Origin: Ideonella alba
GTDB lineage: Bacteria; Pseudomonadota; Gammaproteobacteria; Burkholderiales; Burkholderiaceae_C
Length of the DNA: 64,000 nucleotides
Direction: 5' to 3'
Assembly: GCF_018069875.1 (NCBI RefSeq)
Contig: NZ_JAGQDF010000001.1
Location: 620,001 to 684,000, forward strand
Part shown: positions 1 through 64,000 of the stretch, in pieces
Position numbering within the stretch: position 1 is the first letter of the stretch
Layout: every line of letters begins with the position of its first letter
The notes under the pieces: model-generated
What the model was told of the DNA's origin: nothing
Seen by the model: only the letters and a program-made list of their open reading frames with translations
Databases searched by the model: none
Made by a program: the position numbers and the translations under genes

Positions 1-2
1 TG

Positions 3-1703
3 CTGCTCGAGGGCCTGGCCCACGCCATCATGCGCCGTGCCTACCTGGAGGCCGCGATGTTCGGTGCCGGCGCCCTGCTGGTGGTGTCCATCACCGCGGC
101 CCTGACGGCCGCCAACCTGGACAGCACGATGTTCGCGACGCCGGCGTCCAAGCGCCAACTGACCGAGATCCGGGGACCGATGGAGCGCGAGCTGCAGCGC
201 GTGATCGGCCAGGCCGAGACCGCTCACGCCGCGATGCTGGCCTGGGCCGAGGATGCGGGCCGGAAAGCCGAGATCGAGAAGACCAAGGGCGGCAGCTGCC
301 CCAACCGCGTCAACACGCAAGGTATCGAAGGCCCGGTCACGCTCTGGCGCAAGGACGACAGCCAGATCGCCGCCACCCTGGCCAAGGACTTGTCGGCCCT
401 GCTGGACACTGCGCGCGAGCGCACCAACGAGCTGGTGGCCCTGGGCAAGCCCAGCGATTTCTCCGGCGTCAAGGACGTCTACGAGAAAGCCAATGCGGCC
501 GTGGACGCCGCCGCGCTGCTCACAGCCGGTGGCTCCTACGCACCCGGCGCGCTGCGCACGCTGGAGTCCCAACGCATCAGCAACATCACCTACGGAGGCG
601 GTCAGACCGTCAACTGCGGCGACAGTGGCCGCCTGGTCCTGATCGAGCGCGCGCACTTTGCGCTGACCGCGTTGGCCGCTGTTCAGCCCCCGCCGCGCAT
701 GCAGCCGGCGGTGGACGTGAGCGACCGCAACGACGTGGTGACGCGTGCGCTGCTGCGCAGCATCAACACCGTCGCATCGGTACTGACCTTCGGCCAGGCC
801 GGCTCGTTCGCCGGTGACCAGGCGATGACGCATGCGCTGAAGACCAATGGCGTCTGGAATATCGAGACCCTGCCGATGACGCTGGCCGCGATCGCAGAAA
901 CCACGCTGGCGATCAGCACGCTCTTGCTGGTCCGCCTGGGGCGCCCGCCGTTCTCGGACAACGTCATCGACTGGCTGCGCGCAGCCCGCGAAGGGGGCCG
1001 CCCGCATGGCGTGGTGCGCCGGCTGCTGCTGACCATCGCCACACGGCTGGGCAACCTGTTTTACGTGGTCCCTGAGACCTCGGCGCCGGTGGCCCCCTCC
1101 ATGGCCTCGGGGGGTGGGCGCGGTGCACGCGGCCGCCCGGGCTTCGAGCCGCTGGCACTGCCGCCCGAACCCGACTGTCGCCAGCGCGAGGCCGGCTTCG
1201 CGATGGAACTGCTGCCCTACCACCTGGCCGTCACCGATCGCGACTTCCTGATCATCCCGATCGACGCACAGACCCAGCGCGTGCGCAACATGGCCCATGT
1301 GCTGCGTGCCCAGGGGGTGCTGCAAGCCCTCAACACCTCAGCGGCGCGCGACCTGGTGCGCATGCACCCGGAGGTGGGCGAGTGGCTGGACATGGTATAC
1401 CCGCAGGACAGCCTGCAGCGACACCAGGATCAATCCGGAACCTGGTGGTCTCGCCTGTTCAAGGCCCGCCCTGCTCAGGGTGATCAACGTCGATTCCAGG
1501 TCTTTCAGATCGAACCGACCTATGCCCAGTTCATGCGCCTGCGTCACCTGGATCAACTGACGGCATTCCCAGCTCCGGCCAGGCTTGGGCACGTGCCCGC
1601 CGCTACCAGCAGCGCTGACGACGTTCCGGCGGTCCACCCCACCGCCGGCCGTCACGTCTCGCTGCGCCGGCTGCTGGCGCAGCGCCCAGGTTTCGGCCGC
1701 TGA
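3..1703 (+). CDS. Membrane protein of unknown function, probably 5'-truncated
   Basis: The frame is open from the window edge, so the gene probably starts upstream; the first ATG inside is at 30. Counted from that ATG, a hydrophobic segment lies at about residues 7-28 and a second at about 283-302, with a long polar, Cys-containing region between them and a soluble C-terminal half of about 250 residues. I recognise no family. The topology suggests an inner-membrane protein with a large periplasmic loop and a cytoplasmic tail. A perfect palindrome follows the stop codon. The gene lies just outside the area where the recurrent GACAAA/CGGCA motif occurs, so its membership in the island is uncertain. 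Confidence 0.6.
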   Translation: MLEGLAHAIMRRAYLEAAMFGAGALLVVSITAALTAANLDSTMFATPASKRQLTEIRGPMERELQRVIGQAETAHAAMLAWAEDAGRKAEIEKTKGGSCPNRVNTQGIEGPVTLWRKDDSQIAATLAKDLSALLDTARERTNELVALGKPSDFSGVKDVYEKANAAVDAAALLTAGGSYAPGALRTLESQRISNITYGGGQTVNCGDSGRLVLIERAHFALTALAAVQPPPRMQPAVDVSDRNDVVTRALLRSINTVASVLTFGQAGSFAGDQAMTHALKTNGVWNIETLPMTLAAIAETTLAISTLLLVRLGRPPFSDNVIDWLRAAREGGRPHGVVRRLLLTIATRLGNLFYVVPETSAPVAPSMASGGGRGARGRPGFEPLALPPEPDCRQREAGFAMELLPYHLAVTDRDFLIIPIDAQTQRVRNMAHVLRAQGVLQALNTSAARDLVRMHPEVGEWLDMVYPQDSLQRHQDQSGTWWSRLFKARPAQGDQRRFQVFQIEPTYAQFMRLRHLDQLTAFPAPARLGHVPAATSSADDVPAVHPTAGRHVSLRRLLAQRPGFGR

Positions 1704-1708
1704 GGTGG

Positions 1709-1732
1709 GGCCAGCGCTACGTAGCGCTGGCC
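1709..1732. other. Perfect 24-bp palindrome after the first gene
   Basis: Two 12-base arms (GGCCAGCGCTAC and its exact complement) meet without a spacer, six bases after the stop codon at 1703. There is no T-run, so it is not a classical Rho-independent terminator. It may be a protein-binding site or a weak terminator. The rest of 1733-1907 shows nothing recognisable. Confidence 0.6.
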
Positions 1733-1907
1733 TGCCGACGCGTAGAGGGTGCAGGCCGGACATCGTGCGCTACGACGGCCCAATGGGCATGCCGCGTCCT
1801 CACGCACGGCACCGGGCTCCTCTCGGGGCGCTGGTGGCCTGGCCAGCGGCGGTCCAGGGCCGTCATCGTGCGGGCCTGCACAGCAGGCGGTCCGGGTTCA
1901 GGAGAGG

Positions 1908-2792
1908 TCAGGTCGCTTGGCCCGGCGGCGAGTTGTCGCCTTTGCTACCACCGGCGTTGTCCGCCTGGCCACTGTTGGTTCCGTCCTTGCGCACATCCTC
2001 CGGCGTGGCCTGGCGGGTACTCTGGGCGTCTTGGCCACCGTTGGGTGACCCAGGCGTGTTGTTCGCGTTGTCGGTCGACGGCTCGGGCGGCTTGTCATCG
2101 CTCTTGCTGCGCGCCGCAAAGTAGAAGCTGGTCACTGAGGTCATCAACGTGCCCACCAGCACCAGCAACTGCTTGGCCAGATCGCCCGATTCCGGCGACG
2201 GGCTGGCGCGCAGGTTCACTTGGTAACGGCGATGCTCACGGGGGCAGGCGCGCTCTTGTGCCACGGCGCTGGCAGCGTCGCCTGCACTGCGCGCGCCGCC
2301 TGATGTGTTGCGCGTGATGGCCCCGCTGTCCTGGGCTGCGTCAGTGCAGTAGTCGAACAGCACGTCCTGCACCCGCACGCCAGACTGCAGCAGCAGCGCG
2401 TTGCGCGCGTCCTCGGTCAGGCTGCTCACGCTGTAGATGCCGCCGCCCTTGGCGGTGCTGCGGTACAGCGTGATCGAGATGATGGCGAACAGCACGATCA
2501 GCGACAAGGCGATCACCGCGCGCATCGAGCCCTGTGGCAACGCCAACGGCTGTGTGGGGTCGGTCAGCTCCAGCCGCTTGTAGAGCATGGCCACCAGGGC
2601 CAGCGTGCCCAGCAGGATCATGATGCCCAGGATGGCCAGCACGGGCAGGCCCACGGACTTGACGTCGTCCATGCCCGAGAGGCCGAACACCACCGCCAGC
2701 AGCGGCAGCAGCACCAGCACCGTGCCTACACCGGCGGCGCCGCCGCCGAGCAGGTCCTTCCACGATGTGGGTTCGGGCGTGGTTTGGGGCAT
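1908..2792 (-). CDS. Four-helix membrane protein of unknown function
   Basis: A 294-residue protein with predicted membrane helices near residues 17-38, 47-69, 90-112 and 204-226. A loop of about 90 residues with two Cys lies between helices three and four. The last 65 residues are low-complexity and rich in Asn, Gly, Asp and Pro. I recognise no family. The ATG is preceded by a GGAGG-like element in the sequence CCAGGAGGCCCC. It is transcribed leftward, convergent with the membrane protein at the window edge, and lies just downstream of the NYN-like gene on the same strand. It may be a membrane partner of the conflict island, but nothing in the sequence proves that. Confidence 0.6.
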   Translation of the reverse strand: MPQTTPEPTSWKDLLGGGAAGVGTVLVLLPLLAVVFGLSGMDDVKSVGLPVLAILGIMILLGTLALVAMLYKRLELTDPTQPLALPQGSMRAVIALSLIVLFAIISITLYRSTAKGGGIYSVSSLTEDARNALLLQSGVRVQDVLFDYCTDAAQDSGAITRNTSGGARSAGDAASAVAQERACPREHRRYQVNLRASPSPESGDLAKQLLVLVGTLMTSVTSFYFAARSKSDDKPPEPSTDNANNTPGSPNGGQDAQSTRQATPEDVRKDGTNSGQADNAGGSKGDNSPPGQAT

Positions 2793-2910
2793 GGGGCCTC
2801 CTGGTGGATGTGCCCGCCCCCGGTGTGGAAGCGGTGCGGCCCCATTGTTCGGATCTGCGCGCGCTTGTCGTCCTCAGGCTTGAGGACCGGGCGCGGTGCG
2901 CCGGCGGGTG

Positions 2911-3354
2911 TCAGCGCGCTGCGAAGAGCGGGGCGTGCCCACAGGGCAGGCTGCCCGGCTCGCGCTGCGCGCCGCGCAGCCGAAGCCATTGGCGGCCGGC
3001 ACGCTGCACAAAGCGCTTGAGCGGCGCCAGGTCGCGCTGGGCGCTCACCACCACCACGCGGCCCACGCGCGGGTGCAGCGACAGGTCCTGCACCAGGCAC
3101 TCGTGCAGGGCCTGCAGCGGCGGGCGAGGGGTCATCCCGCAGCTGGGCAGGGTCAGCAGCAGTTCCGTGCCGCGGCGCTCCAGGGCCTGGGCCAGGCGGC
3201 TGTTGTGCGTGGCCGGGCTGCCCAGCGCACGCTGCACCGTCAGCGGCCCCAGCAGGCCGGCCAGCGCCAGCGCGCTGTGGACCAGCGCGGCGTCGGTGGT
3301 GGGCAGGTGGTCCAGGTCCCAGTAGATCGCAATCTCGTCGTCAATGCTGTTCAT
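2911..3354 (-). CDS. Small NYN/LabA-like (PIN-fold) protein, degenerate
   Basis: A 147-residue protein. The opening strand IYWDLDHLP resembles the Asp-containing first strand of NYN/LabA-like nucleases. The segment VVVVSAQRDLAPLKRFVQRAG resembles their late strand-helix unit, usually SGDSDF followed by PL. Several acidic residues expected in an active RNase are missing or moved, so it may be an inactive PIN-fold protein. It is divergent from the first giant NTPase gene, and the gap contains one copy of the 19-bp island motif, so the two are probably co-regulated. The family call rests on pattern recognition only. Confidence 0.45.
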   Translation of the reverse strand: MNSIDDEIAIYWDLDHLPTTDAALVHSALALAGLLGPLTVQRALGSPATHNSRLAQALERRGTELLLTLPSCGMTPRPPLQALHECLVQDLSLHPRVGRVVVVSAQRDLAPLKRFVQRAGRQWLRLRGAQREPGSLPCGHAPLFAAR

Positions 3355-3450
3355 GGTGTGGTCCTGTCAAGGCCGTCGGGGTGGCAACCCGCTGGCGACG
3401 GCCAGTTCGCCAGCAGGTGCTGCCATGCTCGGCATCACGGTGCGCCAGTG

Positions 3451-3469
3451 GCCGACAAATCCCGGCAAA
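3451..3469 (+). promoter_or_regulatory. Island motif, copy 1
   Basis: Reads GCCGACAAATCCCGGCAAA. It lies in the divergent gap between the NYN-like gene (98 bases from its start) and the first giant NTPase gene (74 bases from its ATG). GACAAA and CGGCA are invariant in all nine copies. It is either a promoter element or a regulator site. Confidence 0.6.
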
Positions 3470-3543
3470 CCCGAACCTGTGCAGGCACCCAGGCCAGTCC
3501 GCGCCGCGGGCAGAATCAGTCCACCCACGTGCCCCGCCCACCC

Positions 3544-6500
3544 ATGACGCCCCAGACCCAGAGCCTCTGGATTGCCGCCCTGCCCAACCTCTTGGCCGAG
3601 GGTTGGCACAGCGAGTTGCTCACTCGCCAGGGCAGCGTGCCGCCGCCACTGCTGTACCTGGCCGCCGGCCTGGCAGGGGTGGACGAGGCGGTGGCCACCT
3701 TGCGGAACAGCCTGCCCGTGCTGGCCCAGCTGGCCGCGCCAGTGGATGGCTTGGGCCAGACCGTGCCCTGGGCCGAACGGCCCGAGCGCCAGGTGCAGCG
3801 GGTGGTGCAGGCCCTGCTGGCCGGGCAGCGCCTGGTGGTAGCCGACAACCCGGCCACGCTGGGCCTGGATGCCAGCACCGCCGCGCACAGCCCGCTGGCG
3901 CAAGCCCACCTGTCGCAGGCCATGGACCTGGCAGCCCAGTGGCTGCAACAGGCCTCAGCCGTAGGCCCCCTGGGCGAACCCACCCATCGCCTGGCGCCCT
4001 ACCGGTCATGGCACGCGCCGGATGCCCTGGGCCCGGAATGCCGCCTGCCGGTGGCGCTGGTGGTGGAGCGGCCGTTTCAGGGCCTGGGCCCTGAAGGCGT
4101 GCCGGCGGAGCTGTGCCTGCGCCTGGTGCGGGCCCGCGGTGCGCGGCTGTGCCTGGCCCCGGCGCCCAGCAGTGCCTTGCTGTTGCGTGTGGGCACCGAG
4201 TGGGACGACACCCTGGCGCGCCTGCAACAGCAACTGCAACGCACCCTGGTGCGCAGCCCGGCCTGGCCGCTGGAGGACCTGGCCATCGCCTGGGACCTGC
4301 ACCGCTCGGACGGTGGCGCGCTGGGCGTGGTGGCCGGCGGCTCGGCCGGCGCCAGCTTCGCGCTGGGCGCGCTGTGGCTACTGCGCGGCGCTGCGCCACC
4401 TGACTGGGCACCGCTGCTGCGCCCGCTGCTGCCGCGCCACCTGCGCCGGCTGGCGCTGACCGCCACGCTGGAGCCGGGCTGGGGCCTGGGACCGGTGGGC
4501 GGCGTGCGGGAAAAGGGCCAGGCGCTGCGGCCGCTGGCCCGTGCGCTGGCCCAGGCGGATCCGGCGCACCCGCTGACGCTGGGCGTGTTCCGCGACCAGC
4601 CGCTGCCCCAGGCCCGCCCGGGCGATGTGCCCACCGAACCCTTTGGCACCCTGTGGCACGTGGCCGAGCACCTGGTGCGCCAGGCCGACGCCCTCAGCCC
4701 TGAGCAGCAGCAGCTGTGGCTGGCGCTGGTGGCGCCCGGGCACGAACCCCCTGCGGTTTCACACGCACTGATCAAGGCCGTCGCCGCGCAGCCAGCCCAG
4801 TCGCTGCGCCAATACCTGCTGCGCTGCTGGGCCCAGTGTGGCCTGGCCTTGCGCGGTAGGCTGCACCAGCGCTTTGTGGAGATCGACCTGGAGGTGCCGC
4901 TGGAGGTGGCGGAAGACGCGATGGGCGCCGACGCTCCCTTGCTCCAGCAGGGCGCCGGCCCCTACGACCGCCTGCTCAAGGTGTTGCAGGTGCACGATGC
5001 CAGCAGCCGCCCGCAGGCCTACCTGCTGACCGGCCCCGCCGGTGCCGGCAAGAGCACCTTGCTGCGCCACCACCTCCAGCAGGCTGCGCGCCGGCTGCTG
5101 CAGCACGAGTACGGCAGTTGGGAACCGCGCCCGGACGAGTCCGACGAACCGCCCTGCGAGGTGCCGGTCTACCTGCCGCTCAAGGCCCTGCCGGAAGCCC
5201 TGGAAACGGCCGAGCTGCCCGCCTGGCTGCAGGCGCACTGGGCCGACGCCGGCCCGCCTGAGCTGGCCCAGCTGCTGGCCGGCCGCGGCGCCTGGTTTGA
5301 CGACGGCCTGCGCGCCCGGGTGATGCTGGATGGCCTGAACGAAGTGGCCGTGGCCCGCATGAGCCAGCGCGGCGACCGGGCCGGGGCGGTGGTGGATGCC
5401 GTGCGGGCCCAGCTGCGCCACGCCCTGCCGCTGCTGCTGAGCAAGCGACCGCGCCATCGGGCCACCTTGAGCTTCCCGGTGCTCGAGGTCATGCTGACGG
5501 ATTGGCAGGAGCCCCACATCCGTCGCTACCTCGCAGGTGTCTTCGGGCCCGAGGCGCACGCCGCGCGCTGGGAGGCCCTGGCCGCCGTCAAAGGCGCCGT
5601 GGCCCTGTGCGGCCGGCCCATGCACCTGGCCGCCCAGTGCGAGCTGATGCGCAGCGGCTTTGCGGCCCCGCCGGGCGACCGCGCCGCGCTGTACCAGGCC
5701 TGGCTGTGGCTGCGCCTGCGCCGCTGCTTGGGCCACGCCGAGTGGGAAGACGACACCCGCCAGGTGGACCACACCGTGTGGCAGGAAACCGGCCCCGACA
5801 TCGCCGACCAGCGCCTGCTCACCGCCGCCGACCGCGCCGCCATCGAAGACCACGACGCCTGGCGCCTGGGCCGGGCCCGCCCCTTGCCCATGCAGGGCCA
5901 GCTGCTGCGCAGCCTGGCGCGGCAGGCGCTGGACCAATGGAAGGCCGATGCTGAAGCCGGCCAGGCCGCGGGCGAGCGCACCGCCAACCCCCAGCCCTGG
6001 GCCAGCGTGGCGCCCTGGCTGGCTGCTGCCCAAGTTGCGGTGGATTTCGACACCGATCTGCGCCACCGCTTCGGCCGCGCCGCGCGTGACCTGGGCCTGG
6101 TGCAGCTGGACGATGGCTTCACCGAATGGTGCTTCGATCACCAGAGCTGGGGCGAGTACCTCGCCTCGCTGCACCTGCTGGCCGGCGAGCCCGCGCTGCC
6201 GCCCTGGCTGCTGCAGCGCCTGCAGGCGCCGGCCTTGCCATATGCCACCGACGAAGAGGAAATCGCCGCCTTTGACCAGGCCGAGGCCAGCGCCTGGCGC
6301 GCCGTGCCCCAGGCCGTGTGGGACGAACTGGCCCGCGACGGGCTGAGCGTGCCGGACGAGCACTTCATCAACGGCAACTTTGACAGGCCCGCCGCTGACG
6401 CGCAGGAGTTGGCCCTCATGGAGCGCGTCCTGAGAGAGGAGTCACGCGCAGCCGACTTTGCAGACGGGACCCTAGCCTTCATCGACGAAGGCGAGCAACG

Positions 6501-8166
6501 CGTTTGCCATGCCAACCTGGTGCAGTGGGGCGACACCACCGGCGTGGGCGACAGCCTGGGCCTGGGCCGCCAGGCCTGGCGCGATGCCCAGCAGGCCGGC
6601 GGCGCCGGCTGGCAGTTCCTGGTCACCCAGCGCCTCGATACCGTGTTCCAGGCCCGCTTCTGGGCCTGGCTGGGCGAGCGGCTGGACGACGAACTGCTGC
6701 GCCGCCTCAAGGCCCAGCATGGCCGCCTGAGCCCGCCCCCGGTGGCCGACGGCGCCGAGGTGCTGGGCCTGGCCCTGCTGGGCCTGCCCGAGGACCGGCT
6801 GGCCGCCTGGCTGCAGGCCCTGTGCACGGCCGATGCCACGCCCGGCGTGGCGCCGCTGTGGCCGGCGCTGGAGCACGTGCTGCCCCAGTTGCAGGCCCGG
6901 CTGGAGCCCCAGGGCGCCTGGGGCGAGCGGGCCGCGCCGGCCCTGGCGCCCAAGCAGCGCCCCCCGCCGAACGACGTGCTGCAGCACCTGCGCCGCGTGC
7001 TGCTGCTCACCGCGCTGGATGCAGGCGCCGCCAGCGCGCCCGGCGTGGCCGCCAGCGGCCAGCTGGCCCTGCTGGACGCGCCACCCCCCGTGCCCCTGCC
7101 GGCGCCGCTGCAGGCCCACTGGCAGCGCTTGCGCGCCCAGGCCTTTCAAGGCCCCGGCCAGCGCCTGCGCCGCCGCCTGCAGGCCGGCCTGATGCTGGGC
7201 GCCTTGGGCGACAACCTGCGCTACCAGTTCCGCTGCCCGCAGGTGGCGCCGGGCCAGTTCCAGCCCGGGTTGCGCCCGCATCCGGTGTTGTGGGCTGCCG
7301 TGGGCCGGCCGGGCCGGCTCAGCCGCTTTGCCATCGGCGGCGGGCCCTTTGCGGACGAGCAGCCCGCCTGGGTGGTCCGGCTGCCGGGCTTCCTGGCCTG
7401 CCGGTTGCCGCTCACGGTGGGCGAATGGCAGTGGTTCCTGCCCAGCGCGCAGTCCCAAGGATTCGGCTGGACGATGCAGCACGACCCGCTTTACAACAAC
7501 CCCGCGCAACCCATCACCGGCATCAGCGCCCGGGCCGTGCAGGCCTACGCCGCGTGGGCGCAAGCCTTGTATGCCGACGACCCCCGGCCCTGCCGTGGCG
7601 AGCGGGCCACCCTGCAGGTGCCCACCGAGCTGCAGTGGGAGGCCCTGGCCCGCGGCCCGCTGCGCGGTGTACTGGGCCGCTTTGGCCAGGCCCTGCGCAG
7701 CGGCTGGCGCTGGCGGCGCGCACCAGGCGCCACTGCTGCACTCCACGCCGATGCCCCGACCCGCTACAACCACGCCCGCAGCCGCTGCGGGCGGCCCAGC
7801 CCGGTGGGCGTGTTCAGCCGCGGCATCACGGCGCTGGGCCTGGCCGATGTTCAAGGTCAGGTGTGGGAGTGGTGCGCCAGCGCCCTCACGCCCGAGCAAC
7901 TGGGCCAGGGCTGGCAGCCCGGGCCGCCGCGCGACACGCCGGCCGTTCGGGTGGAGCCGGGCGACGACCGCTTCCGTGCCCTGCGGGGCGGGGCGTTCGA
8001 CCTCACGGCAGCGCAGTGCTGCGCCTCGTTCCGCGACCGCGGCCACCCCGACAGCCACCTCAGCAAGCTCGGCGTGCGCTTGGTGCGTGTGTGGCCGCCC
8101 CATTCAGGACCCCGATCTCCGTGGCGGTGGCTGAGCGACTGGCTCCGCCGAAGGCAGGCCCGGTGA
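3544..8166 (+). CDS. Lon-like protease / NACHT-like NTPase / FGE-CLec giant protein, paralogue 1
   Basis: 1540 residues. The reading frame stays open well upstream because of the high GC content; the ATG at 3544 is chosen because the conserved N-terminus begins there, after the island motif. The Lon (S16)-like domain has its Ser at about 267 in GGSAGASF and its Lys at about 324 in GGVREKGQ. The P-loop GPAGAGKST is near 498-505, and the NACHT-type Walker B, MLDGLNE, has its Asp near 596. The FGE/C-type-lectin domain covers about 1263-1530, ending in GVRLVRVWPPHS. It lacks the catalytic Cys pair of true formylglycine-generating enzymes, so I expect a binding role. The C-terminus has about 20 extra residues compared with paralogues 3 and 4. 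Inferred role: a regulated sensor or effector ATPase with a proteolytic domain. The next gene, a trypsin-like protease, is convergent. Confidence 0.75.
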   Translation: MTPQTQSLWIAALPNLLAEGWHSELLTRQGSVPPPLLYLAAGLAGVDEAVATLRNSLPVLAQLAAPVDGLGQTVPWAERPERQVQRVVQALLAGQRLVVADNPATLGLDASTAAHSPLAQAHLSQAMDLAAQWLQQASAVGPLGEPTHRLAPYRSWHAPDALGPECRLPVALVVERPFQGLGPEGVPAELCLRLVRARGARLCLAPAPSSALLLRVGTEWDDTLARLQQQLQRTLVRSPAWPLEDLAIAWDLHRSDGGALGVVAGGSAGASFALGALWLLRGAAPPDWAPLLRPLLPRHLRRLALTATLEPGWGLGPVGGVREKGQALRPLARALAQADPAHPLTLGVFRDQPLPQARPGDVPTEPFGTLWHVAEHLVRQADALSPEQQQLWLALVAPGHEPPAVSHALIKAVAAQPAQSLRQYLLRCWAQCGLALRGRLHQRFVEIDLEVPLEVAEDAMGADAPLLQQGAGPYDRLLKVLQVHDASSRPQAYLLTGPAGAGKSTLLRHHLQQAARRLLQHEYGSWEPRPDESDEPPCEVPVYLPLKALPEALETAELPAWLQAHWADAGPPELAQLLAGRGAWFDDGLRARVMLDGLNEVAVARMSQRGDRAGAVVDAVRAQLRHALPLLLSKRPRHRATLSFPVLEVMLTDWQEPHIRRYLAGVFGPEAHAARWEALAAVKGAVALCGRPMHLAAQCELMRSGFAAPPGDRAALYQAWLWLRLRRCLGHAEWEDDTRQVDHTVWQETGPDIADQRLLTAADRAAIEDHDAWRLGRARPLPMQGQLLRSLARQALDQWKADAEAGQAAGERTANPQPWASVAPWLAAAQVAVDFDTDLRHRFGRAARDLGLVQLDDGFTEWCFDHQSWGEYLASLHLLAGEPALPPWLLQRLQAPALPYATDEEEIAAFDQAEASAWRAVPQAVWDELARDGLSVPDEHFINGNFDRPAADAQELALMERVLREESRAADFADGTLAFIDEGEQRVCHANLVQWGDTTGVGDSLGLGRQAWRDAQQAGGAGWQFLVTQRLDTVFQARFWAWLGERLDDELLRRLKAQHGRLSPPPVADGAEVLGLALLGLPEDRLAAWLQALCTADATPGVAPLWPALEHVLPQLQARLEPQGAWGERAAPALAPKQRPPPNDVLQHLRRVLLLTALDAGAASAPGVAASGQLALLDAPPPVPLPAPLQAHWQRLRAQAFQGPGQRLRRRLQAGLMLGALGDNLRYQFRCPQVAPGQFQPGLRPHPVLWAAVGRPGRLSRFAIGGGPFADEQPAWVVRLPGFLACRLPLTVGEWQWFLPSAQSQGFGWTMQHDPLYNNPAQPITGISARAVQAYAAWAQALYADDPRPCRGERATLQVPTELQWEALARGPLRGVLGRFGQALRSGWRWRRAPGATAALHADAPTRYNHARSRCGRPSPVGVFSRGITALGLADVQGQVWEWCASALTPEQLGQGWQPGPPRDTPAVRVEPGDDRFRALRGGAFDLTAAQCCASFRDRGHPDSHLSKLGVRLVRVWPPHSGPRSPWRWLSDWLRRRQAR
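7978..8107 (+). repeat. FGE 3' cassette, copy 1: conserved flanks around a variable core
   Basis: A 20-base left block (GCCCTGCGGGGCGGGGCGTT, 7978-7997) and a 34-base right block (8074-8107) are identical to those in the genes ending at 33345 and 42527. The bases between encode different residues in each gene. Most variable codons end in C. The conserved tail CCCCATTCAG lies at the end of the right block. Confidence 0.6.
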
Positions 8167-8320
8167 CAGGACGGCGTTCAGCCTGCGGGCGGCCGGCGCG
8201 CTTGGGTTGCCCACATGCCGCCGCCAGCCGCCCAGCGGGCGGCCCGGGGCCTGGCCGAGGCGGCTGAAGTGCTGGTATTGGCCTTCGGTCCACCAGTGCC
8301 CGTCCAATTGAACAGCGGTC

Positions 8321-9544
8321 TCAGGGGCTCAGGACCAGGCTCACCGGGCCGTTGGGCAGTGCACCAGGGCCCTCGCTGTAGCGCGCCGGGTCAAGAATGT
8401 CCCAGATCGGGATCACGAAGGACACGCCCCGGTCCACATTGCCGGCGATGTGCATGCCCACCAGCGTGGGGTCGTCGTCGTCATTGCGCAGCAACACTGC
8501 GCAACCGCTGTCACCGGCCAGGGTGCGTTCGCCAAAGCGGACCTGCAACTCCATCACCTGGTGGTGGATCACATCCACCACGCCATTCGCAAAGTCGTAG
8601 CTCAAAGGCAGTAACAGCGTATGGCTGTGGATGGATCGCTCAGCGCTCAGCGGCAGAAGGCTGCTGTCACCCCGCAAGGGGTTGTCGCGCGGTGCCGCAA
8701 TGATCAACTGCCCTCCCTGCGCCAGCAACGCGTCCAACTCAGGTTCGTTGCGCACATACGGGCGTGAGGCGGACAGCTGCCGGCCACCAAAGAGGGCCGA
8801 CAGTGCGTTCGGCCTCAGCACCTCGGCCAGTTGCACGTCAAAGCTCCTTTGGTTTCCGGCGCGCAGGTAGCCACCCAGGTCAGCGGCACGCGCCACTGTC
8901 TGTGAGCTGTCCTTCCTGGGGCGCGTCGGTGCGCCCGGCGCTCGGCCCACACCGTCCAGCGCAGGCAGCGGGCTCAGCACGTGAATCGGTGCCAATGCGT
9001 AGCGTTGGCTGCCCACCTTCAATACCCAGGCGAGGGCGCCACGCGACCTGACGCCATCGCTGTTTTCGCTGAGCACCGACAGACTGCCCTGCGCCACGCC
9101 ACCCAGCAGGCGGGACTCGTCCTGCACGTCGGTGGGCACGGCCACGGGTTGCTCCTGGCCGTCGATGGACACCGGCGTGAGCAGCTCCGTTGGCAGGCGT
9201 TGCGCGGGCTGACGCGCCAACTGGTCCGCGGTGAGCTTGCGCCGGACCACGAAGATCACACAGGGTTCATTGTGCAGGTGCTCGATGCCCTCTGAGTCGT
9301 TTCGCCGCCGCAGCCCCGACACGACGGCCACCACCTGCTTTACCCTTTGCACCCACTCGACGCGTCGGCACTCGGCCAGACAGCGAGCCAGCTGCATTTG
9401 CCTGGTCGCGGGCAGTGACAACCAGCGCTTGCGGGCCTCCAACAGCATGGCCTCATCAGGCTGGGCGTTCAATTGCTCCCAACCGCGCGATGCGGCCCGC
9501 CGCCTGGCGGCCGCGGCAGGTCGACGGGGATTCACTTCACGCAT
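8321..9544 (-). CDS. Trypsin-like serine protease
   Basis: 407 residues. A chymotrypsin-fold catalytic triad is readable: His about 188 in APIHVLS, Asp about 236 in FDVQLAEV, and Ser about 346 in LAGDSGCAVLL followed by LVGMHIAG. The N-terminal 100 residues are Arg-rich and resemble no domain I know. There is no signal peptide, so it probably acts in the cytoplasm. The start at 9544 overlaps the end of the lipoprotein gene by 13 bases, so the two are co-translated. Trypsin-like peptidases are known companions of NACHT-type NTPase conflict systems, where they may cleave a partner upon activation; that role is inferred here. Codon use is visibly less GC-biased than in the neighbouring giant gene. 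Confidence 0.7.
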   Translation of the reverse strand: MREVNPRRPAAAARRRAASRGWEQLNAQPDEAMLLEARKRWLSLPATRQMQLARCLAECRRVEWVQRVKQVVAVVSGLRRRNDSEGIEHLHNEPCVIFVVRRKLTADQLARQPAQRLPTELLTPVSIDGQEQPVAVPTDVQDESRLLGGVAQGSLSVLSENSDGVRSRGALAWVLKVGSQRYALAPIHVLSPLPALDGVGRAPGAPTRPRKDSSQTVARAADLGGYLRAGNQRSFDVQLAEVLRPNALSALFGGRQLSASRPYVRNEPELDALLAQGGQLIIAAPRDNPLRGDSSLLPLSAERSIHSHTLLLPLSYDFANGVVDVIHHQVMELQVRFGERTLAGDSGCAVLLRNDDDDPTLVGMHIAGNVDRGVSFVIPIWDILDPARYSEGPGALPNGPVSLVLSP

Positions 9545-11229
9545 CCTGCGCCGCCGTCCAGCATACTGAGCCTGGCCCCCATGGCATTCAGAGCACTCGC
9601 GACAGACGCACTGAGCCTGTGCTGTGCCTGGAGATGACCAAGCAAAGCCGTACGTGTCTGCTGCTGGGTATAGCTGGCGCTCTTGGCGCCGGGTGTGCAC
9701 GCCAATTTCACCGCGAACCCTGACGCATCCTGGCGACTGTCCTGGACCTTCATCGTCACAGCCGCCGCTCCAGTACCGACCTTGAACGTCGAATTGGCCT
9801 TTTTCGCGGCCTCCAGCGCACTGGTGAGCGGTTTGCTGAGGTCCATGGCCGACTCGTTGGTACCGGCCGGCGCAGCGGCTGCTGCGATCTTCAGGCTGAT
9901 CTGCTTGCGTTGGCGCGGTGTCGATGAGTCCGCCAATTCGATACGCAGGTCATGCGGACCGACCACTGTCTTGGGTACTTTGACAATGAACCCTCTGTCA
10001 TCAAGTTGGGGGGCAATGACCTCGATGCCATAACTGGGCTCTGAAGTGATGTGTCCGTACAGAGGCGTGCTGCCGCCACTGACGTAGAACTTCTGACTCT
10101 GGTCTGCCGAAGGGTTGGCCGTGAACAACAACTCTGTGGCGCTGGGGACCAGGGCGGTTTCCTGCCCGCTTGGCACACACTTCGTCCAGTCCTCTGGTGA
10201 CGCATCCGCTGCCAGCCGAGAGGCCCGCTTGGACATCTGCTCTGCACGGACCTCAACGACCAATTGAGTCTCTGCCAGCGCAATGACGGCATCGCGGACT
10301 TGCTGCACTTTTTCAGTCGTGACCCCAGTGGTCTGGGTCCCCTTCTTCGTGTCTTCCGTGCCGGAGGGCAGTTCGTTTGTGCTTTGGCTGCTCCCTGAAG
10401 CTGCGGAAGCCGCTGTGGGTGCGGTCACCCCAACGGCGCTACCGAATCCCCCGACGACACTGGCCAAGTTCTTGAGTGCTGCCAAAACGGCCGCGGGCTC
10501 AGGCGTGCCCATGGCCGCCATCTGGTTGACTGCAGAACGAATGCTGTCGGTCGTGGCCCTCAACGACGACGCCACCTTCTTGTTCCGTTCGGACAGATCC
10601 TCAGCCTTCGTCTGGACCACCACTGACTTGTCGTGAACCGCCTGCGCGGCGGTGATTCGCTGGTCAGCGTATTGCCGGGTGACGTCGTTTGACGGGAGGC
10701 CCAACGCCAGCATTTTCAGGTCCACCAGGGCCTTGGACAACTTCTTCAGGTCAGCCAGCAGTGCGGTCGCGTCTGAGGCCTGCGCAGAAAGAGTTACGTC
10801 GTCTATGCGTTGTGCGCGCGCCATGGCGATAGCGCAGTTGGTCCGTCCGATACCCACCTGGTATGCCGTCAGATGGGCGGCTTGCTTGCTGGTGGTGGAG
10901 TAGAGGTAAAGGCTGCCTCCGAGTCCGGCAGTGGTTGTGAATGCATCACGATGGACACCTGCCGTGACCAGACCGAAGGTGGCCACGCCCAGGCCAAACA
11001 AGAGGTTGTTCACCGCCACCTGATCTGAGACATGGGCGTAGGCCTTGTCTTCATAGGCGGCCCGAAGACCCATCGCCTCGTCCATGGCACGGCCCAGTTC
11101 GGAAGTGTTGGCGGTCGTTTCGGCGGCGACGGTCGGCCGCTGAACCATCGGATTCACCGCGCAACCGCTGATCAGCAGCGACGCGGCAACGGCCAGCAGG
11201 GTGGGGTGGGAGCGGAGGTGGGCGGCCAC
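9532..11229 (-). CDS. Outer-membrane-type lipoprotein, helical, unknown function
   Basis: 565 residues from a GTG start preceded by AAGGAGT seven bases upstream. The N-terminus is a lipoprotein signal with lipobox LISGC. A second hydrophobic stretch, near LLFGLGVATFGLVTAG, lies about 60 residues later. The middle is long, Ala/Lys-rich and probably coiled coil; the last 200 residues contain a beta-rich stretch. I recognise no family. It is the first gene of a two-gene operon with the trypsin-like protease and is divergent from the amidase-like gene, with the island motif between them. A membrane-anchored partner of a cytoplasmic protease is an odd pairing. It might be a target or an anchor of the system. 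Confidence 0.6.
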   Translation of the reverse strand: MAAHLRSHPTLLAVAASLLISGCAVNPMVQRPTVAAETTANTSELGRAMDEAMGLRAAYEDKAYAHVSDQVAVNNLLFGLGVATFGLVTAGVHRDAFTTTAGLGGSLYLYSTTSKQAAHLTAYQVGIGRTNCAIAMARAQRIDDVTLSAQASDATALLADLKKLSKALVDLKMLALGLPSNDVTRQYADQRITAAQAVHDKSVVVQTKAEDLSERNKKVASSLRATTDSIRSAVNQMAAMGTPEPAAVLAALKNLASVVGGFGSAVGVTAPTAASAASGSSQSTNELPSGTEDTKKGTQTTGVTTEKVQQVRDAVIALAETQLVVEVRAEQMSKRASRLAADASPEDWTKCVPSGQETALVPSATELLFTANPSADQSQKFYVSGGSTPLYGHITSEPSYGIEVIAPQLDDRGFIVKVPKTVVGPHDLRIELADSSTPRQRKQISLKIAAAAAPAGTNESAMDLSKPLTSALEAAKKANSTFKVGTGAAAVTMKVQDSRQDASGFAVKLACTPGAKSASYTQQQTRTALLGHLQAQHRLSASVASALNAMGARLSMLDGGAGCVK

Positions 11230-11371
11230 AGGGGGACTCCTTGTCGAGAGGCAGGCTCCCCCAGTCTCGCCCGTGCAGCGATGCGTTGCATCCGCAGTTT
11301 CGATGAGGCGATCGCGGGGGCACCGCAGCCGCCGCCCGATCGTTGCCGACGGGCCTGGCTGCGGGCGGCAG

Positions 11372-11390
11372 CTTGCCGGAGTTTGTCGGC
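11372..11390 (-). promoter_or_regulatory. Island motif, copy 2
   Basis: On the minus strand it reads GCCGACAAACTCCGGCAAG. It lies in the divergent gap, 142 bases upstream of the lipoprotein start and about 100 bases upstream of the amidase-like ATG. Confidence 0.6.
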
Positions 11391-11490
11391 CCAAAGCGCG
11401 GCGCGCTTGTTCGAATGGGCACACCCGGGAAGCAGCCTTGAGGTCCCGGCCCCCGCGGCGCCGCCGCCCTTTCGACACCGGAGCTTGATC

Positions 11491-12366
11491 ATGAAGCGAC
11501 ACCTCTCTCCTCTGATGATGGCCGCCACGCTGGCGCTGTTCTGCCATCCGCTACAAGCCGCCCCGGCGGCAGCGGCCCCGGCGGCATCGAGCCCCAAGCT
11601 GGCGCGTGCGCCGATGGCCACGCCGGCCGCCAGTGCCGTCACGCCCTCCAACGCGGCCCAGTCCGCCCAGCCGGCCCGCAGCGGCCGTCTGCTGCGCGTG
11701 GCCATCGACATCGGCCGTCAGCCGGCGGGCGAGCCGGGTCAGGCCGAGTTCCGGCTGAACCAGGCGCTGGGCTCGGCACTGGCGCGCGAGCTGATGCTGC
11801 AGCAGGTCACGGTGCTGGCCATCCCGCCGGGCCTGAGCCCGGCGCAGCGGGCCCGCGCCGCCGAGGGCAGTGACCTGCTGCTGTCGGTCAACCACGAGAC
11901 GCTGACCGATGCCCAGCGGCAGCAGGCCCAGGGCGCCAGCGGCTTCAAGGTGGCGCTGGCTGGCCGCCAGGCCGCCGACCCGGTGGCCCTGGGCTGCGCC
12001 CGCGGCGTGGCTCAGGCGCTGGTCAAGGGCGGTCGTCCGCACGCGGCCGCGGTGGTGCCGATGCGGCCGCTGCTGGACGTGTCGCTGGGCGTGCAGCGCC
12101 AGGACGATCTGGCAGTGCTGAACGCCGCCAGCGTGCCGGCGATGCGCCTGCAGGTGGCCGTGCTGGCCAACCCGGCCGAGGCGCGCCAGGCCGGCAATGC
12201 CAAGTGGGTGACGCAGCAGGCGCAGCAGATCAGCCAGGCGCTGGACCGCTGCCTGCGTGCCACCAGTACGGTTGCCAAGGCTCCGACCGCCGCACCTGCG
12301 GCGCCCAGCGTGGCGCCCGCCCAGGCCGCGCGCCGCGGCAGCGAGCGCGTGATGGACGGCGCCTGA
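11491..12366 (+). CDS. Secreted N-acetylmuramoyl-L-alanine amidase-like protein, probably inactive
   Basis: 291 residues with a signal peptide (residues 1-23) and a Pro/Ala-rich linker to about 60. The rest follows the Amidase_3 fold: IDIGRQ near 72-77, the LNQALG helix, SVNHE near 132-136, and VPAMRLQVAVLANPAEAR near 217-233. In active amidases the first motif carries a zinc-binding His and the last a catalytic Glu. Here these positions hold Arg (about 76) and Gln (about 221). I therefore infer a pseudoenzyme that binds peptidoglycan or regulates an amidase in the periplasm. GGAG precedes the ATG by eleven bases. It may be the first gene of the signalling operon, although a hairpin separates it from the next gene. 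Confidence 0.65.
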   Translation: MKRHLSPLMMAATLALFCHPLQAAPAAAAPAASSPKLARAPMATPAASAVTPSNAAQSAQPARSGRLLRVAIDIGRQPAGEPGQAEFRLNQALGSALARELMLQQVTVLAIPPGLSPAQRARAAEGSDLLLSVNHETLTDAQRQQAQGASGFKVALAGRQAADPVALGCARGVAQALVKGGRPHAAAVVPMRPLLDVSLGVQRQDDLAVLNAASVPAMRLQVAVLANPAEARQAGNAKWVTQQAQQISQALDRCLRATSTVAKAPTAAPAAPSVAPAQAARRGSERVMDGA

Positions 12367-12381
12367 ACGCCGCCGACCACA

Positions 12382-12403
12382 CCGGCCGGCGCTTGTCGGC
12401 CGG
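12382..12403 (+). terminator. GC-rich hairpin after the amidase-like gene
   Basis: Arms CCGGCCG and CGGCCGG are separated by eight bases, starting 16 bases after the stop codon. There is no T-run, so termination would be partial at best. Confidence 0.3.
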
Positions 12404-12469
12404 CCGGCACGGTCGGTTTCCAGAATGGATTGCACCTGCCGGCGCTGCCGGCGAAAGAAAGGACCTCTG

Positions 12470-13318
12470 ATGCTCAACACCCTTGAACAGCGCCTGCACA
12501 CCCGCCTGCAGCAGGTGCAGGCCCGGCTGCAGGCCCGCAGGCAGGCGCTCACGCCTCCCATGCTGCAGGTGGCCTGTCACACCCAGCCCTTGGGCGCGCT
12601 GTTCGCCCCCGGCGGCCCGTCGGTGCAACTGCAGCGCGCCAACGGCGGCCGCAAGCCGGTCAAGATCGAGCTGGTGCAGGTGGACGACCTGACCGAGAGC
12701 GTGCTCAACCGCGCCCAGGTGATTGCCGACACCTCGCGCGCCGCGCTGGAAGCCCTGGAGAAGACCGCGCTGGAGGTGCGCTTTGGCTACATCGGCGCGC
12801 GTGACCGCGACTATGGCGAGGCCGACGAGGTGCGCGTCATCCACGGCAGCAGCGCCCAGCTGCTGCGCGAGCAGCAGACCGTGGTGCGTGCCGGTGGGGG
12901 TGACCCCGAAGAGCCCTTCGGCGACACCCTGATCGAGCTGCTGGAGGGCTACCCCTTCACCCAGTCGCCCGATGTGGTGCGTGCGGTGCTGCTGACCTGC
13001 AACGGCCACAGCAAGCCCACCCGCCAGGGCCTGAGCCCGCTGCAGGTGGGCGAGCGCCTGCGTGATGCGCGCACCTTCATCTGCGTGGTGGGCGAGGCCG
13101 GCAGCAACACCGAAGACTTCGTCACCGGCGCAGGCGCCTACGGCATCGGTTTTCTGGAGCTGCACAGCCAGCCTACGCCGCAGCAGGTGCAGGCCATCGC
13201 CCACAAGCTCACCGGCACGCTGATGGGCTCGCTCACGCAGACCGGCACCGGCACCCTGCCCGATGCCGGGCCCATCAGCCAGCTGCAGCCCACCGGCTAC
13301 ACGCTGCCCAACCCCTGA
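12470..13318 (+). CDS. vWA-like protein with degenerate MIDAS
   Basis: 282 residues; the ATG is preceded by AAAGAAAGGA. The pattern fits a von Willebrand factor A fold: VDDLTES near residue 70 in place of the usual DxSxS strand, a central FGYIGARD strand, the AGGGDPEEPFGDTL loop, then AVLLTCNGHS in place of the DG-containing strand, and FICVVGEAG. Metal-binding residues are only partly kept, so metal-dependent ligand binding may be altered. It stands directly upstream of a TerY-like vWA gene, 70 bases away, in a signalling operon. It is probably a second adaptor or client-binding subunit. Assignment is by pattern only. Confidence 0.5.
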   Translation: MLNTLEQRLHTRLQQVQARLQARRQALTPPMLQVACHTQPLGALFAPGGPSVQLQRANGGRKPVKIELVQVDDLTESVLNRAQVIADTSRAALEALEKTALEVRFGYIGARDRDYGEADEVRVIHGSSAQLLREQQTVVRAGGGDPEEPFGDTLIELLEGYPFTQSPDVVRAVLLTCNGHSKPTRQGLSPLQVGERLRDARTFICVVGEAGSNTEDFVTGAGAYGIGFLELHSQPTPQQVQAIAHKLTGTLMGSLTQTGTGTLPDAGPISQLQPTGYTLPNP

Positions 13319-13388
13319 GGGCGCGCGGTAACCCATTGCGCCCAACGCCTATCCGACCCCTGACACCTTCACACCCAAGGACCTTGCC

Positions 13389-14135
13389 ATGAACCCCAGC
13401 ACTGTCTTCTCCAACGCCACGGCCGCCCAGCCGCCCGCCACGCCGCCCGGCGGGCCGATGCCCGGATGGCAAGGCATCTTCACGCCGGGCAATGGCCCGT
13501 CGGTCACGCTGACCCGCACCAAGGTGTGCGGCATCCAGCGCGTGTTCCTCCAGATGGACGACTCCGGCAGCATGGGCGGCAGCAAGGCCAGCGCCGCCAA
13601 CCTGGCGGGCGCCGACCTGCTGGGCCATCTGGGATCGGCGGGCTTTCGTGACGGCTTCCTGATCAGCCTGATCAGCTTTGACGACCACGCCACCGTGCAT
13701 GCCGACCACCAGCGCCCGTCGGCCCTGGGCAGCCCCACGCTGGTCAGCGGCCGCGGCGGCACCGACGTCAGCTGCGCGCTGCGCGAGGCCAACCGCCTGC
13801 GCCGCGCCTGGACGCCGCAGCCCAGCGAGCACGAAGTGGCGCCGCCGGTCTACCTGCTGATGAGCGACGGCTGCACCGGCTTCGTGGACGAGGCGGTGCA
13901 AGAGGCCGAGGCGGCCAAGCGCGACGGCGTGACCATCGTCACCGTGGGTTTCGGTGACGATGCGGACATGGACCTGCTGGGCCGCCTGGCCACCAGCCCG
14001 GCGCACTGCAAGCATGCCGCCGACGCGGCCTCGCTGCGCGAGTTCTTTGCCCAGGTGGGTGCCACGCTGCGTGATTCATTGCGCGACGGCACCGCGCCCG
14101 GCGCGGCCCTGGGCCTGGACCTGCGCAGCGCCTGA
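13389..14135 (+). CDS. TerY-like vWA domain protein
   Basis: 248 residues with an intact MIDAS: DDSGSM (Asp57, Ser59, Ser61), the Thr in GRGGTDVS, and the Asp in LLMSDG. This is the vWA member of the TerY-P triad known from tellurium-resistance-associated systems, in which vWA, PP2C phosphatase and Ser/Thr kinase are encoded together. The PP2C and kinase genes follow at once (20-base gap, then ATGA overlap), which supports the call. It probably binds metal and scaffolds the phosphorylation-dependent switch in the cytoplasm. The first 35 residues are Pro-rich and disordered. A GGA-containing element precedes the ATG. Confidence 0.75.
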   Translation: MNPSTVFSNATAAQPPATPPGGPMPGWQGIFTPGNGPSVTLTRTKVCGIQRVFLQMDDSGSMGGSKASAANLAGADLLGHLGSAGFRDGFLISLISFDDHATVHADHQRPSALGSPTLVSGRGGTDVSCALREANRLRRAWTPQPSEHEVAPPVYLLMSDGCTGFVDEAVQEAEAAKRDGVTIVTVGFGDDADMDLLGRLATSPAHCKHAADAASLREFFAQVGATLRDSLRDGTAPGAALGLDLRSA

Positions 14136-14155
14136 CCCCCATTCGGAGAGCCACC

Positions 14156-15322
14156 ATGCACCCGGATGCACACAGCACCCCGTCGGCCCACAGCGGGCTG
14201 GTGGGCGCCATCATGCGCGGCCTGCAGGCCAGCCTGCCGCGGCCGCCGGTTTACCAGGAGATCATGCTGAGTTTGGCGCCACCTGTTGCGCCAGAGGAGG
14301 ACGGGGACGTGCCCGACCCCGGAGCTGATGCGGCGCCCACCGCCCAGCCCGATGCCCCCGCTGCGCCGGCCACACCGCTGATGCCTCGCCCGCAGCGCAG
14401 CGCCGCCGCGGGCGACACGGTGGGCCTGCACGACGGCGCGGGCCCGCTGCGCCACGTCTCCACCACCGACCTGCTGGACCTGGCGCGCCGCCTGGCCGAG
14501 AGTGGCGCCGGTCCCGAGCAGCTGCTGCGCGAGCTGACCGCGCTTGGGTTGCCGATCGGTCCGCTGGATCCGGCCACGGCGGGCGTGGTGTCGGTGACTG
14601 GCAACTCGCCGAAGGGCTGGAACGAAGACACCGCGTTGGGCTTTGTCAGCCATCACCCCCTGCTGGGCCCGTCAGGCCCGGTGCTGATGGTGTTTGACGG
14701 GCTGGGCGGCATGAAGGACGGCCGGCTGGCGTCCAAGTTCGCGGCGCTGGCCATGGCCCTGGAGCTGCACCGCACGCCCGACACCCTCACCACTGACCTG
14801 AGCGTGCACCTGGCGGCGGCCTTCGAGCGCGTCAACCGCCGTTTCCGCGCCGCGTCCAAGCTGCTGTATGGCCGCGTAGACCCGGGGGCGCTGCGCAGCA
14901 CCGCCATCGTGCTGCTCACCGAGCCCGGGCACTTCGTGTTGGGCCACCAGGGCGACGGTCAGGCCCTGCTGCGCTGTGCCGACGGCAGCCTGCTGCCGCT
15001 GTTGCAACCGCACACGAGCGCGGCCAGCAACCGGGTCAGCCGCTCGCTGGGCCCGCAGCCCGATGGCGAGGCCGAGGTGCGGCGCCATCTCCGCCAGCCC
15101 GGCGATCTGGTGGCGCTGACCAGCGACGGCTTCGAGCCGGTGCCCGTCGACCAGATGATGACCGTGCTGCACCACTACGGCTGCAGCATGCCCATGCAGA
15201 CCGTGGCCGCCGGCCTGACCGACGAATGCTGCCAGCAGCGCGACGGCCAGGGCACGATCACCTTCGACAACATGAGCCTGGCCGTGCTGCTCACGCCGGC
15301 AGTCTCGGGAGATGCGCCATGA
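14156..15322 (+). CDS. PP2C-family Ser/Thr phosphatase
   Basis: 388 residues. The first 140 are a Pro/Ala-rich, apparently non-catalytic extension. The PP2C domain follows: NEDT near 156, FDGLGG with Asp about 181, HQGDGQALL, LTSDGFEP, and the terminal metal ligand in DNMSLAVLL. These are the metal-coordinating Asp residues of the PPM family, so it should be active. It presumably reverses phosphorylation by the kinase encoded next, whose ATG overlaps this stop codon (ATGA). GGAG precedes the start. It is the phosphatase member of the TerY-P triad. Confidence 0.8.
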   Translation: MHPDAHSTPSAHSGLVGAIMRGLQASLPRPPVYQEIMLSLAPPVAPEEDGDVPDPGADAAPTAQPDAPAAPATPLMPRPQRSAAAGDTVGLHDGAGPLRHVSTTDLLDLARRLAESGAGPEQLLRELTALGLPIGPLDPATAGVVSVTGNSPKGWNEDTALGFVSHHPLLGPSGPVLMVFDGLGGMKDGRLASKFAALAMALELHRTPDTLTTDLSVHLAAAFERVNRRFRAASKLLYGRVDPGALRSTAIVLLTEPGHFVLGHQGDGQALLRCADGSLLPLLQPHTSAASNRVSRSLGPQPDGEAEVRRHLRQPGDLVALTSDGFEPVPVDQMMTVLHHYGCSMPMQTVAAGLTDECCQQRDGQGTITFDNMSLAVLLTPAVSGDAP

Positions 15323-16569
15323 GCCAACCCGCACCCGGCCACACCGTCACCGACGAGCAGGGCCGCCGCTACCGCCTGGGCCCCGAGCTGGGCTGCGGCG
15401 CCCAGGCCAGCGTCTTCGAGGCTGTGGGTCCGCAGGGGGAGCGCGTGGCCATCAAGCTGTTCAAGGCCTCGCCCTCGCGGGCCAGTGACCTGCAACGTGC
15501 CGAGGCGCTGATGCGCCATGCGCAGCAGCGCCAGCTGAGCCTGCCCGCCGCCTTGCCGCTGGCCATGGTGCGCGACGCCGCGGCCCAGGGCTATGTCACC
15601 ACGCTGGTGCCCGATGCGCATCAGCTGGAAGCGCTGATCGAGTCCGGTCAGATCGCCTACTTTGCCGGCTTCCAGGTGGTGGCCGCGCTGTGGGAGGCGC
15701 TGGCCCAACTGCACGAGGCCGGCATCGCCCACGGCGACCTGCGCAGCCGCAACATCCTGGTCAATGCCAACGGGTTGACGCTGATCGACCTGGACAACTT
15801 CGTGCTGCCCGGCCAACCCGGCCTGCCGCCGCCGCCCTTCGTGGGCGACCTCGAGGTGATGGCTCCCGAGCTGCGTCAGCGCGTGCTGCAGCGCCAGCCC
15901 GCGGCGCAGCTGGTGGGCCTGGCCACCGATGTCTATGCGGCCAACGCACTGACCTACCTGATGCTGGTGGGCGACGACGACAACATGGGCGCCGTGGGTC
16001 TGGACGCGCTGCACCGCGCCAAGCTCAGCGGTCGCTGGAACGGCGACCCGCTGGCGGGCGGCCAGGCCGGCAACCTGAACCCGCGCATGCTGCCGGTGTC
16101 GCTGATGTCGCTGATCCGCCAGGCCTGGCAGGGCGACCCGGCGCTGCGCCCCAGCGCTCGCGAGTTTGCCCGCCTGCTGGGCCAGGTGCTGGCCGAGCGC
16201 ACGCTGTTCAGCTGCCCGCACTGCGGCCAGGCCGTGTTTGCCGACGCGCTGCTGCGCGACTGCCCGCACTGCCAGCAGCCCATGCCGGTGCCGGTGCTGC
16301 AAGGCCCCGGTGTGCGCGTGCCCGTGGCCCAGGGCGCGCTGACCGTGGGCCGCGCCGAGCTGGGCGGCGACCCCAGCATCAGCAGCCGCCATGCGGTGCT
16401 GCAGCGCATGGGGCCGATGCTGCGCTTCACCGACCGCTCCAGTTTTGGCACCAGCCACCGCGACCGTGGCCAGGGCTGGGAGCACATCCCGCCCTCGTCG
16501 GCGGTGGTGCTGGTGCCGGGCGACCGGCTGCGCCTGGGCCGCACCGAGTTCCAGGTGGCCCATGGTTGA
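15319..16569 (+). CDS. Ser/Thr protein kinase with zinc ribbon and FHA domain
   Basis: 416 residues. Kinase lobe: Gly-rich loop CGAQASVFEA, Lys46 in VAIK, catalytic Asp140 in HGDLRSRN (HRD replaced by HGD), metal-binding Asp157 in IDLDNF (DFG variant). Two CPHC knuckles near 299-322 form a zinc ribbon. A C-terminal FHA domain (about 330-410) carries GRAELGGDPSISSRHAVL, with the Arg, Ser and His expected for phosphothreonine binding. It probably phosphorylates and recognises partners of the same system. The start overlaps the PP2C stop, and the end overlaps the DA1-like gene by eight bases, so all three are translationally coupled. Confidence 0.8.
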   Translation: MSQPAPGHTVTDEQGRRYRLGPELGCGAQASVFEAVGPQGERVAIKLFKASPSRASDLQRAEALMRHAQQRQLSLPAALPLAMVRDAAAQGYVTTLVPDAHQLEALIESGQIAYFAGFQVVAALWEALAQLHEAGIAHGDLRSRNILVNANGLTLIDLDNFVLPGQPGLPPPPFVGDLEVMAPELRQRVLQRQPAAQLVGLATDVYAANALTYLMLVGDDDNMGAVGLDALHRAKLSGRWNGDPLAGGQAGNLNPRMLPVSLMSLIRQAWQGDPALRPSAREFARLLGQVLAERTLFSCPHCGQAVFADALLRDCPHCQQPMPVPVLQGPGVRVPVAQGALTVGRAELGGDPSISSRHAVLQRMGPMLRFTDRSSFGTSHRDRGQGWEHIPPSSAVVLVPGDRLRLGRTEFQVAHG

Positions 16570-17221
16570 GCACGCCGCCCCGCCGCGCTGCCGCCTGTGT
16601 GGCGCCGCCGTGCAGCGCCCGCCCCGTGCACCGGCCAGCCCGCACCTGCAGTGGTGGTGCAGCACCTGCGCCGCCACGCCGGTGGACCACGCCCACCAGT
16701 TGCCCTGGCTGTACCGGCAGGTGCAGGGCTTCTTGCGCCTGCACCTGGGCCTGGCGCTGGAGCAGTGGCTGCAACCCGGCGAGCTGCGCCTGATGTCGCC
16801 CGCCGAGTGGCCGGCCCACAACGGCCGCCAGCAGCAGGGCGAGGCCCGCACCTGGGCGCATGCCTCGCCACCGGCCCATGGCCCCCGCCTGGTGCGGGCC
16901 GAGGTGTGCCTGCTGCAAGGCCTGCCCGCGCTGCAGGCCGCCGACGTGCTGGCGCACGAGGCCTTTCATGTGTACTGCCGCGCCCAGGGCCTGCGGCTGC
17001 CGCATGAACTGGAGGAAGGCACAGCCAACCTCTGGGGCTACCTGCTGCTGGCCGTGCACCCGGGCAGCGCGCTGGCCGACGAGCTGCGCCTGCGCGCCCT
17101 GCGCGACCCGAACGAGATCTACGGCCAGGGCTTTCGCGCGGCGCGGCTGGCCTATCGGCAGGCCAGTGGCTTTGGCGAGTACCTGCAGCTCGTCCGCGCG
17201 CAGCAGCCCTTGGCCGCTTGA
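16562..17221 (+). CDS. DA1-like zinc metallopeptidase with Cys knuckle
   Basis: 219 residues. An N-terminal zinc knuckle (CRLCG then WWCSTC) is followed by a gluzincin-type site: LAHEAFHVY with His132, Glu133 and His136, then ELEEGTAN near 148-155 supplying the third ligand Glu. This arrangement is that of DA1-like peptidases, which in plants cleave proteins in a ubiquitin-regulated way. In bacteria such domains occur in conflict and ubiquitin-like modification clusters. The gene is the last of the TerY-P operon and is convergent with an E1/ThiF-like gene 18 bases away. Inferred role: a protease activated through the kinase/FHA branch. The start is chosen for the eight-base overlap with the kinase. 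Confidence 0.65.
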   Translation: MVEHAAPPRCRLCGAAVQRPPRAPASPHLQWWCSTCAATPVDHAHQLPWLYRQVQGFLRLHLGLALEQWLQPGELRLMSPAEWPAHNGRQQQGEARTWAHASPPAHGPRLVRAEVCLLQGLPALQAADVLAHEAFHVYCRAQGLRLPHELEEGTANLWGYLLLAVHPGSALADELRLRALRDPNEIYGQGFRAARLAYRQASGFGEYLQLVRAQQPLAA

Positions 17222-17225
17222 CATC

Positions 17226-17255
17226 AGCGGGCGCCCCGGTCAGGCGGCGCCCGCT
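17226..17255. terminator. Hairpin between convergent operons
   Basis: A ten-base perfect stem (AGCGGGCGCC with its complement) and a ten-base loop, placed where the DA1-like and ThiF-like genes converge. It overlaps the last codons of the minus-strand gene. Weak T content on both sides, so this is a tentative bidirectional terminator. Confidence 0.4.
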
Positions 17256-18763
17256 TCCCGTTGCGCCAGCCATTGCTGGGTCAGCGCCCGCAAGCGCGGC
17301 GCGCTGACGCCTTCCGTGCCCGCGCCCAGCAGGCTGTGGCAGAACGGGCAGGGCGGGCGCGGGTGGCGGCCTGGGAAGGCCGCGCCGCCATGCCCCAGGT
17401 CCGGGGCGTGCCAGGCGTCGCGCACCTGCAGGCTGCCGTCTTCGGTTTCGGCCAGGTGGCGGAACAGGGCTTGGGGCGAGGGCTGGGCCAGGTGCTGCTC
17501 GATCAGGCGCAGGCCGGCGTGCGCTGCAAGTGCCGACCAGGACCTGAGCGAGCCCATGCGCTGCTGGCGCACATCGGCCGGTGTGGCCGGCGGCAGCGGC
17601 TGGGCCAGTTGCTGCAGCAGGTCATGGGCCTGGGCGTAGCCGCCCACGCAGGCCAGGCATCCGGTGCCGGCGGGCAGCAGACGCAACTCGGCCTGCGCAC
17701 CGTCGGGCTGGATGCCGGTGGCGATCACCAGCCGGTCGCGCTGGGTGGCCAGGGCCCAGGCGTCGGCCCACAGGCGGGCGGCGTCGTTGTCGGTGCACAC
17801 CACCAACAGGTTGGCCAGGGCCACCAGCGGGCCCACCGCCTTGCGGGCCACCGGCCAGGGGTGCAGGGCCAGCGTGGCGCCGGGGCGGGCCACGCCGCGC
17901 ACGAAGCGGGCCAGGGCCTGCAGCTTGGGGCTGCCAGTGGGCAGCGGGGCCAGGTCGCCGTCTTCGTTGTGGGGCTCCATCACGTCGGGCTCGACCACGC
18001 CCAGGTGCTGCACGCCCATGCGCAGCAGGCCATGGGCCAGCACCGAGCCGATACGGCCGGCGCCCACCAGCAGCACGCGGGCCAGGTGCAGGTGCTGCTG
18101 GGCGGGACCCAGGGCGGCGCGCTGCGGCGCATAGCGGGGGCTGGGTTCGACCTCCGGCTCGGCGCTCACCGGTGCGGGGGGCCGTGCCGGCGCCGTGGCC
18201 GCCGGGCCCAGCAGAAGGCGCTGGGTGCGCGCGCCCGTCAGCTCCAGCGCCGGCAGCGGCCAACAGCCGGCCTCGCCCGCGCGGTGGGCCAGCAGCAGGC
18301 CCAGGCCGTCCAGCCGCAGCCACAGCAGCACCAGCAGCGGGTTCGGGCCGGCGCAGGCCTGGCGCCAGCCGGGGGCGTGGGCTTGCAGCCAGGCGGTGCA
18401 GGCTGCGGGGTTCGGGGCTTGCGTGGGTGCGGTGGGTGGTGGGGTTTCAGCGGGCGCCACGGCCAGCAGCAGCACGGCGCTGGCAGGTTGGGCGTTGGGG
18501 TCCGCATGGCGCTGCGGGGGCAGGGGGCGCGGCGGGCCGAGCTGCAGCGGGCCGGCGTGCAGCCAGGTGGGTGAGGCGTGGGCGGCCTGGGCCTCCGCGG
18601 CGGCGGGCAGCGCCAGGCCGGCATGGGCCAGCAACGTGGCGGGCGTGGCGGCTGGCGGTGCGGTGTCGGGCGCTGAGGTTTGCAAGGCGGCTTGCAGGGC
18701 AGCCTGCAGGCTGGCCCAGGGCAGGCGCAGGCCGGCGATGGGCGTGTGGGGGAAGGAGGGCAT
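17240..18763 (-). CDS. E1/ThiF-like adenylating enzyme, paralogue A
   Basis: 507 residues. The first 215 residues are a variable Ala/Pro-rich region. The ThiF fold then shows the nucleotide-binding loop VLLVGAGRIGS near 230-240, VVEPDVMEPHNEDGD, and CTDNDAARLWADA. Zinc-binding Cys pairs are CLAC (in GTGCLACVGG) and CPFC close to the C-terminus. E1-like enzymes adenylate the C-terminus of a ubiquitin-like or peptide substrate; no ubiquitin-like, E2-like or JAB gene is recognisable beside it. A paralogue lies at 33873-35435. It is downstream of giant paralogue 2 on the same strand, with a 190-base gap that contains a hairpin. Confidence 0.7.
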   Translation of the reverse strand: MPSFPHTPIAGLRLPWASLQAALQAALQTSAPDTAPPAATPATLLAHAGLALPAAAEAQAAHASPTWLHAGPLQLGPPRPLPPQRHADPNAQPASAVLLLAVAPAETPPPTAPTQAPNPAACTAWLQAHAPGWRQACAGPNPLLVLLWLRLDGLGLLLAHRAGEAGCWPLPALELTGARTQRLLLGPAATAPARPPAPVSAEPEVEPSPRYAPQRAALGPAQQHLHLARVLLVGAGRIGSVLAHGLLRMGVQHLGVVEPDVMEPHNEDGDLAPLPTGSPKLQALARFVRGVARPGATLALHPWPVARKAVGPLVALANLLVVCTDNDAARLWADAWALATQRDRLVIATGIQPDGAQAELRLLPAGTGCLACVGGYAQAHDLLQQLAQPLPPATPADVRQQRMGSLRSWSALAAHAGLRLIEQHLAQPSPQALFRHLAETEDGSLQVRDAWHAPDLGHGGAAFPGRHPRPPCPFCHSLLGAGTEGVSAPRLRALTQQWLAQREAGAA

Positions 18764-18911
18764 CAACGGTGGCCGCGGACGGGCCGGCTCGGGCGGCACG
18801 CTGCATGGAGGGAATGCTGAAGAGGTGGATTTCAGCGTGGGGCGCCGCGAGGCGGGTGACAAAGCGTGGCACGGCGCTCCGGCGCAGGGCGCCCAGAACG
18901 TCTTCTTTCGA

Positions 18912-18924
18912 GCGCGCTTCGCGC
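18912..18924 (-). other. GC hairpin downstream of FGE paralogue 2
   Basis: On the minus strand, GCGCG-AAG-CGCGC followed by TCGAAAG, 30 bases after the stop codon. It resembles the hairpins after paralogues 3 and 4 in sequence and in being followed by an A-rich tract rather than T's. Confidence 0.5.
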
Positions 18925-18953
18925 ACAAAGCCTGCATGCGAGCATGAACTTGC

Positions 18954-21900
18954 TCAGGCAGCCGCGTCACGCAGTCCCGGTTCAGGGGTTCGGGGTTCTG
19001 CTGATTGGCGCGGCCTCCCACGCACCAAGCGCACACCAAGGACGTCGCTCATGTTGCCGGGGGGATGGAAGTGGCTGCGGTACGAAGGACGGCGGCGCGC
19101 TGCTGGGTTGTGGAACCCGCCGCCACGCACGGCAAGCCATTCCTCCGCTCGCTCGCCTTTGCCCGTCTGATCAATCGCTGCCTGGGCCTGTTCGGTGCGG
19201 TAGCCCTGATGGAGCAGTTCAAACGGCAAAGCATTGGCGCACCAATTCGATAGCTGACCCGCGACATCGGCGACACCATGGGGGGTGTGCGAGGCGCTGC
19301 AACAACCCACTGGGCTGGGCCTGTCTAACTTGACGCCGTGGCTAAGTTCCAGCGGCCCGGATTCACCGGCCGTCGGCTCATGCGCCCAGCGCGGCGGCGT
19401 CTGGCCCGGGCAGGCTGGGCCTCGCACGCCAGCCTCCCAGAGCACTTCGGTGGGCACCCGCGTCTGCCATCCTTCAGTCTGCTGCAGCCGCTGCGGGGTC
19501 CAGCCGCTCGGGTCCTTCGGCCTTGTCGCTGCGCGGCGCTCTAGCGCCCGGTGCAGCGGCTCGGCCCAGTCGGCGTAGGCCATGCACTGGTTCCACCTCC
19601 CTCCCACTGCAGGCTGCAAGGCATTGGTGTAGCGATCGTCTTTCAACTTGTAGTGTGGGCGCTTCGAAGCCGGGCCGGGCTGGTCCTGGGCAAAGCTCTC
19701 CCACTCGCCCACCGTCACCGGGTGGCGGGCCATCTGAAAAGGGCACAGTTCCTTGGTCCAGCTGGGCTGTTCATTCACATCGCCCTCGCCATCGCTGCCG
19801 ATGCGGAACGACAGCTTGGGCCCGCCGTACTCGCCCAGCATCGCCCACTGGTGCAGCCGGGGCACCAGGCCGCTTCGCACTTTGCCATCGGGCAGCTCCG
19901 CTTCCACCCAGGTGTAGCGCAGCGTGTCCTGCAGGTGGCCGAGCAGAAAGCCCATCTGCAGCCGGATGCGGAGGTCCACACCTTCGCCCTGGCACTTGGC
20001 GGCCCACACGGCTTGCCAGTGGGCGTTGAGTTCGGCATCGGCGAAGCCGGGCACGTCCTCCGGATCCCCCGACATGTCCTGGGCTAGCGCGGCCTGGCCC
20101 ACGTGATCGCCCAGCACCGCGGCGGCGCGCAGCTTGTGCGCCACCGCCTCGCCCGCGTCCACACTGGCCAGCAGCAGCAGGCGGCGAATGTGCTGCAGCA
20201 CCGGGTGCGGCTGGCGCCAGGGGCCATCGGGCTCCAGCACGTCGCGGACGTCGATCGCGCACTGGGCGGCCAGGGCCAGGTTGGCCTTGGGCATCAGCAC
20301 CAGGTGCCGCAGCCACTTCTGCTGCTCGGCCTTCGGCACCACGGCCACGGCCATGCGCACGCGCTCGTGGTGCGGCGTCACCTGGGGCAGCTGCAGGCGG
20401 TAGTTCTTGTCCTGAGCCAGGCGGTCCCGCAGCGGCTGGCCGGGCTTCGGGTCCAGGTCGGGCGGCGTCAAGTCCGGCAGGGCGTCGCGCCGCAGGCCCA
20501 GCGCGGCGAACAGTTCCTGGAACTGCGGGTGCACGAAGCGCAGGGTCCGGCGCTTGTCGGGGCCCAGGTGCAGGGTGGCCAGGCCGGTGGCTTTCAGGGC
20601 GGGCAGCCAGGTGCCTTCCAGCCAGGCCTCGGCCGTGCCGGGCGCGCGCTTGAGCATTTCGGCTTTCAGCAGCGACCAGGCCATCTCGGTGGTACGGCCG
20701 CTCTCGGCGTCTTGCAGGGCGTCGGCGGCGTGGCCCAGCAGGGCGAGCAGGGCGCCGGGCTCGGGCGGCAGCGTCCAATCGGTCAGCTGGTCCTCGCCGT
20801 CCCTCAGGCAGGCGAGCAGATCGTCGGAGAGCAGGCCTGCTTCGGCCAGGGCGCCGCGGCGCCAGGTGCGGCCCAGCACGTGCCACACCAGGGCCAGCAG
20901 CAGCTGCGGCCGGCGCTTGGGCAGGTCGGCCCGGGGCCAGGCCTGGGCCAGGGTGCATTGCGCGGCCAGGATGCCGGGCGTGCGGCAGAAGTCGGCCATG
21001 GGGTTCAGCGGCTGCTGGTTCAGCGTGGCGTCGTCTGCGGGCGCGCCGCCTTTGGGGGCCAGGCCCAGCGCCTCGAGCAGCCGTGCCTCGGGGCTGTCGG
21101 CCGGCGGGGGCGGGGGCGGGCCGTCGTGCCGGTGCAGGGCGGCGTCCTCGGGGCGGAAGCGCTGGAACAGGTAACGCCGCATCTCACTGGCCCGGAAATC
21201 CAGCAGGGCCACGGGGCGGGCCGCCCAATCGCCGCGCGCGTTGCTCAGGGCGGTGGCCTTCTCCTGCCGGCGCACGGTGAACACCGGGGGCAACAGGCGC
21301 TGCCGCTGCGCGGGCTGGGCCAGCCATGCCACCAGGTGTTTCTCGAAGTCCTGCCGCTGGGCTGGGCTGGCGGCTTGCAGTTCATCCAAAGCATCGAACA
21401 GCAGGCGGGGCTGGAGCGTGGGGGTGGCGGGGGCCTGCAGCCACTGGGCGAAGCCCAGGCCGGGGGTCTGGGCCTCGATGTGCTTGATTATGGCGGCGCC
21501 AAAGTCCTGATCGGGCGGAAGCAGCTGGCTCAGTTCCACCACCGGCAGCAGCACCGGCACTTCGCCCCAGACGGCAGCGCCTTGCGGCGCGCCGGGTGCG
21601 CTGCCTTGGTGGTGGCGGATCAGGGCCTCGCGCGCGGTGCGGGCAGCCCATTCGGTGAGCAGCGTCGTCTTGCCCGCATAGGGCTCGGCCTCGATGCACC
21701 ACGCGGCGGGGCGGGGCTTGAGGCTGGGGTCGTCCAGCAGTTCGCGCAGGTCGTTGCGGGCGCGCTCGCGCTCGTTCCTGGGCGAGTCGTCGGTTTCATC
21801 TGTGCCGCCCTGGCGGGTGGGCTTGGCAGCCAGGTCGGTCAACTGCAGGCGCACATAGTGCTTCAGCAAGGGCTGGCTCTCGCCCAACTGCTGGTAGCGG

Positions 21901-23264
21901 CACAGCGCGTTGCGGGCGTAGCAGCCCAGCAGGTAGGTGGTGAGGTTGGGTGAGGGGGCGTGGGCCACGCTCTCCAGCAGGTCCGCATCGAGCTGGCCCT
22001 CGTTCAGGTGCGGGTCCAGCAGCAGGGCGTGCAGTTCACGCTGGTCGTCATTGAGGGGGCTGGCGGCTTGCGCCACCCGGTCCACCAAGGTGGCCAGGTC
22101 GGGCAGGCACATGGCCTGGGTGATGCCGGCGCCTGCTTGCCCCTTGGCAAACCAGCGGGCCTGGGGCTGGCGGTGGGGGTGCAGGTCCAGCGCGGCGGCC
22201 AGCTTGTCGGTGGCACCGCCCACCGGGCCCAACTCGGGCAGTTGCACCTCGGGCGCGCCGGAGCTGTTGGCATCGAGCAAGACCGTTTCGCCCAGTTCGG
22301 CCGAGATCAGCACCTTCAGCAGTCCACCGTTCAGGTCGCCCGGCCGCCACTGGCACAGCGCGCCCTTCAGTGTCCGCAGGGCGGCCGAGTCGGTGCGAAG
22401 GTGGTCGCGCAGCAGCCAAAGCGCGCCCACGGCCAGCGTGGCGCTGGCGGAGGTTCCGGTGACGGCGGGCAGCGGCCAGCCGCTGGCCTGGGTGAGCCCG
22501 GTGGAGGGGTGAACGCTCCAGGAGACAGCCGGCGCATCAGGCTGCAGCACGGCATCCAGCAGGGCCCGCACCCGGGCCAGGCCCAGGGCCCAGGTGTCGT
22601 CCACCGGCAGCAGCGCGGCGCCTGGGGCGCGCAGCAGGCGACCGCTGTCCTCGGGCCAGTCGAGCGGGGTGGTGGGGTGCACCCACAGCAGCAGCTCGGT
22701 CAGCGTGCCGTAGCCAGCCGCACCCAGCCAGTCGCTCACCATGGGCTGCATGAAGCGCAGGTGGGGTGGGTCGACGTGGCCATGGCGCAGGGCCTGGTGC
22801 AGCAGGTCTTCTTGCTGGTTGTGCGGGGTCCAGCCGCGACCGCGGGCGTCCATCGCGTCGCCAGGCCACAGTGCCGCAGCAGCCAGTTGCGCTGCACGAC
22901 GAGCGCTCAGCGGCGCATGGGGTGAGAACTCGTGTTCGCTGCCCCAGGTCGGGTGCCAGCCGTGGTCCACGGTGGCATCGCTGACCAGGTGCCAGCGCAG
23001 TTCGTCGCCCTCGCCCCGTTGGGTGTGGGCCCCGGCCATGGTGACGCGGCACAGGTCCAGCCACAGCGGCCAGCGCAGGTCCTCCACAGGCTGGTGCAGC
23101 AGCTCGGTCGGCAGCGGGTCCATGGGCTGGCGGGCCAGGTGCTGTGCCCGCTGTTGGCGTACCAGGTCCACCAGCTCGTCGGGGCCGCAGGGCGAGGGCA
23201 GGGGGGCGAAGCGGGGCATGCGGCCAGAGGTGAACGCGGTCAGAGGGTGAGCGGATGTTGCCAT
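18954..23264 (-). CDS. Lon-like protease / NACHT-like NTPase / FGE-CLec giant protein, paralogue 2
   Basis: 1436 residues. The Lon-like domain has Ser about 272 in GTSASATL and Lys about 354 in GGATDKLAA; the Gly after the Ser-Ala pair is Ser here, so activity is less certain. The P-loop is EPYAGKTT (Lys about 532), and the Walker B LLFDALDEL has Asp about 624. The FGE/C-type-lectin domain runs from about 1130 to the end, with VRGGGF and GVRLVRG. The part just before and into the FGE domain is nearly identical in DNA to paralogue 3 in inverted orientation. The ATG at 23264 is one choice; another Met (MPRFAP) is 45 bases inside. Upstream on the same strand lie small membrane and secreted proteins, and downstream the ThiF-like gene, suggesting one long transcription unit. 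Confidence 0.7.
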   Translation of the reverse strand: MATSAHPLTAFTSGRMPRFAPLPSPCGPDELVDLVRQQRAQHLARQPMDPLPTELLHQPVEDLRWPLWLDLCRVTMAGAHTQRGEGDELRWHLVSDATVDHGWHPTWGSEHEFSPHAPLSARRAAQLAAAALWPGDAMDARGRGWTPHNQQEDLLHQALRHGHVDPPHLRFMQPMVSDWLGAAGYGTLTELLLWVHPTTPLDWPEDSGRLLRAPGAALLPVDDTWALGLARVRALLDAVLQPDAPAVSWSVHPSTGLTQASGWPLPAVTGTSASATLAVGALWLLRDHLRTDSAALRTLKGALCQWRPGDLNGGLLKVLISAELGETVLLDANSSGAPEVQLPELGPVGGATDKLAAALDLHPHRQPQARWFAKGQAGAGITQAMCLPDLATLVDRVAQAASPLNDDQRELHALLLDPHLNEGQLDADLLESVAHAPSPNLTTYLLGCYARNALCRYQQLGESQPLLKHYVRLQLTDLAAKPTRQGGTDETDDSPRNERERARNDLRELLDDPSLKPRPAAWCIEAEPYAGKTTLLTEWAARTAREALIRHHQGSAPGAPQGAAVWGEVPVLLPVVELSQLLPPDQDFGAAIIKHIEAQTPGLGFAQWLQAPATPTLQPRLLFDALDELQAASPAQRQDFEKHLVAWLAQPAQRQRLLPPVFTVRRQEKATALSNARGDWAARPVALLDFRASEMRRYLFQRFRPEDAALHRHDGPPPPPPADSPEARLLEALGLAPKGGAPADDATLNQQPLNPMADFCRTPGILAAQCTLAQAWPRADLPKRRPQLLLALVWHVLGRTWRRGALAEAGLLSDDLLACLRDGEDQLTDWTLPPEPGALLALLGHAADALQDAESGRTTEMAWSLLKAEMLKRAPGTAEAWLEGTWLPALKATGLATLHLGPDKRRTLRFVHPQFQELFAALGLRRDALPDLTPPDLDPKPGQPLRDRLAQDKNYRLQLPQVTPHHERVRMAVAVVPKAEQQKWLRHLVLMPKANLALAAQCAIDVRDVLEPDGPWRQPHPVLQHIRRLLLLASVDAGEAVAHKLRAAAVLGDHVGQAALAQDMSGDPEDVPGFADAELNAHWQAVWAAKCQGEGVDLRIRLQMGFLLGHLQDTLRYTWVEAELPDGKVRSGLVPRLHQWAMLGEYGGPKLSFRIGSDGEGDVNEQPSWTKELCPFQMARHPVTVGEWESFAQDQPGPASKRPHYKLKDDRYTNALQPAVGGRWNQCMAYADWAEPLHRALERRAATRPKDPSGWTPQRLQQTEGWQTRVPTEVLWEAGVRGPACPGQTPPRWAHEPTAGESGPLELSHGVKLDRPSPVGCCSASHTPHGVADVAGQLSNWCANALPFELLHQGYRTEQAQAAIDQTGKGERAEEWLAVRGGGFHNPAARRRPSYRSHFHPPGNMSDVLGVRLVRGRPRQSAEPRTPEPGLRDAAA
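19002..19130 (-). repeat. FGE 3' cassette, copy 2 (diverged)
   Basis: Minus-strand counterpart of the cassettes at 7978, 33205 and 42390. The segment GTGCGCTTGGTGCG (19021-19034) is identical, but the bases after it diverge, so the protein ends differently. The core encodes different residues. Confidence 0.45.
19700..20300 (-). repeat. Segment nearly identical to 32040-32640 (inverted)
   Basis: Encodes the NTPase-to-FGE junction of paralogue 2. By eye about nine in ten bases match paralogue 3, including many silent positions, far above the similarity of the rest of the two genes. The limits are approximate. Recent duplication or gene conversion is the likely cause. Confidence 0.6.
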
Positions 23265-23421
23265 GGCAGTCGTGCCGCACCGCTCAGACGCCCGGTCGAT
23301 GCACACCATTCGTGGGACGCGTCGTTCTAGGGCACGCCTACCCAGCGCTGATGTGGGGCTCTGCTGTCCACTTCGGCGCAGGCGGCCGCTGGCCCGACCG
23401 AGTGGGTGCGGCAAACGAACA

Positions 23422-23574
23422 TCAGCCAGAACCTGCCAGGGTGTTCAGCCAGGCCATGGCCACGGCTGCGACCAGCAGTGCACTGAACCCGAGTGCGAAG
23501 CGCAGCAGCGCACCCGACAAGCTGGGGTGCGGGGCTGCCTGGGGGCTGAGGCCATCAGTCGGTGGGCGGTCCAT
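23422..23574 (-). CDS. Small single-pass membrane protein (50 residues)
   Basis: Starts MDRPPTDGLSPQ and ends LNTLAGSG, with one hydrophobic helix at about residues 21-43 (LLRFALGFSALLVAAVAMAW). Its ATG shares one base with the stop codon of the upstream secreted-protein gene (TGATG), which strongly suggests translational coupling. It lies 157 bases before giant paralogue 2 on the same strand. Function is unknown; it could be a membrane anchor or toxin-like peptide for the operon. It is easily missed because of its size. Confidence 0.5.
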   Translation of the reverse strand: MDRPPTDGLSPQAAPHPSLSGALLRFALGFSALLVAAVAMAWLNTLAGSG

Positions 23575-24182
23575 CAGCGTGCTCCGGTGGTGCCGTCCAC
23601 GGCCTGTGCGCTGCCCGGTTGGTCAGGGGTCCACCAGCCTGCGGCCTGCAAGGCCATCACAGCCACGACCGGGTCCGAAGCAGCTGTCTGCTGGGCTTTT
23701 CTCATGGACTGGTCCATGCACGCGGCGTCTCGCAGGCGCAGGCAATGCAGCACGGCGTTGCGGGTCTCCCACAAACGGCGGCGAGTGGCTTGCAGTGCGG
23801 TGGTTTGAGGGTGACGCAACAGGTCTTCATCCAGCGAGGCCGCCGACTCGAAGCGTTCCACGGCGGTGATCGTTCGGCCTTGGCGCAGATCGGTCTGAGC
23901 CAAGGCCAGCAGGGCCTGTGCATGCTCTCGTTGCTGAATCACCAAGGACTGGAGTCGCTGTCTGCGCGCTTCGGCGTCAAGGGTGTTGGCAGGCAGTGCT
24001 GCCACGCCGGCCGCCGCGGCCGGCAGTCGACCCGCCTGCAGATGGGCCACGACGGCCCTCTCGGTGGGGGTGGCCCCGCCGGTGACACAGCACAAGGTCA
24101 GGGCCAGCACCAGTGCTGACTGGGTGGCCCTGACGACTCTGCAGCCAAGCATGGTGGCTGCGACAGTATGTTGACCGGACAT
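23574..24182 (-). CDS. Secreted helical protein of unknown function
   Basis: 202 residues. A hydrophobic segment near residues 20-36 (SALVLALTLCCVTGG) looks like a signal peptide. The mature part is Ala/Leu/Arg-rich and helical, with three Cys (CLRLRDAAC among them). I recognise no family. It follows the gene at 24186-25310 after three bases and overlaps the small membrane protein by one base, so the three are one translational unit. Codon use is less GC-biased than in the giant genes. Probably periplasmic. Confidence 0.55.
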   Translation of the reverse strand: MSGQHTVAATMLGCRVVRATQSALVLALTLCCVTGGATPTERAVVAHLQAGRLPAAAAGVAALPANTLDAEARRQRLQSLVIQQREHAQALLALAQTDLRQGRTITAVERFESAASLDEDLLRHPQTTALQATRRRLWETRNAVLHCLRLRDAACMDQSMRKAQQTAASDPVVAVMALQAAGWWTPDQPGSAQAVDGTTGAR

Positions 24183-24185
24183 GGC

Positions 24186-25310
24186 TCAGTCCTTTCGATG
24201 GGCGAAGGAGGGTGTGTTGGTGCCAGAGGCTGCATGCCGTGGAGGCAGCGGCGAGCGCCCCTGCATGTGACGGAAGTAGCGGGCCAGCGCGTCGAGCATG
24301 CGCAGTCCCCTGGGTGAGCGGCAACTGCTCACCGAGTTGAAAAGTTGCTGACCGGCATTGCGGCCATCACTCGACCCGATGGCCACGGCCTGACGCACCT
24401 CTTTGCGCGCCGCTTGCACGGCACGCAGGCCTTGTTCGATCCAGCCCGCTGCGCTGCGATCCCCGGCACCCTGACGGGCCTGCGATGCAGCAGCAGCCAC
24501 TGTGCGGCCCAGGCGGGGCACGGCCTGCATCATGCGTTCCGGCACCTGGCTGCGCACGGGCGCCAGATACGTCTCCAACGCGGCGTCGAAGTTCACCGAG
24601 CGCACACCCACTTCCCAACGTTCGCAGATGTCGATCACACCCAGCGTGAATCCGGCCACGTGCCGGCGTGTGTCGATCGAATCAGTGATGCGCTCGTACT
24701 GTCGGAAGTAAATGGCCCGCCACAGCGGCTCCAGCCGCGCGCCCTGCAACGGAAATTCCTGCGCCTGGAGCCGCTCCAGCAGGTCATTGGCGCCCGGCAC
24801 ACCGCGCGCCACTGCGCGCTGCGTGGCAGCCTGGGCGGCCGCCAGAAGATCGGCCTCTGCCGTGCTGCGTTCGTGATCAGCGGCACCGGCCTCGGCCTCG
24901 AACTGTGACGCCAAGCCTAGCCAGGCCCTGGGGTCACCCTGCAAGGCGGCTGCGGCCCACAGTTGCGCAGAGAAGTCGCCGCGCACCAGTCGCCGATAGC
25001 GCGCTGACAGTGCCGAGGCCTCTTGGCCACGCAGACCAGCCAGCGCGGTGCGGCACAGTTGCTCCAGGGCCTCGTCCGGCTCGGCGCGATGTTGGGCCAC
25101 GGCATCCAACCCTTGCTGGCAGGCCTGCTGCGGCTGGAGCTGACGCTCCAGTTCACGTACAGCAGCCTCCAGCGACGCGGTGGCAAAGCGGCCGGACTCA
25201 GCGGCGGGCAGCGACGCCGCACCCAGGGCCAGCAGTCCGCCCATCAGGAACTGTCGTCCAAGCCGGTTGGCAGTGAGCAGCCCCGTTCGAACAGCGGGCG
25301 CGGCGCTCAT
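24186..25310 (-). CDS. Secreted protein of unknown function
   Basis: 374 residues. An N-terminal signal segment (FLMGGLLALGAASLPAAE) is followed by an Ala/Gln/Arg-rich helical protein. Cys residues in ACQQG, QLCRT, IDICER and SSCRS could form disulfides, consistent with the periplasm. I recognise no family. The ATG overlaps the stop codon of the small membrane-protein gene upstream (ATGA), and the next gene starts three bases after its end. Expression is likely driven from the divergent region at 25500-25560, which has two island motifs facing each other. Confidence 0.55.
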   Translation of the reverse strand: MSAAPAVRTGLLTANRLGRQFLMGGLLALGAASLPAAESGRFATASLEAAVRELERQLQPQQACQQGLDAVAQHRAEPDEALEQLCRTALAGLRGQEASALSARYRRLVRGDFSAQLWAAAALQGDPRAWLGLASQFEAEAGAADHERSTAEADLLAAAQAATQRAVARGVPGANDLLERLQAQEFPLQGARLEPLWRAIYFRQYERITDSIDTRRHVAGFTLGVIDICERWEVGVRSVNFDAALETYLAPVRSQVPERMMQAVPRLGRTVAAAASQARQGAGDRSAAGWIEQGLRAVQAARKEVRQAVAIGSSDGRNAGQQLFNSVSSCRSPRGLRMLDALARYFRHMQGRSPLPPRHAASGTNTPSFAHRKD

Positions 25311-25447
25311 CGCGAGCTCCCGGCACGCCGCAGGGGTTGGAACGGCACATCGTCGGCATACACATGCTGGTCGCCGCAGCTGTGCACCGCGGCCATGGCG
25401 GCCCAGACCACCAGGCCGCGGAAGATCCATCTGAACAGGAAGCCCAT
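25307..25447 (-). CDS. Small membrane or exported protein (46 residues)
   Basis: Starts MGFLFRWIFRGLVVWAAMAA and ends RRAGSSR, with one hydrophobic helix at residues 3-22 and a short polar tail containing Cys. Its stop overlaps the next ATG (ATGA), so translation is coupled to the secreted protein at 24186-25310. It is the first gene of the minus-strand operon behind the island motif at 25537-25555, 90 bases upstream. A second small membrane protein ends the same gene set (23422-23574). Function is unknown. Confidence 0.5.
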   Translation of the reverse strand: MGFLFRWIFRGLVVWAAMAAVHSCGDQHVYADDVPFQPLRRAGSSR

Positions 25448-25503
25448 GGCTGACTCCGAGGGTATGAACCAGGCTCCATTTCGCCACCCACCGCGGCGCC
25501 AGG

Positions 25504-25522
25504 ATCGACAAAGTCCGGCAAC
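25504..25522 (+). promoter_or_regulatory. Island motif, copy 3
   Basis: Reads ATCGACAAAGTCCGGCAAC, 90 bases upstream of the toxin-like gene. It faces copy 4 from 14 bases away in a divergent promoter region. Confidence 0.6.
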
Positions 25523-25536
25523 TGCGCGGTGAACTG

Positions 25537-25555
25537 GGTGCCGGACTTTGTCGGT
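25537..25555 (-). promoter_or_regulatory. Island motif, copy 4
   Basis: On the minus strand it reads ACCGACAAAGTCCGGCACC, 90 bases upstream of the small membrane-protein gene at 25307-25447. The symmetric spacing of copies 3 and 4 to their genes (90 bases each) supports a promoter or operator role. Confidence 0.65.
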
Positions 25556-25612
25556 CCCGGCAGCGCCAACGCCGGCAGCATTGATCGCTCCTGCCACTTC
25601 CTGGAGATGCTG

Positions 25613-26089
25613 ATGAATCGTCCTGCACCCCCACCGGCCCCACAGCGCCTGCGCCCGCTGTTGATGGCGCTGCTTGCGACCCTGACGTTGGCTGCCACTT
25701 GGCCCTTGCCGGCAACGGCAGCCCCCAGCCGAGGCGCCCGATCTGCAGGCAGCCAAGCGGCCGCGTCGACGAAGGCGCGTGCACCGGTCACCTCGCAGAC
25801 CCAGACCTCGCGGCAGGCGCGCCGCGAGGCCATGCGGCAGGCTCGTATTCCCACCAGCCAACAGCCGGTCAAGCAGATCTACACGCCGGCCGGACGCCAG
25901 TTGCACTACGAACTGCCCCGGCCGGGTGGTGGCCGCAAGCCGATGGTGGTCACCCACCAGACCACCGACCGCGTGCCTGGCCATGGCCGACACTGGGAGG
26001 CCGGCCCCGCCAAGCAGCCCGTGCGGACCGACCCGCTGGGCCGGACCCGCGTCAGCAACGACAAGGCCAAGGTGAATCATGCCCGCTGA
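25613..26089 (+). CDS. Secreted small basic protein resembling a polymorphic-toxin C-terminal domain
   Basis: 158 residues with a signal peptide (cleavage near ATAAP, residue 36) and an Arg/Ala-rich linker. The C-terminal 65 residues contain HGRHWEAGPAK, then TDPLGRTRV and NDKAKVNHA. This order resembles the HWEAG...GR.R...K.KVN pattern I associate with a bacterial polymorphic-toxin domain (toxin type 24). The family name is from memory and uncertain. The next gene overlaps by 11 bases, the usual layout of toxin and immunity genes. GGAG lies six bases before the chosen ATG; an in-frame ATG two codons earlier is possible. Under island-motif control, so probably part of the system. Confidence 0.5.
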   Translation: MNRPAPPPAPQRLRPLLMALLATLTLAATWPLPATAAPSRGARSAGSQAAASTKARAPVTSQTQTSRQARREAMRQARIPTSQQPVKQIYTPAGRQLHYELPRPGGGRKPMVVTHQTTDRVPGHGRHWEAGPAKQPVRTDPLGRTRVSNDKAKVNHAR

Positions 26090-26588
26090 GACAACCACCC
26101 TTTCCGCCGGTGCGCGCATTGCCTGGACTGCGCAGTCGCGCCGAGCACTGGCGCAACTCACCCGCCTGCTGGCGCCCTACACGCCGCGCCGTTTCGAGCA
26201 AGCCGAAGGCCAGTTGCTGCAGCAGCAGATCACGGCCCGTTACCAGCGGGCCCAGTCGGAGGGCCATCTGCTCGCGCAGACCCTGCCGCGTTGGGAAGCG
26301 CTGGCGTCGGCCCTGAACAGCGTGTTGGCGTCACTGCCGCAGAGCCAGCTGAGTCATCGGTGGATCCTGCTGCCTCAGGACGCCGAGGTCCGAGGTGTCT
26401 TTGATCTGCCGATTGACGCCTTGCCTGAACGCGCTGCAGCCCTGCTGCGCTGGGACGGCAACACCGTGCTGCTGGCGGCGCCGTCGCTGGACCACGGTGT
26501 GCTGCTGGACTGCTCGGTGGAAGACGACGACCGCGTGGTGCTGACGTTGGAACACTGGTTCAACCGCGATCCCTCTCACGGCAGCTGA
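26079..26588 (+). CDS. Putative immunity or partner protein of the toxin-like gene
   Basis: 169 residues, cytoplasmic, acidic C-terminal half. The N-terminal 90 residues are helical and Gln/Ala-rich; later strands (HRWILLPQDAEVRGVFDLP, TVLLAAPSLDHGVLLDCSV) suggest an alpha/beta fold. No family recognised. The start overlaps the preceding gene by 11 bases in another frame. Position and size fit an immunity protein, but this is inferred from context only. A strong hairpin follows. Confidence 0.5.
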   Translation: MPAETTTLSAGARIAWTAQSRRALAQLTRLLAPYTPRRFEQAEGQLLQQQITARYQRAQSEGHLLAQTLPRWEALASALNSVLASLPQSQLSHRWILLPQDAEVRGVFDLPIDALPERAAALLRWDGNTVLLAAPSLDHGVLLDCSVEDDDRVVLTLEHWFNRDPSHGS

Positions 26589-26630
26589 CCCCTGCGAGTC
26601 GTTGTCGGCGCAGGCAGAGCCACCGCACAA

Positions 26631-26665
26631 CAAAGGCCCCAAGGCACTTCGCCTCGGGGCCTTTG
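26631..26665. terminator. Bidirectional Rho-independent terminator
   Basis: AAAGGCCCC pairs with GGGGCCTTT, with an inner AGGC/GCCT stem and a short loop. A's on one side and T's on the other let it act for both the plus-strand toxin-like pair and the convergent minus-strand gene. Confidence 0.75.
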
Positions 26666-26704
26666 TCTTGGGCAAGGCACGCAGCCGGGCTGCGCGCCGC
26701 TGCC

Positions 26705-29053
26705 TTAGCGCGCGGGGCTGCCCAGCGTCTTGGCGGGTTGCAGCAGCACGCGCACCGCGGGCGCCAGGGTCTCTCCCTTCAGCGTATGCAGACCCAGCGC
26801 GTGGCCCGCCGGTGCGCCGATGATGGACAGCACCACACTGCGATCGCCGGGCACATAGGCCAGCGTGTACTTGGCCTGCTGGTAGGGGCGCTGATCAGCG
26901 GCCGGAGCGTACCGCGCCGAAGTGGTGCCGGTCTTGCCGGCCGCCAGCGTGTCCGCCAGGTGGTGCAGCGTGCCTGACGGGTGTTGCACCGGCGCCTGCA
27001 GCAGGCGGCGCAGCGTGTCACGCTGGCCGATGCTGGGCAGGTGCCGGGAGACCTGGCGGTACACGCTGGGGGCCTGTTGACCCACGCTGGCCAGCAAGCG
27101 TGGACCCTGCGCCTGCACCGGCACGCCAAACGCCACGCCGAACAGCGCCTGTCCCAGCGCCAGCAACTGCGCGGGGGTGGCGGCCAGCGTGCCGAAAGCC
27201 AGCCCGTAGGCCAGGTTGGCCTGCGCGGCATCGTCCACCACCAGGCCCAGCGCCTGCGCCGCATCGCGCAGGGCCTGAGGCCCCAGGTGGCGGGCCAGCT
27301 CATAGGCCGCCAGGTTGTCGCTGCGGGCCATCATCTCGGACAGGGTGATCAGCTGCGCCGGGCGGCACTCGGTGAAGCCCGTCTCGGGGCGGGTGATGCG
27401 CCGCAGGAGCCGGTCGCCATCACGCACCTGGCGAGGACACACCAAGGTCTCCGGGCTCAGGCCGGCACGCGCGGCGGCCAGCGCGATCACCATCTTGCCG
27501 ATGCTGCCGATCGCGTTGCGCGCGCCATAGGCCAGACGGCTGCTCTCGTAGAGCCGGCGTACCGAGCCGTCGCCCACCGCAATGCGGGCCAGCACCACGT
27601 CGGCGCGCGCGGCCTCGTCGGGCGTGCCCGGGCACTGGCGCAGCGGCGATCCCGGACCCAGTGGCACGCACAGCGTTTGCAGGCCCGGCATCGACTGGTC
27701 GATGGCGGCCAGCGCGCTGCGGGCCTCACGCGCGAACCCGGTCTGCTCAGGCTGGGCCATGGTCAGCGTCAACGGCTCGCCGGGCTGCAACTGCGCCCGC
27801 TCGGCATCGGCAGCCACGTGCTGCAGTAGCACCGTGCCCAGCGTGGCCTGGGTGCGGCTGGTCAGGGTCATCAGGCGGTGCAAGGGCACGGGCGCCAGCG
27901 GGTTGACGGGCTCGATGCCGCTGTGCTCCCAGCCGTCGAGCGTCTGCAGCGCCTCGTCGCGCTCGGCACCCGGCGCCGTGGTGCGCAGCACCGCCACGCG
28001 GGCGCGGGCCAGGTTGTGGCACTGGTTGTGGGCCGCCTGCGCAGCACCCGGGGGCAGTGACGACTTGGCGGTCTCCCGGTAGGGCTGACAGCCCTTGGCG
28101 AACAGGGCGGCACGGCTGAGCGCCAGCGGCCGCTGCGGCAGCGTGGCCAGCAGCGCCACCTGGGCCAGCGACAGCTCGTCCGGCGCCCGGTCGAAGATCA
28201 CGCGGGACGCCGCGTCCAGACCGCGCAGCGTGCCGCCCACCATGGCCATCGGCGCATAGGCGGCGTACAGCCGCACCATGCCTTCAGCGCCCCCCTGCGA
28301 GCGGTACAGCGAGCAGGCGGCGCCCCACAGCCTGAACTTCTGCACCACGCGCATCACGCGACTCTCTGGACGTTGCTCTTCGGGTTCGGCCAGGTTGCGG
28401 GCATTCTGCTCCGCCAGGCCCGAGCCGCCGCCGCTGCCGGTCAGCACCCGCGCGGCAATGCCCAGCGGGTCGAGGCCGCACACATTGCGCCAGGGGTTGA
28501 ACAGCGTCTTGTGCTCCAGCGCCAGCACCATGGCCACCCAGGGCGGTGGCGGCGCCTTGGCCATGGCCACGTAGCCGTAGTCGGCAAAGTTCAGGCCGTC
28601 CGTGGTGGCCATGGCCGGATACAGCGAGCCCTGGAACTGCCCGTCAGCGCTGTACAGCGCCGAGCCCTTGCGGGCCTCCAGACGGGCAGCCCAGTAGGTG
28701 GCCGGGTGCTGGTCGTAGCCCCACCACACCTGGCTGGCCACGGCCAGCAGCAGCGCGGCTGTTGCGCTCACCAGACCCAGACCCACCCGGCGCCACAGCG
28801 GGCTGCGAAGCCGCTGGCGCAGCCGGCGGTACTGCAAGGCCACCAGGGCGGCGACATCCACCAGCGTGCCGCGCAGCATGGCCGGCAGGTCTGCGGCCCT
28901 TTGCACCAGGGCCGTCCAGCCCGACTGCAGCGTGGCCGCTCCGCTGAGTTGGGGCCAGAATGAGCCACCGCCGCCGCGCAGCAGGCGGTCGATCTCGGCG
29001 CGTCGCCGCGCTTCGTCCCGCTGCAGCGTCTTGATCCATGCATCGTCGTCCAT
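26705..29053 (-). CDS. Class A penicillin-binding-protein-like enzyme with divergent transglycosylase domain
   Basis: 782 residues. A cytoplasmic N-terminus of about 90 residues, one membrane helix near 93-112, then a GT51-like region in which LALEHKTLFN replaces the usual EDRRF motif (the Glu is kept). The transpeptidase domain has SIGK (Ser about 517), SDN near 577, and KTGTT near 705. Class A PBPs polymerise and cross-link peptidoglycan at the outer face of the inner membrane. This one is divergent and sits inside a conflict island, divergent from giant paralogue 3 with the island motif between them, so it is probably not the housekeeping enzyme. Transglycosylase activity is doubtful; transpeptidase activity is plausible. 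Confidence 0.75.
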   Translation of the reverse strand: MDDDAWIKTLQRDEARRRAEIDRLLRGGGGSFWPQLSGAATLQSGWTALVQRAADLPAMLRGTLVDVAALVALQYRRLRQRLRSPLWRRVGLGLVSATAALLLAVASQVWWGYDQHPATYWAARLEARKGSALYSADGQFQGSLYPAMATTDGLNFADYGYVAMAKAPPPPWVAMVLALEHKTLFNPWRNVCGLDPLGIAARVLTGSGGGSGLAEQNARNLAEPEEQRPESRVMRVVQKFRLWGAACSLYRSQGGAEGMVRLYAAYAPMAMVGGTLRGLDAASRVIFDRAPDELSLAQVALLATLPQRPLALSRAALFAKGCQPYRETAKSSLPPGAAQAAHNQCHNLARARVAVLRTTAPGAERDEALQTLDGWEHSGIEPVNPLAPVPLHRLMTLTSRTQATLGTVLLQHVAADAERAQLQPGEPLTLTMAQPEQTGFAREARSALAAIDQSMPGLQTLCVPLGPGSPLRQCPGTPDEAARADVVLARIAVGDGSVRRLYESSRLAYGARNAIGSIGKMVIALAAARAGLSPETLVCPRQVRDGDRLLRRITRPETGFTECRPAQLITLSEMMARSDNLAAYELARHLGPQALRDAAQALGLVVDDAAQANLAYGLAFGTLAATPAQLLALGQALFGVAFGVPVQAQGPRLLASVGQQAPSVYRQVSRHLPSIGQRDTLRRLLQAPVQHPSGTLHHLADTLAAGKTGTTSARYAPAADQRPYQQAKYTLAYVPGDRSVVLSIIGAPAGHALGLHTLKGETLAPAVRVLLQPAKTLGSPAR

Positions 29054-29138
29054 GACATCCCCTTGTTCGGCCGGCCGGCAGACCTGTCCACCCTGGCAAC
29101 GACCATGACGAGGTTGTAGGGCGCCGCGCTCGATCGCC

Positions 29139-29157
29139 GCCGACAAAGTGCGGCAGG
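29139..29157 (+). promoter_or_regulatory. Island motif, copy 5
   Basis: Reads GCCGACAAAGTGCGGCAGG, in the divergent gap between the PBP-like gene and giant paralogue 3. Confidence 0.6.
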
Positions 29158-29205
29158 CGCGCCACCGAGGCCGCACAGTCCAGGGCCGTGGCAACATCCA
29201 GCGCC

Positions 29206-32200
29206 ATGTTTCCGTCACCCAGCCCGCAGGACCTGAGCACCATCGACGAGTGGATGGCGGCGCAGTTGGCGGACACGTCACCCTCTGGCACCGTGCTGCC
29301 AGCGCACTTCCAGCACAGCACCGAGCACCGACCGGGGCCGCTGTGGTTGTCGCTGTGTCAGCAGGTGCTGGTGGGCGGCAGCGCACAGTGGGTGGATGGC
29401 CTGGACCAGGTCGCTGCGTGGCTCACCCGTGCCGACCTGCGGTTCGAGTATGGCGCTGCGGATGAGGCGGCTGCCCAGCCGACGCTGAGCCCCGCCCGTG
29501 TGGCAGCGCTGGCCCTGGGCGTGGGCCACCCCGGCCACGCGCTGGGCCGCCAGCCGGCCAGCCTGTCCGAGGCGCTGCTGGCCGACAGCCTGGTGGGCGA
29601 CTGGCCGCCCGCGGGCAGCACCCACCTGAACCTGGTGCAACTGCTGGTGGGCCCTTGGCAGCGGGCTGATGGCCGCGGCTGCCTGTGTCAGCTGGAGCTG
29701 TGGTGCCTGCCCACCGACTGGTTGGCCCAGCGGCCCGCCTGGGACCCCGGCCCCGGCACCCTGGTGCGCGCGCCCGGGGCGGTGCTGCTGCCGGTGGACC
29801 AGCACTTTGCACAGGGCCTGGACCGGGTGCAGCGCCTGCTCAGGCCCCTGCTGCGCCCCGGCGCGCCGGCCCTGGCCTGGAACCTTCGGCCCATGCCCGA
29901 GAAAGGCCAGTCGCAGGCCATGCCGATGTCGGCCGTCGAAGGCCCGTCGGCCATTGCCATGCTGGCCGTGGCCAGCCTCTACCTGCTGCGCGGGTGGTTG
30001 GACGCCACGCAGCCTGAACTGGCGCGTCTGGCCGGCTGGCTGGAAGACCTGGAACTGCCGCTGTGCACCTTGACGGCGGCGTTGGACGAACCGGTCGCTG
30101 GAGGCGATGCCATCCCCTGGCCCCGGCTGATGCCGGTGGGTTGGGTCAACGACAAGTTCGCCGCACTGCATCGCCTGCCGCTGGGCCGCCATGTGGCCCG
30201 GCGCTACACCGCCGAGCCGCCCGCTGACCTGGAGCAGCCGCACTGGCACCTGGCCGAGATGATCGAGCGCATGGTGCGCGACCTGGACCCTGGCCTGGAC
30301 GACGACGCTCGCGACCTGTACCGCATGCTGCTGGACCCCACCGCCCCCAGCCCGGCCGAGCGGCACATGCCGTTGCTGGAGCGGGTGGCGCGCCGGGGTC
30401 ACCTGGTGCGCTCCGTCAAAGGTTACCTGCTGTGGCGCTATGCGGTGCGCGCCAGCGGCAGCCATGCTGCCTTTGGCGACCCGGTGCGGCTGGACCAGCA
30501 TTTCGTGCGCCTGGTGCTGACCGATCCTGACCGGGCGCCGGCCCGCCAGTCCAAAGCCCCAGACGCTGCGGTGAGAGATCTCTCAGGTGCGCCCGGGCCC
30601 GACGACGCCGACCCGCTCGGCGAGCTGGAGTTGGACAAGCTGCTCGACGCTCCGCCCCACAATGCCGAGCCGGCCTGGTGCGTGGTCTCCCCCCCGTTTC
30701 ACGGCAAGACCACCCTGTTGGCCAAACGCGAGGCCGATCAGGCGGTGCAGGCCCTGCGCCGCCGCCAGGCCGGTGGGCCCTGGGGCGAGGTCTGCGTCTT
30801 CCTGCCCATGCGCGCCTTCAAGCTGAAGGACGGGGTGCACAGCGGGATGCCCGACGCTTTGGAGCAGCAGTTCCTGCGTTTCATCGAGGACCGCTCGCCC
30901 GGCCTGCCCAGTCTGTCGCAGTCGTTAGCCCTGCCTTCCGCGCAGCGAGAGGAGGCTACCCACGGTCTGCAATGGCGCCTGCTGATCGACGGCCTGAACG
31001 AACTGAGCGTGACGGTGCCCCGCGAGCGCTTGTTGCCCGGCCAGAGTGAGCTGGACGCCGCCCTGGACGAGCGCCGCCAGGTGGTGCAGGTGCTGTGCGG
31101 CTGGCTGGCCCGCCACCGCACGCCGCTGGGCCCGCTGTTGCCGCCGGTGTTCACCGTGCGCGAGCGCGAGAACGGCTTCACCCTGGCCGCACCGGAAGAC
31201 GACGCGGCCAGCGAAGGCTGGCGCGCCCGTCTGGCTGCGGTGCGGCCCTGGCAGCGCAGCGACTGGCTCGCCTACCTCGACCAGCGGCGCCTGCCGCAGG
31301 CCGCCCACGAGCGCCTGCACAAGGCCCTGCGGCTGCACCGGCACGACAGCGAGGGCCAGGCCGACGACAGCGTCTTCGAGGCCTTCTGCCGCTCGCCCGG
31401 CATCCTGGCCGCGCAGTGCACCGTGCTGGAACGCTGGCCCGACCTGGCCCCGCTCACCCAGCGCGGCGCCCTGTTCGGGGCCCTGCTGTGGCATTGCCTG
31501 GACCGGCGCGGCAAGGACCTGTCCACGCAACTCTGGCCCGAACGCCTGCGCCGCCCCGAGGTGCTCACCCATGCCATGCGCGACGGCTGGCGCCTGCCGG
31601 CCGACCCCGGCCCCCTGCTGCAGCACCTGATGCTGCAGGCCGACGCCATGCAGGACCAGGCCGGCCTGCCCAGCGAAGAGGTGCCGGCCCACAGCAGCCC
31701 GCCGCAGCCCCTCGGCGACACGCCGGCCGAGCAGCGCGCCTATGCCCGCGCCTGGCGCCAGGCGGTGCAGGACCTGGGGCTGATGGTGGAGACACACGGC
31801 GGCGGCCTGGCCTTTGTGCACCAGCAGTGGCAGGAGCTGTTCGCCGCCTGGGGGTGCGGGCAGTCGGGCATCTGGCCCCGCATGCCGCCGCCGGCCCTGC
31901 ACCCCGCTCCCGGCCAGGCCCTGCTCGATCACCTGGAGCGAGGCGGCAAGCTGGAGCTGCCGCGCGACAGCGTGCACCTGCAGCGCATGCGCTTTGCGGT
32001 GCAGCTGGCGCGCCAGCCGGCGGCGCTCTTGCGCCGGCTGGTGCTGATGGACCCGCCCAACCTGGCGCTGGCCGCCCAGTGCGCGATCGATGTGCGCGAC
32101 GTGCTGGAGCCGGACGGCTGCTGGCGCCAGCCGCACCCCGTGCTGCAGCACATCCGCCGCCTGCTGCTGCTGGCCAGCGTGGACGCGGGCGAGGCCGTGG

Positions 32201-33345
32201 CGCACAAGCTGCGCGCCGCGGCGGTGCTGGGCGATCACGTGGGCCAGGCCGCGTTGGCCGAGGATATGACCGGGGATCCTGAAGACGTGCCCGGCTTCGA
32301 CGACGCCGAACTCAACGCTCATTGGCTAAGCGTATGGGCCGCCAAGTGCCAGGGCGAAGGCGTGGACATCCGCCTCCGGCTGCAGATGGGCTTCCTGCTC
32401 GGCCACCTGCAGGACACGCTGCGCTACACCTGGGTGGAAGCGCAACTCCCCGATGGCAAAGTGCACAGCGGCCTGGTGCCGCGGCTGCACCAGTGGGCGA
32501 TGCTGGGCGAGTACGGTGGGCCGAGGCTGGCGTTCCGCATCGGCAGCGATGGGGAGGGGGATGAGGATGAGCGGCCCAGCTGGCTCAAGGACCTGCGGCC
32601 CTTCCAGATGGCCCGCCACCCGGTGACGGTGGGCGAGTGGGCCAGCTTTGCGCAGGACGCGCCCGGCCCCGATTCGCAGCGCGAGGGCTATGCGCAGCTC
32701 GAACGCTTCAACAACCCCTTGCAGCCTGCCATAGGAGTGGAGTGGCGCCAGTGCATGGCCTATGCCGCCTGGGCAGAGCCGCTGCACCGGGCGCTGGAGC
32801 GCCGCGCGGCCGAGCGGGCGAACGGCCGCAGCGGCTGGACGGGGCAGCGGCTGAAGCTGACCGAAGGCTGGCGCAGCCGCGTGCCCACCGAGGTGTGCTG
32901 GGAGGCCGGCGTGCGCGGCCCGGCCCGGCCGGGCCAGACGCAGCCGCGCTGGGCGCATGAGCCGGCAACGAGCCTGCCCGGGCGGCTGGACTTCAACCAC
33001 GACCGCAAGTTCGACCGCACCAGCCCGGTGGGCTGCTACAGCGCCTCGCACACACCCTCCGGCGTGGCGGATTCGGCGGGCCAAGTCTGGGAGTGGTGCG
33101 CCAATGCGCTTTGGCCTAGCCTGCGCCAACAGGGCTACCGCACGGCGCAGGCGCAGGCGGCGGCCGATCAGGCGGACGAAGGTGGGCAGGCGCCTGAATG
33201 GCATGCCCTGCGGGGCGGGGCGTTGGACGTCACGGCGGCGCAGTGCCGCGCCTCGTACCGCTTCCACCGCGGCCGCCCCGACTACCTCAACCTCAACATC
33301 GGGGTGCGCTTGGTGCGTGTGTGGCCGCCCCATTCAGAACCCTGA
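29206..33345 (+). CDS. Lon-like protease / NACHT-like NTPase / FGE-CLec giant protein, paralogue 3
   Basis: 1379 residues from the ATG at 29206; a GTG at 29188 is an alternative and neither has a clear ribosome site. The Lon-like dyad is Ser about 248 in EGPSAIAM and Lys about 317 in GWVNDKFAAL. The P-loop is PPFHGKTT (Lys about 501), and the Walker B LLIDGLNEL has Asp about 595. The FGE/C-type-lectin domain covers about 1108-1375, with LRGGALD, CRASYR and GVRLVRVWPPHS. The stretch just before it is almost identical to paralogue 2. The gene starts a plus-strand series that continues with a small protein, ThiF-like paralogue B, two unknown proteins and giant paralogue 4. Confidence 0.75.
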   Translation: MFPSPSPQDLSTIDEWMAAQLADTSPSGTVLPAHFQHSTEHRPGPLWLSLCQQVLVGGSAQWVDGLDQVAAWLTRADLRFEYGAADEAAAQPTLSPARVAALALGVGHPGHALGRQPASLSEALLADSLVGDWPPAGSTHLNLVQLLVGPWQRADGRGCLCQLELWCLPTDWLAQRPAWDPGPGTLVRAPGAVLLPVDQHFAQGLDRVQRLLRPLLRPGAPALAWNLRPMPEKGQSQAMPMSAVEGPSAIAMLAVASLYLLRGWLDATQPELARLAGWLEDLELPLCTLTAALDEPVAGGDAIPWPRLMPVGWVNDKFAALHRLPLGRHVARRYTAEPPADLEQPHWHLAEMIERMVRDLDPGLDDDARDLYRMLLDPTAPSPAERHMPLLERVARRGHLVRSVKGYLLWRYAVRASGSHAAFGDPVRLDQHFVRLVLTDPDRAPARQSKAPDAAVRDLSGAPGPDDADPLGELELDKLLDAPPHNAEPAWCVVSPPFHGKTTLLAKREADQAVQALRRRQAGGPWGEVCVFLPMRAFKLKDGVHSGMPDALEQQFLRFIEDRSPGLPSLSQSLALPSAQREEATHGLQWRLLIDGLNELSVTVPRERLLPGQSELDAALDERRQVVQVLCGWLARHRTPLGPLLPPVFTVRERENGFTLAAPEDDAASEGWRARLAAVRPWQRSDWLAYLDQRRLPQAAHERLHKALRLHRHDSEGQADDSVFEAFCRSPGILAAQCTVLERWPDLAPLTQRGALFGALLWHCLDRRGKDLSTQLWPERLRRPEVLTHAMRDGWRLPADPGPLLQHLMLQADAMQDQAGLPSEEVPAHSSPPQPLGDTPAEQRAYARAWRQAVQDLGLMVETHGGGLAFVHQQWQELFAAWGCGQSGIWPRMPPPALHPAPGQALLDHLERGGKLELPRDSVHLQRMRFAVQLARQPAALLRRLVLMDPPNLALAAQCAIDVRDVLEPDGCWRQPHPVLQHIRRLLLLASVDAGEAVAHKLRAAAVLGDHVGQAALAEDMTGDPEDVPGFDDAELNAHWLSVWAAKCQGEGVDIRLRLQMGFLLGHLQDTLRYTWVEAQLPDGKVHSGLVPRLHQWAMLGEYGGPRLAFRIGSDGEGDEDERPSWLKDLRPFQMARHPVTVGEWASFAQDAPGPDSQREGYAQLERFNNPLQPAIGVEWRQCMAYAAWAEPLHRALERRAAERANGRSGWTGQRLKLTEGWRSRVPTEVCWEAGVRGPARPGQTQPRWAHEPATSLPGRLDFNHDRKFDRTSPVGCYSASHTPSGVADSAGQVWEWCANALWPSLRQQGYRTAQAQAAADQADEGGQAPEWHALRGGALDVTAAQCRASYRFHRGRPDYLNLNIGVRLVRVWPPHSEP
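32040..32640 (+). repeat. Segment nearly identical to 19700-20300 (inverted)
   Basis: Plus-strand partner of the 0.6-kb inverted pair between paralogues 2 and 3. It encodes the junction before the FGE domain. The limits are approximate. Confidence 0.6.
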
Positions 33346-33350
33346 ACACC
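33205..33350 (+). repeat. FGE 3' cassette, copy 3
   Basis: Identical 20-base left block (33205-33224) and 34-base right block (33304-33337) as in copies 1 and 4. Identity with copy 4 continues through the stop codon to 33350, beyond the coding sequence. The core in between differs strongly. Confidence 0.65.
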
Positions 33351-33411
33351 CTGGCGCTGGGCAGGCTGACGCGTTGGCCGGAGCGCGCGGCGGGTGGCGC
33401 GAGGGGGTTCA

Positions 33412-33428
33412 GGCGCGCGCAGCGCGCC
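33412..33428 (+). other. GC hairpin downstream of FGE paralogue 3
   Basis: GGCGCGC-GCA-GCGCGCC, 67 bases after the stop codon, followed by CCGAAAA. The same 17 bases occur after paralogue 4. An A-run instead of a T-run argues against a normal terminator. Confidence 0.6.
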
Positions 33429-33480
33429 CGAAAATGCCTGGGCTGTCGCCACCCTCGGGCTGTCCTGTGGCGTCAACAAG

Positions 33481-33499
33481 CCTGCCGAGGTTTGTCGGC
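33481..33499 (-). promoter_or_regulatory. Island motif, copy 6
   Basis: On the minus strand it reads GCCGACAAACCTCGGCAGG. It is the only copy in a gap between two plus-strand genes, 24 bases before the small gene at 33524, and points away from it. This suggests that binding may not depend on orientation. Confidence 0.5.
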
Positions 33500-33523
33500 T
33501 CCACCGCCGCCGCAGGCGCTGCA

Positions 33524-33886
33524 ATGGAGCCTTCTCCATCCCCACGGCACCCGGCCGTTTCCATCGTGTCTCAGCACAAGCTCGTCACAGCGCCGGCTTC
33601 ACACCCAGCGGCCTTCGCGTCCGCACCCACTGAAGAGGCCCCTGCGTCACCCCGGACTGCCAGCGCAGGGCTGCCGCCCATCCCCCTGGCGGCCACGCCG
33701 CTGACCCCCGCACCCGCCGCCGACGTGCTCAGCCCCGCGCCAGCGCCCCTGCCGCCCCCCAGCGTCGCCCTGGCCGCGCTGATTGCCACCGCCACCCAGG
33801 CCCACCAGCAGGCGCTGCGCCAGCACGAGGCCCAGCAGGCCCAGGCCGCCGCCCAGGCCCTGCAGGCCCGCCATGCTTACGATTGA
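33524..33886 (+). CDS. Small Pro/Ala-rich protein of unknown function
   Basis: 120 residues. The first 80 are low-complexity, rich in Pro, Ala and Ser; the rest is a Gln/Ala-rich helix (TQAHQQALRQHEAQQ), possibly coiled coil. It overlaps the ThiF-like gene by 14 bases, suggesting coupled expression. The N-terminus MEPSPSPRHP resembles that of giant paralogue 3 (MFPSPSPQDL). No ubiquitin-like fold or C-terminal Gly-Gly is visible, so it is not an obvious substrate of the E1-like enzyme. Confidence 0.45.
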   Translation: MEPSPSPRHPAVSIVSQHKLVTAPASHPAAFASAPTEEAPASPRTASAGLPPIPLAATPLTPAPAADVLSPAPAPLPPPSVALAALIATATQAHQQALRQHEAQQAQAAAQALQARHAYD

Positions 33887-35435
33887 GGCCGAGTGCCGGC
33901 CGCCCTGGCCCGGTGTCACCCGCGCCGCGTGGGCAACATCCCCGGCCCGCGCTGCTGAAGAAGATCGTGGGCCTGCGCTGCGCCTGGTGCTGCCGCAGGC
34001 CGCCTGGGCCGGCCGGCCGGCCATGCCCCGCAGCGCGGCCGAAGGCACCCTGGCCCACGGCCCACTGCACCTTCAGGGCCTGCCCGGCCAGGTGCTGCTG
34101 CTTGTGCCCGGCCTGCAGCCCGGGCCGCCCCAGCGCTTGCCATCTGCGCCGCCTATGCTGGCCAGGCACGCGCTGGCCGGCGTGGCCCCTGCCCCGGGTG
34201 CCAAGCCGCAGACCGTCCGCCCAAAAGCCCTGGCCCTGGCCTGGCATGCCCTCGAGGGCGAGTCCGCGCCCGCCGACGACCTGGCCTGGGAGCGCTGGCT
34301 GGCCCGCCACGCGCCCGCCTTCCGCCTGGCCTGTGACAGCCTGGTGCCCGATGTGGTGGTGCTCTGGTGGCCTGCCGCCGGCACGCCCCGGGCCTGGCTG
34401 CGCACCGGCTCGTTATGGGCACGTCTGCAGGGGCTGGCCCAACCGCCCCTGCCCACCTGGCAGGCGGTGCAACGCCTGGATCTGTCCGGTGCCGGCATGG
34501 CCCGCTGGGACCTGCATACCGAGGCTCAGGCGCCCGCACCGGCTGCCACTGCGCTGCGCTACAGCCGCCTGGCCGCCGCGCTGGGCGACGCGCCGCTGGC
34601 GCGCCTGCAGCAATGCACGGTGGGCCTGATCGGGGCCAACCCGCTGGGCAGTTTCGTGGGCCACAGCCTGGCCCGCATGGGCGTGCCGTTGCGGGTGCTG
34701 GATGCCGCCGCCATGACCGCTGAAGACCAGGACGGTGACTTGTCACCTTGGATGGAGGGTCAGCCGCGTTCCTTGGCCCTGCGCCACCCGCTGACCGCGC
34801 TGCTGCGCCCCGGCGCCGGCATCGACGCTCGCGCGCTGTCCGCCGCCAGCCCTGCCGCCGGCCAGTTGCTGGCCGACGTGGACCTGCTGGTGTGCTGCAG
34901 CCCGGATGCCGCCGACCGGGCCTGGGCCAACGCCCTGGCCCTGGCCCTGCTCAAGCCGCTGCTGGCCTTGGACATGCGGGTGCAAGCGGCGGTACCGTCC
35001 CTGCCAGCGCAACCAGAGCGTCAGGAGGTTCGGCCAGCGCCAGAACAGCTGCAGGCCGAAGCCCACCTGCAGCTCATCCCGCCCGGCACGGGCTGCCTGG
35101 ACTGCCTGCCGCTGCGCTGGACCCTGCCCGCCAGCCCGTCGCCCGCCGCGCTGCGCAGCTGGAGCGGGCTGACTGCCCACGCCGGCCTGCGCCTGCTGGA
35201 GCAGATGGTGCAAGGCCGCCACAGCGGCCCACGCCTGCGCCGCCTGCTGGATGGCCACACGCCCCACGGCCCACAGCCCTTCAGCCTGCAGGTGCAGGAC
35301 CTGTCCGCACCGCGGCTGCGCGGCCAGCCCTGCGCCACCTGCGCGGCGCTGACCGGTGCCGGATTGGGGGCAGCGCGGGGTTGGACCAGCTGCGCGCCAG
35401 TGCACAATCAGTTGCAAGGAGGAGGCTCTGCATGA
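33873..35435 (+). CDS. E1/ThiF-like protein, paralogue B
   Basis: 520 residues, related to paralogue A at 17240-18763. The Rossmann region shows VGLIGANPLGSFVGH, where the usual GxGxxG is changed, then EDQDGDLSPW and LVCCSPDAADRAWANA. Zinc-binding pairs are CLDC (GTGCLDCLPL) and CATC near the end. The Lys of the usual adenylation motif appears to be Arg, so catalysis may be impaired. The N-terminal 240 residues are a variable domain shared in outline with paralogue A. The stop overlaps the next ATG (ATGA). The pairing of each ThiF paralogue with a giant NTPase suggests a function within the same complex. Confidence 0.6.
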   Translation: MLTIEAECRPPWPGVTRAAWATSPARAAEEDRGPALRLVLPQAAWAGRPAMPRSAAEGTLAHGPLHLQGLPGQVLLLVPGLQPGPPQRLPSAPPMLARHALAGVAPAPGAKPQTVRPKALALAWHALEGESAPADDLAWERWLARHAPAFRLACDSLVPDVVVLWWPAAGTPRAWLRTGSLWARLQGLAQPPLPTWQAVQRLDLSGAGMARWDLHTEAQAPAPAATALRYSRLAAALGDAPLARLQQCTVGLIGANPLGSFVGHSLARMGVPLRVLDAAAMTAEDQDGDLSPWMEGQPRSLALRHPLTALLRPGAGIDARALSAASPAAGQLLADVDLLVCCSPDAADRAWANALALALLKPLLALDMRVQAAVPSLPAQPERQEVRPAPEQLQAEAHLQLIPPGTGCLDCLPLRWTLPASPSPAALRSWSGLTAHAGLRLLEQMVQGRHSGPRLRRLLDGHTPHGPQPFSLQVQDLSAPRLRGQPCATCAALTGAGLGAARGWTSCAPVHNQLQGGGSA

Positions 35436-36853
35436 GCATCAAAGACATACAAGACGCTGCGCTCAGCGTCGATGGATTGGTGGGTCTGCTGCAGCACATG
35501 ATCTGCCAGCCCTTTCCCTCGGGGTCGCTCGTGCCCCGCCGGCACACCGACCCGGGTCTGCGGTTTGACACGGTGACGGCAGGGGCGCGGCACATCTTCG
35601 GGGCACAGGTGGCCCGATGGCTCCCGCCGGAAAAAGGCAGGGAGCATTTCCACGCCCTGTTTGTGAGGTCGGCCCGCGGATGGTGGCACCGCCATCTCGG
35701 ACGGCCTCTGACTCAGGACGAAGAGTTCGAACTGATCCCCCGGCTGTTTGAAGCCCTGCTGCGAGGGGATCGGCGCGTCCGGCATGGTGAGTTGACCTCG
35801 GCTGATGTCACAGGTCTGATGACCAATGTCAAGGCGGCCGTGCGCAACGATCAACCAGAGTACAGGGCATCGCAGCGCAAGAGCTACAAGGAGCGGCAGG
35901 CCAAGAGAGGCCAGAAGGCCCATGACGGCTACCTTCTGCCCTCGAAGCCCGCCTACCACCCCGATGACTATGGCTGCCACTGCCTGGTGACGCCAGCAAC
36001 TGGCACGCCCATCACCGGTCGCGCCGGTGTCTTCGTTGAAGCGGTCATGAACCAATCCGGCGGCAAGGGCAAGCTGCTGACCTGGCTGTTCCTGAAGCAG
36101 GTGCACAGCCACCTGTCCTGGGTGCCCGCTTACAGCCATGCCAACAGGGCGGCCTGCCTCTACGCCAAGGTCGTGGCGCGTCTGGATGCGCTGGCCTGGG
36201 AGGGGCCCTCCGCGTGGCAGACCACGGCCAGCCTGCTGGTGGAGGGCCTGGAAGCGATGGCGCCATTCACCGTCAGGGGCCAGTTCGCCGCGGAAACAGC
36301 GGCGGTCGAATCGCACCGCCCCGATTGCTTCGACCCATTCCGTCTGGGCCTGGGGTCGGAGGTCTGGCAGGACGTTCTGGCCGAGTTGTCTGGTTATCCC
36401 GACATGATCGACCTGGCCGGGCAGGCCGATGCGCTGGCGCTGGAGGTGGCGGCCTGGTTGACCGATGCCGTGGCCGTGGCCTTCTTCTGCATGGCCAACG
36501 GCCTGAGACGTTGGCGCCGGATGTCGGGTCAGATGGACACAGACGAGCCGATGGCCCTGGGGTGGCGGGAGATGCAGGCGCTGAAGTACCAGCAGGACCG
36601 GCCGTTTGGCGGCGAGCGCGGCATCATGGCGGCCCTCCAGACACTTGCCAAGGCGCTGGATCAGGCTCAGCAAGCACCAGACGCGACGGCGCTGGATGAT
36701 GAGGTCGTGCGTCGCCGAATCGAGCAGTCCATCGAACTTGACTACCTGCGCGACGCCTTCCGACACCGGCGCCGTGAGGTGATCGACTACGCCCAGTGGT
36801 GCCTGAAACGCCAGGCGTGGTTGCAAGTTCAGGAGCGGGGGGTGGCAGCATGA
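35432..36853 (+). CDS. Protein of unknown function, member of the ThiF-B operon
   Basis: 473 residues, soluble, no family recognised. The ATG follows AAGGAGGAG and overlaps the ThiF-like stop. Visible features are a WWHRHLGRPL motif near residue 85, a Lys/Arg-rich stretch near 145-170 (SQRKSYKERQAKRGQKAHDG), and a helical C-terminal half. The last residues overlap the start of the next gene by four bases. It is not a reverse transcriptase: no YxDD or related motif is present. The basic stretch could bind nucleic acid. Only sensitive profile or structure searches could assign it. Confidence 0.55.
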   Translation: MSIKDIQDAALSVDGLVGLLQHMICQPFPSGSLVPRRHTDPGLRFDTVTAGARHIFGAQVARWLPPEKGREHFHALFVRSARGWWHRHLGRPLTQDEEFELIPRLFEALLRGDRRVRHGELTSADVTGLMTNVKAAVRNDQPEYRASQRKSYKERQAKRGQKAHDGYLLPSKPAYHPDDYGCHCLVTPATGTPITGRAGVFVEAVMNQSGGKGKLLTWLFLKQVHSHLSWVPAYSHANRAACLYAKVVARLDALAWEGPSAWQTTASLLVEGLEAMAPFTVRGQFAAETAAVESHRPDCFDPFRLGLGSEVWQDVLAELSGYPDMIDLAGQADALALEVAAWLTDAVAVAFFCMANGLRRWRRMSGQMDTDEPMALGWREMQALKYQQDRPFGGERGIMAALQTLAKALDQAQQAPDATALDDEVVRRRIEQSIELDYLRDAFRHRRREVIDYAQWCLKRQAWLQVQERGVAA

Positions 36854-37926
36854 CGACGCCGTCGCAACTTCATGCCGGTCCGGCCGAGCGCTGGATTCTG
36901 GCCACCCAGCATGCCGAAAAGCGCCAGCGGATGCTGACACTGCTGCAGGCCCAGCCCGCCGAGGCGATGGGCCGGTGGCGCCTGGACCACCACCTGCTGC
37001 AGGTGTTGCCTCTGGAGCGTGTGCGTGATGTATTGGCACAGTGCCTGGACAGTGGGGCCCCGGTGGTTCGGCTGTGGACCGATGCGCCGGCAGACTACCG
37101 CCTGGGGTGGCGTGAGCAGGCCCGGCAGATTGGTCATCAACTGGCGGCCGCTCGGCCCCGCCACCGGCTGAAGGTCAAGACCTGGCAGCAGGACGATGAG
37201 CTGTTGGCCGCGCTGGCACGGCCTGATGTCTGGGTCGAGCTGACCTGGGCACATGACCCGGCTTTGCGCGTGCCCACGCTCAGTGGCCTCAGTGACCTGG
37301 CCCAGACCCAGCACGCCAGCGCCTTCGAGGCCTGGGCCGACACGGCGGCAGGCTGGGAGGCCGTGACCCAGGCCGACCAATCGAACGACAGCCTGGCGGA
37401 GTCGGCCTCTGACACAGAGACCGAGCTTCAAGGCGTCGCTGATCAGCCGGAGGCTGAATCCGCGTCCGTCCCGACGGGCTTGGTGTGGGTGTCTGACCAG
37501 CCCGTCGGCCCGGCACTGGGCGGGCGCACGTCGGTCTACGCCATGGCCGCCAGCGCACTGAAGGCCAGCCCGCTGACCCCGCCAACCCCTGTCGAGCAGG
37601 ACTTGGCGCAATGGACGCTGACCACTCCCGCGGCCTGCCAGGCCGTCCTGCGCCACCGGGCCCCAGAGGCCGCGATGGTGCTGTCGGTAACCCCCACGGT
37701 GCCGTCGCAATGGCAGGCGGTGAAACGCCTGCGCGCCATCATCGACGACCGGGCTCTGTTGCGGCCGCTGTCCTGCGTGCTGGTGCGGCAACCGGGCAGT
37801 GGCGCGGTGTGGGTGGGACAGCTGCCGTTGGCCGGGCACGACCTGACGACGCTCAAGAAGCAGTTGGCCACGGCTGACCTGCGCCTGCGCGGTCAGAGCG
37901 CCGCACCGGATGAGGCGCCGCGCTGA
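36850..37926 (+). CDS. Protein of unknown function, partner of the preceding gene
   Basis: 358 residues. Overlaps the upstream gene (ATGA) and ends two bases before giant paralogue 4, so it is tightly coupled to both. The N-terminal 150 residues look alpha/beta; an acidic linker (residues about 180-215) rich in Ser, Asp and Glu follows, then a second alpha/beta segment near 255-345. No recognised motifs. Its placement directly before the giant gene suggests a dedicated adaptor or regulator of it. Confidence 0.55.
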   Translation: MTTPSQLHAGPAERWILATQHAEKRQRMLTLLQAQPAEAMGRWRLDHHLLQVLPLERVRDVLAQCLDSGAPVVRLWTDAPADYRLGWREQARQIGHQLAAARPRHRLKVKTWQQDDELLAALARPDVWVELTWAHDPALRVPTLSGLSDLAQTQHASAFEAWADTAAGWEAVTQADQSNDSLAESASDTETELQGVADQPEAESASVPTGLVWVSDQPVGPALGGRTSVYAMAASALKASPLTPPTPVEQDLAQWTLTTPAACQAVLRHRAPEAAMVLSVTPTVPSQWQAVKRLRAIIDDRALLRPLSCVLVRQPGSGAVWVGQLPLAGHDLTTLKKQLATADLRLRGQSAAPDEAPR

Positions 37927-37928
37927 GC

Positions 37929-40900
37929 ATGCCAGGCAGCGATGAATGGCCAGGTGACGGTGGCACCCCCTGGCCACCTGAGCTTCTCGCCCGGCAGGGT
38001 CAGTCGCTGCCAGGCCTGGTCACCTGGCTGATCGATCGGGTTCGCCCGGCACCGGCAGCACCGCTGGCGCAGGTGAGGTCGCTCCCGACCCAGGTGCATG
38101 CCTTCTGGGACCAGGTGGACCAGCAGGCCCGTCAACTGGCGCAGCAAGGCGGCTGGGTCCATCAGCCGCTGATGTGGCCCACCGACGACCCGCCCTGGGA
38201 CCAGGTGCATCGCCTCACCTGGGACCTGCTGGAAGCCACCGGCCGCGCGGCCGAGGCTTTGATGCTCACCGCGCCGGACCTGCCCACGGGCGAGCGCGGC
38301 CAGCTGCTGACCCTGCGCCGGGCGCTGTGGCTGCAGGCCTTGAGCGCCTGGGCCGAGCAGACCGTGCCCCAGCCCCTGCTGGCGCCCCAGGGCTGCCTGG
38401 CCTCGGTCAGCCTGCGGGTGCTGCTGTTTGACCCGCGCACGGGCCAGGGCCGGGTGGCGCAGCTCACCCTGCACCGCTATGCCGCGCCGGGTGCCCGCCT
38501 GGCGCTGGTGCCAGCGGCGGGCAGTCTGTTCACGCCCTGCACTCAGAGTTTTGTGGACAGCCTGCAGGCTGCCAGTGCCTGCGTGCGTGCCTGGGTGCCC
38601 GCGGAGGCGGCCCACGGCACCGCCCTGGCCTGGGACCTTCACGCCCCCGGGCTGGACCTGTGGGCGCTGGACGGCCCCTCGGCCGGCGCCGCGCTGGGCC
38701 TGGCCGCCGCCTGGCTGATGCGCGATCAAGTGACCGACCCCGCACTGCGCTCCGACCTGATGCGCCTGCAACCGGCTGACCTGGCCGCCCTGCACCTGAG
38801 TGCCGCGCTCCACCCCGGCGGCCGCCTGGGCCGGGTGGGCCATGTGCGCGAGAAAGCCTGGGCGCTGCGCGACGCCACCGCGCACCTGCGCCAGGCGCCC
38901 TGGGTCTACCTGGCCGATGAGGACGAGGCAGACGCCCAAGTGCTCAAGCGCGAGGGAGGCGCCGTCAGCGTGGACACCGCCCACGACCTGCGCGACCTGG
39001 TGCACAAGGCCGCCCAGCGCGCACTGACGCTGGCGGCACCGCAGCGCGAGCTGCTGCAGCGCCTGTCCGACTGGGACCCACTGCGAGCCGATCCGCCCCC
39101 GTTGTCCAGCACGGCCGACCGGCGCCTGCTGGACCAGCTCACCAGCACCGACCCCCAGCTCAACCCGGTGGAGCACCTGGTGCAAGTGGCCCTGACCCGC
39201 TGGGCCTGGTGGGCCCATGCGCTGCGTGGTCAGGTGCACAACCGCTTTGTGCCGCTGCGCGTGGTGGCCGATGGCGCACGCCTGCCGGCCGACCTGCAAC
39301 TGCCTGACACCCCGCGCCACGGCCTGCCCCAGCTGTTGGCCGAGTTTGAACCCGACCGCCTGGCCGCCTTCCTGCTGCGCGGCAGCCCCGGCGCTGGCAA
39401 AAGCACGCTGCTGCAGCGCCATGAGCAGACCCTGTGGCACCAGGCCCTGCGGCAATGGCAGCTCAGCGGCCAGATGGACGAGATCCCGCTGTACCTGCCG
39501 CTGTCAGGCCTGCAGCCCCAGGACGAGCCCATGGACTGGCTGCGCCGGCAAGTGGACCAGCGCCATCCTCAGGCCGACGAACTCAGGCGCCTGCTGGACC
39601 CGGGCCGCCGCCGCCCGGGCGACCCGCGCCTGCGCCTGCTGCTGGACGGCCTGAACGAGCTGCCCTTTGACGACACCTGCGACACCCGCGAACGCCGTGC
39701 CGAGGCCGTGTTGCTGGCGCTGCGACAAGGCCTGGGCACCTCGCTGAGCCTGCTGCTGTCGGTGCGCACCCACCACGGCTTCGAGCTGCGCGCCCTGGGC
39801 GATGTGCTGGCGGTGGACCTGCAGCCCTGGAGCGAAGAGGAAATTGGCCACTATCTGGCGCGCCGCTTTCCTGTGCCCCAGGAATTGGCTGGCCAACGCC
39901 TGCAACAACTGAAGGACCAGCCCCATGTGCTGGACCTGTGCAGCCTGCCCTTCAACCTGGACGCCCAGTGCCAGCTGTGGGAGGCCGGCGTGCAGCGCCT
40001 GGCCAGCAGCCGGGCCGACCTGTACCGCCGCCTGCTGTGGCGCATGGTGGTGCGCGAGCTGGAGCGCCAGGGCAGCCTGCTCCGTCGCGACCTGTCCCTG
40101 CTGAGCAAGGCCGACCGCCGCGTGCTGCTGCAAAAGCAGGTGCTGGAGCGCGCGACCCTGCCCCCCTGGCCCCGCCAGGGCGCGTTGCTGGACGGCCTGT
40201 TCCGTCAGGGCCTGGCCCAGTGGGCCCGGGCCGCTGAGCTGCGCCCGGATGTGCCGCCCCCCACCCGCGGCGAGGTGGAACTGCCCTGGGACGACCCGGC
40301 CGACCCCCAGCGCAGCGTCGCCCACTGGCTGCACGGCCAGCAGACCGAGCACGAGGACGGCCCGCTGCGCGAGCGCTGGCACCAGGCGGTGAACGAACTG
40401 GGCCTGCTCGACAGCTTCCAGCCCCAGCCGCACACCGGCGCCCCGGACACCTGCCGGCTGGAGCGCAGCTTCAAGTGGCGCCACCAGAGCTGGGGCGAGT
40501 TCCTGGCCAGCGTGGACCTGCTGGCCCCCACGCCCGCCCAGATGCCGCCCGATGCGCTTCAGGCCCTGGCCCACCGCCTGGCCGCTGGCCGCCAGTTCGA
40601 GCGCCGTGACGAAGACGAAGTGGCCCACCTGCAGGCCCAGGTGAGCCAGCGCTGGAACCTGTCGCCGTTCCGGCCCGGCTCGCGCCTGCACCGGGAAGGC
40701 ATCTGCGTGCCGCAGGCGGTGCTGGAGGGCTTTCTGCGCCAGCAGTGGGGCTGGCAGGACCAGGACTTCACCGACCGAGCCGGCCGGCCGTTTCACGAGC
40801 AAGGCGGATTTGTGCAACTGCGGCGTAATGGCGCCTTCGTGCCCGAGACCGATGCCACGCACGGTCCTCTGTGGCGGGCCATGCCCGAGGAATTTGGCTT

Positions 40901-42527
40901 CAGTTACGGCGTGGCCCAGGCCATTGGCTTGCCCGGAGAGGCGGACTGGACCGAGCGTCCCGAGGGTTGGCAGCGCCTGGTCATAGACGTTTTGTGGCCG
41001 CCCTTGTGCGAGCAGCTCTGGCGCGACCTGGTGGACAAGGACGGCCTGAGTACCGAGCAGTGCCAGGCCCTGCAGGACGAGCCCGGCCACCTGGCCGAGC
41101 CCGGCCCGGCCGACCTGGACGAGGTGCTGGCCCTGGCGCTGGACGGCCTGCCGCCCGACCAGACACCCGATCAAGGCGAAGCGCCGCTCAAGGCGTGGCT
41201 GGGCTGGCTGCTGCACCAGGGCCTGTGGCGGGCGCTGGGCCCGGCGCTGCCCGGCCTGGCCCGCCGGCTGGAGCCGGACGGTGCCTGGGGGCCCGCGGTG
41301 GACGCGCGCCTGCAGCACCTGCGCCGCGTGCTGCTGCTCACCAGCCTGGACGCCGGCCCCGACAGCCGCGCCGGCGTGGCCGCTGGGGGCACGCTGGCGC
41401 TGATCGACGCGGACACGGCCCCACCCGCGCCTCCCGGGCAGGCTGGCGGCGGGCGCGGCCTGCTGCCCGAACTGGCCGCCGCCTGGCAACAGGCCTGGCA
41501 GGCCGCTTTCAGCGCGCCGGGGCAGGACCTGCGGCTGCGCCTGCAGGCGGCCCATTGGCTGGGCCGCCACCTGGGCGACAACCTGCGCTACCAGCGCGCC
41601 GCTGCCACCGGCGGCGCGCCGGGCCTGCGCCTGCATCCGCGTCTGTGGTGCCGGCGTGGCGGACCGGGGCAGCGCTTCGGCATCGGCGCCAGCCCGCAGG
41701 ACGATCAGGCCCTTCCCGGTGAGCATGAGGCCTGGGTCTGGGCCGCTGATCAGCCCTTTGAACTGGCCACGCTGCCCGTCACGGTGGCCGAGTGGGCCTG
41801 TTTCGTGGCGGCCGGCGGCTATGACCTGCCGCCAGGGCCCTGGTGGCACACCGCCGGGCCGGCGGCCGTGCAGTGGCTGCAGGATCATCCGGGCCACCCC
41901 CCCGCGTTGCGCGACCCCGCCTACAACGCGCTGCTGCAGCCGATGGTGGCCATCACGGCTTTTGAGGCCCAGGCCTATGTGGCCTGGGCGGCCCCGATGG
42001 TCGCGGCAGCCGACGGCCTGGCCCTGGCCGTGCCCAGTGAAGCCCAGTGGGAGGCCGGCGTGCGCGGCCCGCTGCCCCCAGGCCCCTGGCGGGCCGCCGC
42101 TCAGCCCCGCTGGACGCACCTGGGCAACGGGGAGCCCGGGCCACTGCACTTCAACCATGCCCGCAGCCGCTGGGGTCGGCCCAGCCCGGTGGGTGTGTTC
42201 AGCCTGTCCACCACCGCCGACGGCGTGGCCGACGCCCAAGGCAACGTGGCCGAGTGGTGCAGCAACGTCCATGCCGGCCCCTACGGGCCCGCACCGGCCG
42301 GTGGAACAGGGCCGGCCACGGCGGCCCAGCAGGCCGCCTGTGCCGCCTGGAGCGGGGACCTGGAAGCTGCGGAGTCGATGCAACTTCGAGCCCTGCGGGG
42401 CGGGGCGTTCAGCAGCGCGGCGGCTCAGTGCCGCGCCTCGTACCGCAGCCGCTACCCCCCCGACGACCGCGTCAACGGCTCGGGTGTGCGCTTGGTGCGT
42501 GTGTGGCCGCCCCATTCAGAACCCTGA
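37929..42527 (+). CDS. Lon-like protease / NACHT-like NTPase / FGE-CLec giant protein, paralogue 4
   Basis: 1532 residues and the clearest of the four. Lon-like domain: LDGPSAGAALG with Ser251, LSAALHPGG, and VGHVREKAWAL with Lys309, the same Ser/Lys dyad layout as S16 peptidases. P-loop GSPGAGKST at 485-493; Walker B LLLDGLNEL with Asp about 573. After a helical region comes the FGE/C-type-lectin domain (about 1250-1528), with LPVTVAEWACFV, VPSEAQWEAGVRG, VAEWCSN, LRGGAF and GVRLVRVWPPHS. The catalytic Cys pair of formylglycine-generating enzymes is absent. Starts two bases after the preceding gene. Inferred role: ATP-gated sensor or protease whose FGE domain recognises a ligand. Confidence 0.8.
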   Translation: MPGSDEWPGDGGTPWPPELLARQGQSLPGLVTWLIDRVRPAPAAPLAQVRSLPTQVHAFWDQVDQQARQLAQQGGWVHQPLMWPTDDPPWDQVHRLTWDLLEATGRAAEALMLTAPDLPTGERGQLLTLRRALWLQALSAWAEQTVPQPLLAPQGCLASVSLRVLLFDPRTGQGRVAQLTLHRYAAPGARLALVPAAGSLFTPCTQSFVDSLQAASACVRAWVPAEAAHGTALAWDLHAPGLDLWALDGPSAGAALGLAAAWLMRDQVTDPALRSDLMRLQPADLAALHLSAALHPGGRLGRVGHVREKAWALRDATAHLRQAPWVYLADEDEADAQVLKREGGAVSVDTAHDLRDLVHKAAQRALTLAAPQRELLQRLSDWDPLRADPPPLSSTADRRLLDQLTSTDPQLNPVEHLVQVALTRWAWWAHALRGQVHNRFVPLRVVADGARLPADLQLPDTPRHGLPQLLAEFEPDRLAAFLLRGSPGAGKSTLLQRHEQTLWHQALRQWQLSGQMDEIPLYLPLSGLQPQDEPMDWLRRQVDQRHPQADELRRLLDPGRRRPGDPRLRLLLDGLNELPFDDTCDTRERRAEAVLLALRQGLGTSLSLLLSVRTHHGFELRALGDVLAVDLQPWSEEEIGHYLARRFPVPQELAGQRLQQLKDQPHVLDLCSLPFNLDAQCQLWEAGVQRLASSRADLYRRLLWRMVVRELERQGSLLRRDLSLLSKADRRVLLQKQVLERATLPPWPRQGALLDGLFRQGLAQWARAAELRPDVPPPTRGEVELPWDDPADPQRSVAHWLHGQQTEHEDGPLRERWHQAVNELGLLDSFQPQPHTGAPDTCRLERSFKWRHQSWGEFLASVDLLAPTPAQMPPDALQALAHRLAAGRQFERRDEDEVAHLQAQVSQRWNLSPFRPGSRLHREGICVPQAVLEGFLRQQWGWQDQDFTDRAGRPFHEQGGFVQLRRNGAFVPETDATHGPLWRAMPEEFGFSYGVAQAIGLPGEADWTERPEGWQRLVIDVLWPPLCEQLWRDLVDKDGLSTEQCQALQDEPGHLAEPGPADLDEVLALALDGLPPDQTPDQGEAPLKAWLGWLLHQGLWRALGPALPGLARRLEPDGAWGPAVDARLQHLRRVLLLTSLDAGPDSRAGVAAGGTLALIDADTAPPAPPGQAGGGRGLLPELAAAWQQAWQAAFSAPGQDLRLRLQAAHWLGRHLGDNLRYQRAAATGGAPGLRLHPRLWCRRGGPGQRFGIGASPQDDQALPGEHEAWVWAADQPFELATLPVTVAEWACFVAAGGYDLPPGPWWHTAGPAAVQWLQDHPGHPPALRDPAYNALLQPMVAITAFEAQAYVAWAAPMVAAADGLALAVPSEAQWEAGVRGPLPPGPWRAAAQPRWTHLGNGEPGPLHFNHARSRWGRPSPVGVFSLSTTADGVADAQGNVAEWCSNVHAGPYGPAPAGGTGPATAAQQAACAAWSGDLEAAESMQLRALRGGAFSSAAAQCRASYRSRYPPDDRVNGSGVRLVRVWPPHSEP

Positions 42528-42532
42528 ACACC
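42390..42532 (+). repeat. FGE 3' cassette, copy 4
   Basis: Left block 42390-42409 and right block 42486-42519, identical to copies 1 and 3; identity with copy 3 extends past the stop to 42532. Core codons are almost all of the form NNC. Confidence 0.65.
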
Positions 42533-42595
42533 GACGACCGTGCCGGTGAACCGGAGCGTGCCAGGGTGATCCGGCCGTGGTGGGGCGGGCATGGG

Positions 42596-42614
42596 CGGCG
42601 CGCGCAGCGCGCCG
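42596..42614 (+). other. GC hairpin downstream of FGE paralogue 4
   Basis: CGGCGCGC-GCA-GCGCGCCG, 68 bases after the stop, containing the same 17-base core as the hairpin at 33412. An A-run follows nine bases later. Confidence 0.6.
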
Positions 42615-42622
42615 CGCGGCAC

Positions 42623-42668
42623 AAAAAAGCGGCCCGGTGCCCACCCCACACAGGGCCGGCACCGGGCC
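42623..42668 (-). terminator. Minus-strand Rho-independent terminator in the 42528-42886 gap
   Basis: An 11-base stem (GGCCCGGTGCC and its complement) with a 16-base loop. On the minus strand it is followed by CTTTTTTG. It would stop antisense transcription coming from the right before it enters giant paralogue 4. The rest of the 359-base gap holds the hairpin at 42596 and one island motif. Confidence 0.55.
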
Positions 42669-42767
42669 CAAACCGCCGGTCAGGGCGGATAGGAGGAGAC
42701 ACCCGGTGGCGCCGGCTGAAGTGCCTGGCGCCATGGGCACATGATCGGGCCTGCCGTTCGCCGCCGC

Positions 42768-42786
42768 CCGACAAAGGCCGGCAAAC
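42768..42786 (+). promoter_or_regulatory. Island motif, copy 7
   Basis: Reads CCCGACAAAGGCCGGCAAA, 100 bases upstream of the peptidoglycan-related gene at 42887. Confidence 0.6.
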
Positions 42787-42886
42787 GCGTGGGCGCCGGC
42801 CTGCGCGGCTTCATCAGGACTGGTGATTCGCACGACGGCCTGGCAAGAGAGGATGGCGCGCGTCCCGTTCTTGCCATGGAGCCGCC

Positions 42887-43792
42887 ATGAACCTCACCGA
42901 CATCGCCCAGGGCCATGCCCCCCCGGTGGCGCTGGCCGCCATCGGCGGGCACCGCGCGCTGGCCATGGAAGTGCAGCAGCGTCTGTCGGCCGCTGGCCTG
43001 CTTGAGCCGCCGCCGGACGGGCTGTTCGGCCGCGTCTCTTTCTGGGCCTTGAACGAGGTGATGGCTCGGCTGGGCCTGAGCGACACGCTGAGCCTGGACC
43101 GCACGCTCAGCCAGGCCCTGCTCAGCCCGGATCTGGCCGCGCTGTACCCGTTGACGCCTGACGGCGGCGCCGCCAGCCGCATCGTGGCGGCGATGCAGCG
43201 CCGTGGCTGGTGGCTGACCCGCCACCCGGGCTGCGTGAACATCGTGTACGTGGAGGGGGCCGATGCGCAATTCCAGCCCAACGGCAACCGGCCCAACTGG
43301 TTCAATGACCAGCGGGTGGTCATCCAGGTGAACGCGACCGGTGTGCCGGTCATCACCGGCCAATGGGTGGGCACGACCGAGCCCGGCCGGTACTACACCG
43401 AGGTGATGCAGGCCGACCCCCGGGGCGCCGCCCGCATCGCCTTCGGGCAGTACAAGAGCTGGCGGGTGGGCATGCACCCGCAGTCCAAGCCTGACAAGGC
43501 CCATGAGGCGCTGGTGCAGGTGGACGACATCACCGTCTGCCGCGACCTGAACCAGGACTACCGCCGCGATGGCGACGCCCGCTACACCGGGCTGTTCGGC
43601 ATCAACCAGCATGCTGGCTTCGACATGTCGGTGGACAACATCGGCAACGCCAGCGCGGGCTGCCTGCTGGGGCGCTCGCGACAGGGCCACCGGGAGTTCA
43701 TGGCCCTGATCAAGGCCGACCCACGCTACCAGGCCGACAAGGGCTTCCGCTTCATGACGGCGGTCCTGCCGGTGGCGGATCTGCACACCTGA
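42887..43792 (+). CDS. Peptidoglycan-binding-type protein of unknown function
   Basis: 301 residues without an obvious signal peptide. The N-terminal 70 residues (VQQRLSAAGLLEPPPDGLFG) look like a peptidoglycan-binding domain 1 repeat. The C-terminal region has DNIGNASAGCLLGRSRQGHREFM, a His/Ser/Cys cluster typical of a family found with phage or peptidoglycan enzymes; the SAGC part recalls L,D-transpeptidase active sites, but the fold is not certain. Probably a cell-wall-acting enzyme exported by a non-standard route or released on lysis. It precedes the secreted lipase by 21 bases and is under the island motif. Confidence 0.5.
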   Translation: MNLTDIAQGHAPPVALAAIGGHRALAMEVQQRLSAAGLLEPPPDGLFGRVSFWALNEVMARLGLSDTLSLDRTLSQALLSPDLAALYPLTPDGGAASRIVAAMQRRGWWLTRHPGCVNIVYVEGADAQFQPNGNRPNWFNDQRVVIQVNATGVPVITGQWVGTTEPGRYYTEVMQADPRGAARIAFGQYKSWRVGMHPQSKPDKAHEALVQVDDITVCRDLNQDYRRDGDARYTGLFGINQHAGFDMSVDNIGNASAGCLLGRSRQGHREFMALIKADPRYQADKGFRFMTAVLPVADLHT

Positions 43793-43813
43793 TCCTTGAA
43801 GGGAGTGAAGCGC

Positions 43814-45031
43814 ATGACAAGCACACGAACCTGGATGGCCGGATGGGCCGCCTGGCTGGGCGCAGCCACCTTGGCGCTGGCGCAAGCGCCCCAGCCGCTG
43901 CGCATGACGCCCGACACCTACGCGGCCTACACGCTGGGCACGGCGGATGAGGGCGCAGCCCTGAACCTGGACGAGTTGCGGGCCCGCGTGCAGGCGCTGG
44001 CGCCGCCGGAGCAAGGCGTGTTCGACGGCCAGCCCAACGCACTGCGTCCGGAAGCGCCCGCGGTGAAGATCCACTACCGCGTGTACGAGAACCCGCAGGA
44101 GACCCAGGGCGGCATCGTGATCTTCAGCGGGCGCACCGAGGGGGCGGAGCTGTACCTGGAGACGATCGCCGACCTGCTGCGCAATGGCTGGTCGGTCTAC
44201 ATCCATGACCACCGCGGGCAGGGCTTTTCAAGTCGGCTGCTGGCCGACCCGGAGCAGGCCAGTGCCGGCTTTGTGGACGAGTTCGGCCGCTATGTGGACG
44301 ACGCGCAGACCGTCGTGAACCGCGTGGCTGCGCGGCGCCAGGGCAATCCGCGGCCGCTGTTCCTGCTGGCGCATTCGATGGGCGGGGCGATCGCCTCGCT
44401 GCTGCTGGAGCGCGGGGCCGGGCCGTTCAAGGCGGCGGTGCTGGTGACGCCGATGCATCAGCCTTGGGTGGCGGGTACCGATGCAATCTCCTGGCTCTGG
44501 CCGTTTGAAAGTCTTTGCGCTGGGTCCAGGCTCACCGTCGAAAGTGAGGTTCCATTGGTGTCGACCGCCTACATCAGTGGCGTGGACTTCGACAGGGAGG
44601 ACAAGTCGTTCCGTCCAGACAGTATCACCAGCAGCCCATCGCGGCTCGCGCTGAACTGGCTCGCACGCGCCGCCCATTGCCAGGGAGAGGCCTGCGGGCA
44701 CCCGGATGCCAAGGTAGGCGGGCTGACGATGCGCTGGTTGGTACAGGCCTGCGCGGGGGCACTGGAAGCCCGCGGCCCGGCGGCCCAGCGCATCTCGGTG
44801 CCGATGCTGGTGCTGCAAGGTACCCAGGACAAGGTGGTCGAGCCCGGCGCCCAGCGTGAGTTCTGCCAGAACGTGAACCAGGGCAAGGCCCGGCCCCTGT
44901 GCACGCTCAGGACCGTGGCCGACGGCCGGCACGCGCTGCTGATCGAGCGCGACGAGATACGCCGCCCGGTGCTGGGCCAGACCATGGGCTTCTTCCAGTG
45001 CGTGGCGCGCGGCGGCACAGGCTGCCCGTGA
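43814..45031 (+). CDS. Secreted lysophospholipase / monoacylglycerol-lipase-like hydrolase
   Basis: 405 residues with a signal peptide (cleavage near LALAQA). Alpha/beta-hydrolase fold: oxyanion region IVIFSGRTEG, IHDHRGQG, nucleophile Ser about 188 in LLAHSMGGAIAS, acid in LQGTQDKVV, and His in VADGRHALLIERD. This is the layout of PldB/monoglyceride-lipase proteins, which hydrolyse lysophospholipids or monoacylglycerols. Several Cys residues suggest a periplasmic or extracellular location. GGGAG lies before the ATG. Coupled to the peptidoglycan-related gene upstream; together they look like envelope-directed effectors. It converges with a minus-strand operon. Confidence 0.7.
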   Translation: MTSTRTWMAGWAAWLGAATLALAQAPQPLRMTPDTYAAYTLGTADEGAALNLDELRARVQALAPPEQGVFDGQPNALRPEAPAVKIHYRVYENPQETQGGIVIFSGRTEGAELYLETIADLLRNGWSVYIHDHRGQGFSSRLLADPEQASAGFVDEFGRYVDDAQTVVNRVAARRQGNPRPLFLLAHSMGGAIASLLLERGAGPFKAAVLVTPMHQPWVAGTDAISWLWPFESLCAGSRLTVESEVPLVSTAYISGVDFDREDKSFRPDSITSSPSRLALNWLARAAHCQGEACGHPDAKVGGLTMRWLVQACAGALEARGPAAQRISVPMLVLQGTQDKVVEPGAQREFCQNVNQGKARPLCTLRTVADGRHALLIERDEIRRPVLGQTMGFFQCVARGGTGCP

Positions 45032-45045
45032 CCAGCATCTGGCGC

Positions 45046-46383
45046 TCAGGCGGTTGATCCTGCTGCAGTCGGCCGCGCCGGCAGACCGCGCTGCCACACA
45101 CTGCGCGCCAGGCGGCCCAGTCGCTGCAGCATGGACGGCGGCGGCGCGCCATGTCCATGGCAGGCTTGTCGGTAGGCAGCAGCGGCCCGTCCGAAGGCGC
45201 GGGCATCCACGCCCTGCAGCACACTGGGTCGCACCACCTGGGCCAGGGCATCGCGCAGTTCATCCAGGCTGCGCTGGCGGCCATCGGCCACGGCTTGGCG
45301 CACCAGGCGGCGCAGCTGTTGCGCCTCGGCGGCGTGCAGGTTGTCGTACACCCGGTCGGTATCGGCTTGCTGCACGCGCTCCTGGGTGGCGCGGTCGTCG
45401 CGGGCCAGCAGCTTGATCAGGAAGCTGAAGGCGTCGATCACCAGCACCGCGAGCATCAGGCCGTAGGCCGCCCAGGCCGGCACGCGGCCGGCGGCCACGG
45501 AGGCCCACAAGGCGTCGTGGCGGGCAAAGCCGGTGGTGGCGCTGGCCTGCAAGGTGTCGCGGTCGCGGCCCAGGGTCTGCTGGTGTTGCTGGCGCGCCTG
45601 CGACAGCTCCTGGCGCAGGGCCTGGTCGGCGGCCTGGGCTTGGGTCCAGACCTGGTCGGCCCGCTGGCGGTGGGCGGACAGTTCGCGCTGGGCGTCCTGG
45701 TGCAGGCGGGCGCACTGCTGGCGCTGCTCGCGCCACTGGCGCAGCGCGGTGGTGTGCTGTGGGTGCTCGGGGTCGGTGGGCAGGGCCTGCTGCAGGCGCT
45801 GGGCCTGGGCGTCGCAGGCCTGCACCTGCTGCTGCAGTTGCTGCACAGCGGCGGGCACGCGCTCGCGTTCGGTGCGGGCATCGGCCAGGGCCTGGCCCAG
45901 TTCGGCGCCGCGCTGCTGCAGGCCGGGCAGGCCCAGGCTGGCGTCCACCGCTGCGGCGTAGGCGGTCACGTCGTGTGCAGCGCTGAGCCGGGCCTGTGCC
46001 TCCACCTGGGGCTGGAAGGCCAGCAGCACCAGCTCATGGCCGGCCAGCATGGCGTTCACGCCCATCAGCAGGGCCAGCAGCGCCAGCACCAGGGCCCGCG
46101 CCAGGCCGGACATGGTCTCCAGCATGCGCAGCGCGGTGCGGTAGATCAGCGCGAACACCAGCACCACCCCGCCAGCCACCCAGACGCTGACGGCTGCCAC
46201 CGGTGGAAAGTTCTGCCAGAACAGCCAGTGGCCCACCCCGATGATCGCCAGCGAGAGCAGGCACATCAGGCCCACGGCCACCGATTTGTCGCAATCGGCG
46301 GCGGTGTGCTGGCGCAGTTCGGCATGGCTGCGTCCGCCCAGGGCGGCGAGTGGCTTGCCCAGCAGGGTCCAGAAGGGGGTCAT
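45046..46383 (-). CDS. DUF4407-like membrane protein with coiled coil
   Basis: 445 residues. Three hydrophobic helices lie near residues 35-57, 64-84 and 95-120, then a long Gln/Ala/Arg-rich coiled coil (about 165-285), then another helix near 310-335 (AAYGLMLAVLVIDAFSFLIK) and a basic tail. This topology resembles the DUF4407 family of unknown function. AGGAG precedes the ATG. Last gene of a four-gene minus-strand operon (47920 to 45046). Possibly an inner-membrane platform for the soluble partners encoded upstream. Confidence 0.55.
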   Translation of the reverse strand: MTPFWTLLGKPLAALGGRSHAELRQHTAADCDKSVAVGLMCLLSLAIIGVGHWLFWQNFPPVAAVSVWVAGGVVLVFALIYRTALRMLETMSGLARALVLALLALLMGVNAMLAGHELVLLAFQPQVEAQARLSAAHDVTAYAAAVDASLGLPGLQQRGAELGQALADARTERERVPAAVQQLQQQVQACDAQAQRLQQALPTDPEHPQHTTALRQWREQRQQCARLHQDAQRELSAHRQRADQVWTQAQAADQALRQELSQARQQHQQTLGRDRDTLQASATTGFARHDALWASVAAGRVPAWAAYGLMLAVLVIDAFSFLIKLLARDDRATQERVQQADTDRVYDNLHAAEAQQLRRLVRQAVADGRQRSLDELRDALAQVVRPSVLQGVDARAFGRAAAAYRQACHGHGAPPPSMLQRLGRLARSVWQRGLPARPTAAGSTA

Positions 46384-46419
46384 GGGGTGGGGCTCCTGTG
46401 CGTGGGGGTGGCGCGGTGC

Positions 46420-46815
46420 TCAGCCCTTGGTGGGCGGTGGCAGGGCAGCCAACGGCGCGGCGCCGGCACCGTCGGCCGGGACCACAGGCGGCAGTTCCGG
46501 GCTCAGGCCACCGTGCAGGCGGGTGTGCAAGCGCGCCAGCACTGGGTCCTGGGCGGCCAGCTGTCGGGCCAGTTGGGCAGCCTGCTGCAGCTCGGCATGG
46601 GCCTGCAGCACGGCCTGGGCGGCCTGGCCCTCTAGGTGGGCCTGGGGGTGGTCGGGGCGCGGCGTCGCGGGGGCTTGGCCGGTGGTCGGGCTCAGGCGCT
46701 GGGCGTCATAGGCCAGGCCGTGCAGTTGCTGCATGCGGTCGGCACGGGCCAGCAGGTCACGGGCGCGGGGTTGCAGGCGGCGCACGGCGTCGGGGTCGTC
46801 GTCTTGAGGATGCAT
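46420..46815 (-). CDS. Small soluble protein of unknown function
   Basis: 131 residues: acidic N-terminus (MHPQDDDPDAV), a helical Gln/Ala/His-rich middle and a Pro/Ala-rich tail. No family recognised. GGAGATCCTC precedes the ATG, almost the same leader as the next upstream gene. The gap to the DUF4407-like gene is 36 bases, which supports an operon. Confidence 0.5.
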   Translation of the reverse strand: MHPQDDDPDAVRRLQPRARDLLARADRMQQLHGLAYDAQRLSPTTGQAPATPRPDHPQAHLEGQAAQAVLQAHAELQQAAQLARQLAAQDPVLARLHTRLHGGLSPELPPVVPADGAGAAPLAALPPPTKG

Positions 46816-46853
46816 GAGGATCTCCGGGGGATGGGGGTGGAAGGGTGGCCGCG

Positions 46854-47471
46854 TCAGCGCGGGTGGCCCTGGTAGGTGTGTTGCACGGTGTTCTGATAGG
46901 CGTCCATCAGGTCCGAGAAGCGCTGCTTGAGCGCTTCGTAGCCCTGCAGACGGAAGCTGGCTTCGCGGTGGAACGTGGGTTCGTCGATGACCCCGTTGAC
47001 CAGCATGTCCTGCAGCTCGTCGGTCTCGGCCTTCAGGTCGTACATGACGAAGTTGCGGGCCTCGGCCTCGATGGCCTTGAGCTTGCGCATCACCATCACC
47101 TGGCTGGCCGCGGCCGATTCGGCCAGTGCCGCAATGCGGTCGGAGAAGTCCTGGCTGAAGCGCATGCGGATGATTTCCACCTCGCCCTGCAGCTTCTCGC
47201 GCATCAGCGCGGCGGCCTGCTCGGCGCGGGCGGTGGTCAGGGTGCGGTGCATGCGCTCTTCCTCGGCACGCTGGTGCCGGCGGGCGCGCCAGTTGCCCAG
47301 GCGGCCCAGGTCCATTTCACCGACCTGCTCGATCAGCGTCTGGTGCACCTGGCTGGTCGACAGTGCGTGGGGGCCTGCGGGTGGGGCCGCCGTTGGGGTG
47401 GCGGAGCGGCTGGCTGCGCCGGACTGCAGGTGGCGGCGCAGTTCTTCCATGGTCTTGAAGGGGCGTGACAT
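46854..47471 (-). CDS. Helical soluble protein of unknown function
   Basis: 205 residues. After a Thr/Pro-rich stretch (residues 22-45) the protein is almost wholly helical (ARAEQAAALMREKLQGEVEI, IEAEARNFVMYDLKAETDEL), suggesting a coiled-coil partner. AAGGAGATCCTG before the ATG fixes the start at 47471. Middle gene of the operon with the DUF4407-like membrane protein, so it probably interacts with it. Confidence 0.55.
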   Translation of the reverse strand: MSRPFKTMEELRRHLQSGAASRSATPTAAPPAGPHALSTSQVHQTLIEQVGEMDLGRLGNWRARRHQRAEEERMHRTLTTARAEQAAALMREKLQGEVEIIRMRFSQDFSDRIAALAESAAASQVMVMRKLKAIEAEARNFVMYDLKAETDELQDMLVNGVIDEPTFHREASFRLQGYEALKQRFSDLMDAYQNTVQHTYQGHPR

Positions 47472-47500
47472 CAGGATCTCCTTGGGGTCAGGGTGAGGGG

Positions 47501-47920
47501 TCAGTGGGCGTTGCTGGCGGTCTTCTGGTACAGCCGGCCCGCCACGAACTCGGCGCGGTAGCAGCGGCCGGGCAGATCGGCCCACTCCAGCGTCAGGCGC
47601 TGCAGGCCCAGGGTTTGGGCTTCGGTGCGGGTGATGGGGTCACCCATCAGCTGCAGCACCACGGCTTCGGTGGCACCCAGCTCCACCGCCGCCCATTTGG
47701 GCCGCAGGTCTTCCAGGCGCGGCAGGCCCAGGTCCCAGCCATGCGCCGGACTGGCGCAGGTGGCCACGGCCAGCAGCACCGAGACCAGCCCCAACAAGCC
47801 CAGTCGTCGGCCCAGCGCTGGCACCATCAGCCGCGGTGGCGTGGCGCGGCGTGCCGCGATCGGCGGCCTCTGGACAGGCGGGGGCGCGGAGGGGACGGGC
47901 GGTGGGGCGGGCGGCGACAT
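47501..47920 (-). CDS. Small membrane-anchored protein with BamE/SmpA-like segment
   Basis: 139 residues. A Pro/Arg-rich cytoplasmic N-terminus and one hydrophobic helix near 38-56 (LGLLGLVSVLLAVATC) are followed by AVELGATEAVVLQLMGDPIT and a C-terminal strand pair (CYRAEFVAGRLYQK). The spacing recalls the BamE/SmpA fold, with its Gly-x-Pro turn after a helix. First gene of the four-gene minus-strand operon, 69 bases from an island motif. Confidence 0.45.
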   Translation of the reverse strand: MSPPAPPPVPSAPPPVQRPPIAARRATPPRLMVPALGRRLGLLGLVSVLLAVATCASPAHGWDLGLPRLEDLRPKWAAVELGATEAVVLQLMGDPITRTEAQTLGLQRLTLEWADLPGRCYRAEFVAGRLYQKTASNAH

Positions 47921-47988
47921 GGCGTTTCTCCTGGCTGCGGATCGGGGTGATCCCAGGAGCGAACGCTATCGGGCGGGGTGGCTGCGGG

Positions 47989-48007
47989 TCGGACAAACTC
48001 CGGCAAG
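47989..48007 (+). promoter_or_regulatory. Island motif, copy 8
   Basis: Reads TCGGACAAACTCCGGCAAG. Its last bases merge with a Shine-Dalgarno-like AAGGAGGGAG (48005-48014) for the small gene at 48020. It also lies 69 bases upstream of the divergent operon start at 47920. Confidence 0.6.
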
Positions 48008-48019
48008 GAGGGAGCGGCT

Positions 48020-48163
48020 GTGAGCCTCGGCCCTGACGAAACAGCGATGCTGGCGATATTCCAGGCAGGCTTTGGTGCCCGCGTGTCCGCTCGAACGCAG
48101 CGGCGCTGGATCAGGTCGCAGCTGTTACAAATTAATGAACCCAGGCCGCGTGACGAACGGTGA
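48020..48163 (+). CDS. Possible small leader protein (47 residues)
   Basis: A GTG start six bases after AAGGAGGGAG, ending in TGA at 48161-48163, which overlaps the GTG of the next gene (GTGA). Sequence ends NEPRPRDER; it is basic and rich in Arg. No homology recognised. The ribosome site and the overlap are the only support. Confidence 0.35.
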   Translation: MSLGPDETAMLAIFQAGFGARVSARTQRRWIRSQLLQINEPRPRDER

Positions 48164-49524
48164 GTTCATCCGATAGTGCTCATGTGGCGACCTTGTCGCC
48201 CGACAAAATGAGGCAGACCATGCACAAACCTGACTCCCTTCAGCAAGAGCTTCAGCGGCTGCGACAGGTGCTGCAACCGGACAGCGAGGCTTTCGAGCTG
48301 CGACAACGCTTGCACGAGCAGCATGTCACGGCATTTGCAGAACAGCTTCATCCAGCCGTTTGCCATGCACTGGTTCAGGAAGGCTCGGCCGAGGTGGCAG
48401 CCGCCTGGCTGGACGATGCCCGACGAGCGCTCACCCAGTGGGCCGGTCTGCTGGCCGAGCCCGGGCAGCCTGCACCGGCGAGGCTTCCGGCGGTTGATCG
48501 GCAGTTGCAGGAAGAACTGTCGGCGGTCTTGCTATCGGACCAGGAGGGGCCTTCTGACGACGAGGTCGATGAGCATGCGCGTGAGTTGGCGCAGTTGCTG
48601 CTGTCCAATTGGTTTTCGCTGCTGGAGCACGCGCTGCAGGATGCGAACGCGGACGCATTGGCACTCGATTTCGATGCGCTGCCCATGCGGACCCTGCCGG
48701 GTGCGGTGCTGAATGGTTGCGAGGCCTTTGCCTTGCCGCCGCGGGAGTCGGCCAAGGCGCTGCGAGAGTTCCAGCAGGGGCTGGCCAGAGCGGGTGAGGT
48801 CGTCAGCCTGTCACCCACGCTGCACCTGTTGCCTGCCAAGCACGGCTGGCACGTGGCGCGGACACGTCAGCGGGCGCAGGTGCTTCAGTTGCAGCACGCG
48901 CAAGGTCCAGCCACGGCTCGCCCCGGCCGCATCCAACTGATCCAGCAGGTATTGCGGCCATGGGCCTTGGCTCGTCCAATGGAACTCCTGGGCGCGCAGG
49001 CGGTTGCACGGTCAACGCTCACGCTGGCCGAGGAAGAACGCATCGCTGCGAATGCCGCGAGGCATGCGGTGGCGGTATTCCACGGCCACTCAGGTGTTCT
49101 GTCTGTGACCCCCATGCCGGAGTCACTGATGGAAGGGATCGCCGGACAGGTGATTGCGGACCTTGATGCCTTGGCGCTTGACCAGGAGGATGGCACGGGC
49201 GCAGCGGCTTTGGTGATCACGCCAGAGTTTCATGTGGCACTGTCTGCCGCCGACGAGGTTCAGGTTCAATGGACGGATCTGGGCAGTATGTATCGCGTGG
49301 CGTTGTATTCGGCGGGACAGGCCCTGTGCACACGAGAGCAGAAGGCGACGGTTGCCACCTGGACGCCGGTGCCCGACGACGAGCAGGCAAGGGCGCTTTT
49401 TGCCTGTGGGTACGCAGCGGCCCGTCAGGCCTTGGCTGACCCCGACAGCGACTGGATCGGACAGCAACTGTGCCAGTTGGACGGTGTTGAGCCCAGCGAG
49501 TTTGGCGATCTGCGCGCGCATTGA
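48160..49524 (+). CDS. Acidic soluble protein of unknown function
   Basis: 454 residues from the GTG at 48160; ATGs at 48208 and 48220 are alternatives. N-terminal half helical (LQQELQRLRQVLQ, HARELAQLLLSNWFSLLEHA) and acidic; C-terminal half alpha/beta (GAAALVITPEFHVALSAADE, MYRVALYSAGQALCTRE). No motif recognised. Codon use is clearly less GC3-rich than in the giant genes, suggesting a separate origin. Convergent with the phosphoesterase at 49540, 15 bases away. Confidence 0.5.
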   Translation: MSSSDSAHVATLSPDKMRQTMHKPDSLQQELQRLRQVLQPDSEAFELRQRLHEQHVTAFAEQLHPAVCHALVQEGSAEVAAAWLDDARRALTQWAGLLAEPGQPAPARLPAVDRQLQEELSAVLLSDQEGPSDDEVDEHARELAQLLLSNWFSLLEHALQDANADALALDFDALPMRTLPGAVLNGCEAFALPPRESAKALREFQQGLARAGEVVSLSPTLHLLPAKHGWHVARTRQRAQVLQLQHAQGPATARPGRIQLIQQVLRPWALARPMELLGAQAVARSTLTLAEEERIAANAARHAVAVFHGHSGVLSVTPMPESLMEGIAGQVIADLDALALDQEDGTGAAALVITPEFHVALSAADEVQVQWTDLGSMYRVALYSAGQALCTREQKATVATWTPVPDDEQARALFACGYAAARQALADPDSDWIGQQLCQLDGVEPSEFGDLRAH

Positions 49525-49539
49525 CGCGGACGGCAGGCC

Positions 49540-50745
49540 TTACGGTGACGACATGACCAGTTTCGTTCCGTCGGGTTCACCTGCTTCATAACGACTGCCA
49601 TCCACAGAAAGGACGGGTGTGCGCAGCATCAACAGGTGTTCCGGCTCTGCAGCGCACGCCATGAACTGCAGAATCTGAGCCTGGCAACGCACGGCATTGA
49701 CTGTGGCGGGCACAAAGTCCGCAAGACTGCGGTCCTCGACGGTGTCACTGTCCTGGCTACCTCTGGCCGCACGGCGACTCTTGTTGAGCATCAATGAGCC
49801 GCCCACCAGTTGCAGTTGCGTCGGGGCCAATCCGCCTTGATGGATGGACGTCACATCTCCACTCAGACCGCTCGCCGGATGAGACAGGTGGGTGTGACCC
49901 GACAGGACAAGGTGCATCAAGGGCCCGAAGTCGGGCGGATCATTGCTGTCGTTGCGCAGTACAGCGGTCATTCGCTCGTCATTCTTCAGGCGCATTGTGG
50001 CAAGGACGCCGGCCTGCCGGACCTCATGCCGTTCCCACGGAAAGGCCAAAGGATGGTGCATCGCCAGAATTCTCAAGCCGCCAACGCCGCTTCTTGACGA
50101 GATGCGCATGCGTGCCACCAGCGCCTCGACCGCGCCTGGATCCAGCTCACCTATCGCACGCGTGTTGCCAAGGCTGTGCCGGCACACCGAGTCCAGGGCG
50201 AACAATTCAATGGCATTCTGACCGCCTGGCAAGGGCACGGACAATGGGGTTCTCAGCCAGTCCACCGGACTCCAACCATCGGTTGCAGATATCCATCGAC
50301 GTTGTGCATCGATCTGGTCGGGCAGCAGAAGGGGCAGGGTGCCGGGCCAGGCATCGTGATTGCCGTAGAGCGACCGTAGCGGGCAGTTGCCAAGTGCCTG
50401 CTGCCAGAGTGACAGATACCGGGCGCCCTCCTGGAGGGACGCAGCATCACCGAACGCCGTGCGGTCCCCGGTATCGACCAGCCAGATGGGCGCGTCGCGC
50501 CAGAGTGGGTCGCGTCGTCGCCATTCCACCAGGAAGCGCCGAAACGATTCAGGTGCGGACGGGAAATGGCCTTGCGTCCCTTCATTCCAGTTGGCGACAT
50601 CCCACTTCTCGACAAGGCGCTGAGCCTTGCGCGCCAGCCAGCGGCCACGCCCGGTCAGCGCGTGAGCCGGGTTGGCCGTGATGTGCTTGACATGCAGGTC
50701 CGTGACATGGACCAGTTGAAGCACGGGTTTCCAGTCCGCTTCCAT
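49540..50745 (-). CDS. Calcineurin-like metallophosphoesterase
   Basis: 401 residues with the metallophosphatase signature: VHVTDLHVKH (DxH), DTGDRTAFGD, SLYGNHDAWPG (GNHD), LAMHHPLAF, and SGHTHLSHP (GHTH). The two-metal site therefore looks complete. Substrate unknown; members of this superfamily cleave phosphodiesters or phosphomonoesters, including cyclic nucleotides and nucleic acids. Cytoplasmic (no signal). GGAGGAG precedes the ATG. It starts two bases after the sigma-factor-like gene, so both are one operon. Confidence 0.75.
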   Translation of the reverse strand: MEADWKPVLQLVHVTDLHVKHITANPAHALTGRGRWLARKAQRLVEKWDVANWNEGTQGHFPSAPESFRRFLVEWRRRDPLWRDAPIWLVDTGDRTAFGDAASLQEGARYLSLWQQALGNCPLRSLYGNHDAWPGTLPLLLPDQIDAQRRWISATDGWSPVDWLRTPLSVPLPGGQNAIELFALDSVCRHSLGNTRAIGELDPGAVEALVARMRISSRSGVGGLRILAMHHPLAFPWERHEVRQAGVLATMRLKNDERMTAVLRNDSNDPPDFGPLMHLVLSGHTHLSHPASGLSGDVTSIHQGGLAPTQLQLVGGSLMLNKSRRAARGSQDSDTVEDRSLADFVPATVNAVRCQAQILQFMACAAEPEHLLMLRTPVLSVDGSRYEAGEPDGTKLVMSSP

Positions 50746-50747
50746 CG

Positions 50748-51305
50748 TCACTCCTCCCGCCAATCCTGCACGTTGAACCCGTGCTTCTTGATCAGTTCTT
50801 CCTTCACCCGCTTGCGCAGGCGTCGCAATCGTTCGCGCTCGGCGCCTGAGCGCGCCCCTTCTGGCGCTGTCGACCCGCCCAGTTCATCCCCGACCAGCAG
50901 GCCTCGCTCCTCGGCTGTCAGCCCGGACAGCACGCTGACGAGCGCGCGCAGCATGCGGGCATATTGCAAGGCCTGCTGAGGGTTGGCGCCGGGTCGAAGA
51001 TCGGGAATCTGGCTCAACACGTCAGGTTCATCTGCGCCATCCTGACGCGCCCAATCATGAACCTGCGCGCGGAACGCATCGGCGACGCGACGCTGAAGGA
51101 TGCGAAAGCCCAGTCGCTGAAGCTCGCTGTCGCTGAAATCAGTGCGATCCTGCCGCCCGAGCCACTGCATCAGGTCAGCCGCTGCGTCGTGCGCCAGGTC
51201 TGCATGCTGTTGCGCCAGCCCGCGATGCCGAATGCGCAGCCACGCCAGCCACTGGGGCAGCAGCGCGGACACCCGGGCGTGGAGGCTGGAAGGCGTTGGG
51301 TGGGC
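50748..51305 (-). CDS. Sigma-70/ECF-like sigma factor
   Basis: 185 residues from a GTG at 51305; a TTG at 51344 is an alternative. Region-2-like part: LAHDAAADLMQWLG and LQRLGFRILQRRVADAFRAQV. Region-4-like part near the end: LSGLTAEERGLLVGDELGGS then RLRRLRKRVKEEL, a helix-turn-helix with an unusual insertion. It could direct transcription of the island; the GACAAA/CGGCA motif is a candidate target, which is inference. It lies downstream of the FGE pseudogene on the same strand and overlaps the phosphoesterase operon. Confidence 0.55.
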   Translation of the reverse strand, partial: AHPTPSSLHARVSALLPQWLAWLRIRHRGLAQQHADLAHDAAADLMQWLGRQDRTDFSDSELQRLGFRILQRRVADAFRAQVHDWARQDGADEPDVLSQIPDLRPGANPQQALQYARMLRALVSVLSGLTAEERGLLVGDELGGSTAPEGARSGAERERLRRLRKRVKEELIKKHGFNVQDWREE

Positions 51306-51321
51306 CACGGTGCTCAGTCTC

Positions 51322-52828
51322 TCATGCGCACCGTCGGCGACCAAGCCATCGGCGCCACTGGCGCACCGAAGGCTGGCCCGCCCACGCCAATGCCTGGCTC
51401 CACCATTGGTGCACTGCCTTCAATACCCGGGTCCAGGGTCCTGAATGGGGTAGCACACTGCGCACCATCCGAACTCCGATGTCGCTGTGTCCTACTGGCA
51501 GTCGGACGTGACATGCGACGCGGCAACGGAGTGAACTGCGGTTGAAGCCGCCGCCGGGCAAGGCTCGGAACAGCAGAGACTCTCCATCTGGTTGTGCGGC
51601 GACAGGTCTCCCGGCTGCCTGGCGTGCCGACGCCGTGCGCCAGCAATTCCGAAATCAATTCACTGCTGCACCCCTCCCAGACGATGCCTGAGGCGTCCAG
51701 CAGACCGGTAGGCGAACCCGATTGAGGGAAAAGCCCTACCGGCGTGGGCCGGTTGCAGCGAGTTGCGTCGTGATTGAAGTCGTTAGGCGCCGGCCGCCAC
51801 TGGGGCCACAGGCGGCGCCAGCCGCTCGCGTGGGGCCAGTGTCTCTGCGGGCCGAACCAAACCAGCTGTGGCCCGCGAACGGCGGCCTCCCATTCCAGCT
51901 CGGTGGGCAGGCGCACGTCAGTTGCCTCGCTGCCATCACCAGGCAGTAGTTTCTTCAGCCATGCAGCGTGGGCCAGCGCCTCGTATTGGTTGAGGCCCAC
52001 CATGGGCTGCAGGGGCTGGCTGAATCGGGGGTCGTCCAGTCCGGGCGGTCGATCGTTCGGCCGGGAAGCCAGCCAGCGCTGGGCGTCGGGGCCGGCGGCC
52101 TGCCACCAGAGGGCCTGGGGGTCGGCGTAGCCCTTGGCTTGTTCGGTGAACCAGCGCCACTCGGCCACGGTGACCAGGCATGCGGCGGCGGCCAGCGGCG
52201 CCAAATCGTGGCGCCATGCCGGCCGTTCATCGGCAAAGCCGCGCCAGCAACTGCCGATGCGCACGGCCAGCCTGGCCACCCCCGGCCGACCGATGGGCCG
52301 CCACAAGGCGGGCTGCAGGCCCGGGCCCTGCTGCGCGCCCTGCAGGGGCAGGGCGCGGAAGCGCAGGGTGTCGCTCAGTTGGCCCAGCATGTCGGCGGCT
52401 AGCCAGCGCTCGGCTTCGCTCAGCTCGTCATGGGCAGCGGCGGCCTGGTGCAGCCAGGTCATGCGGCACTGGGCCACCAGCCGGTCTGGCGCGGTCGGGC
52501 TGGTGGGCAGTGAAAGCGTGTCGGCGTGGGCGGGGCGGGTGCGGCCGGCGAGGATGGCCACGGCGGCCTCACGCGCCAGGTGCTCGGGGGGCTCGTGCAG
52601 CGGGTCCAGCGGTGCGAGCGACTGGTAGAGCAGGGACAGCCGCGGCACCTCGCTGGGGAGCCGCTTCAGACGACCAGGGTCCGCCGGCTCAGGCGTGCGG
52701 CAGCACAGGCTCAGCCAGTACGGGCGCGCGGCGCCGTAGCGACCAACCAGATGGGCGACCCAGGCTTCCCGGGACCAGTCGCCGAGCGGCTCGTCCAGTG
52801 TCTGTTGCAGTTCTTCGCGTGCAGGCAT
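51322..52828 (-). pseudogene. Short FGE/CLec-domain protein, frameshifted near the C-terminus
   Basis: Starts MPAREELQQTLDEPLGDW at 52828. It lacks Lon and NTPase domains; the first 180 residues match the linker found before the FGE domain in the giants. The FGE domain reads well (VTVAEWRWFTEQ, LPTELEWEAAVRG, LLDASGIVWEG) until about 51570-51650. Beyond that the expected continuation FRALPGGGFN...IGVRMVRS lies in another frame. A single indel explains this. After the conserved end the second frame runs on by about 35 residues to a stop at 51322. Either the gene is broken or a programmed shift or a sequencing error is present. It neighbours the sigma-factor-like gene. Confidence 0.65.
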
Positions 52829-52908
52829 GTCAGATCTGCTGCGGCCCGCCACTGGCCGGCGCCCGTCAGCGGCCACCCCTCCAGGCCGATGTTGCCTCAA
52901 ACCTGCGG

Positions 52909-52927
52909 ATTGCCGGCATTTGTCGTG
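52909..52927 (-). promoter_or_regulatory. Island motif, copy 9
   Basis: On the minus strand it reads CACGACAAATGCCGGCAAT, 80 bases upstream of the FGE pseudogene and 90 bases upstream of the divergent methyltransferase. It is the rightmost copy in the window. Confidence 0.6.
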
Positions 52928-53017
52928 GTTCAGGTGCGCATCAGGAAGACAGTCAAGCCACGCCGAAGCACGGTGCATCGGCGGCCCACTCGTCCAAGCC
53001 TTGAACTGGAGATTGCG

Positions 53018-53818
53018 ATGAACCTCAGCACGGTGGCCACCGCCGACACGGCGGTCAAGGATTCTTACGGTACGGCGACATGTATCAGCAGCGAAGAGCG
53101 CCAGCGCATGAACGTGCAGTTCGCGCTGCACACGCTGCCGCTGCTGGGCCGGGCGCTGCAGACGCTGGGCGGCCCGTCGGGGCTGCGGGTGACCGATGTG
53201 GGTTCGGGCTACGGCGCATCGGTCGCGGCCTTTGAAGCACCCCACGGCCTGCCGCGACAACTGAGCCTGATGGACTGCAACGCCAGCTTGCTGGCACATG
53301 CGCAGGCGCGAGCCAAGCAGATCGGAGTGGTCGCGCGCACCTACCTGGGCGCGGTTGATGCGACGCCGATGCCGCCCGAGCTGCAGCCGCAGGATCTGGT
53401 GCTGTGCTCGTTCACGGCGACTCACCTGCACGATCTGGGAGCGGGTCTGCGGCACATGGTCCGTGCGCTGCGGCCGGGCGGTTTGCTGGTGCTGACCGAC
53501 GTGGACTACTGCGCTAGCCTGGCCGGCGACAGCGAGGCCGCGCAGGACTGCCTTTGGTGGGTGCAGCAGAAGCTGGTGGTGCGTGACCTGAGCAGCGCCC
53601 TTCCAAGACTGGCCCTGCAACACGGCCTGCGGCCGGTTCCGGGCATCGAATGCAGCGACACCTTGCACACCTACACCGGCGAGGCGGCCAGGCAGTTGGC
53701 ATTGGGCTTTGTGCGCCACTTCCATGCCGATGACCCTGCCAAGGCGGCATGGCGCCGCATCGGCCCGGAGGCGACTGTGGTGCTGCGCCGCATGGCCCAC
53801 CTCTACCGCCGTGCCTGA
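53018..53818 (+). CDS. Class I SAM-dependent methyltransferase
   Basis: 266 residues. Motif I is VTDVGSGYGAS near residue 62, followed by the acidic loop LSLMDCNASLL, motif IV region QDLVLCSFTATHLHDLG, and RALRPGGLLVLTDVD. These are the usual SAM-binding and catalytic-loop positions. Substrate unknown. It is followed 46 bases later by a tryptophanyl-tRNA synthetase gene with no terminator between, so the two are probably cotranscribed; a terminator lies after the synthetase. Such a pair may belong to a Trp- or tRNA-dependent modification pathway, which is inference. Confidence 0.75.
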   Translation: MNLSTVATADTAVKDSYGTATCISSEERQRMNVQFALHTLPLLGRALQTLGGPSGLRVTDVGSGYGASVAAFEAPHGLPRQLSLMDCNASLLAHAQARAKQIGVVARTYLGAVDATPMPPELQPQDLVLCSFTATHLHDLGAGLRHMVRALRPGGLLVLTDVDYCASLAGDSEAAQDCLWWVQQKLVVRDLSSALPRLALQHGLRPVPGIECSDTLHTYTGEAARQLALGFVRHFHADDPAKAAWRRIGPEATVVLRRMAHLYRRA

Positions 53819-53864
53819 ACTGTGAACAGCGGTTTCCCTTTCTGACCTGACACCGGAGATTGAC

Positions 53865-55004
53865 ATGACGACCTCTTCGACCCCCCAGAAAGCGACTGCG
53901 GCCGGTGCGCCGTCTGGCGACCTCCCGCCCTACGTGCTGACGGAGCTGACGCATGGCATGCGCGTGCTATCAGGTGTGCAGCCCAGCGGCCGCCCCCACC
54001 TGGGCAATTACCTGGGTGCGATCCGCCTGTTCCTGGACCTGCAGGCCCGGAACCAGAGCCTGATCTTCGTGGCGGACCTGCACGCCATGACCACCGTGCG
54101 CGATGGCGCCGCGCTGCGGCGCGACAGCCTGGAGCTGGCGCTGGACTACCTGGCCCTGGGCATGGACCCGGCGCGCACCACGCTCTACCGCCAGAGCGAC
54201 CTGCCGGTGGTGACTCTGCTGGCCTGGGTGCTGCAGTGCGTGACGCCTGCCGGTGACCTGCTGCGTTGCGTGAGCTACAAGGACAAGGTGGACAAGGGCC
54301 TGGCGGCCAGCGCGGGCCTGTTGTGCTACCCGGTGCTGCAGGCCGCTGACATCCTGCTGCAGAACGCCGAGGTGGTGCCGGTGGGGGCGGACCAGTTCCA
54401 GCACATCGAGTTGGCCCGGCGCACGGCGTCCCGGTTCAATGAGGCCTACGGCGAGGCCGTGTTTCGCGAGCCACTGGCCCTGGTGAGCGCCACGCCCACA
54501 GTGCCCGGCCTGGACGGGCAGGGCAAGATGAGCAAGTCCTATGGCAACACCCTGCCGATCTTTGCCGAGCGCGCGCAGTTCAAGGCCCTGGTGGCCGGCA
54601 TCCCCACCGACAGCCTGCCGATCAGCGCGCCGCGCGACCCTGGCGCCTGCAACGTTTTCCGGATGCTGAGCCTTCTGGCGCAGCCCGAGGAACTGGCCGA
54701 GATCGAGGCAACCTACCGCCGCGGTGGTGTGCGGCATGGCCTGCTCAAGGGGCGACTGGTGGATCTGCTGGTAGAGCGCTTCGGCCCGGCCCTGGAGCGC
54801 CGTCAGATGCTTGCCCGTCGGCCCGACGACGTGGAGGATGTGCTGATCGCCGGCGCCCACCGGGCAAGCCAGCTGGCCCGCCCCACGCTGGAGCGGGTGT
54901 TCGACCTGGTGGGCTTGCACGAGGGGCACCTGGGGCCGCGACCGCTGCCCGCAGTGCCCGTGGTGCCGTCGGCCTTTTCGGTGCGCCAGGGCTGGGGCAG
55001 CTGA
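53865..55004 (+). CDS. trpS: Tryptophanyl-tRNA synthetase
   Basis: 379 residues. HIGH-type signature GVQPSGRPHLGNYLGA near residue 38; KMSKS loop in DGQGKMSKSYGN near 226. The body (ADLHAMTT, GADQFQHIELARR, AADILLQNAEVVPVG) matches the class Ic TrpRS family, which charges tRNA-Trp with tryptophan in the cytoplasm. About 30 extra residues precede the usual start and the C-terminal tail is Pro-rich. Because it sits beside accessory genes and a methyltransferase, it may be a second copy rather than the housekeeping enzyme; the rest of the genome would tell. GGAG precedes the ATG, and a clear terminator follows at 55082. Confidence 0.85.
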   Translation: MTTSSTPQKATAAGAPSGDLPPYVLTELTHGMRVLSGVQPSGRPHLGNYLGAIRLFLDLQARNQSLIFVADLHAMTTVRDGAALRRDSLELALDYLALGMDPARTTLYRQSDLPVVTLLAWVLQCVTPAGDLLRCVSYKDKVDKGLAASAGLLCYPVLQAADILLQNAEVVPVGADQFQHIELARRTASRFNEAYGEAVFREPLALVSATPTVPGLDGQGKMSKSYGNTLPIFAERAQFKALVAGIPTDSLPISAPRDPGACNVFRMLSLLAQPEELAEIEATYRRGGVRHGLLKGRLVDLLVERFGPALERRQMLARRPDDVEDVLIAGAHRASQLARPTLERVFDLVGLHEGHLGPRPLPAVPVVPSAFSVRQGWGS

Positions 55005-55081
55005 GGGCAGCTCGGTCGCTGGCGAGCTAGGGTGGCGATCTCCGCAATCCAGATGAAGCGCAACGCAGGATGGGCGGATAG

Positions 55082-55115
55082 CATCGGGCGGGTTGTCCGC
55101 CCGATGTTTTTCTTT
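55082..55115 (+). terminator. Rho-independent terminator after trpS
   Basis: A perfect ten-base stem (CATCGGGCGG with its complement), five-base loop and TTTTTCTTT. It ends the methyltransferase-trpS transcript just before the phosphatase gene. Confidence 0.8.
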
Positions 55116-55135
55116 GCACACCTCCGGAGTCTGTG

Positions 55136-56062
55136 ATGGGAGCCACCAAGATCGCTTTCGTTTCTTGCGCCTATGCCACTTACCGGCGAGACCAGCCGGC
55201 TTGGGCACAAATTCTGGAGGCCCAGCCCGACCTGTTGCTGATGCTGGGCGACAACGCCTACATGAGCTGGGATGGCACAGACTGGCTGTTTGACAAGTTG
55301 GAAGACTGCTATGTGGATCAGTTCAAGGTGCCCACGTTTCGCCGTCTGATCGATTCGGTGCCCACGCTGGCAGTTTGGGACGACCATGACTGCGGCCCCA
55401 ACGACACCTACGGTGCCGAGGCGCCGCCAGACTACCTGGCCACCACTCGGGAGAAGTTCGATCGCTGGATGGGCTTTGCCCGCAACAACAACCGACCGCA
55501 CATGTACTGCAGCTACAGGGATATTCCGAATGTCCAGGTGCTGATGCTGGATGGGCGGACCTACCGCACGCGCCCTGACAAATGGAAGCCGGTGTTGTTC
55601 GGGCAGGCCCAGGAGCAATGGTTGGCTGAGCAGCTTGACCCGACCCTTTACCGTCAGCCAGCCATCACCATCGTTGCGACGGGTTCCGCGTTCAGTGAGG
55701 GCGATTCGGTGAGCAAGTACCCGGCTGAGGCGAAGCGCTTGCGAGAGTTGCTGGCTTTTCGCGAAGGCGACGCAGCCGACTCTGGTCGCCGCGCGCTATT
55801 TCTGGGCGGCGATATTCACCGCAATCACTTCTTCACGCACCCAGAGGGCTTCCACGAGCTCATTTCCTCTGGAGTGGCCTGCTTCAAGCCACGCACCTAC
55901 GTCGAGTCGGAATTCGTCGAGTCACGTTACTCGGACAATTGGGGCCTCATCACTCTGGACGAGTCACAGGTTCGGGTCGAGTTCTTCGCAAACGCTCATA
56001 CGCAGGGCAATCCTAAGGCGCAGGTCATCGACATTGCGACGTGGAAGGCGACACCAGCGTAG
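55136..56062 (+). CDS. PhoD-like metallophosphatase
   Basis: 308 residues, no signal peptide. Metal-site motifs: SCAYATYRRDQP, LMLGDNAYMSWDG, VWDDHDCGPND, and FLGGDIHRNHFF, as in PhoD-like phosphatases/phosphodiesterases. Usual relatives are exported by Tat; this one appears cytoplasmic, so its substrate is probably different. CCGGAG precedes the ATG. It stands alone after the trpS terminator and converges with a LuxR-type regulator. Confidence 0.75.
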   Translation: MGATKIAFVSCAYATYRRDQPAWAQILEAQPDLLLMLGDNAYMSWDGTDWLFDKLEDCYVDQFKVPTFRRLIDSVPTLAVWDDHDCGPNDTYGAEAPPDYLATTREKFDRWMGFARNNNRPHMYCSYRDIPNVQVLMLDGRTYRTRPDKWKPVLFGQAQEQWLAEQLDPTLYRQPAITIVATGSAFSEGDSVSKYPAEAKRLRELLAFREGDAADSGRRALFLGGDIHRNHFFTHPEGFHELISSGVACFKPRTYVESEFVESRYSDNWGLITLDESQVRVEFFANAHTQGNPKAQVIDIATWKATPA

Positions 56063-56069
56063 TCAGTAG

Positions 56070-57188
56070 TCAGGTCTTCACATGCTGCCGAGTGTTGATC
56101 AGATTGACCAACTCAATCACCGAATGCACATCCAGCTTGGCGTAGATCTTCCGCACGTGGTCCACCACCGTGGCGGTTGACACGCCCAGCTGATCGGCCG
56201 CCTCGGTCTGTGAGTGACCGGCATGCAGCAGCAGGCAGACCTCCTGCTGCGCGGGCGTCAGCTCGAACGAGGCCACGGCGCGTCGGGCGGCGACGATATT
56301 GGGCTCGCGGTGGCTGATGGTGACGTGCAGCTGCGCTCCGGCATCGGCTTGCGCGCCTCGCAGGCCGCAGCCATCGAAGACGAACTGGCCCCAGGCGTTC
56401 TGCACCTGGAGTGAGCAGCTCTGGAAGGCGTCGCGCTGCGATAACCATTGGCGGCACAGTGTGGCCAGGACCGGAAAGCTCTCGGCTGTGGGGGCCGCTG
56501 CGGCGCGCTCGGGCGTGACATCGCCATGGGCCAGCAGCAGCAGCCGGTGGGCATTGGCCGACAACTGGGTGACCTGGCCGTGGGTGCCCAGGCAGACGAA
56601 GGCCAGGCCGGACGGGCTGGGGGTGAACGGTGCGGGCGCGGACTTTGAGGTCGTTGCGGTCAGCCCGCGCGCCACGTAGGGGGCGATGCGTTCCAGCAGC
56701 CGCTCATCCGCTTGGGTGAAGCGGCGGTCACCTGGTCCGCGGTACAGCACCAGCGATCCCAGTGGTGTGCCATTGCCTGCGCGCACGATGGTCTCGATGC
56801 GGGTCTTCAGGCGCTGCGGCCGCCAGATCTCGTTGTACAGCGCCGACTCGTAGAAGGCCGGTTGGTCCAGCTGTTCGGCCGACTGCACCGAGGCCTTGCC
56901 GGTGATGGTGTCGCGAAAGGCAGGCATCACCTCCAGCTCGCGGCGGTTGTGGAACTCCTCGAAGTAGTGCTTGGCCACCTCGTGGTCGATGGGCCCCTCG
57001 AAGAAGTAGCGCACCAGGCGGCCGTCCGGGTCGGTCCAGTCGAACAAGTTGCGGTAGGACGGGATGACGCCGTGCAGCGCCTCCAGCACGGCCGAAATGA
57101 AGCCCTCCGGCGGCAGGCCGGCAGCGGCCAGCGATCGGATCTGGCTGACTTTGGACGTGTTCTTCACGGCTCTAGCTTCGCATGCCAT
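56070..57188 (-). CDS. LuxR-type transcriptional regulator
   Basis: 372 residues. The C-terminal helix-turn-helix (ELTPAQQEVCLLLHAGHSQT followed by LGVSTATVVDHVRKIYAKLD) is of the GerE/LuxR type. The N-terminal 300 residues hold no recognised sensor; EDAG- or response-regulator-like Asp motifs are not seen, but a GAF-like stretch (IETIVRAGNGTPLGSLVLYR) is possible. Divergent from a second LuxR-type gene, with a 176-base gap. The two probably form a regulatory pair. Confidence 0.75.
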   Translation of the reverse strand: MACEARAVKNTSKVSQIRSLAAAGLPPEGFISAVLEALHGVIPSYRNLFDWTDPDGRLVRYFFEGPIDHEVAKHYFEEFHNRRELEVMPAFRDTITGKASVQSAEQLDQPAFYESALYNEIWRPQRLKTRIETIVRAGNGTPLGSLVLYRGPGDRRFTQADERLLERIAPYVARGLTATTSKSAPAPFTPSPSGLAFVCLGTHGQVTQLSANAHRLLLLAHGDVTPERAAAAPTAESFPVLATLCRQWLSQRDAFQSCSLQVQNAWGQFVFDGCGLRGAQADAGAQLHVTISHREPNIVAARRAVASFELTPAQQEVCLLLHAGHSQTEAADQLGVSTATVVDHVRKIYAKLDVHSVIELVNLINTRQHVKT

Positions 57189-57364
57189 CCCGGGCGCATT
57201 CGCCCCCTGGCTGGGGGGTGATTGTGCGGGCCAGGACGTTCACAGTGCACCCCCAGGACGATGCTGTGCGGGCGCCTGCCCGACGCAGTGGTTGGGCGTC
57301 CGCCAGGCTGTGAATCCGTCGCCTCACGAACGGAAAGCGGCCGAACGCACCGCAGGAGAGGACC

Positions 57365-58000
57365 ATGAACACTGAAAGCTTGACCCTGACGCAGGCCGTG
57401 CCTGCCATGCTGGACGGCAGCGCGCCCGGCGGCGTGCTGATGAACGCGATGATCAACCAGATCGGTTGTGGCCTGCTGGCCTGCGACCGCGACGGGCGCT
57501 TGCTGTTCGCCAACCGGACCGCGCAGCGCGAGCTGGAGGCGGGGAGGGTGCTGGCGTTGCGCGACCAATGGGTGCGAGGCACCGATGCGGGCCACGCCGA
57601 GTTCCAGATGGCGTTGCGTGAAGCCGCCGATCGCCAACGGGCGCGTCTGCTGCAACTGGGCGACGAGGGGGAGCGGACGATGCTGGCGGTCACACCGATC
57701 TGGGAGCCCTCTTTGAACCACCGAGTGGCTCTGGTGATGATTGGCCAGCGGCTGCCCGGCTCGGCCCTGGCGCTGCAGATGCTGGCGCTGCGCCAGGGCC
57801 TGACCCAGACCGAAACCCGGGTGTTGGCGGCACTGCTGGCCAACCAGAAGGCCAGCGAAATCGCGCAGTCCCACGGTGTGGGGCTGGCCACGGTGCGCAC
57901 CCAGATCCAGTCGGTGCGCAACAAGTTCGGGGTGCGCAGCATCGACGCCTTGCTGCTGCAAGTCGCGGCGCTGCCGCCGATCACCACGGCGGTGCACTGA
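57365..58000 (+). CDS. PAS-like / LuxR-type transcriptional regulator
   Basis: 211 residues. A PAS-like segment at about 27-60 (QIGCGLLACDRDGRLLFANR) is followed by a short linker and a C-terminal LuxR-type HTH (GLTQTETRVLAALLANQKAS then ATVRTQIQSVRNKFGVRS). GGAGAGG precedes the ATG. Divergent from the LuxR-type gene at 56070-57188. The target genes are unknown; the nearest candidates are trpS and the phosphatase. Confidence 0.75.
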   Translation: MNTESLTLTQAVPAMLDGSAPGGVLMNAMINQIGCGLLACDRDGRLLFANRTAQRELEAGRVLALRDQWVRGTDAGHAEFQMALREAADRQRARLLQLGDEGERTMLAVTPIWEPSLNHRVALVMIGQRLPGSALALQMLALRQGLTQTETRVLAALLANQKASEIAQSHGVGLATVRTQIQSVRNKFGVRSIDALLLQVAALPPITTAVH

Positions 58001-58157
58001 GCGGACCGCTCAACGGCTGCTCAGGGATGAATACTGTGACCTGTATGGGGAGTTTCGGGGGACTGACCCCGCCAAAACAGACCCAACCAGCGCAAAATGG
58101 GGAGTGAGTGGCTCAGAAAAGTCCAATGAAATCAACGGCTTAAGTTCGAAATCTCAC

Positions 58158-58202
58158 CTACGAACCAAGGGGTCGTGGGTTCGAATCCTGCCAGCCGCGC
58201 CA
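58158..58202 (+). other. 3' half of a tRNA-Arg(ACG): attachment site of an integrative element
   Basis: Starts within the anticodon loop (CTACGAACC), continues through the T-arm (GGGTTCGAATCC) and ends in GCGCCA. The 5' half of the tRNA is absent: the bases before 58158 cannot pair with the anticodon stem. This is typical of the duplicated core at a tRNA attachment site. The serine recombinase ends exactly here. The complete tRNA must lie outside the window. Confidence 0.75.
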
Positions 58203-59789
58203 ATTTGATCCGTGCCTGGGCACCACCAAACCGGGGGTGCCCGGGCGCCACCCGGAGACCGCCACCGCCATGTCAGCATGGCTTCCTTTGGCTGTGGCTC
58301 CCGCCGGGCTGATGCGGATTTCCGAGACGAGTGCGCTGAGGTATGGCTTTGCGTACTTGCTCCCCGGAACCATGATCTCCGAGCGAATGGTGCCCGCGAA
58401 GCCGTCAATCTGGCTCTTGCCGAACTTCTTCAGCGGAACCTGACGCCGCTTCCCGATCTCGGCCAGCTCCGCTGACATGTGCGCCATCTGCTTCTGCGCG
58501 GAGGTCAGGCGGTCTCGCAGCGAGTCAAGCATCTCGAGCTTGCCGGACTCGACCAGCTCGTACCACGTGTTGATCTGCTCTGTCGCCCGCGCCAGCTGGC
58601 GCTGGAGGAGCTTCTCTCGCTCCCTATCGGGGGCCTGCATCGCCGCGATGTCGGTGCGAAGTTGCTCCAGCATGCCTTCGATGCGCTCCGGCTGAAGGAC
58701 CTGGTCCGCGACGACTTGCAGCACAACAGCATCGAGCTCTTCCCGCGGCACGTTGGGCATGTCGCAGAGGTCTGACCCCTTGTACACCCGCGTCCCGCAG
58801 CGGTAGTAGTCGTAGGCCCCGCCTTTACCGGAGACCAAGACGAGGCCTGCGCCGCAATGCGCACACTTCGCCAACCCGGTCAGCAAGGTCTTCGAGGCCG
58901 CCTTACGGAACTCGGTCGACCCCTTGTTCGGTGCGCGATCCGCACGGAGAGCGGCGGCCTTCTCGACGTCTTCCTTGGTGACGATGGCGGGAACCTTGGT
59001 GATGACCCATTCATCATCCTCACGAAACTCTCCCGTTCTGGAGTCGCGGCGGTTGAAGACATAGTCTCCGCAATACGTCGTTGAGTTGACGATCTGGGCG
59101 ATCATGTTTTTGCGCCACGACTTTCCGCGGTGGGTCACACCTGTGTCGTTGAGATGCGACGCGATCTTCTTGATGCCCCAAGGGACGCCGGTGTCTCCTG
59201 CAATGGACCACTTGAAGATGTTGCGAACGACCTCGGCCTCCTCCTTGTGGGGCTCAAGCTTTCGCTTGAGACCATTCCGCCCTTTCACATCGGTTTCAAC
59301 CGCCATGTATCCGAACGGCGGCTTCGACCCGTTGAAGAACCCCTGGCGCGCGTTCTCGACCATGGAGCGGCGGACGTTCTTCCCGTTTTCTCTAGACGTG
59401 TACTCGTCGAACGAGGACAGGATCTGTCGGACCATCTGACCGGCTTCGTCGTCGGCAGTGGGCTGCGTGATGCTGATCAGCTTGACGTTGTGGCGACGGA
59501 GCTGCCGCTCGTACATCCCGAATGCGATGGCGTCCCGGTAGAACCTGGACTGCGAGAAGACCACGATCGCCTCGAACGGGTGTGCGGCGGATGTCGCGTC
59601 TGCGATCATCCGCCGGAACTCGGGGCGTCGATCATCGGTCGCCGTTAGGCCGGCGTCGATGTATGTCTCCACGACCTGGTGTCCGCCAGACGCTGCCCAT
59701 GCTTGCATCTGATCGACCTGCCCGTCTAGAGATACCCCTTCTTCGGCCTGCCGACCTGTGGACACACGCACGTAAAACGCTACCAACAT
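58158..59789 (-). CDS. Large serine recombinase (integrase)
   Basis: 543 residues. Resolvase domain with catalytic Ser10 in FYVRVSTGRQ, followed by VVFSQSRFYRDA; recombinase domain with FNGSKPPFGY; zinc ribbon CAHCGAGLV...YYRCG; then a coiled-coil segment near 420-470. The ATG at 59789 has AAGGAG eight bases upstream. Large serine recombinases integrate phages and mobile islands between att sites. The last 15 residues (NWRGWQDSNPRPLGS) are encoded antisense to the tRNA-Arg fragment, so the stop codon lies inside the attachment core. Similar C-termini are common in recombinases that use tRNA sites. Confidence 0.85.
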   Translation of the reverse strand: MLVAFYVRVSTGRQAEEGVSLDGQVDQMQAWAASGGHQVVETYIDAGLTATDDRRPEFRRMIADATSAAHPFEAIVVFSQSRFYRDAIAFGMYERQLRRHNVKLISITQPTADDEAGQMVRQILSSFDEYTSRENGKNVRRSMVENARQGFFNGSKPPFGYMAVETDVKGRNGLKRKLEPHKEEAEVVRNIFKWSIAGDTGVPWGIKKIASHLNDTGVTHRGKSWRKNMIAQIVNSTTYCGDYVFNRRDSRTGEFREDDEWVITKVPAIVTKEDVEKAAALRADRAPNKGSTEFRKAASKTLLTGLAKCAHCGAGLVLVSGKGGAYDYYRCGTRVYKGSDLCDMPNVPREELDAVVLQVVADQVLQPERIEGMLEQLRTDIAAMQAPDREREKLLQRQLARATEQINTWYELVESGKLEMLDSLRDRLTSAQKQMAHMSAELAEIGKRRQVPLKKFGKSQIDGFAGTIRSEIMVPGSKYAKPYLSALVSEIRISPAGATAKGSHADMAVAVSGWRPGTPGLVVPRHGSNWRGWQDSNPRPLGS

Positions 59790-60357
59790 AAAGAAATCTC
59801 CTTTCGAGATGAAATGGTTCGATCGATGTTGACGAACCTCTTGGTGCCCGGCGTCGCTGTCAGTCACGCCGCCTGGGTGTCTTCTTCGTGCTCCTGATGA
59901 CGGGAGCACGCTTTCGCCGGTTGCCACGAGCCACGCGGCTCTCTGTCGAGCCCGTCAGCGAAGGCGCGACGAGGTCCCCTACGGACTGGTCTTGGCGACC
60001 TCGATCGGGGATGAGCAACGTATGGCGGCTTGGGCCCCAGAATGGTGAAGGTTCGTACAGGTCGTTGAGTCTTCCGCTGGCGGCATGGGCGTCAGTGGTG
60101 ATTCGACAGACGTGGAGGCAGTAACCGTACGGGCCCAAAGCGAGCCGACGCAGGGGCGTAGCGACCGCAGTTCCTGCTCTCCAGGCTGGCTGGAGGTAGC
60201 TTCGGCGCGTAGCCGAATCTCTGCGGAGTAGCGGCTGCCGCTGATGTGCAAGGTGGTCACGATCAAGAATTGACAAGAACGGTTGGGGGCGGAAGACTCG
60301 CACCCGAACGCCCCGATTACCCTGTCAAGCACTGCGTGCGCAGTGCGTGCCGGACCC
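59790..60357. other. Non-coding region between recombinase and next gene
   Basis: 568 bases without a gene that I can support. It holds the recombinase ribosome site at its left edge and a palindrome near 60329-60346. Short open frames on both strands look like chance frames in GC-rich DNA. The attP arm sites or control region of the element could be here. Confidence 0.4.
60329..60346. promoter_or_regulatory. Palindrome upstream of the gene at 60358
   Basis: GCACTGCG-TG-CGCAGTGC: eight-base perfect arms and a two-base spacer, ending 11 bases before the ATG. It is a candidate operator that could overlap the ribosome-binding region. Confidence 0.45.
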
Positions 60358-61476
60358 ATGACGCTAGACGCCAGAGCGACTTCTGAGGTTCTGCCGTGCA
60401 GCGGCCCAAAGGCCGAGCCGGCTATCAAACTGGCGCTTGCGCATCTCGCGCATTGGGCAAAGCAGGAAGGCTTGTCCTTGGAGGCCCAGGGCGGTGCCTC
60501 GCTACCTCCTGACGCCTTGCTCTGGAAGGAACTGCTGCAGCAGAGCCTAGCCGGGATCCACCTCCACACGGTGCCGACGGTGCCCCGCGGCGACCTTGCC
60601 GCGCCGACCGGACTGAAGCTGGGTGAGCGCCGTTATCTTCAGTTTCAGCGCTGGTTTGAACGGGAAATCCTGACGGACCTATCGAGGTATGCGCGGGAGC
60701 GAGGCGGGGTCCCGATTCGGGCTCACAGGGTGAGCGACCGAAAAGGAGGTGACGCCTCAATCAGCGACGCGATGTACTTCTTGACATTCGCCCCGTTTGT
60801 CAGTGCAAGCAAGCGGGCAAAGACGGCGCCGTTGATTTCGGGCGGGAACGTTCAGGCAGGTGCGCGCCAGGCAGGCACGAGCTATCCGCAGCTCGAGCAG
60901 CTGAGTCAGCAAGACCGTACGCAGACCCCTACATCCTCAGGTGGTACAGCCGAAGACCCAACAGCGGGGTCAAAGTCCCGCAGGGAGTCGGCCGCAAGAC
61001 CAGCATCTGCGGCCAAAGATGCTGCTACGAGTTCCTGCCCACCGAACTTGCCGGCAAGCACGGAACATGCGACGGGCGTGGCGCCTCACCCAACCGACCA
61101 GCCCACCACTGAGCAGTCTTCACGCTCGGAAGGTAAGGAGGTCTCAGCGGCCGTCAATCCAAGCACGGTGTGTCCAGATCCGGCGACAAAGCGGCACAGC
61201 CGCCCACCTTCGCCGGGGACTACTGAGCCGAAGTCAGTTTGCCCGCCTGGTGCTCTCACTCCACCAAGTTTGATAGATGTCGCCCTTGCCTACGCGCTGA
61301 CCCGCTGTCGATCGCGTGGCGGTCACGGCAACTGGACCGTGGCTGCAGTCCTGTTCGCGATCGCTGTTTCTCTCGTTGGCGTCGAGCCGCGACAGGATGT
61401 GATCGGCTCCAGCCTGGTGACCCTTATCACGTCAGTCTCGGATGTTTTGGCCGGTCGTTGGCACGTCGTCTTCTGA
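60358..61476 (+). CDS. Protein of unknown function with C-terminal membrane helix
   Basis: 372 residues from the ATG at 60358; a TTG 75 bases earlier is possible. The N-terminal 150 residues form a folded domain (FQRWFEREILTDLSRYARER, MYFLTFAPFV). A low-complexity Ser/Thr/Pro-rich linker follows to about 310, then a hydrophobic segment near 342-357 (WTVAAVLFAIAVSLVGV). This looks like a tail-anchored membrane protein of the second mobile element. Lower GC bias than in the island. No family recognised. Confidence 0.5.
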   Translation: MTLDARATSEVLPCSGPKAEPAIKLALAHLAHWAKQEGLSLEAQGGASLPPDALLWKELLQQSLAGIHLHTVPTVPRGDLAAPTGLKLGERRYLQFQRWFEREILTDLSRYARERGGVPIRAHRVSDRKGGDASISDAMYFLTFAPFVSASKRAKTAPLISGGNVQAGARQAGTSYPQLEQLSQQDRTQTPTSSGGTAEDPTAGSKSRRESAARPASAAKDAATSSCPPNLPASTEHATGVAPHPTDQPTTEQSSRSEGKEVSAAVNPSTVCPDPATKRHSRPPSPGTTEPKSVCPPGALTPPSLIDVALAYALTRCRSRGGHGNWTVAAVLFAIAVSLVGVEPRQDVIGSSLVTLITSVSDVLAGRWHVVF

Positions 61477-61638
61477 TTGAGCTAGCTGTCAACTGTTGAC
61501 AAGTTTCTCGAGGAACCGAGAGGCGCGAGACCTGCGGTTTGAGGTTGATGCCGTGGTTCAATCGAACTGAAACGCCCCGCCGATAGTGCTTCGGAGCGGC
61601 ACGTAGGTGTCGCCCGAGGCCGATCCACCCTGCGACCG

Positions 61639-61967
61639 TCACCACTCGCGGAGGTGCTCAATCGGCCAGACGTAGCACTCCTCGGAGCCCTGCGCCTTCA
61701 ACTGCTTGTGCAGCGCCCGAACCGTCTGCCTCTCTTCTACGGCTGCAGCGCATCCGCCAACAGTGCCTGCTGCACCGTCTCGACGGACGGCGTCAGCCAG
61801 AGTTGGATGAGGTTGGCTGACAGGCTGTACTTCTTCTGCGCGTCGCGCCGGCCAAGTCCGCCGGAGCGGATCTCCTGGCACAGCTGCAGCTTGAACTGCG
61901 CAGAGTGCCGACGGTAGGGACTCGTGATGGCATGGACCTTCTCCTTCTGAAGGCCCTGCCAGCGCAT
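61639..61967 (-). pseudogene. IS3-family transposase OrfA remnant
   Basis: The frame from 61967 encodes YRRHSAQFKLQLCQEIRSGG and KKYSLSANLIQLWLT, typical of the HTH part of IS3-family OrfA. It then stops; the following bases continue in another frame to 61639. No OrfB, terminal repeats or target duplication are visible nearby. A decayed insertion sequence. The flanking 61477-61638 and 61968-62110 show nothing else. Confidence 0.65.
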
Positions 61968-62113
61968 CGGTCCGGCGAGCCCCGCCTGTCTATTCTCAGG
62001 GGTTCACTCCACACAGGCCTCGGAAGTGGGTCAGGTTTCAGTGGGCGCACCAGAGCGCATGGTCGGGATCGGACTCTTGAGAATGCCGGTTGACATGGAG
62101 TTCGACATGTTTT

Positions 62114-62134
62114 ATGGTACGCAGCGCGTACCAT
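62114..62134. promoter_or_regulatory. Palindromic operator-like site upstream of the REase gene
   Basis: ATGGTACGC-AGC-GCGTACCAT: perfect nine-base arms around a three-base spacer, 66 bases before the ATG at 62200. A further half-site, GGCGTAC, lies at 62139-62145. AT-rich bases around it suggest the promoter is here. The N-terminal HTH-like segment of the downstream protein could be an autoregulator, which is speculation. Confidence 0.6.
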
Positions 62135-62199
62135 ATTTGGCGTACTTCTTCGACATGGCACGCATTGCGTATTCTCTTGTGGCTTAGATTTCATCAACC

Positions 62200-63609
62200 A
62201 TGTCCGGATCCGCCCCTCTTCCAGCTGCCGACCTAGACCAGAAGGCGTTCTTGGTAGCAGCCAAGCGAGCGCTGTCCATTGGTGTGCCAAAGCTGACCTG
62301 GGATCAGTTCGCGCTGCGTGTCGGCGTCGAGCCGCGCGCGATGAAGACGTATCGCATGCCGGCCGAGTCCAGCGACTTCCGGACGATGCCCAAGCTCGTC
62401 ATCGAAAAGGTTGAGGCACTGGTAAGAAGCGCCTCTGCGGCCGGCGTGAGCGAGACACTCGTGACGTTGCCATCCGAGGCAGATGCGAGCACATGGCGCC
62501 GCGGCCCCGATGCGATGAAGCTACTGCCAGCAAGCTTGGCCGCGCTGACTACTCGGCAGGCACGCCAAGTGTTCATGGGCGGTGGTGCCTCCATGATCTC
62601 CGGTGTTGACCGGCTTTGGACCGGGGTATCCGGCCTGAGTGACGAGGACCGTCGCGCGATGGCCCTGGTATCGAGAGCCCGACTCTCGCTTGGACTCAGC
62701 GACATCGGCGCCGAGATTCATGAACTGCTCGCGTATTGCACAAAGCCGCTCGGCGTCTGGCTGCCGATCCCCGCAGTCAAAGAAGCAGGCTTGTCTTCCG
62801 TCTACCTGATCGATCCGGAAGACCGCATGCCGACGCTTGAGGCGGAGGAGCTCGCTGCCGGCTTCAGCGGAGCGACGGGCTTGCTTGAAGAGCAGGTCTT
62901 CGCTGCGTTCCAAGACAGCTTGTCAAAGCATTCGAGCAAGGATGCTGACGAGTACTACAGCCAAGTTCGGACGTTCGTTGTGCGCAACCCGGTCGTCAAC
63001 CGCAAGCAGCTGCTGCGGTTTGTGACCACGCTGCCTGCTGCCGTATGGGTGTGCGTCGAGCAACAGTTCTACGAGCCGCTGCCCAGCAGCTTGCTCACCG
63101 GGGAGACGGCCACTCTCTGCGCCCACTGCAGCAACGTCATGGCCAAACACGCTGGCGCACTTCGCTGTACGACGGCTGCGTGCTGTGCCGAGCACGGTCC
63201 TAGTCCAGGCCGAACGCAACCAGCGTCCGAACTTATGCGGCTCAACAGGTCGCTGCGCAAGTACTGGTTCGAGCCCGGTATCGATGAGCTGCGACTGGCC
63301 GACCGTCTTGCAGCCAACGGCCACAAAGTACGCATGTACCCAAACCGCGACGCGGTGGACCTGGACCTGGGCGATGGCAGGCCCGTTGGCATCGACCTCA
63401 AAGCCTACAGCAGTCCCGAGCTTCTCGGAGAACGTCTGCGTCGCCGGCCCGGTGGGCTGCGCACCTACAAGAAGCCTCTCCTCGTCATCCCCGACTGGCT
63501 GGCCCGACGCGTGCCCAGCTACATAGACCGAGTCAGTGCCTGTCTCGAAGGCTCTCCCATCCGGGCCTTGACCCTTTCGGACGCAGTCGCGGAGCTTGGC
63601 CATGCGTGA
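62200..63609 (+). CDS. Restriction-endonuclease-like protein resembling the REase of pPIWI-RE islands
   Basis: 469 residues. An HTH-like segment opens the protein (LTWDQFALRVGVEPRAMKTY). A central helical region follows, then a zinc-ribbon-like cluster (CAHCSNVM, CTTAACC near 310-330) and a C-terminal endonuclease core: DAVDLDLGDGRPVGIDLKAY near 385-405, followed by SSPELLGERL. The Asp and the D-x-K (GIDLK) are the active-site pattern of PD-(D/E)xK nucleases. Domain order and the following gene recall the REase of three-gene pPIWI-RE islands (Piwi-RE, REase, DinG-type helicase), thought to act against invasive DNA/RNA hybrids. The overlap of eight bases with the next gene supports an operon. 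Confidence 0.55.
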   Translation: MSGSAPLPAADLDQKAFLVAAKRALSIGVPKLTWDQFALRVGVEPRAMKTYRMPAESSDFRTMPKLVIEKVEALVRSASAAGVSETLVTLPSEADASTWRRGPDAMKLLPASLAALTTRQARQVFMGGGASMISGVDRLWTGVSGLSDEDRRAMALVSRARLSLGLSDIGAEIHELLAYCTKPLGVWLPIPAVKEAGLSSVYLIDPEDRMPTLEAEELAAGFSGATGLLEEQVFAAFQDSLSKHSSKDADEYYSQVRTFVVRNPVVNRKQLLRFVTTLPAAVWVCVEQQFYEPLPSSLLTGETATLCAHCSNVMAKHAGALRCTTAACCAEHGPSPGRTQPASELMRLNRSLRKYWFEPGIDELRLADRLAANGHKVRMYPNRDAVDLDLGDGRPVGIDLKAYSSPELLGERLRRRPGGLRTYKKPLLVIPDWLARRVPSYIDRVSACLEGSPIRALTLSDAVAELGHA

Positions 63610-64000
63610 ACGCCTGCAGCCCTATCGCGGCGCCAACGCGCTCAACTACCTGTGTTTGCTTGCTACCGAGCTTCTGGGCAGCAACCATTTGCGTGACCTT
63701 CCGGCACTCATGACCGGCTTTGACTCCGTCATGAGAACACTGCCGGCCAACGTTGTAACGGCGATTCAGAACTTGCGAATCGCGGGGCACGCACCTTGGA
63801 GCCAACGCGAGCTGCGGCTGATGGTGGACCAGTACAACGAGACGCACCGACGGTTGGAGCAGCGTCGTCGGTCGATGACGCGCCCCAAAGCCTGGGACGA
63901 CGACCCGGAGCCCACAGACTCGTCAGGAGCGTACGTCAGCTCCTCACCGCCCTCTGGCGGCGACGAAGAGGAGGTCAGCAGCAAGCGCTTTGAGGTTGAC
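63602..64000 (+). CDS. N-terminal part of the next gene in the REase operon (3'-truncated by window)
   Basis: 133 codons without a stop up to the window edge. Starts MRERLQPYRGANALNYLCLL, overlapping the REase gene by eight bases. Helical N-terminus, then an acidic linker (DDDPEPTDSSG, GGDEEEVSS). If the upstream gene is a pPIWI-RE REase, this could be the N-terminal domain of the DinG-like helicase or the Piwi partner; no helicase or Piwi motif is reached inside the window. Confidence 0.6.
   Translation, partial: MRERLQPYRGANALNYLCLLATELLGSNHLRDLPALMTGFDSVMRTLPANVVTAIQNLRIAGHAPWSQRELRLMVDQYNETHRRLEQRRRSMTRPKAWDDDPEPTDSSGAYVSSSPPSGGDEEEVSSKRFEVD

Follow-up and report, generated by a model that had tools for sequence, protein, structure and literature searches.

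The window analysed here is a stretch of 64 kb, bases 620001-684000 of contig 11, taken from a draft genome of 5.5 Mb in 36 contigs with a completeness of 99.83%. Genes were called by codon-position GC on the window surroundings. The four giant genes that the initial annotation had claimed for positions 3544-42527 were all present (G to J, Table 1), and the island proved to be bigger: they are four of ten clustered paralogs (A to J), which occupy about 83 kb (C11:579399-662527) and have open frames of 1377-1756 codons. Two subfamilies were distinguished among the ten, A, B, D, G and J on the one hand and C, E, F, H and I on the other. A search of the source genome for FGE domains returned 14 matches, 11 of them on contig 11 between 583 and 672 kb, and the eleventh of these was the relic listed in Table 1. 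An eleventh giant was found on contig 33, with Lon-like and NACHT parts and another C-terminus, from which the FGE match was absent. PADLOC gave no match for giants J and I or for one giant of the related genome G1000 at E ≤ 0.01, and Rfam gave nothing at gathering scores in the 64-kb window.

Table 1. Coordinates of the giants, their variable-repeat-like ends and the surrounding genes (window positions unless contig 11 is named).
Feature	Position	Strand	Remarks
Giant A	contig 11, 579399-583976	+	gene calling
Giant B	contig 11, 584621-589219	-	gene calling
Giant C	contig 11, 589159-593559	+	gene calling
Giant D	contig 11, 595521-600350	+	gene calling
Giant E	contig 11, 602444-606577	-	gene calling
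Giant F	contig 11, 606516-610757	+	gene calling
Giant G (Lon-like, NACHT, middle domain, FGE)	3544-8166	+	frame open from 2896; Lon-like DNA 4033-4773
Variable-repeat-like 3' end of giant G	7978-8115	+	83% to composed query
Avd stub, 29 codons, like the Avd C-terminus	8209-8295	-	just after giant G; tblastn with G968 Avd, E 2.0e-4
Trypsin-like by GDSG-type motif only	8321-9700	-	sequence motif
VWA	13389-14135	+	window gene
PP2C	14156-15322	+	window gene
Kinase with zinc ribbon and FHA	15226-16569	+	window gene
DA1-like	16391-17221	+	window gene
ThiF/E1-like, downstream of giant H	17240-18766	-	PF00899, E 5.1e-16; start 18766 chosen, frame open to 19039
Giant H	18954-23414	-	Lon-like domain DNA 21975-22760
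Variable-repeat-like end of giant H, drifted	18985-19133	-	72% to composed query
Giant I	29188-33345	+	Lon-like domain DNA 29620-30378
Variable-repeat-like end of giant I	33205-33350	+	88% to composed query
ThiF/E1-like, degenerate nucleotide-binding motif	33870-35435	+	PF00899, E 3.6e-6, just below cut-off; frame open from 33783
Gene X (start uncertain)	34748-36853	+	paralogous to the second gene upstream of giant A, E 1.7e-8
Gene Y	36796-37926	+	paralogous to the gene next to giant A on its upstream side, E 1.2e-6
Giant J	37929-42527	+	Lon-like domain DNA 38400-39131 (part folded by AF2)
Variable-repeat-like end of giant J	42390-42532	+	88% to composed query
DUF4407 membrane/coiled-coil protein, cassette gene	45046-46383	-	recurs beside eleventh giant
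Cassette gene	46420-46815	-	recurs beside eleventh giant
Cassette gene	46854-47585	-	recurs beside eleventh giant
Small lipoprotein-like (by eye), first gene of the four-gene cassette 45046-47920	47501-47920	-	recurs in G1000, E 9e-16
FGE-domain relic, variable-repeat-like end frameshifted	51314-53866	-	truncated copy, outside 3544-42527; may be the fifth, truncated type of the initial annotation

Domain architecture of the giants

At the N-terminus of the giants, a Ser/Lys pair in the layout of S16 peptidases had been noted in the initial annotation, and this pair (Ser in G-x-S-A, Lys in V-G-x4-K) was readable by eye in all ten clustered paralogs. When 12 Lon-like domains were aligned, from nine of the ten clustered giants, the eleventh giant and the two giants of G1000, covering two bacterial families, only five columns were invariant: S94, A95, A135, V146 and K152 in the numbering of the giant J fragment (giant A, with an N-terminus split over two sequence pieces, was omitted from three alignments, A1, A3 and A6). 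None of the four window giants matched a Lon family in Pfam at E ≤ 1, a profile search of PDB sequences gave seven matches at E ≤ 10 with no Lon chain among them, and hhalign against a Lon proteolytic-domain profile from the source and related genomes gave a weak match (E 0.073), with the Ser and the Lys in register.

The initial annotation had also proposed comparing the predicted structure of the giant J N-terminal region with the S16 fold, and the outcome supported a Lon fold. Residues 158-401 of giant J were modelled with AF2 from a nine-sequence alignment (pLDDT 82.9, pTM 0.84), and in a Foldseek search of the PDB the top match of this model was the LonA protease 5e7s (E 3.4e-9, probability 1.00, query TM 0.50). 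At E ≤ 0.001 the model had 134 hits, of which the 50 listed were all Lon, MtaLonC or BrxL C-terminal domains, and among the matches listed the TM-scores on the query were 0.48-0.58, with an rmsd mostly of 4-6. We read the N-terminal domain as a Lon fold that has retained the Ser-Lys dyad, the assignment to Lon being weak by sequence alone, and the Lon-like heads are putative proteases. It is somewhat unlikely that the domain is a structural or binding module instead, with output via partner proteins. BrxL has a Lon-like domain that may be a non-protease module of this kind, and the BrxL C-terminal domains among the structural matches listed, together with the little detectable sequence similarity to Lon beyond the dyad region, agree with such a role; nevertheless, the Ser and the Lys make up two of the five invariant columns in 12 sequences that are 25-35% identical to the first one.

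In Lon, the AAA+ motor precedes the protease. The giants follow the reverse order, from the Lon-like domain to NACHT and then FGE, so that the inversion pointed out in the initial annotation stands. The P-loop GK[ST], the Walker B D[GA]L[ND]E and [FW].H..[WF].E, the winged-helix-type motif of the giants, were readable by eye in ten of the ten clustered paralogs. Among the four window giants, NACHT PF05729 was above cut-off in giant J only (E 3.6e-10) and sub-threshold in giant G (E 0.0016), and it was not among the matches at E ≤ 1 for giants H and I. At the C-terminus, FGE-sulfatase PF03781 matched all four (E 2.6e-20 to 1.4e-26). The P-loop with a NACHT-like Walker B in the middle and the FGE/C-type-lectin C-terminus, both described earlier, were thus borne out; what had been overlooked there were the DGR variable-repeat-like ends and the broken Avd gene.

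A search for the same fusion in other genomes, also proposed in the initial annotation, led to an independent Lon-NACHT-FGE pair in G1000, a genome from another family of the same order, with near-full Lon+NACHT coverage and FGE in both giants. The Lon-like profile matched in 1/16 genomes of the genus and 1/399 of the family, the middle-domain profile in 1/398 genomes of the phylum, and the Lon+NACHT profile in 5/399 genomes of the order at E ≤ 1e-10, with the Lon part covered by the source genome and G1000. Distant kin may have been missed in the family, phylum and order searches, because few candidates were scored per genome (at most 6, 8 and 2, respectively). No relatives were found among genome contigs with short-peptide patterns, a search by which mainly close kin are detectable and which may have left out the source genome. 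Plasmids gave no match with giant J as the query and two FGE-only matches with giant I, and phages gave no match with giant I.

Variable-repeat-like ends and the remains of a DGR

The last ~45 codons of nine giants aligned as a repeat, with hypervariable codons mostly of the form NNC, a conserved frame and a shared tail. This tail spans the stop codon in A, E, F, I and J, and the likeness stops five bases after the stop. The full repeat is absent from giant C, which has a shorter, non-matching end and was left out of the repeat tables (nine of ten giants used), and one codon each was taken out of H and I for the alignment. Copies D, F and H had drifted. At codon positions 1 and 2 of the nine copies, A was present in 29 of the variable columns and missing from 6, and it occurred in none of the constant columns (0 with, 23 without). 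In the six better-preserved copies, which were picked after viewing the sequences and are given here alongside the nine-copy counts, 25 variable columns carried A and 2 did not, and the constant columns were 0 and 31.

The same six genes served for comparison with regions outside the repeat. Constant columns with A amounted to 0/40 in the repeat, 16/82 in the FGE part upstream, 26/228 in Lon+NACHT and 40/282 in columns 1000-2190 (Fisher p for the repeat against each of these, 0.0013, 0.019 and 0.0079), and variable columns with A to 25/28 in the repeat versus 144/262, 534/944 and 516/926, respectively. Thirteen codons with at least four amino acids ended in C in 98/117 cases, compared with 2506/5202 in 578 control columns, and this count was reached by 0/20000 resamplings; in 11 of these codon columns, 7-9 of the nine copies ended in C, and in the other two 0 and 4 did. 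Mean DNA identity among the six copies was 0.50-0.60 in the upstream blocks; the variable repeat reached ~0.74 and the tail 0.94. Judged from these sequence patterns, the nine giant ends look like DGR variable repeats.

An Avd relic lies where giants A and B converge, between their ends. It matches DivGenRetAVD NF033474 with E 1.6e-8 over its open part and E 6.0e-11 in a whole-genome search, where it contains one in-frame stop; both matches fall short of the curated cut-off. The stub beside giant G was matched by this relic as well (tblastn E 1.4e-10 over 8191-8295). A query composed as the likely template recovered the nine giant ends from the source genome (E ≤ 5.2e-15) and otherwise five short matches with E ≥ 0.056. 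No DGR-type reverse transcriptase was found in the draft; of three RVT_1 matches in the genome, two were retron-like by eye and the third was a fragment of group II intron type that adjoins a transposase.

A complete system was observed on contig 78 of G968, a genome of the same order and another family, where a template, Avd and reverse transcriptase lie between two facing NACHT-FGE giants. Its Avd matched NF033474 with E 3.9e-21 and is 57% identical to the Avd relic of the source genome over 81 residues. As a positive control, VR1 differs from the template at 18/29 A and 0/98 other bases, and VR2 at 14/29 A and 1/97 other bases. Over 1050 columns, one of these giants has 28.7% identity to giant F, and the other matches in the FGE part. 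The locus differs from the array in its complete TR-Avd-RT and in its heads, of TIR/SEFIR and another non-Lon-like type: one giant begins with a TIR_2/SEFIR domain, and the head of the other, which gave no Pfam hit at E ≤ 0.05, may resemble DUF4062. Because the NACHT-FGE giants of G968 begin with TIR_2/SEFIR or another head, it seems that different N-terminal modules are swapped onto a common NACHT-FGE chassis. G1025 contains a similar giant and also fragments of a broken reverse transcriptase in which stops occur. Within the last 220 aligned columns, 35 of the sites that differ between the two G1000 giants involve A and 27 do not, giving no clean DGR signal, and an Avd profile search of G1000 found no match; the same model matched G968 and the source genome, not G1025, and no control genome matched in that run.

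Since paralogs in one island can convert and no template was found in the source genome, gene conversion with diversifying selection, and no DGR, was considered as the origin of the C-terminal pattern. This is highly improbable, and gene conversion as the sole cause was rejected: the variation tracks A, the codons are NNC, the shared tail ends five bases past the stop in five copies, Avd relics are present, and the related genes of G968 have a complete DGR. Decay of a DGR in this strain is the best reading of these sequences, and it rests on absence in a 36-contig draft. That fragmentation, and the nearly intact tail kept by several variable repeats, would fit a DGR still working in trans from an element missing in the assembly; such an arrangement is quite improbable, however, given an assembly completeness of 99.83%, a broken Avd with a stub as its second copy, several drifted repeats, and a search with the G968 reverse transcriptase in which the sole match was the group II-type fragment (E 2.7e-7, 26% identity).

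Neighbouring genes and candidate partners

In the second subfamily, four of the five giants (E, F, H and I) are followed by a ThiF gene. The profile of five ThiF sequences matched UBA5 (E 4.5e-12) and also ThiF, BubCD and Cap2, that is, the adenylation-domain family, and the nucleotide-binding motif was kept in 3/5 and degenerate in 2/5 by eye. In G1000, a ThiF gene lies upstream of one giant with two genes between, and its product matched four ThiF paralogs of the source genome with E 7.7e-20 to 1.7e-52. The window order ThiF-X-Y-giant J (33870-42527) resembles the gene order in G1000. From gene order and sizes, the four-gene cassette together with X and Y was expected to be common to G1000; only the lipoprotein-like gene and ThiF were supported, and cassette genes b, c and d, X and Y gave no significant match there (best E 0.037). 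X, Y and the small cassette proteins matched no known family at the thresholds used. The DUF4407 gene and its small partners stand again directly before the contig 33 giant (d E 1e-108, b 1e-70, c 3e-12).

The initial annotation had named as partners a TerY-P operon, a DA1-like peptidase, a trypsin-like protease and two ThiF-like proteins. The VWA, PP2C and kinase members, the DA1-like protein and both ThiF proteins were confirmed, the second ThiF just below the Pfam cut-off, and the VWA-PP2C-kinase-DA1-like stretch (13389-17221) is what we take to be a TerY-P-type operon. For the trypsin-like protease, the GDSG-type motif was the one feature observed: the protein gave no family at E ≤ 0.1, and its four PDB matches at E ≤ 1 did not include a protease. 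As a set, these partners held in part, with a ThiF/E1-like protein recurring in G1000 and the TerY-P, DA1-like and trypsin-like proteins having no match in 40 kb of that locus at E ≤ 1e-4. Because only the ThiF/E1-like protein matched there, the latter three may be bystanders. A penicillin-binding-protein-like gene was also observed near the giants.

Proposed working and known systems

We consider it probable that the locus holds an array of NLR-like (STAND) receptors with a Lon-type protease output, in which the sensors of nine were diversified by a since-decayed DGR. In such receptors, the head would be the Lon-fold output module and NACHT the switch, followed by the middle domain and, at the C-terminus, an FGE/C-type-lectin sensor, the last ~45 codons of which the DGR would have rewritten in nine of the ten giants. 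Following the general layout of NLR-like proteins, in which sensing, switching and output fall to successive parts, a ligand at the variable FGE face would release the NACHT switch, and the receptors would then oligomerise. Lon proteases work as rings. Because of this, and because CalpL is activated by oligomerisation, we propose that the NACHT assembly may gather the Lon-like heads into an active protease. A partner would then be cleaved, our guess being the DUF4407 membrane protein or the ThiF/E1 module, which are candidate substrates because both recur, and an infection response would follow. Loss of the DGR in this strain would have left a frozen repertoire of fixed specificities. Catalysis, oligomerisation, the substrate and the defence role are what we infer for the giants. 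Tentatively, and with rather more reserve, we suggest that a NACHT switch took the place of the AAA+ motor in assembling and firing a Lon-type protease, so that a bacterial NLR with proteolytic output arose, and that hypermutation was lost after it had filled the sensors of most of the ten receptors, so that an adaptive-like repertoire is now a fixed inherited array.

The array could instead serve to recognise kin or self, or to signal envelope stress in connection with the phosphorylation operon, and the VWA-PP2C-kinase operon, the penicillin-binding-protein-like gene and the membrane cassette nearby would suit such roles. We regard a role other than phage defence as unlikely, since a G968 relative has a TIR/SEFIR head and the accessible text of PMC10907252 assigns DGR-linked STAND-FGE proteins to conflict systems. 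If the probable reading of a diversified receptor array is true, a Lon-type protease joins the outputs of bacterial NLR-like receptors, and effectors (Lon, TIR/SEFIR) are swapped on one NACHT-FGE chassis. An array with a broken DGR would also allow a direct test of what becomes of a repertoire once targeted hypermutation is gone, since its variable faces could be maintained, could drift or could act as fixed receptors, and the recurring ThiF/E1 neighbour offers a testable link from STAND receptors to ubiquitin-like chemistry.

Among known proteins, LonA and LonB share with the giants the predicted fold and the order of the Ser-Lys dyad, whereas AAA+ stands before the protease there and NACHT after it here. 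CalpL, the type III CRISPR Lon protease, acts in defence, has its Lon protease domain at the N-terminus and is activated by oligomerisation, but it uses a SAVED sensor for a cyclic nucleotide, and NACHT or FGE is not mentioned for it in the sections of PMC11417357 available. The bNACHT proteins have the same tripartite effector-NACHT-sensor plan, with a DNase as effector and no mention of FGE sensors in the accessible part of PMC12169576.

The closest systems are DGR targets that combine NACHT or nSTAND with CLec/FGE, described in Thiohalocapsa and others (Dore 2024, PMC10907252). As far as the available text of that source goes, their N-terminal extensions either lack known domains or carry a TIR or peptidase domain, and some DGR loci have degenerated. 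These sensors resemble the giants in the central NACHT/nSTAND, the C-terminal FGE/CLec variable repeat and the degenerate state of some loci, and often come as two targets; the source-genome array differs in its Lon-like head, ten clustered receptors and ThiF partner, with no RT or template found. That one DGR can have several target genes is established (PMC7517822, in the part available), and Kaur and others (PMC7159879) connected conflict systems of this type to DGRs and to ubiquitin-like conjugation. The word Lon is absent from the main text of the latter, as far as accessible, and has 0 occurrences in the accessible text of PMC10907252, supplements aside. The initial annotation had regarded the domain order and combination as undescribed. 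For the Lon-NACHT-FGE fusion this holds, as it was not found in a literature search largely at the level of abstracts, without supplements and most subscription papers; it does not hold for STAND/NACHT with FGE/CLec sensors, which are described DGR targets in the accessible text of PMC10907252. What is new with respect to the known DGR-diversified STAND-FGE sensors is the Lon head, the array of ten receptors and the recurring ThiF/E1-like partner.

Contig-33 giant and genes in and around the island

An additional giant, in which the Lon-like and NACHT parts are followed by a different C-terminus, was observed on contig 33 of the Ideonella alba genome, and it stands beside the DUF4407 cassette in what looks like an operon. 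A 169-codon gene of the window has a relative near this giant, with 50% identity over 115 columns. The penicillin-binding-protein-like gene overlaps the start of the open frame of giant I, and the AAA ATPase from the upstream part of the island has a relative in locus L064 of genome G508.

Coordinates of the genes and loci (L015, upstream part of the island; L044, surroundings of the contig-33 giant)
Feature	Position	Strand	Place
Additional giant (L044)	G000:C33:49507-56384
169-codon gene	window 26079-26588	+
Its relative	L044:19587-19955	-	near contig-33 giant
Transglycosylase/transpeptidase (penicillin-binding-protein-like)	window 26705-29386	-
trpS	window 53865-55004	+	right side of last FGE relic
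Large serine recombinase	window 58158-59927	-	~3 kb beyond trpS
AAA_21 (AbiEii-toxin-like) ATPase	L015:12432-13832		upstream part of the island
AAA ATPase	L015:17548-18927		upstream part of the island

Reverse transcriptases and Avd matches elsewhere

By visual inspection, two small retron-like reverse transcriptases spaced ~3 kb apart were seen on contig 22 (L017, G000:C22:476-480 kb), with genes for an HTH protein and an ArdC-like protein close by. The G968 genome, of another family in the order, gave five Avd matches, each on a separate contig and all below the curated cut-off, so that this genome perhaps contains several DGRs.
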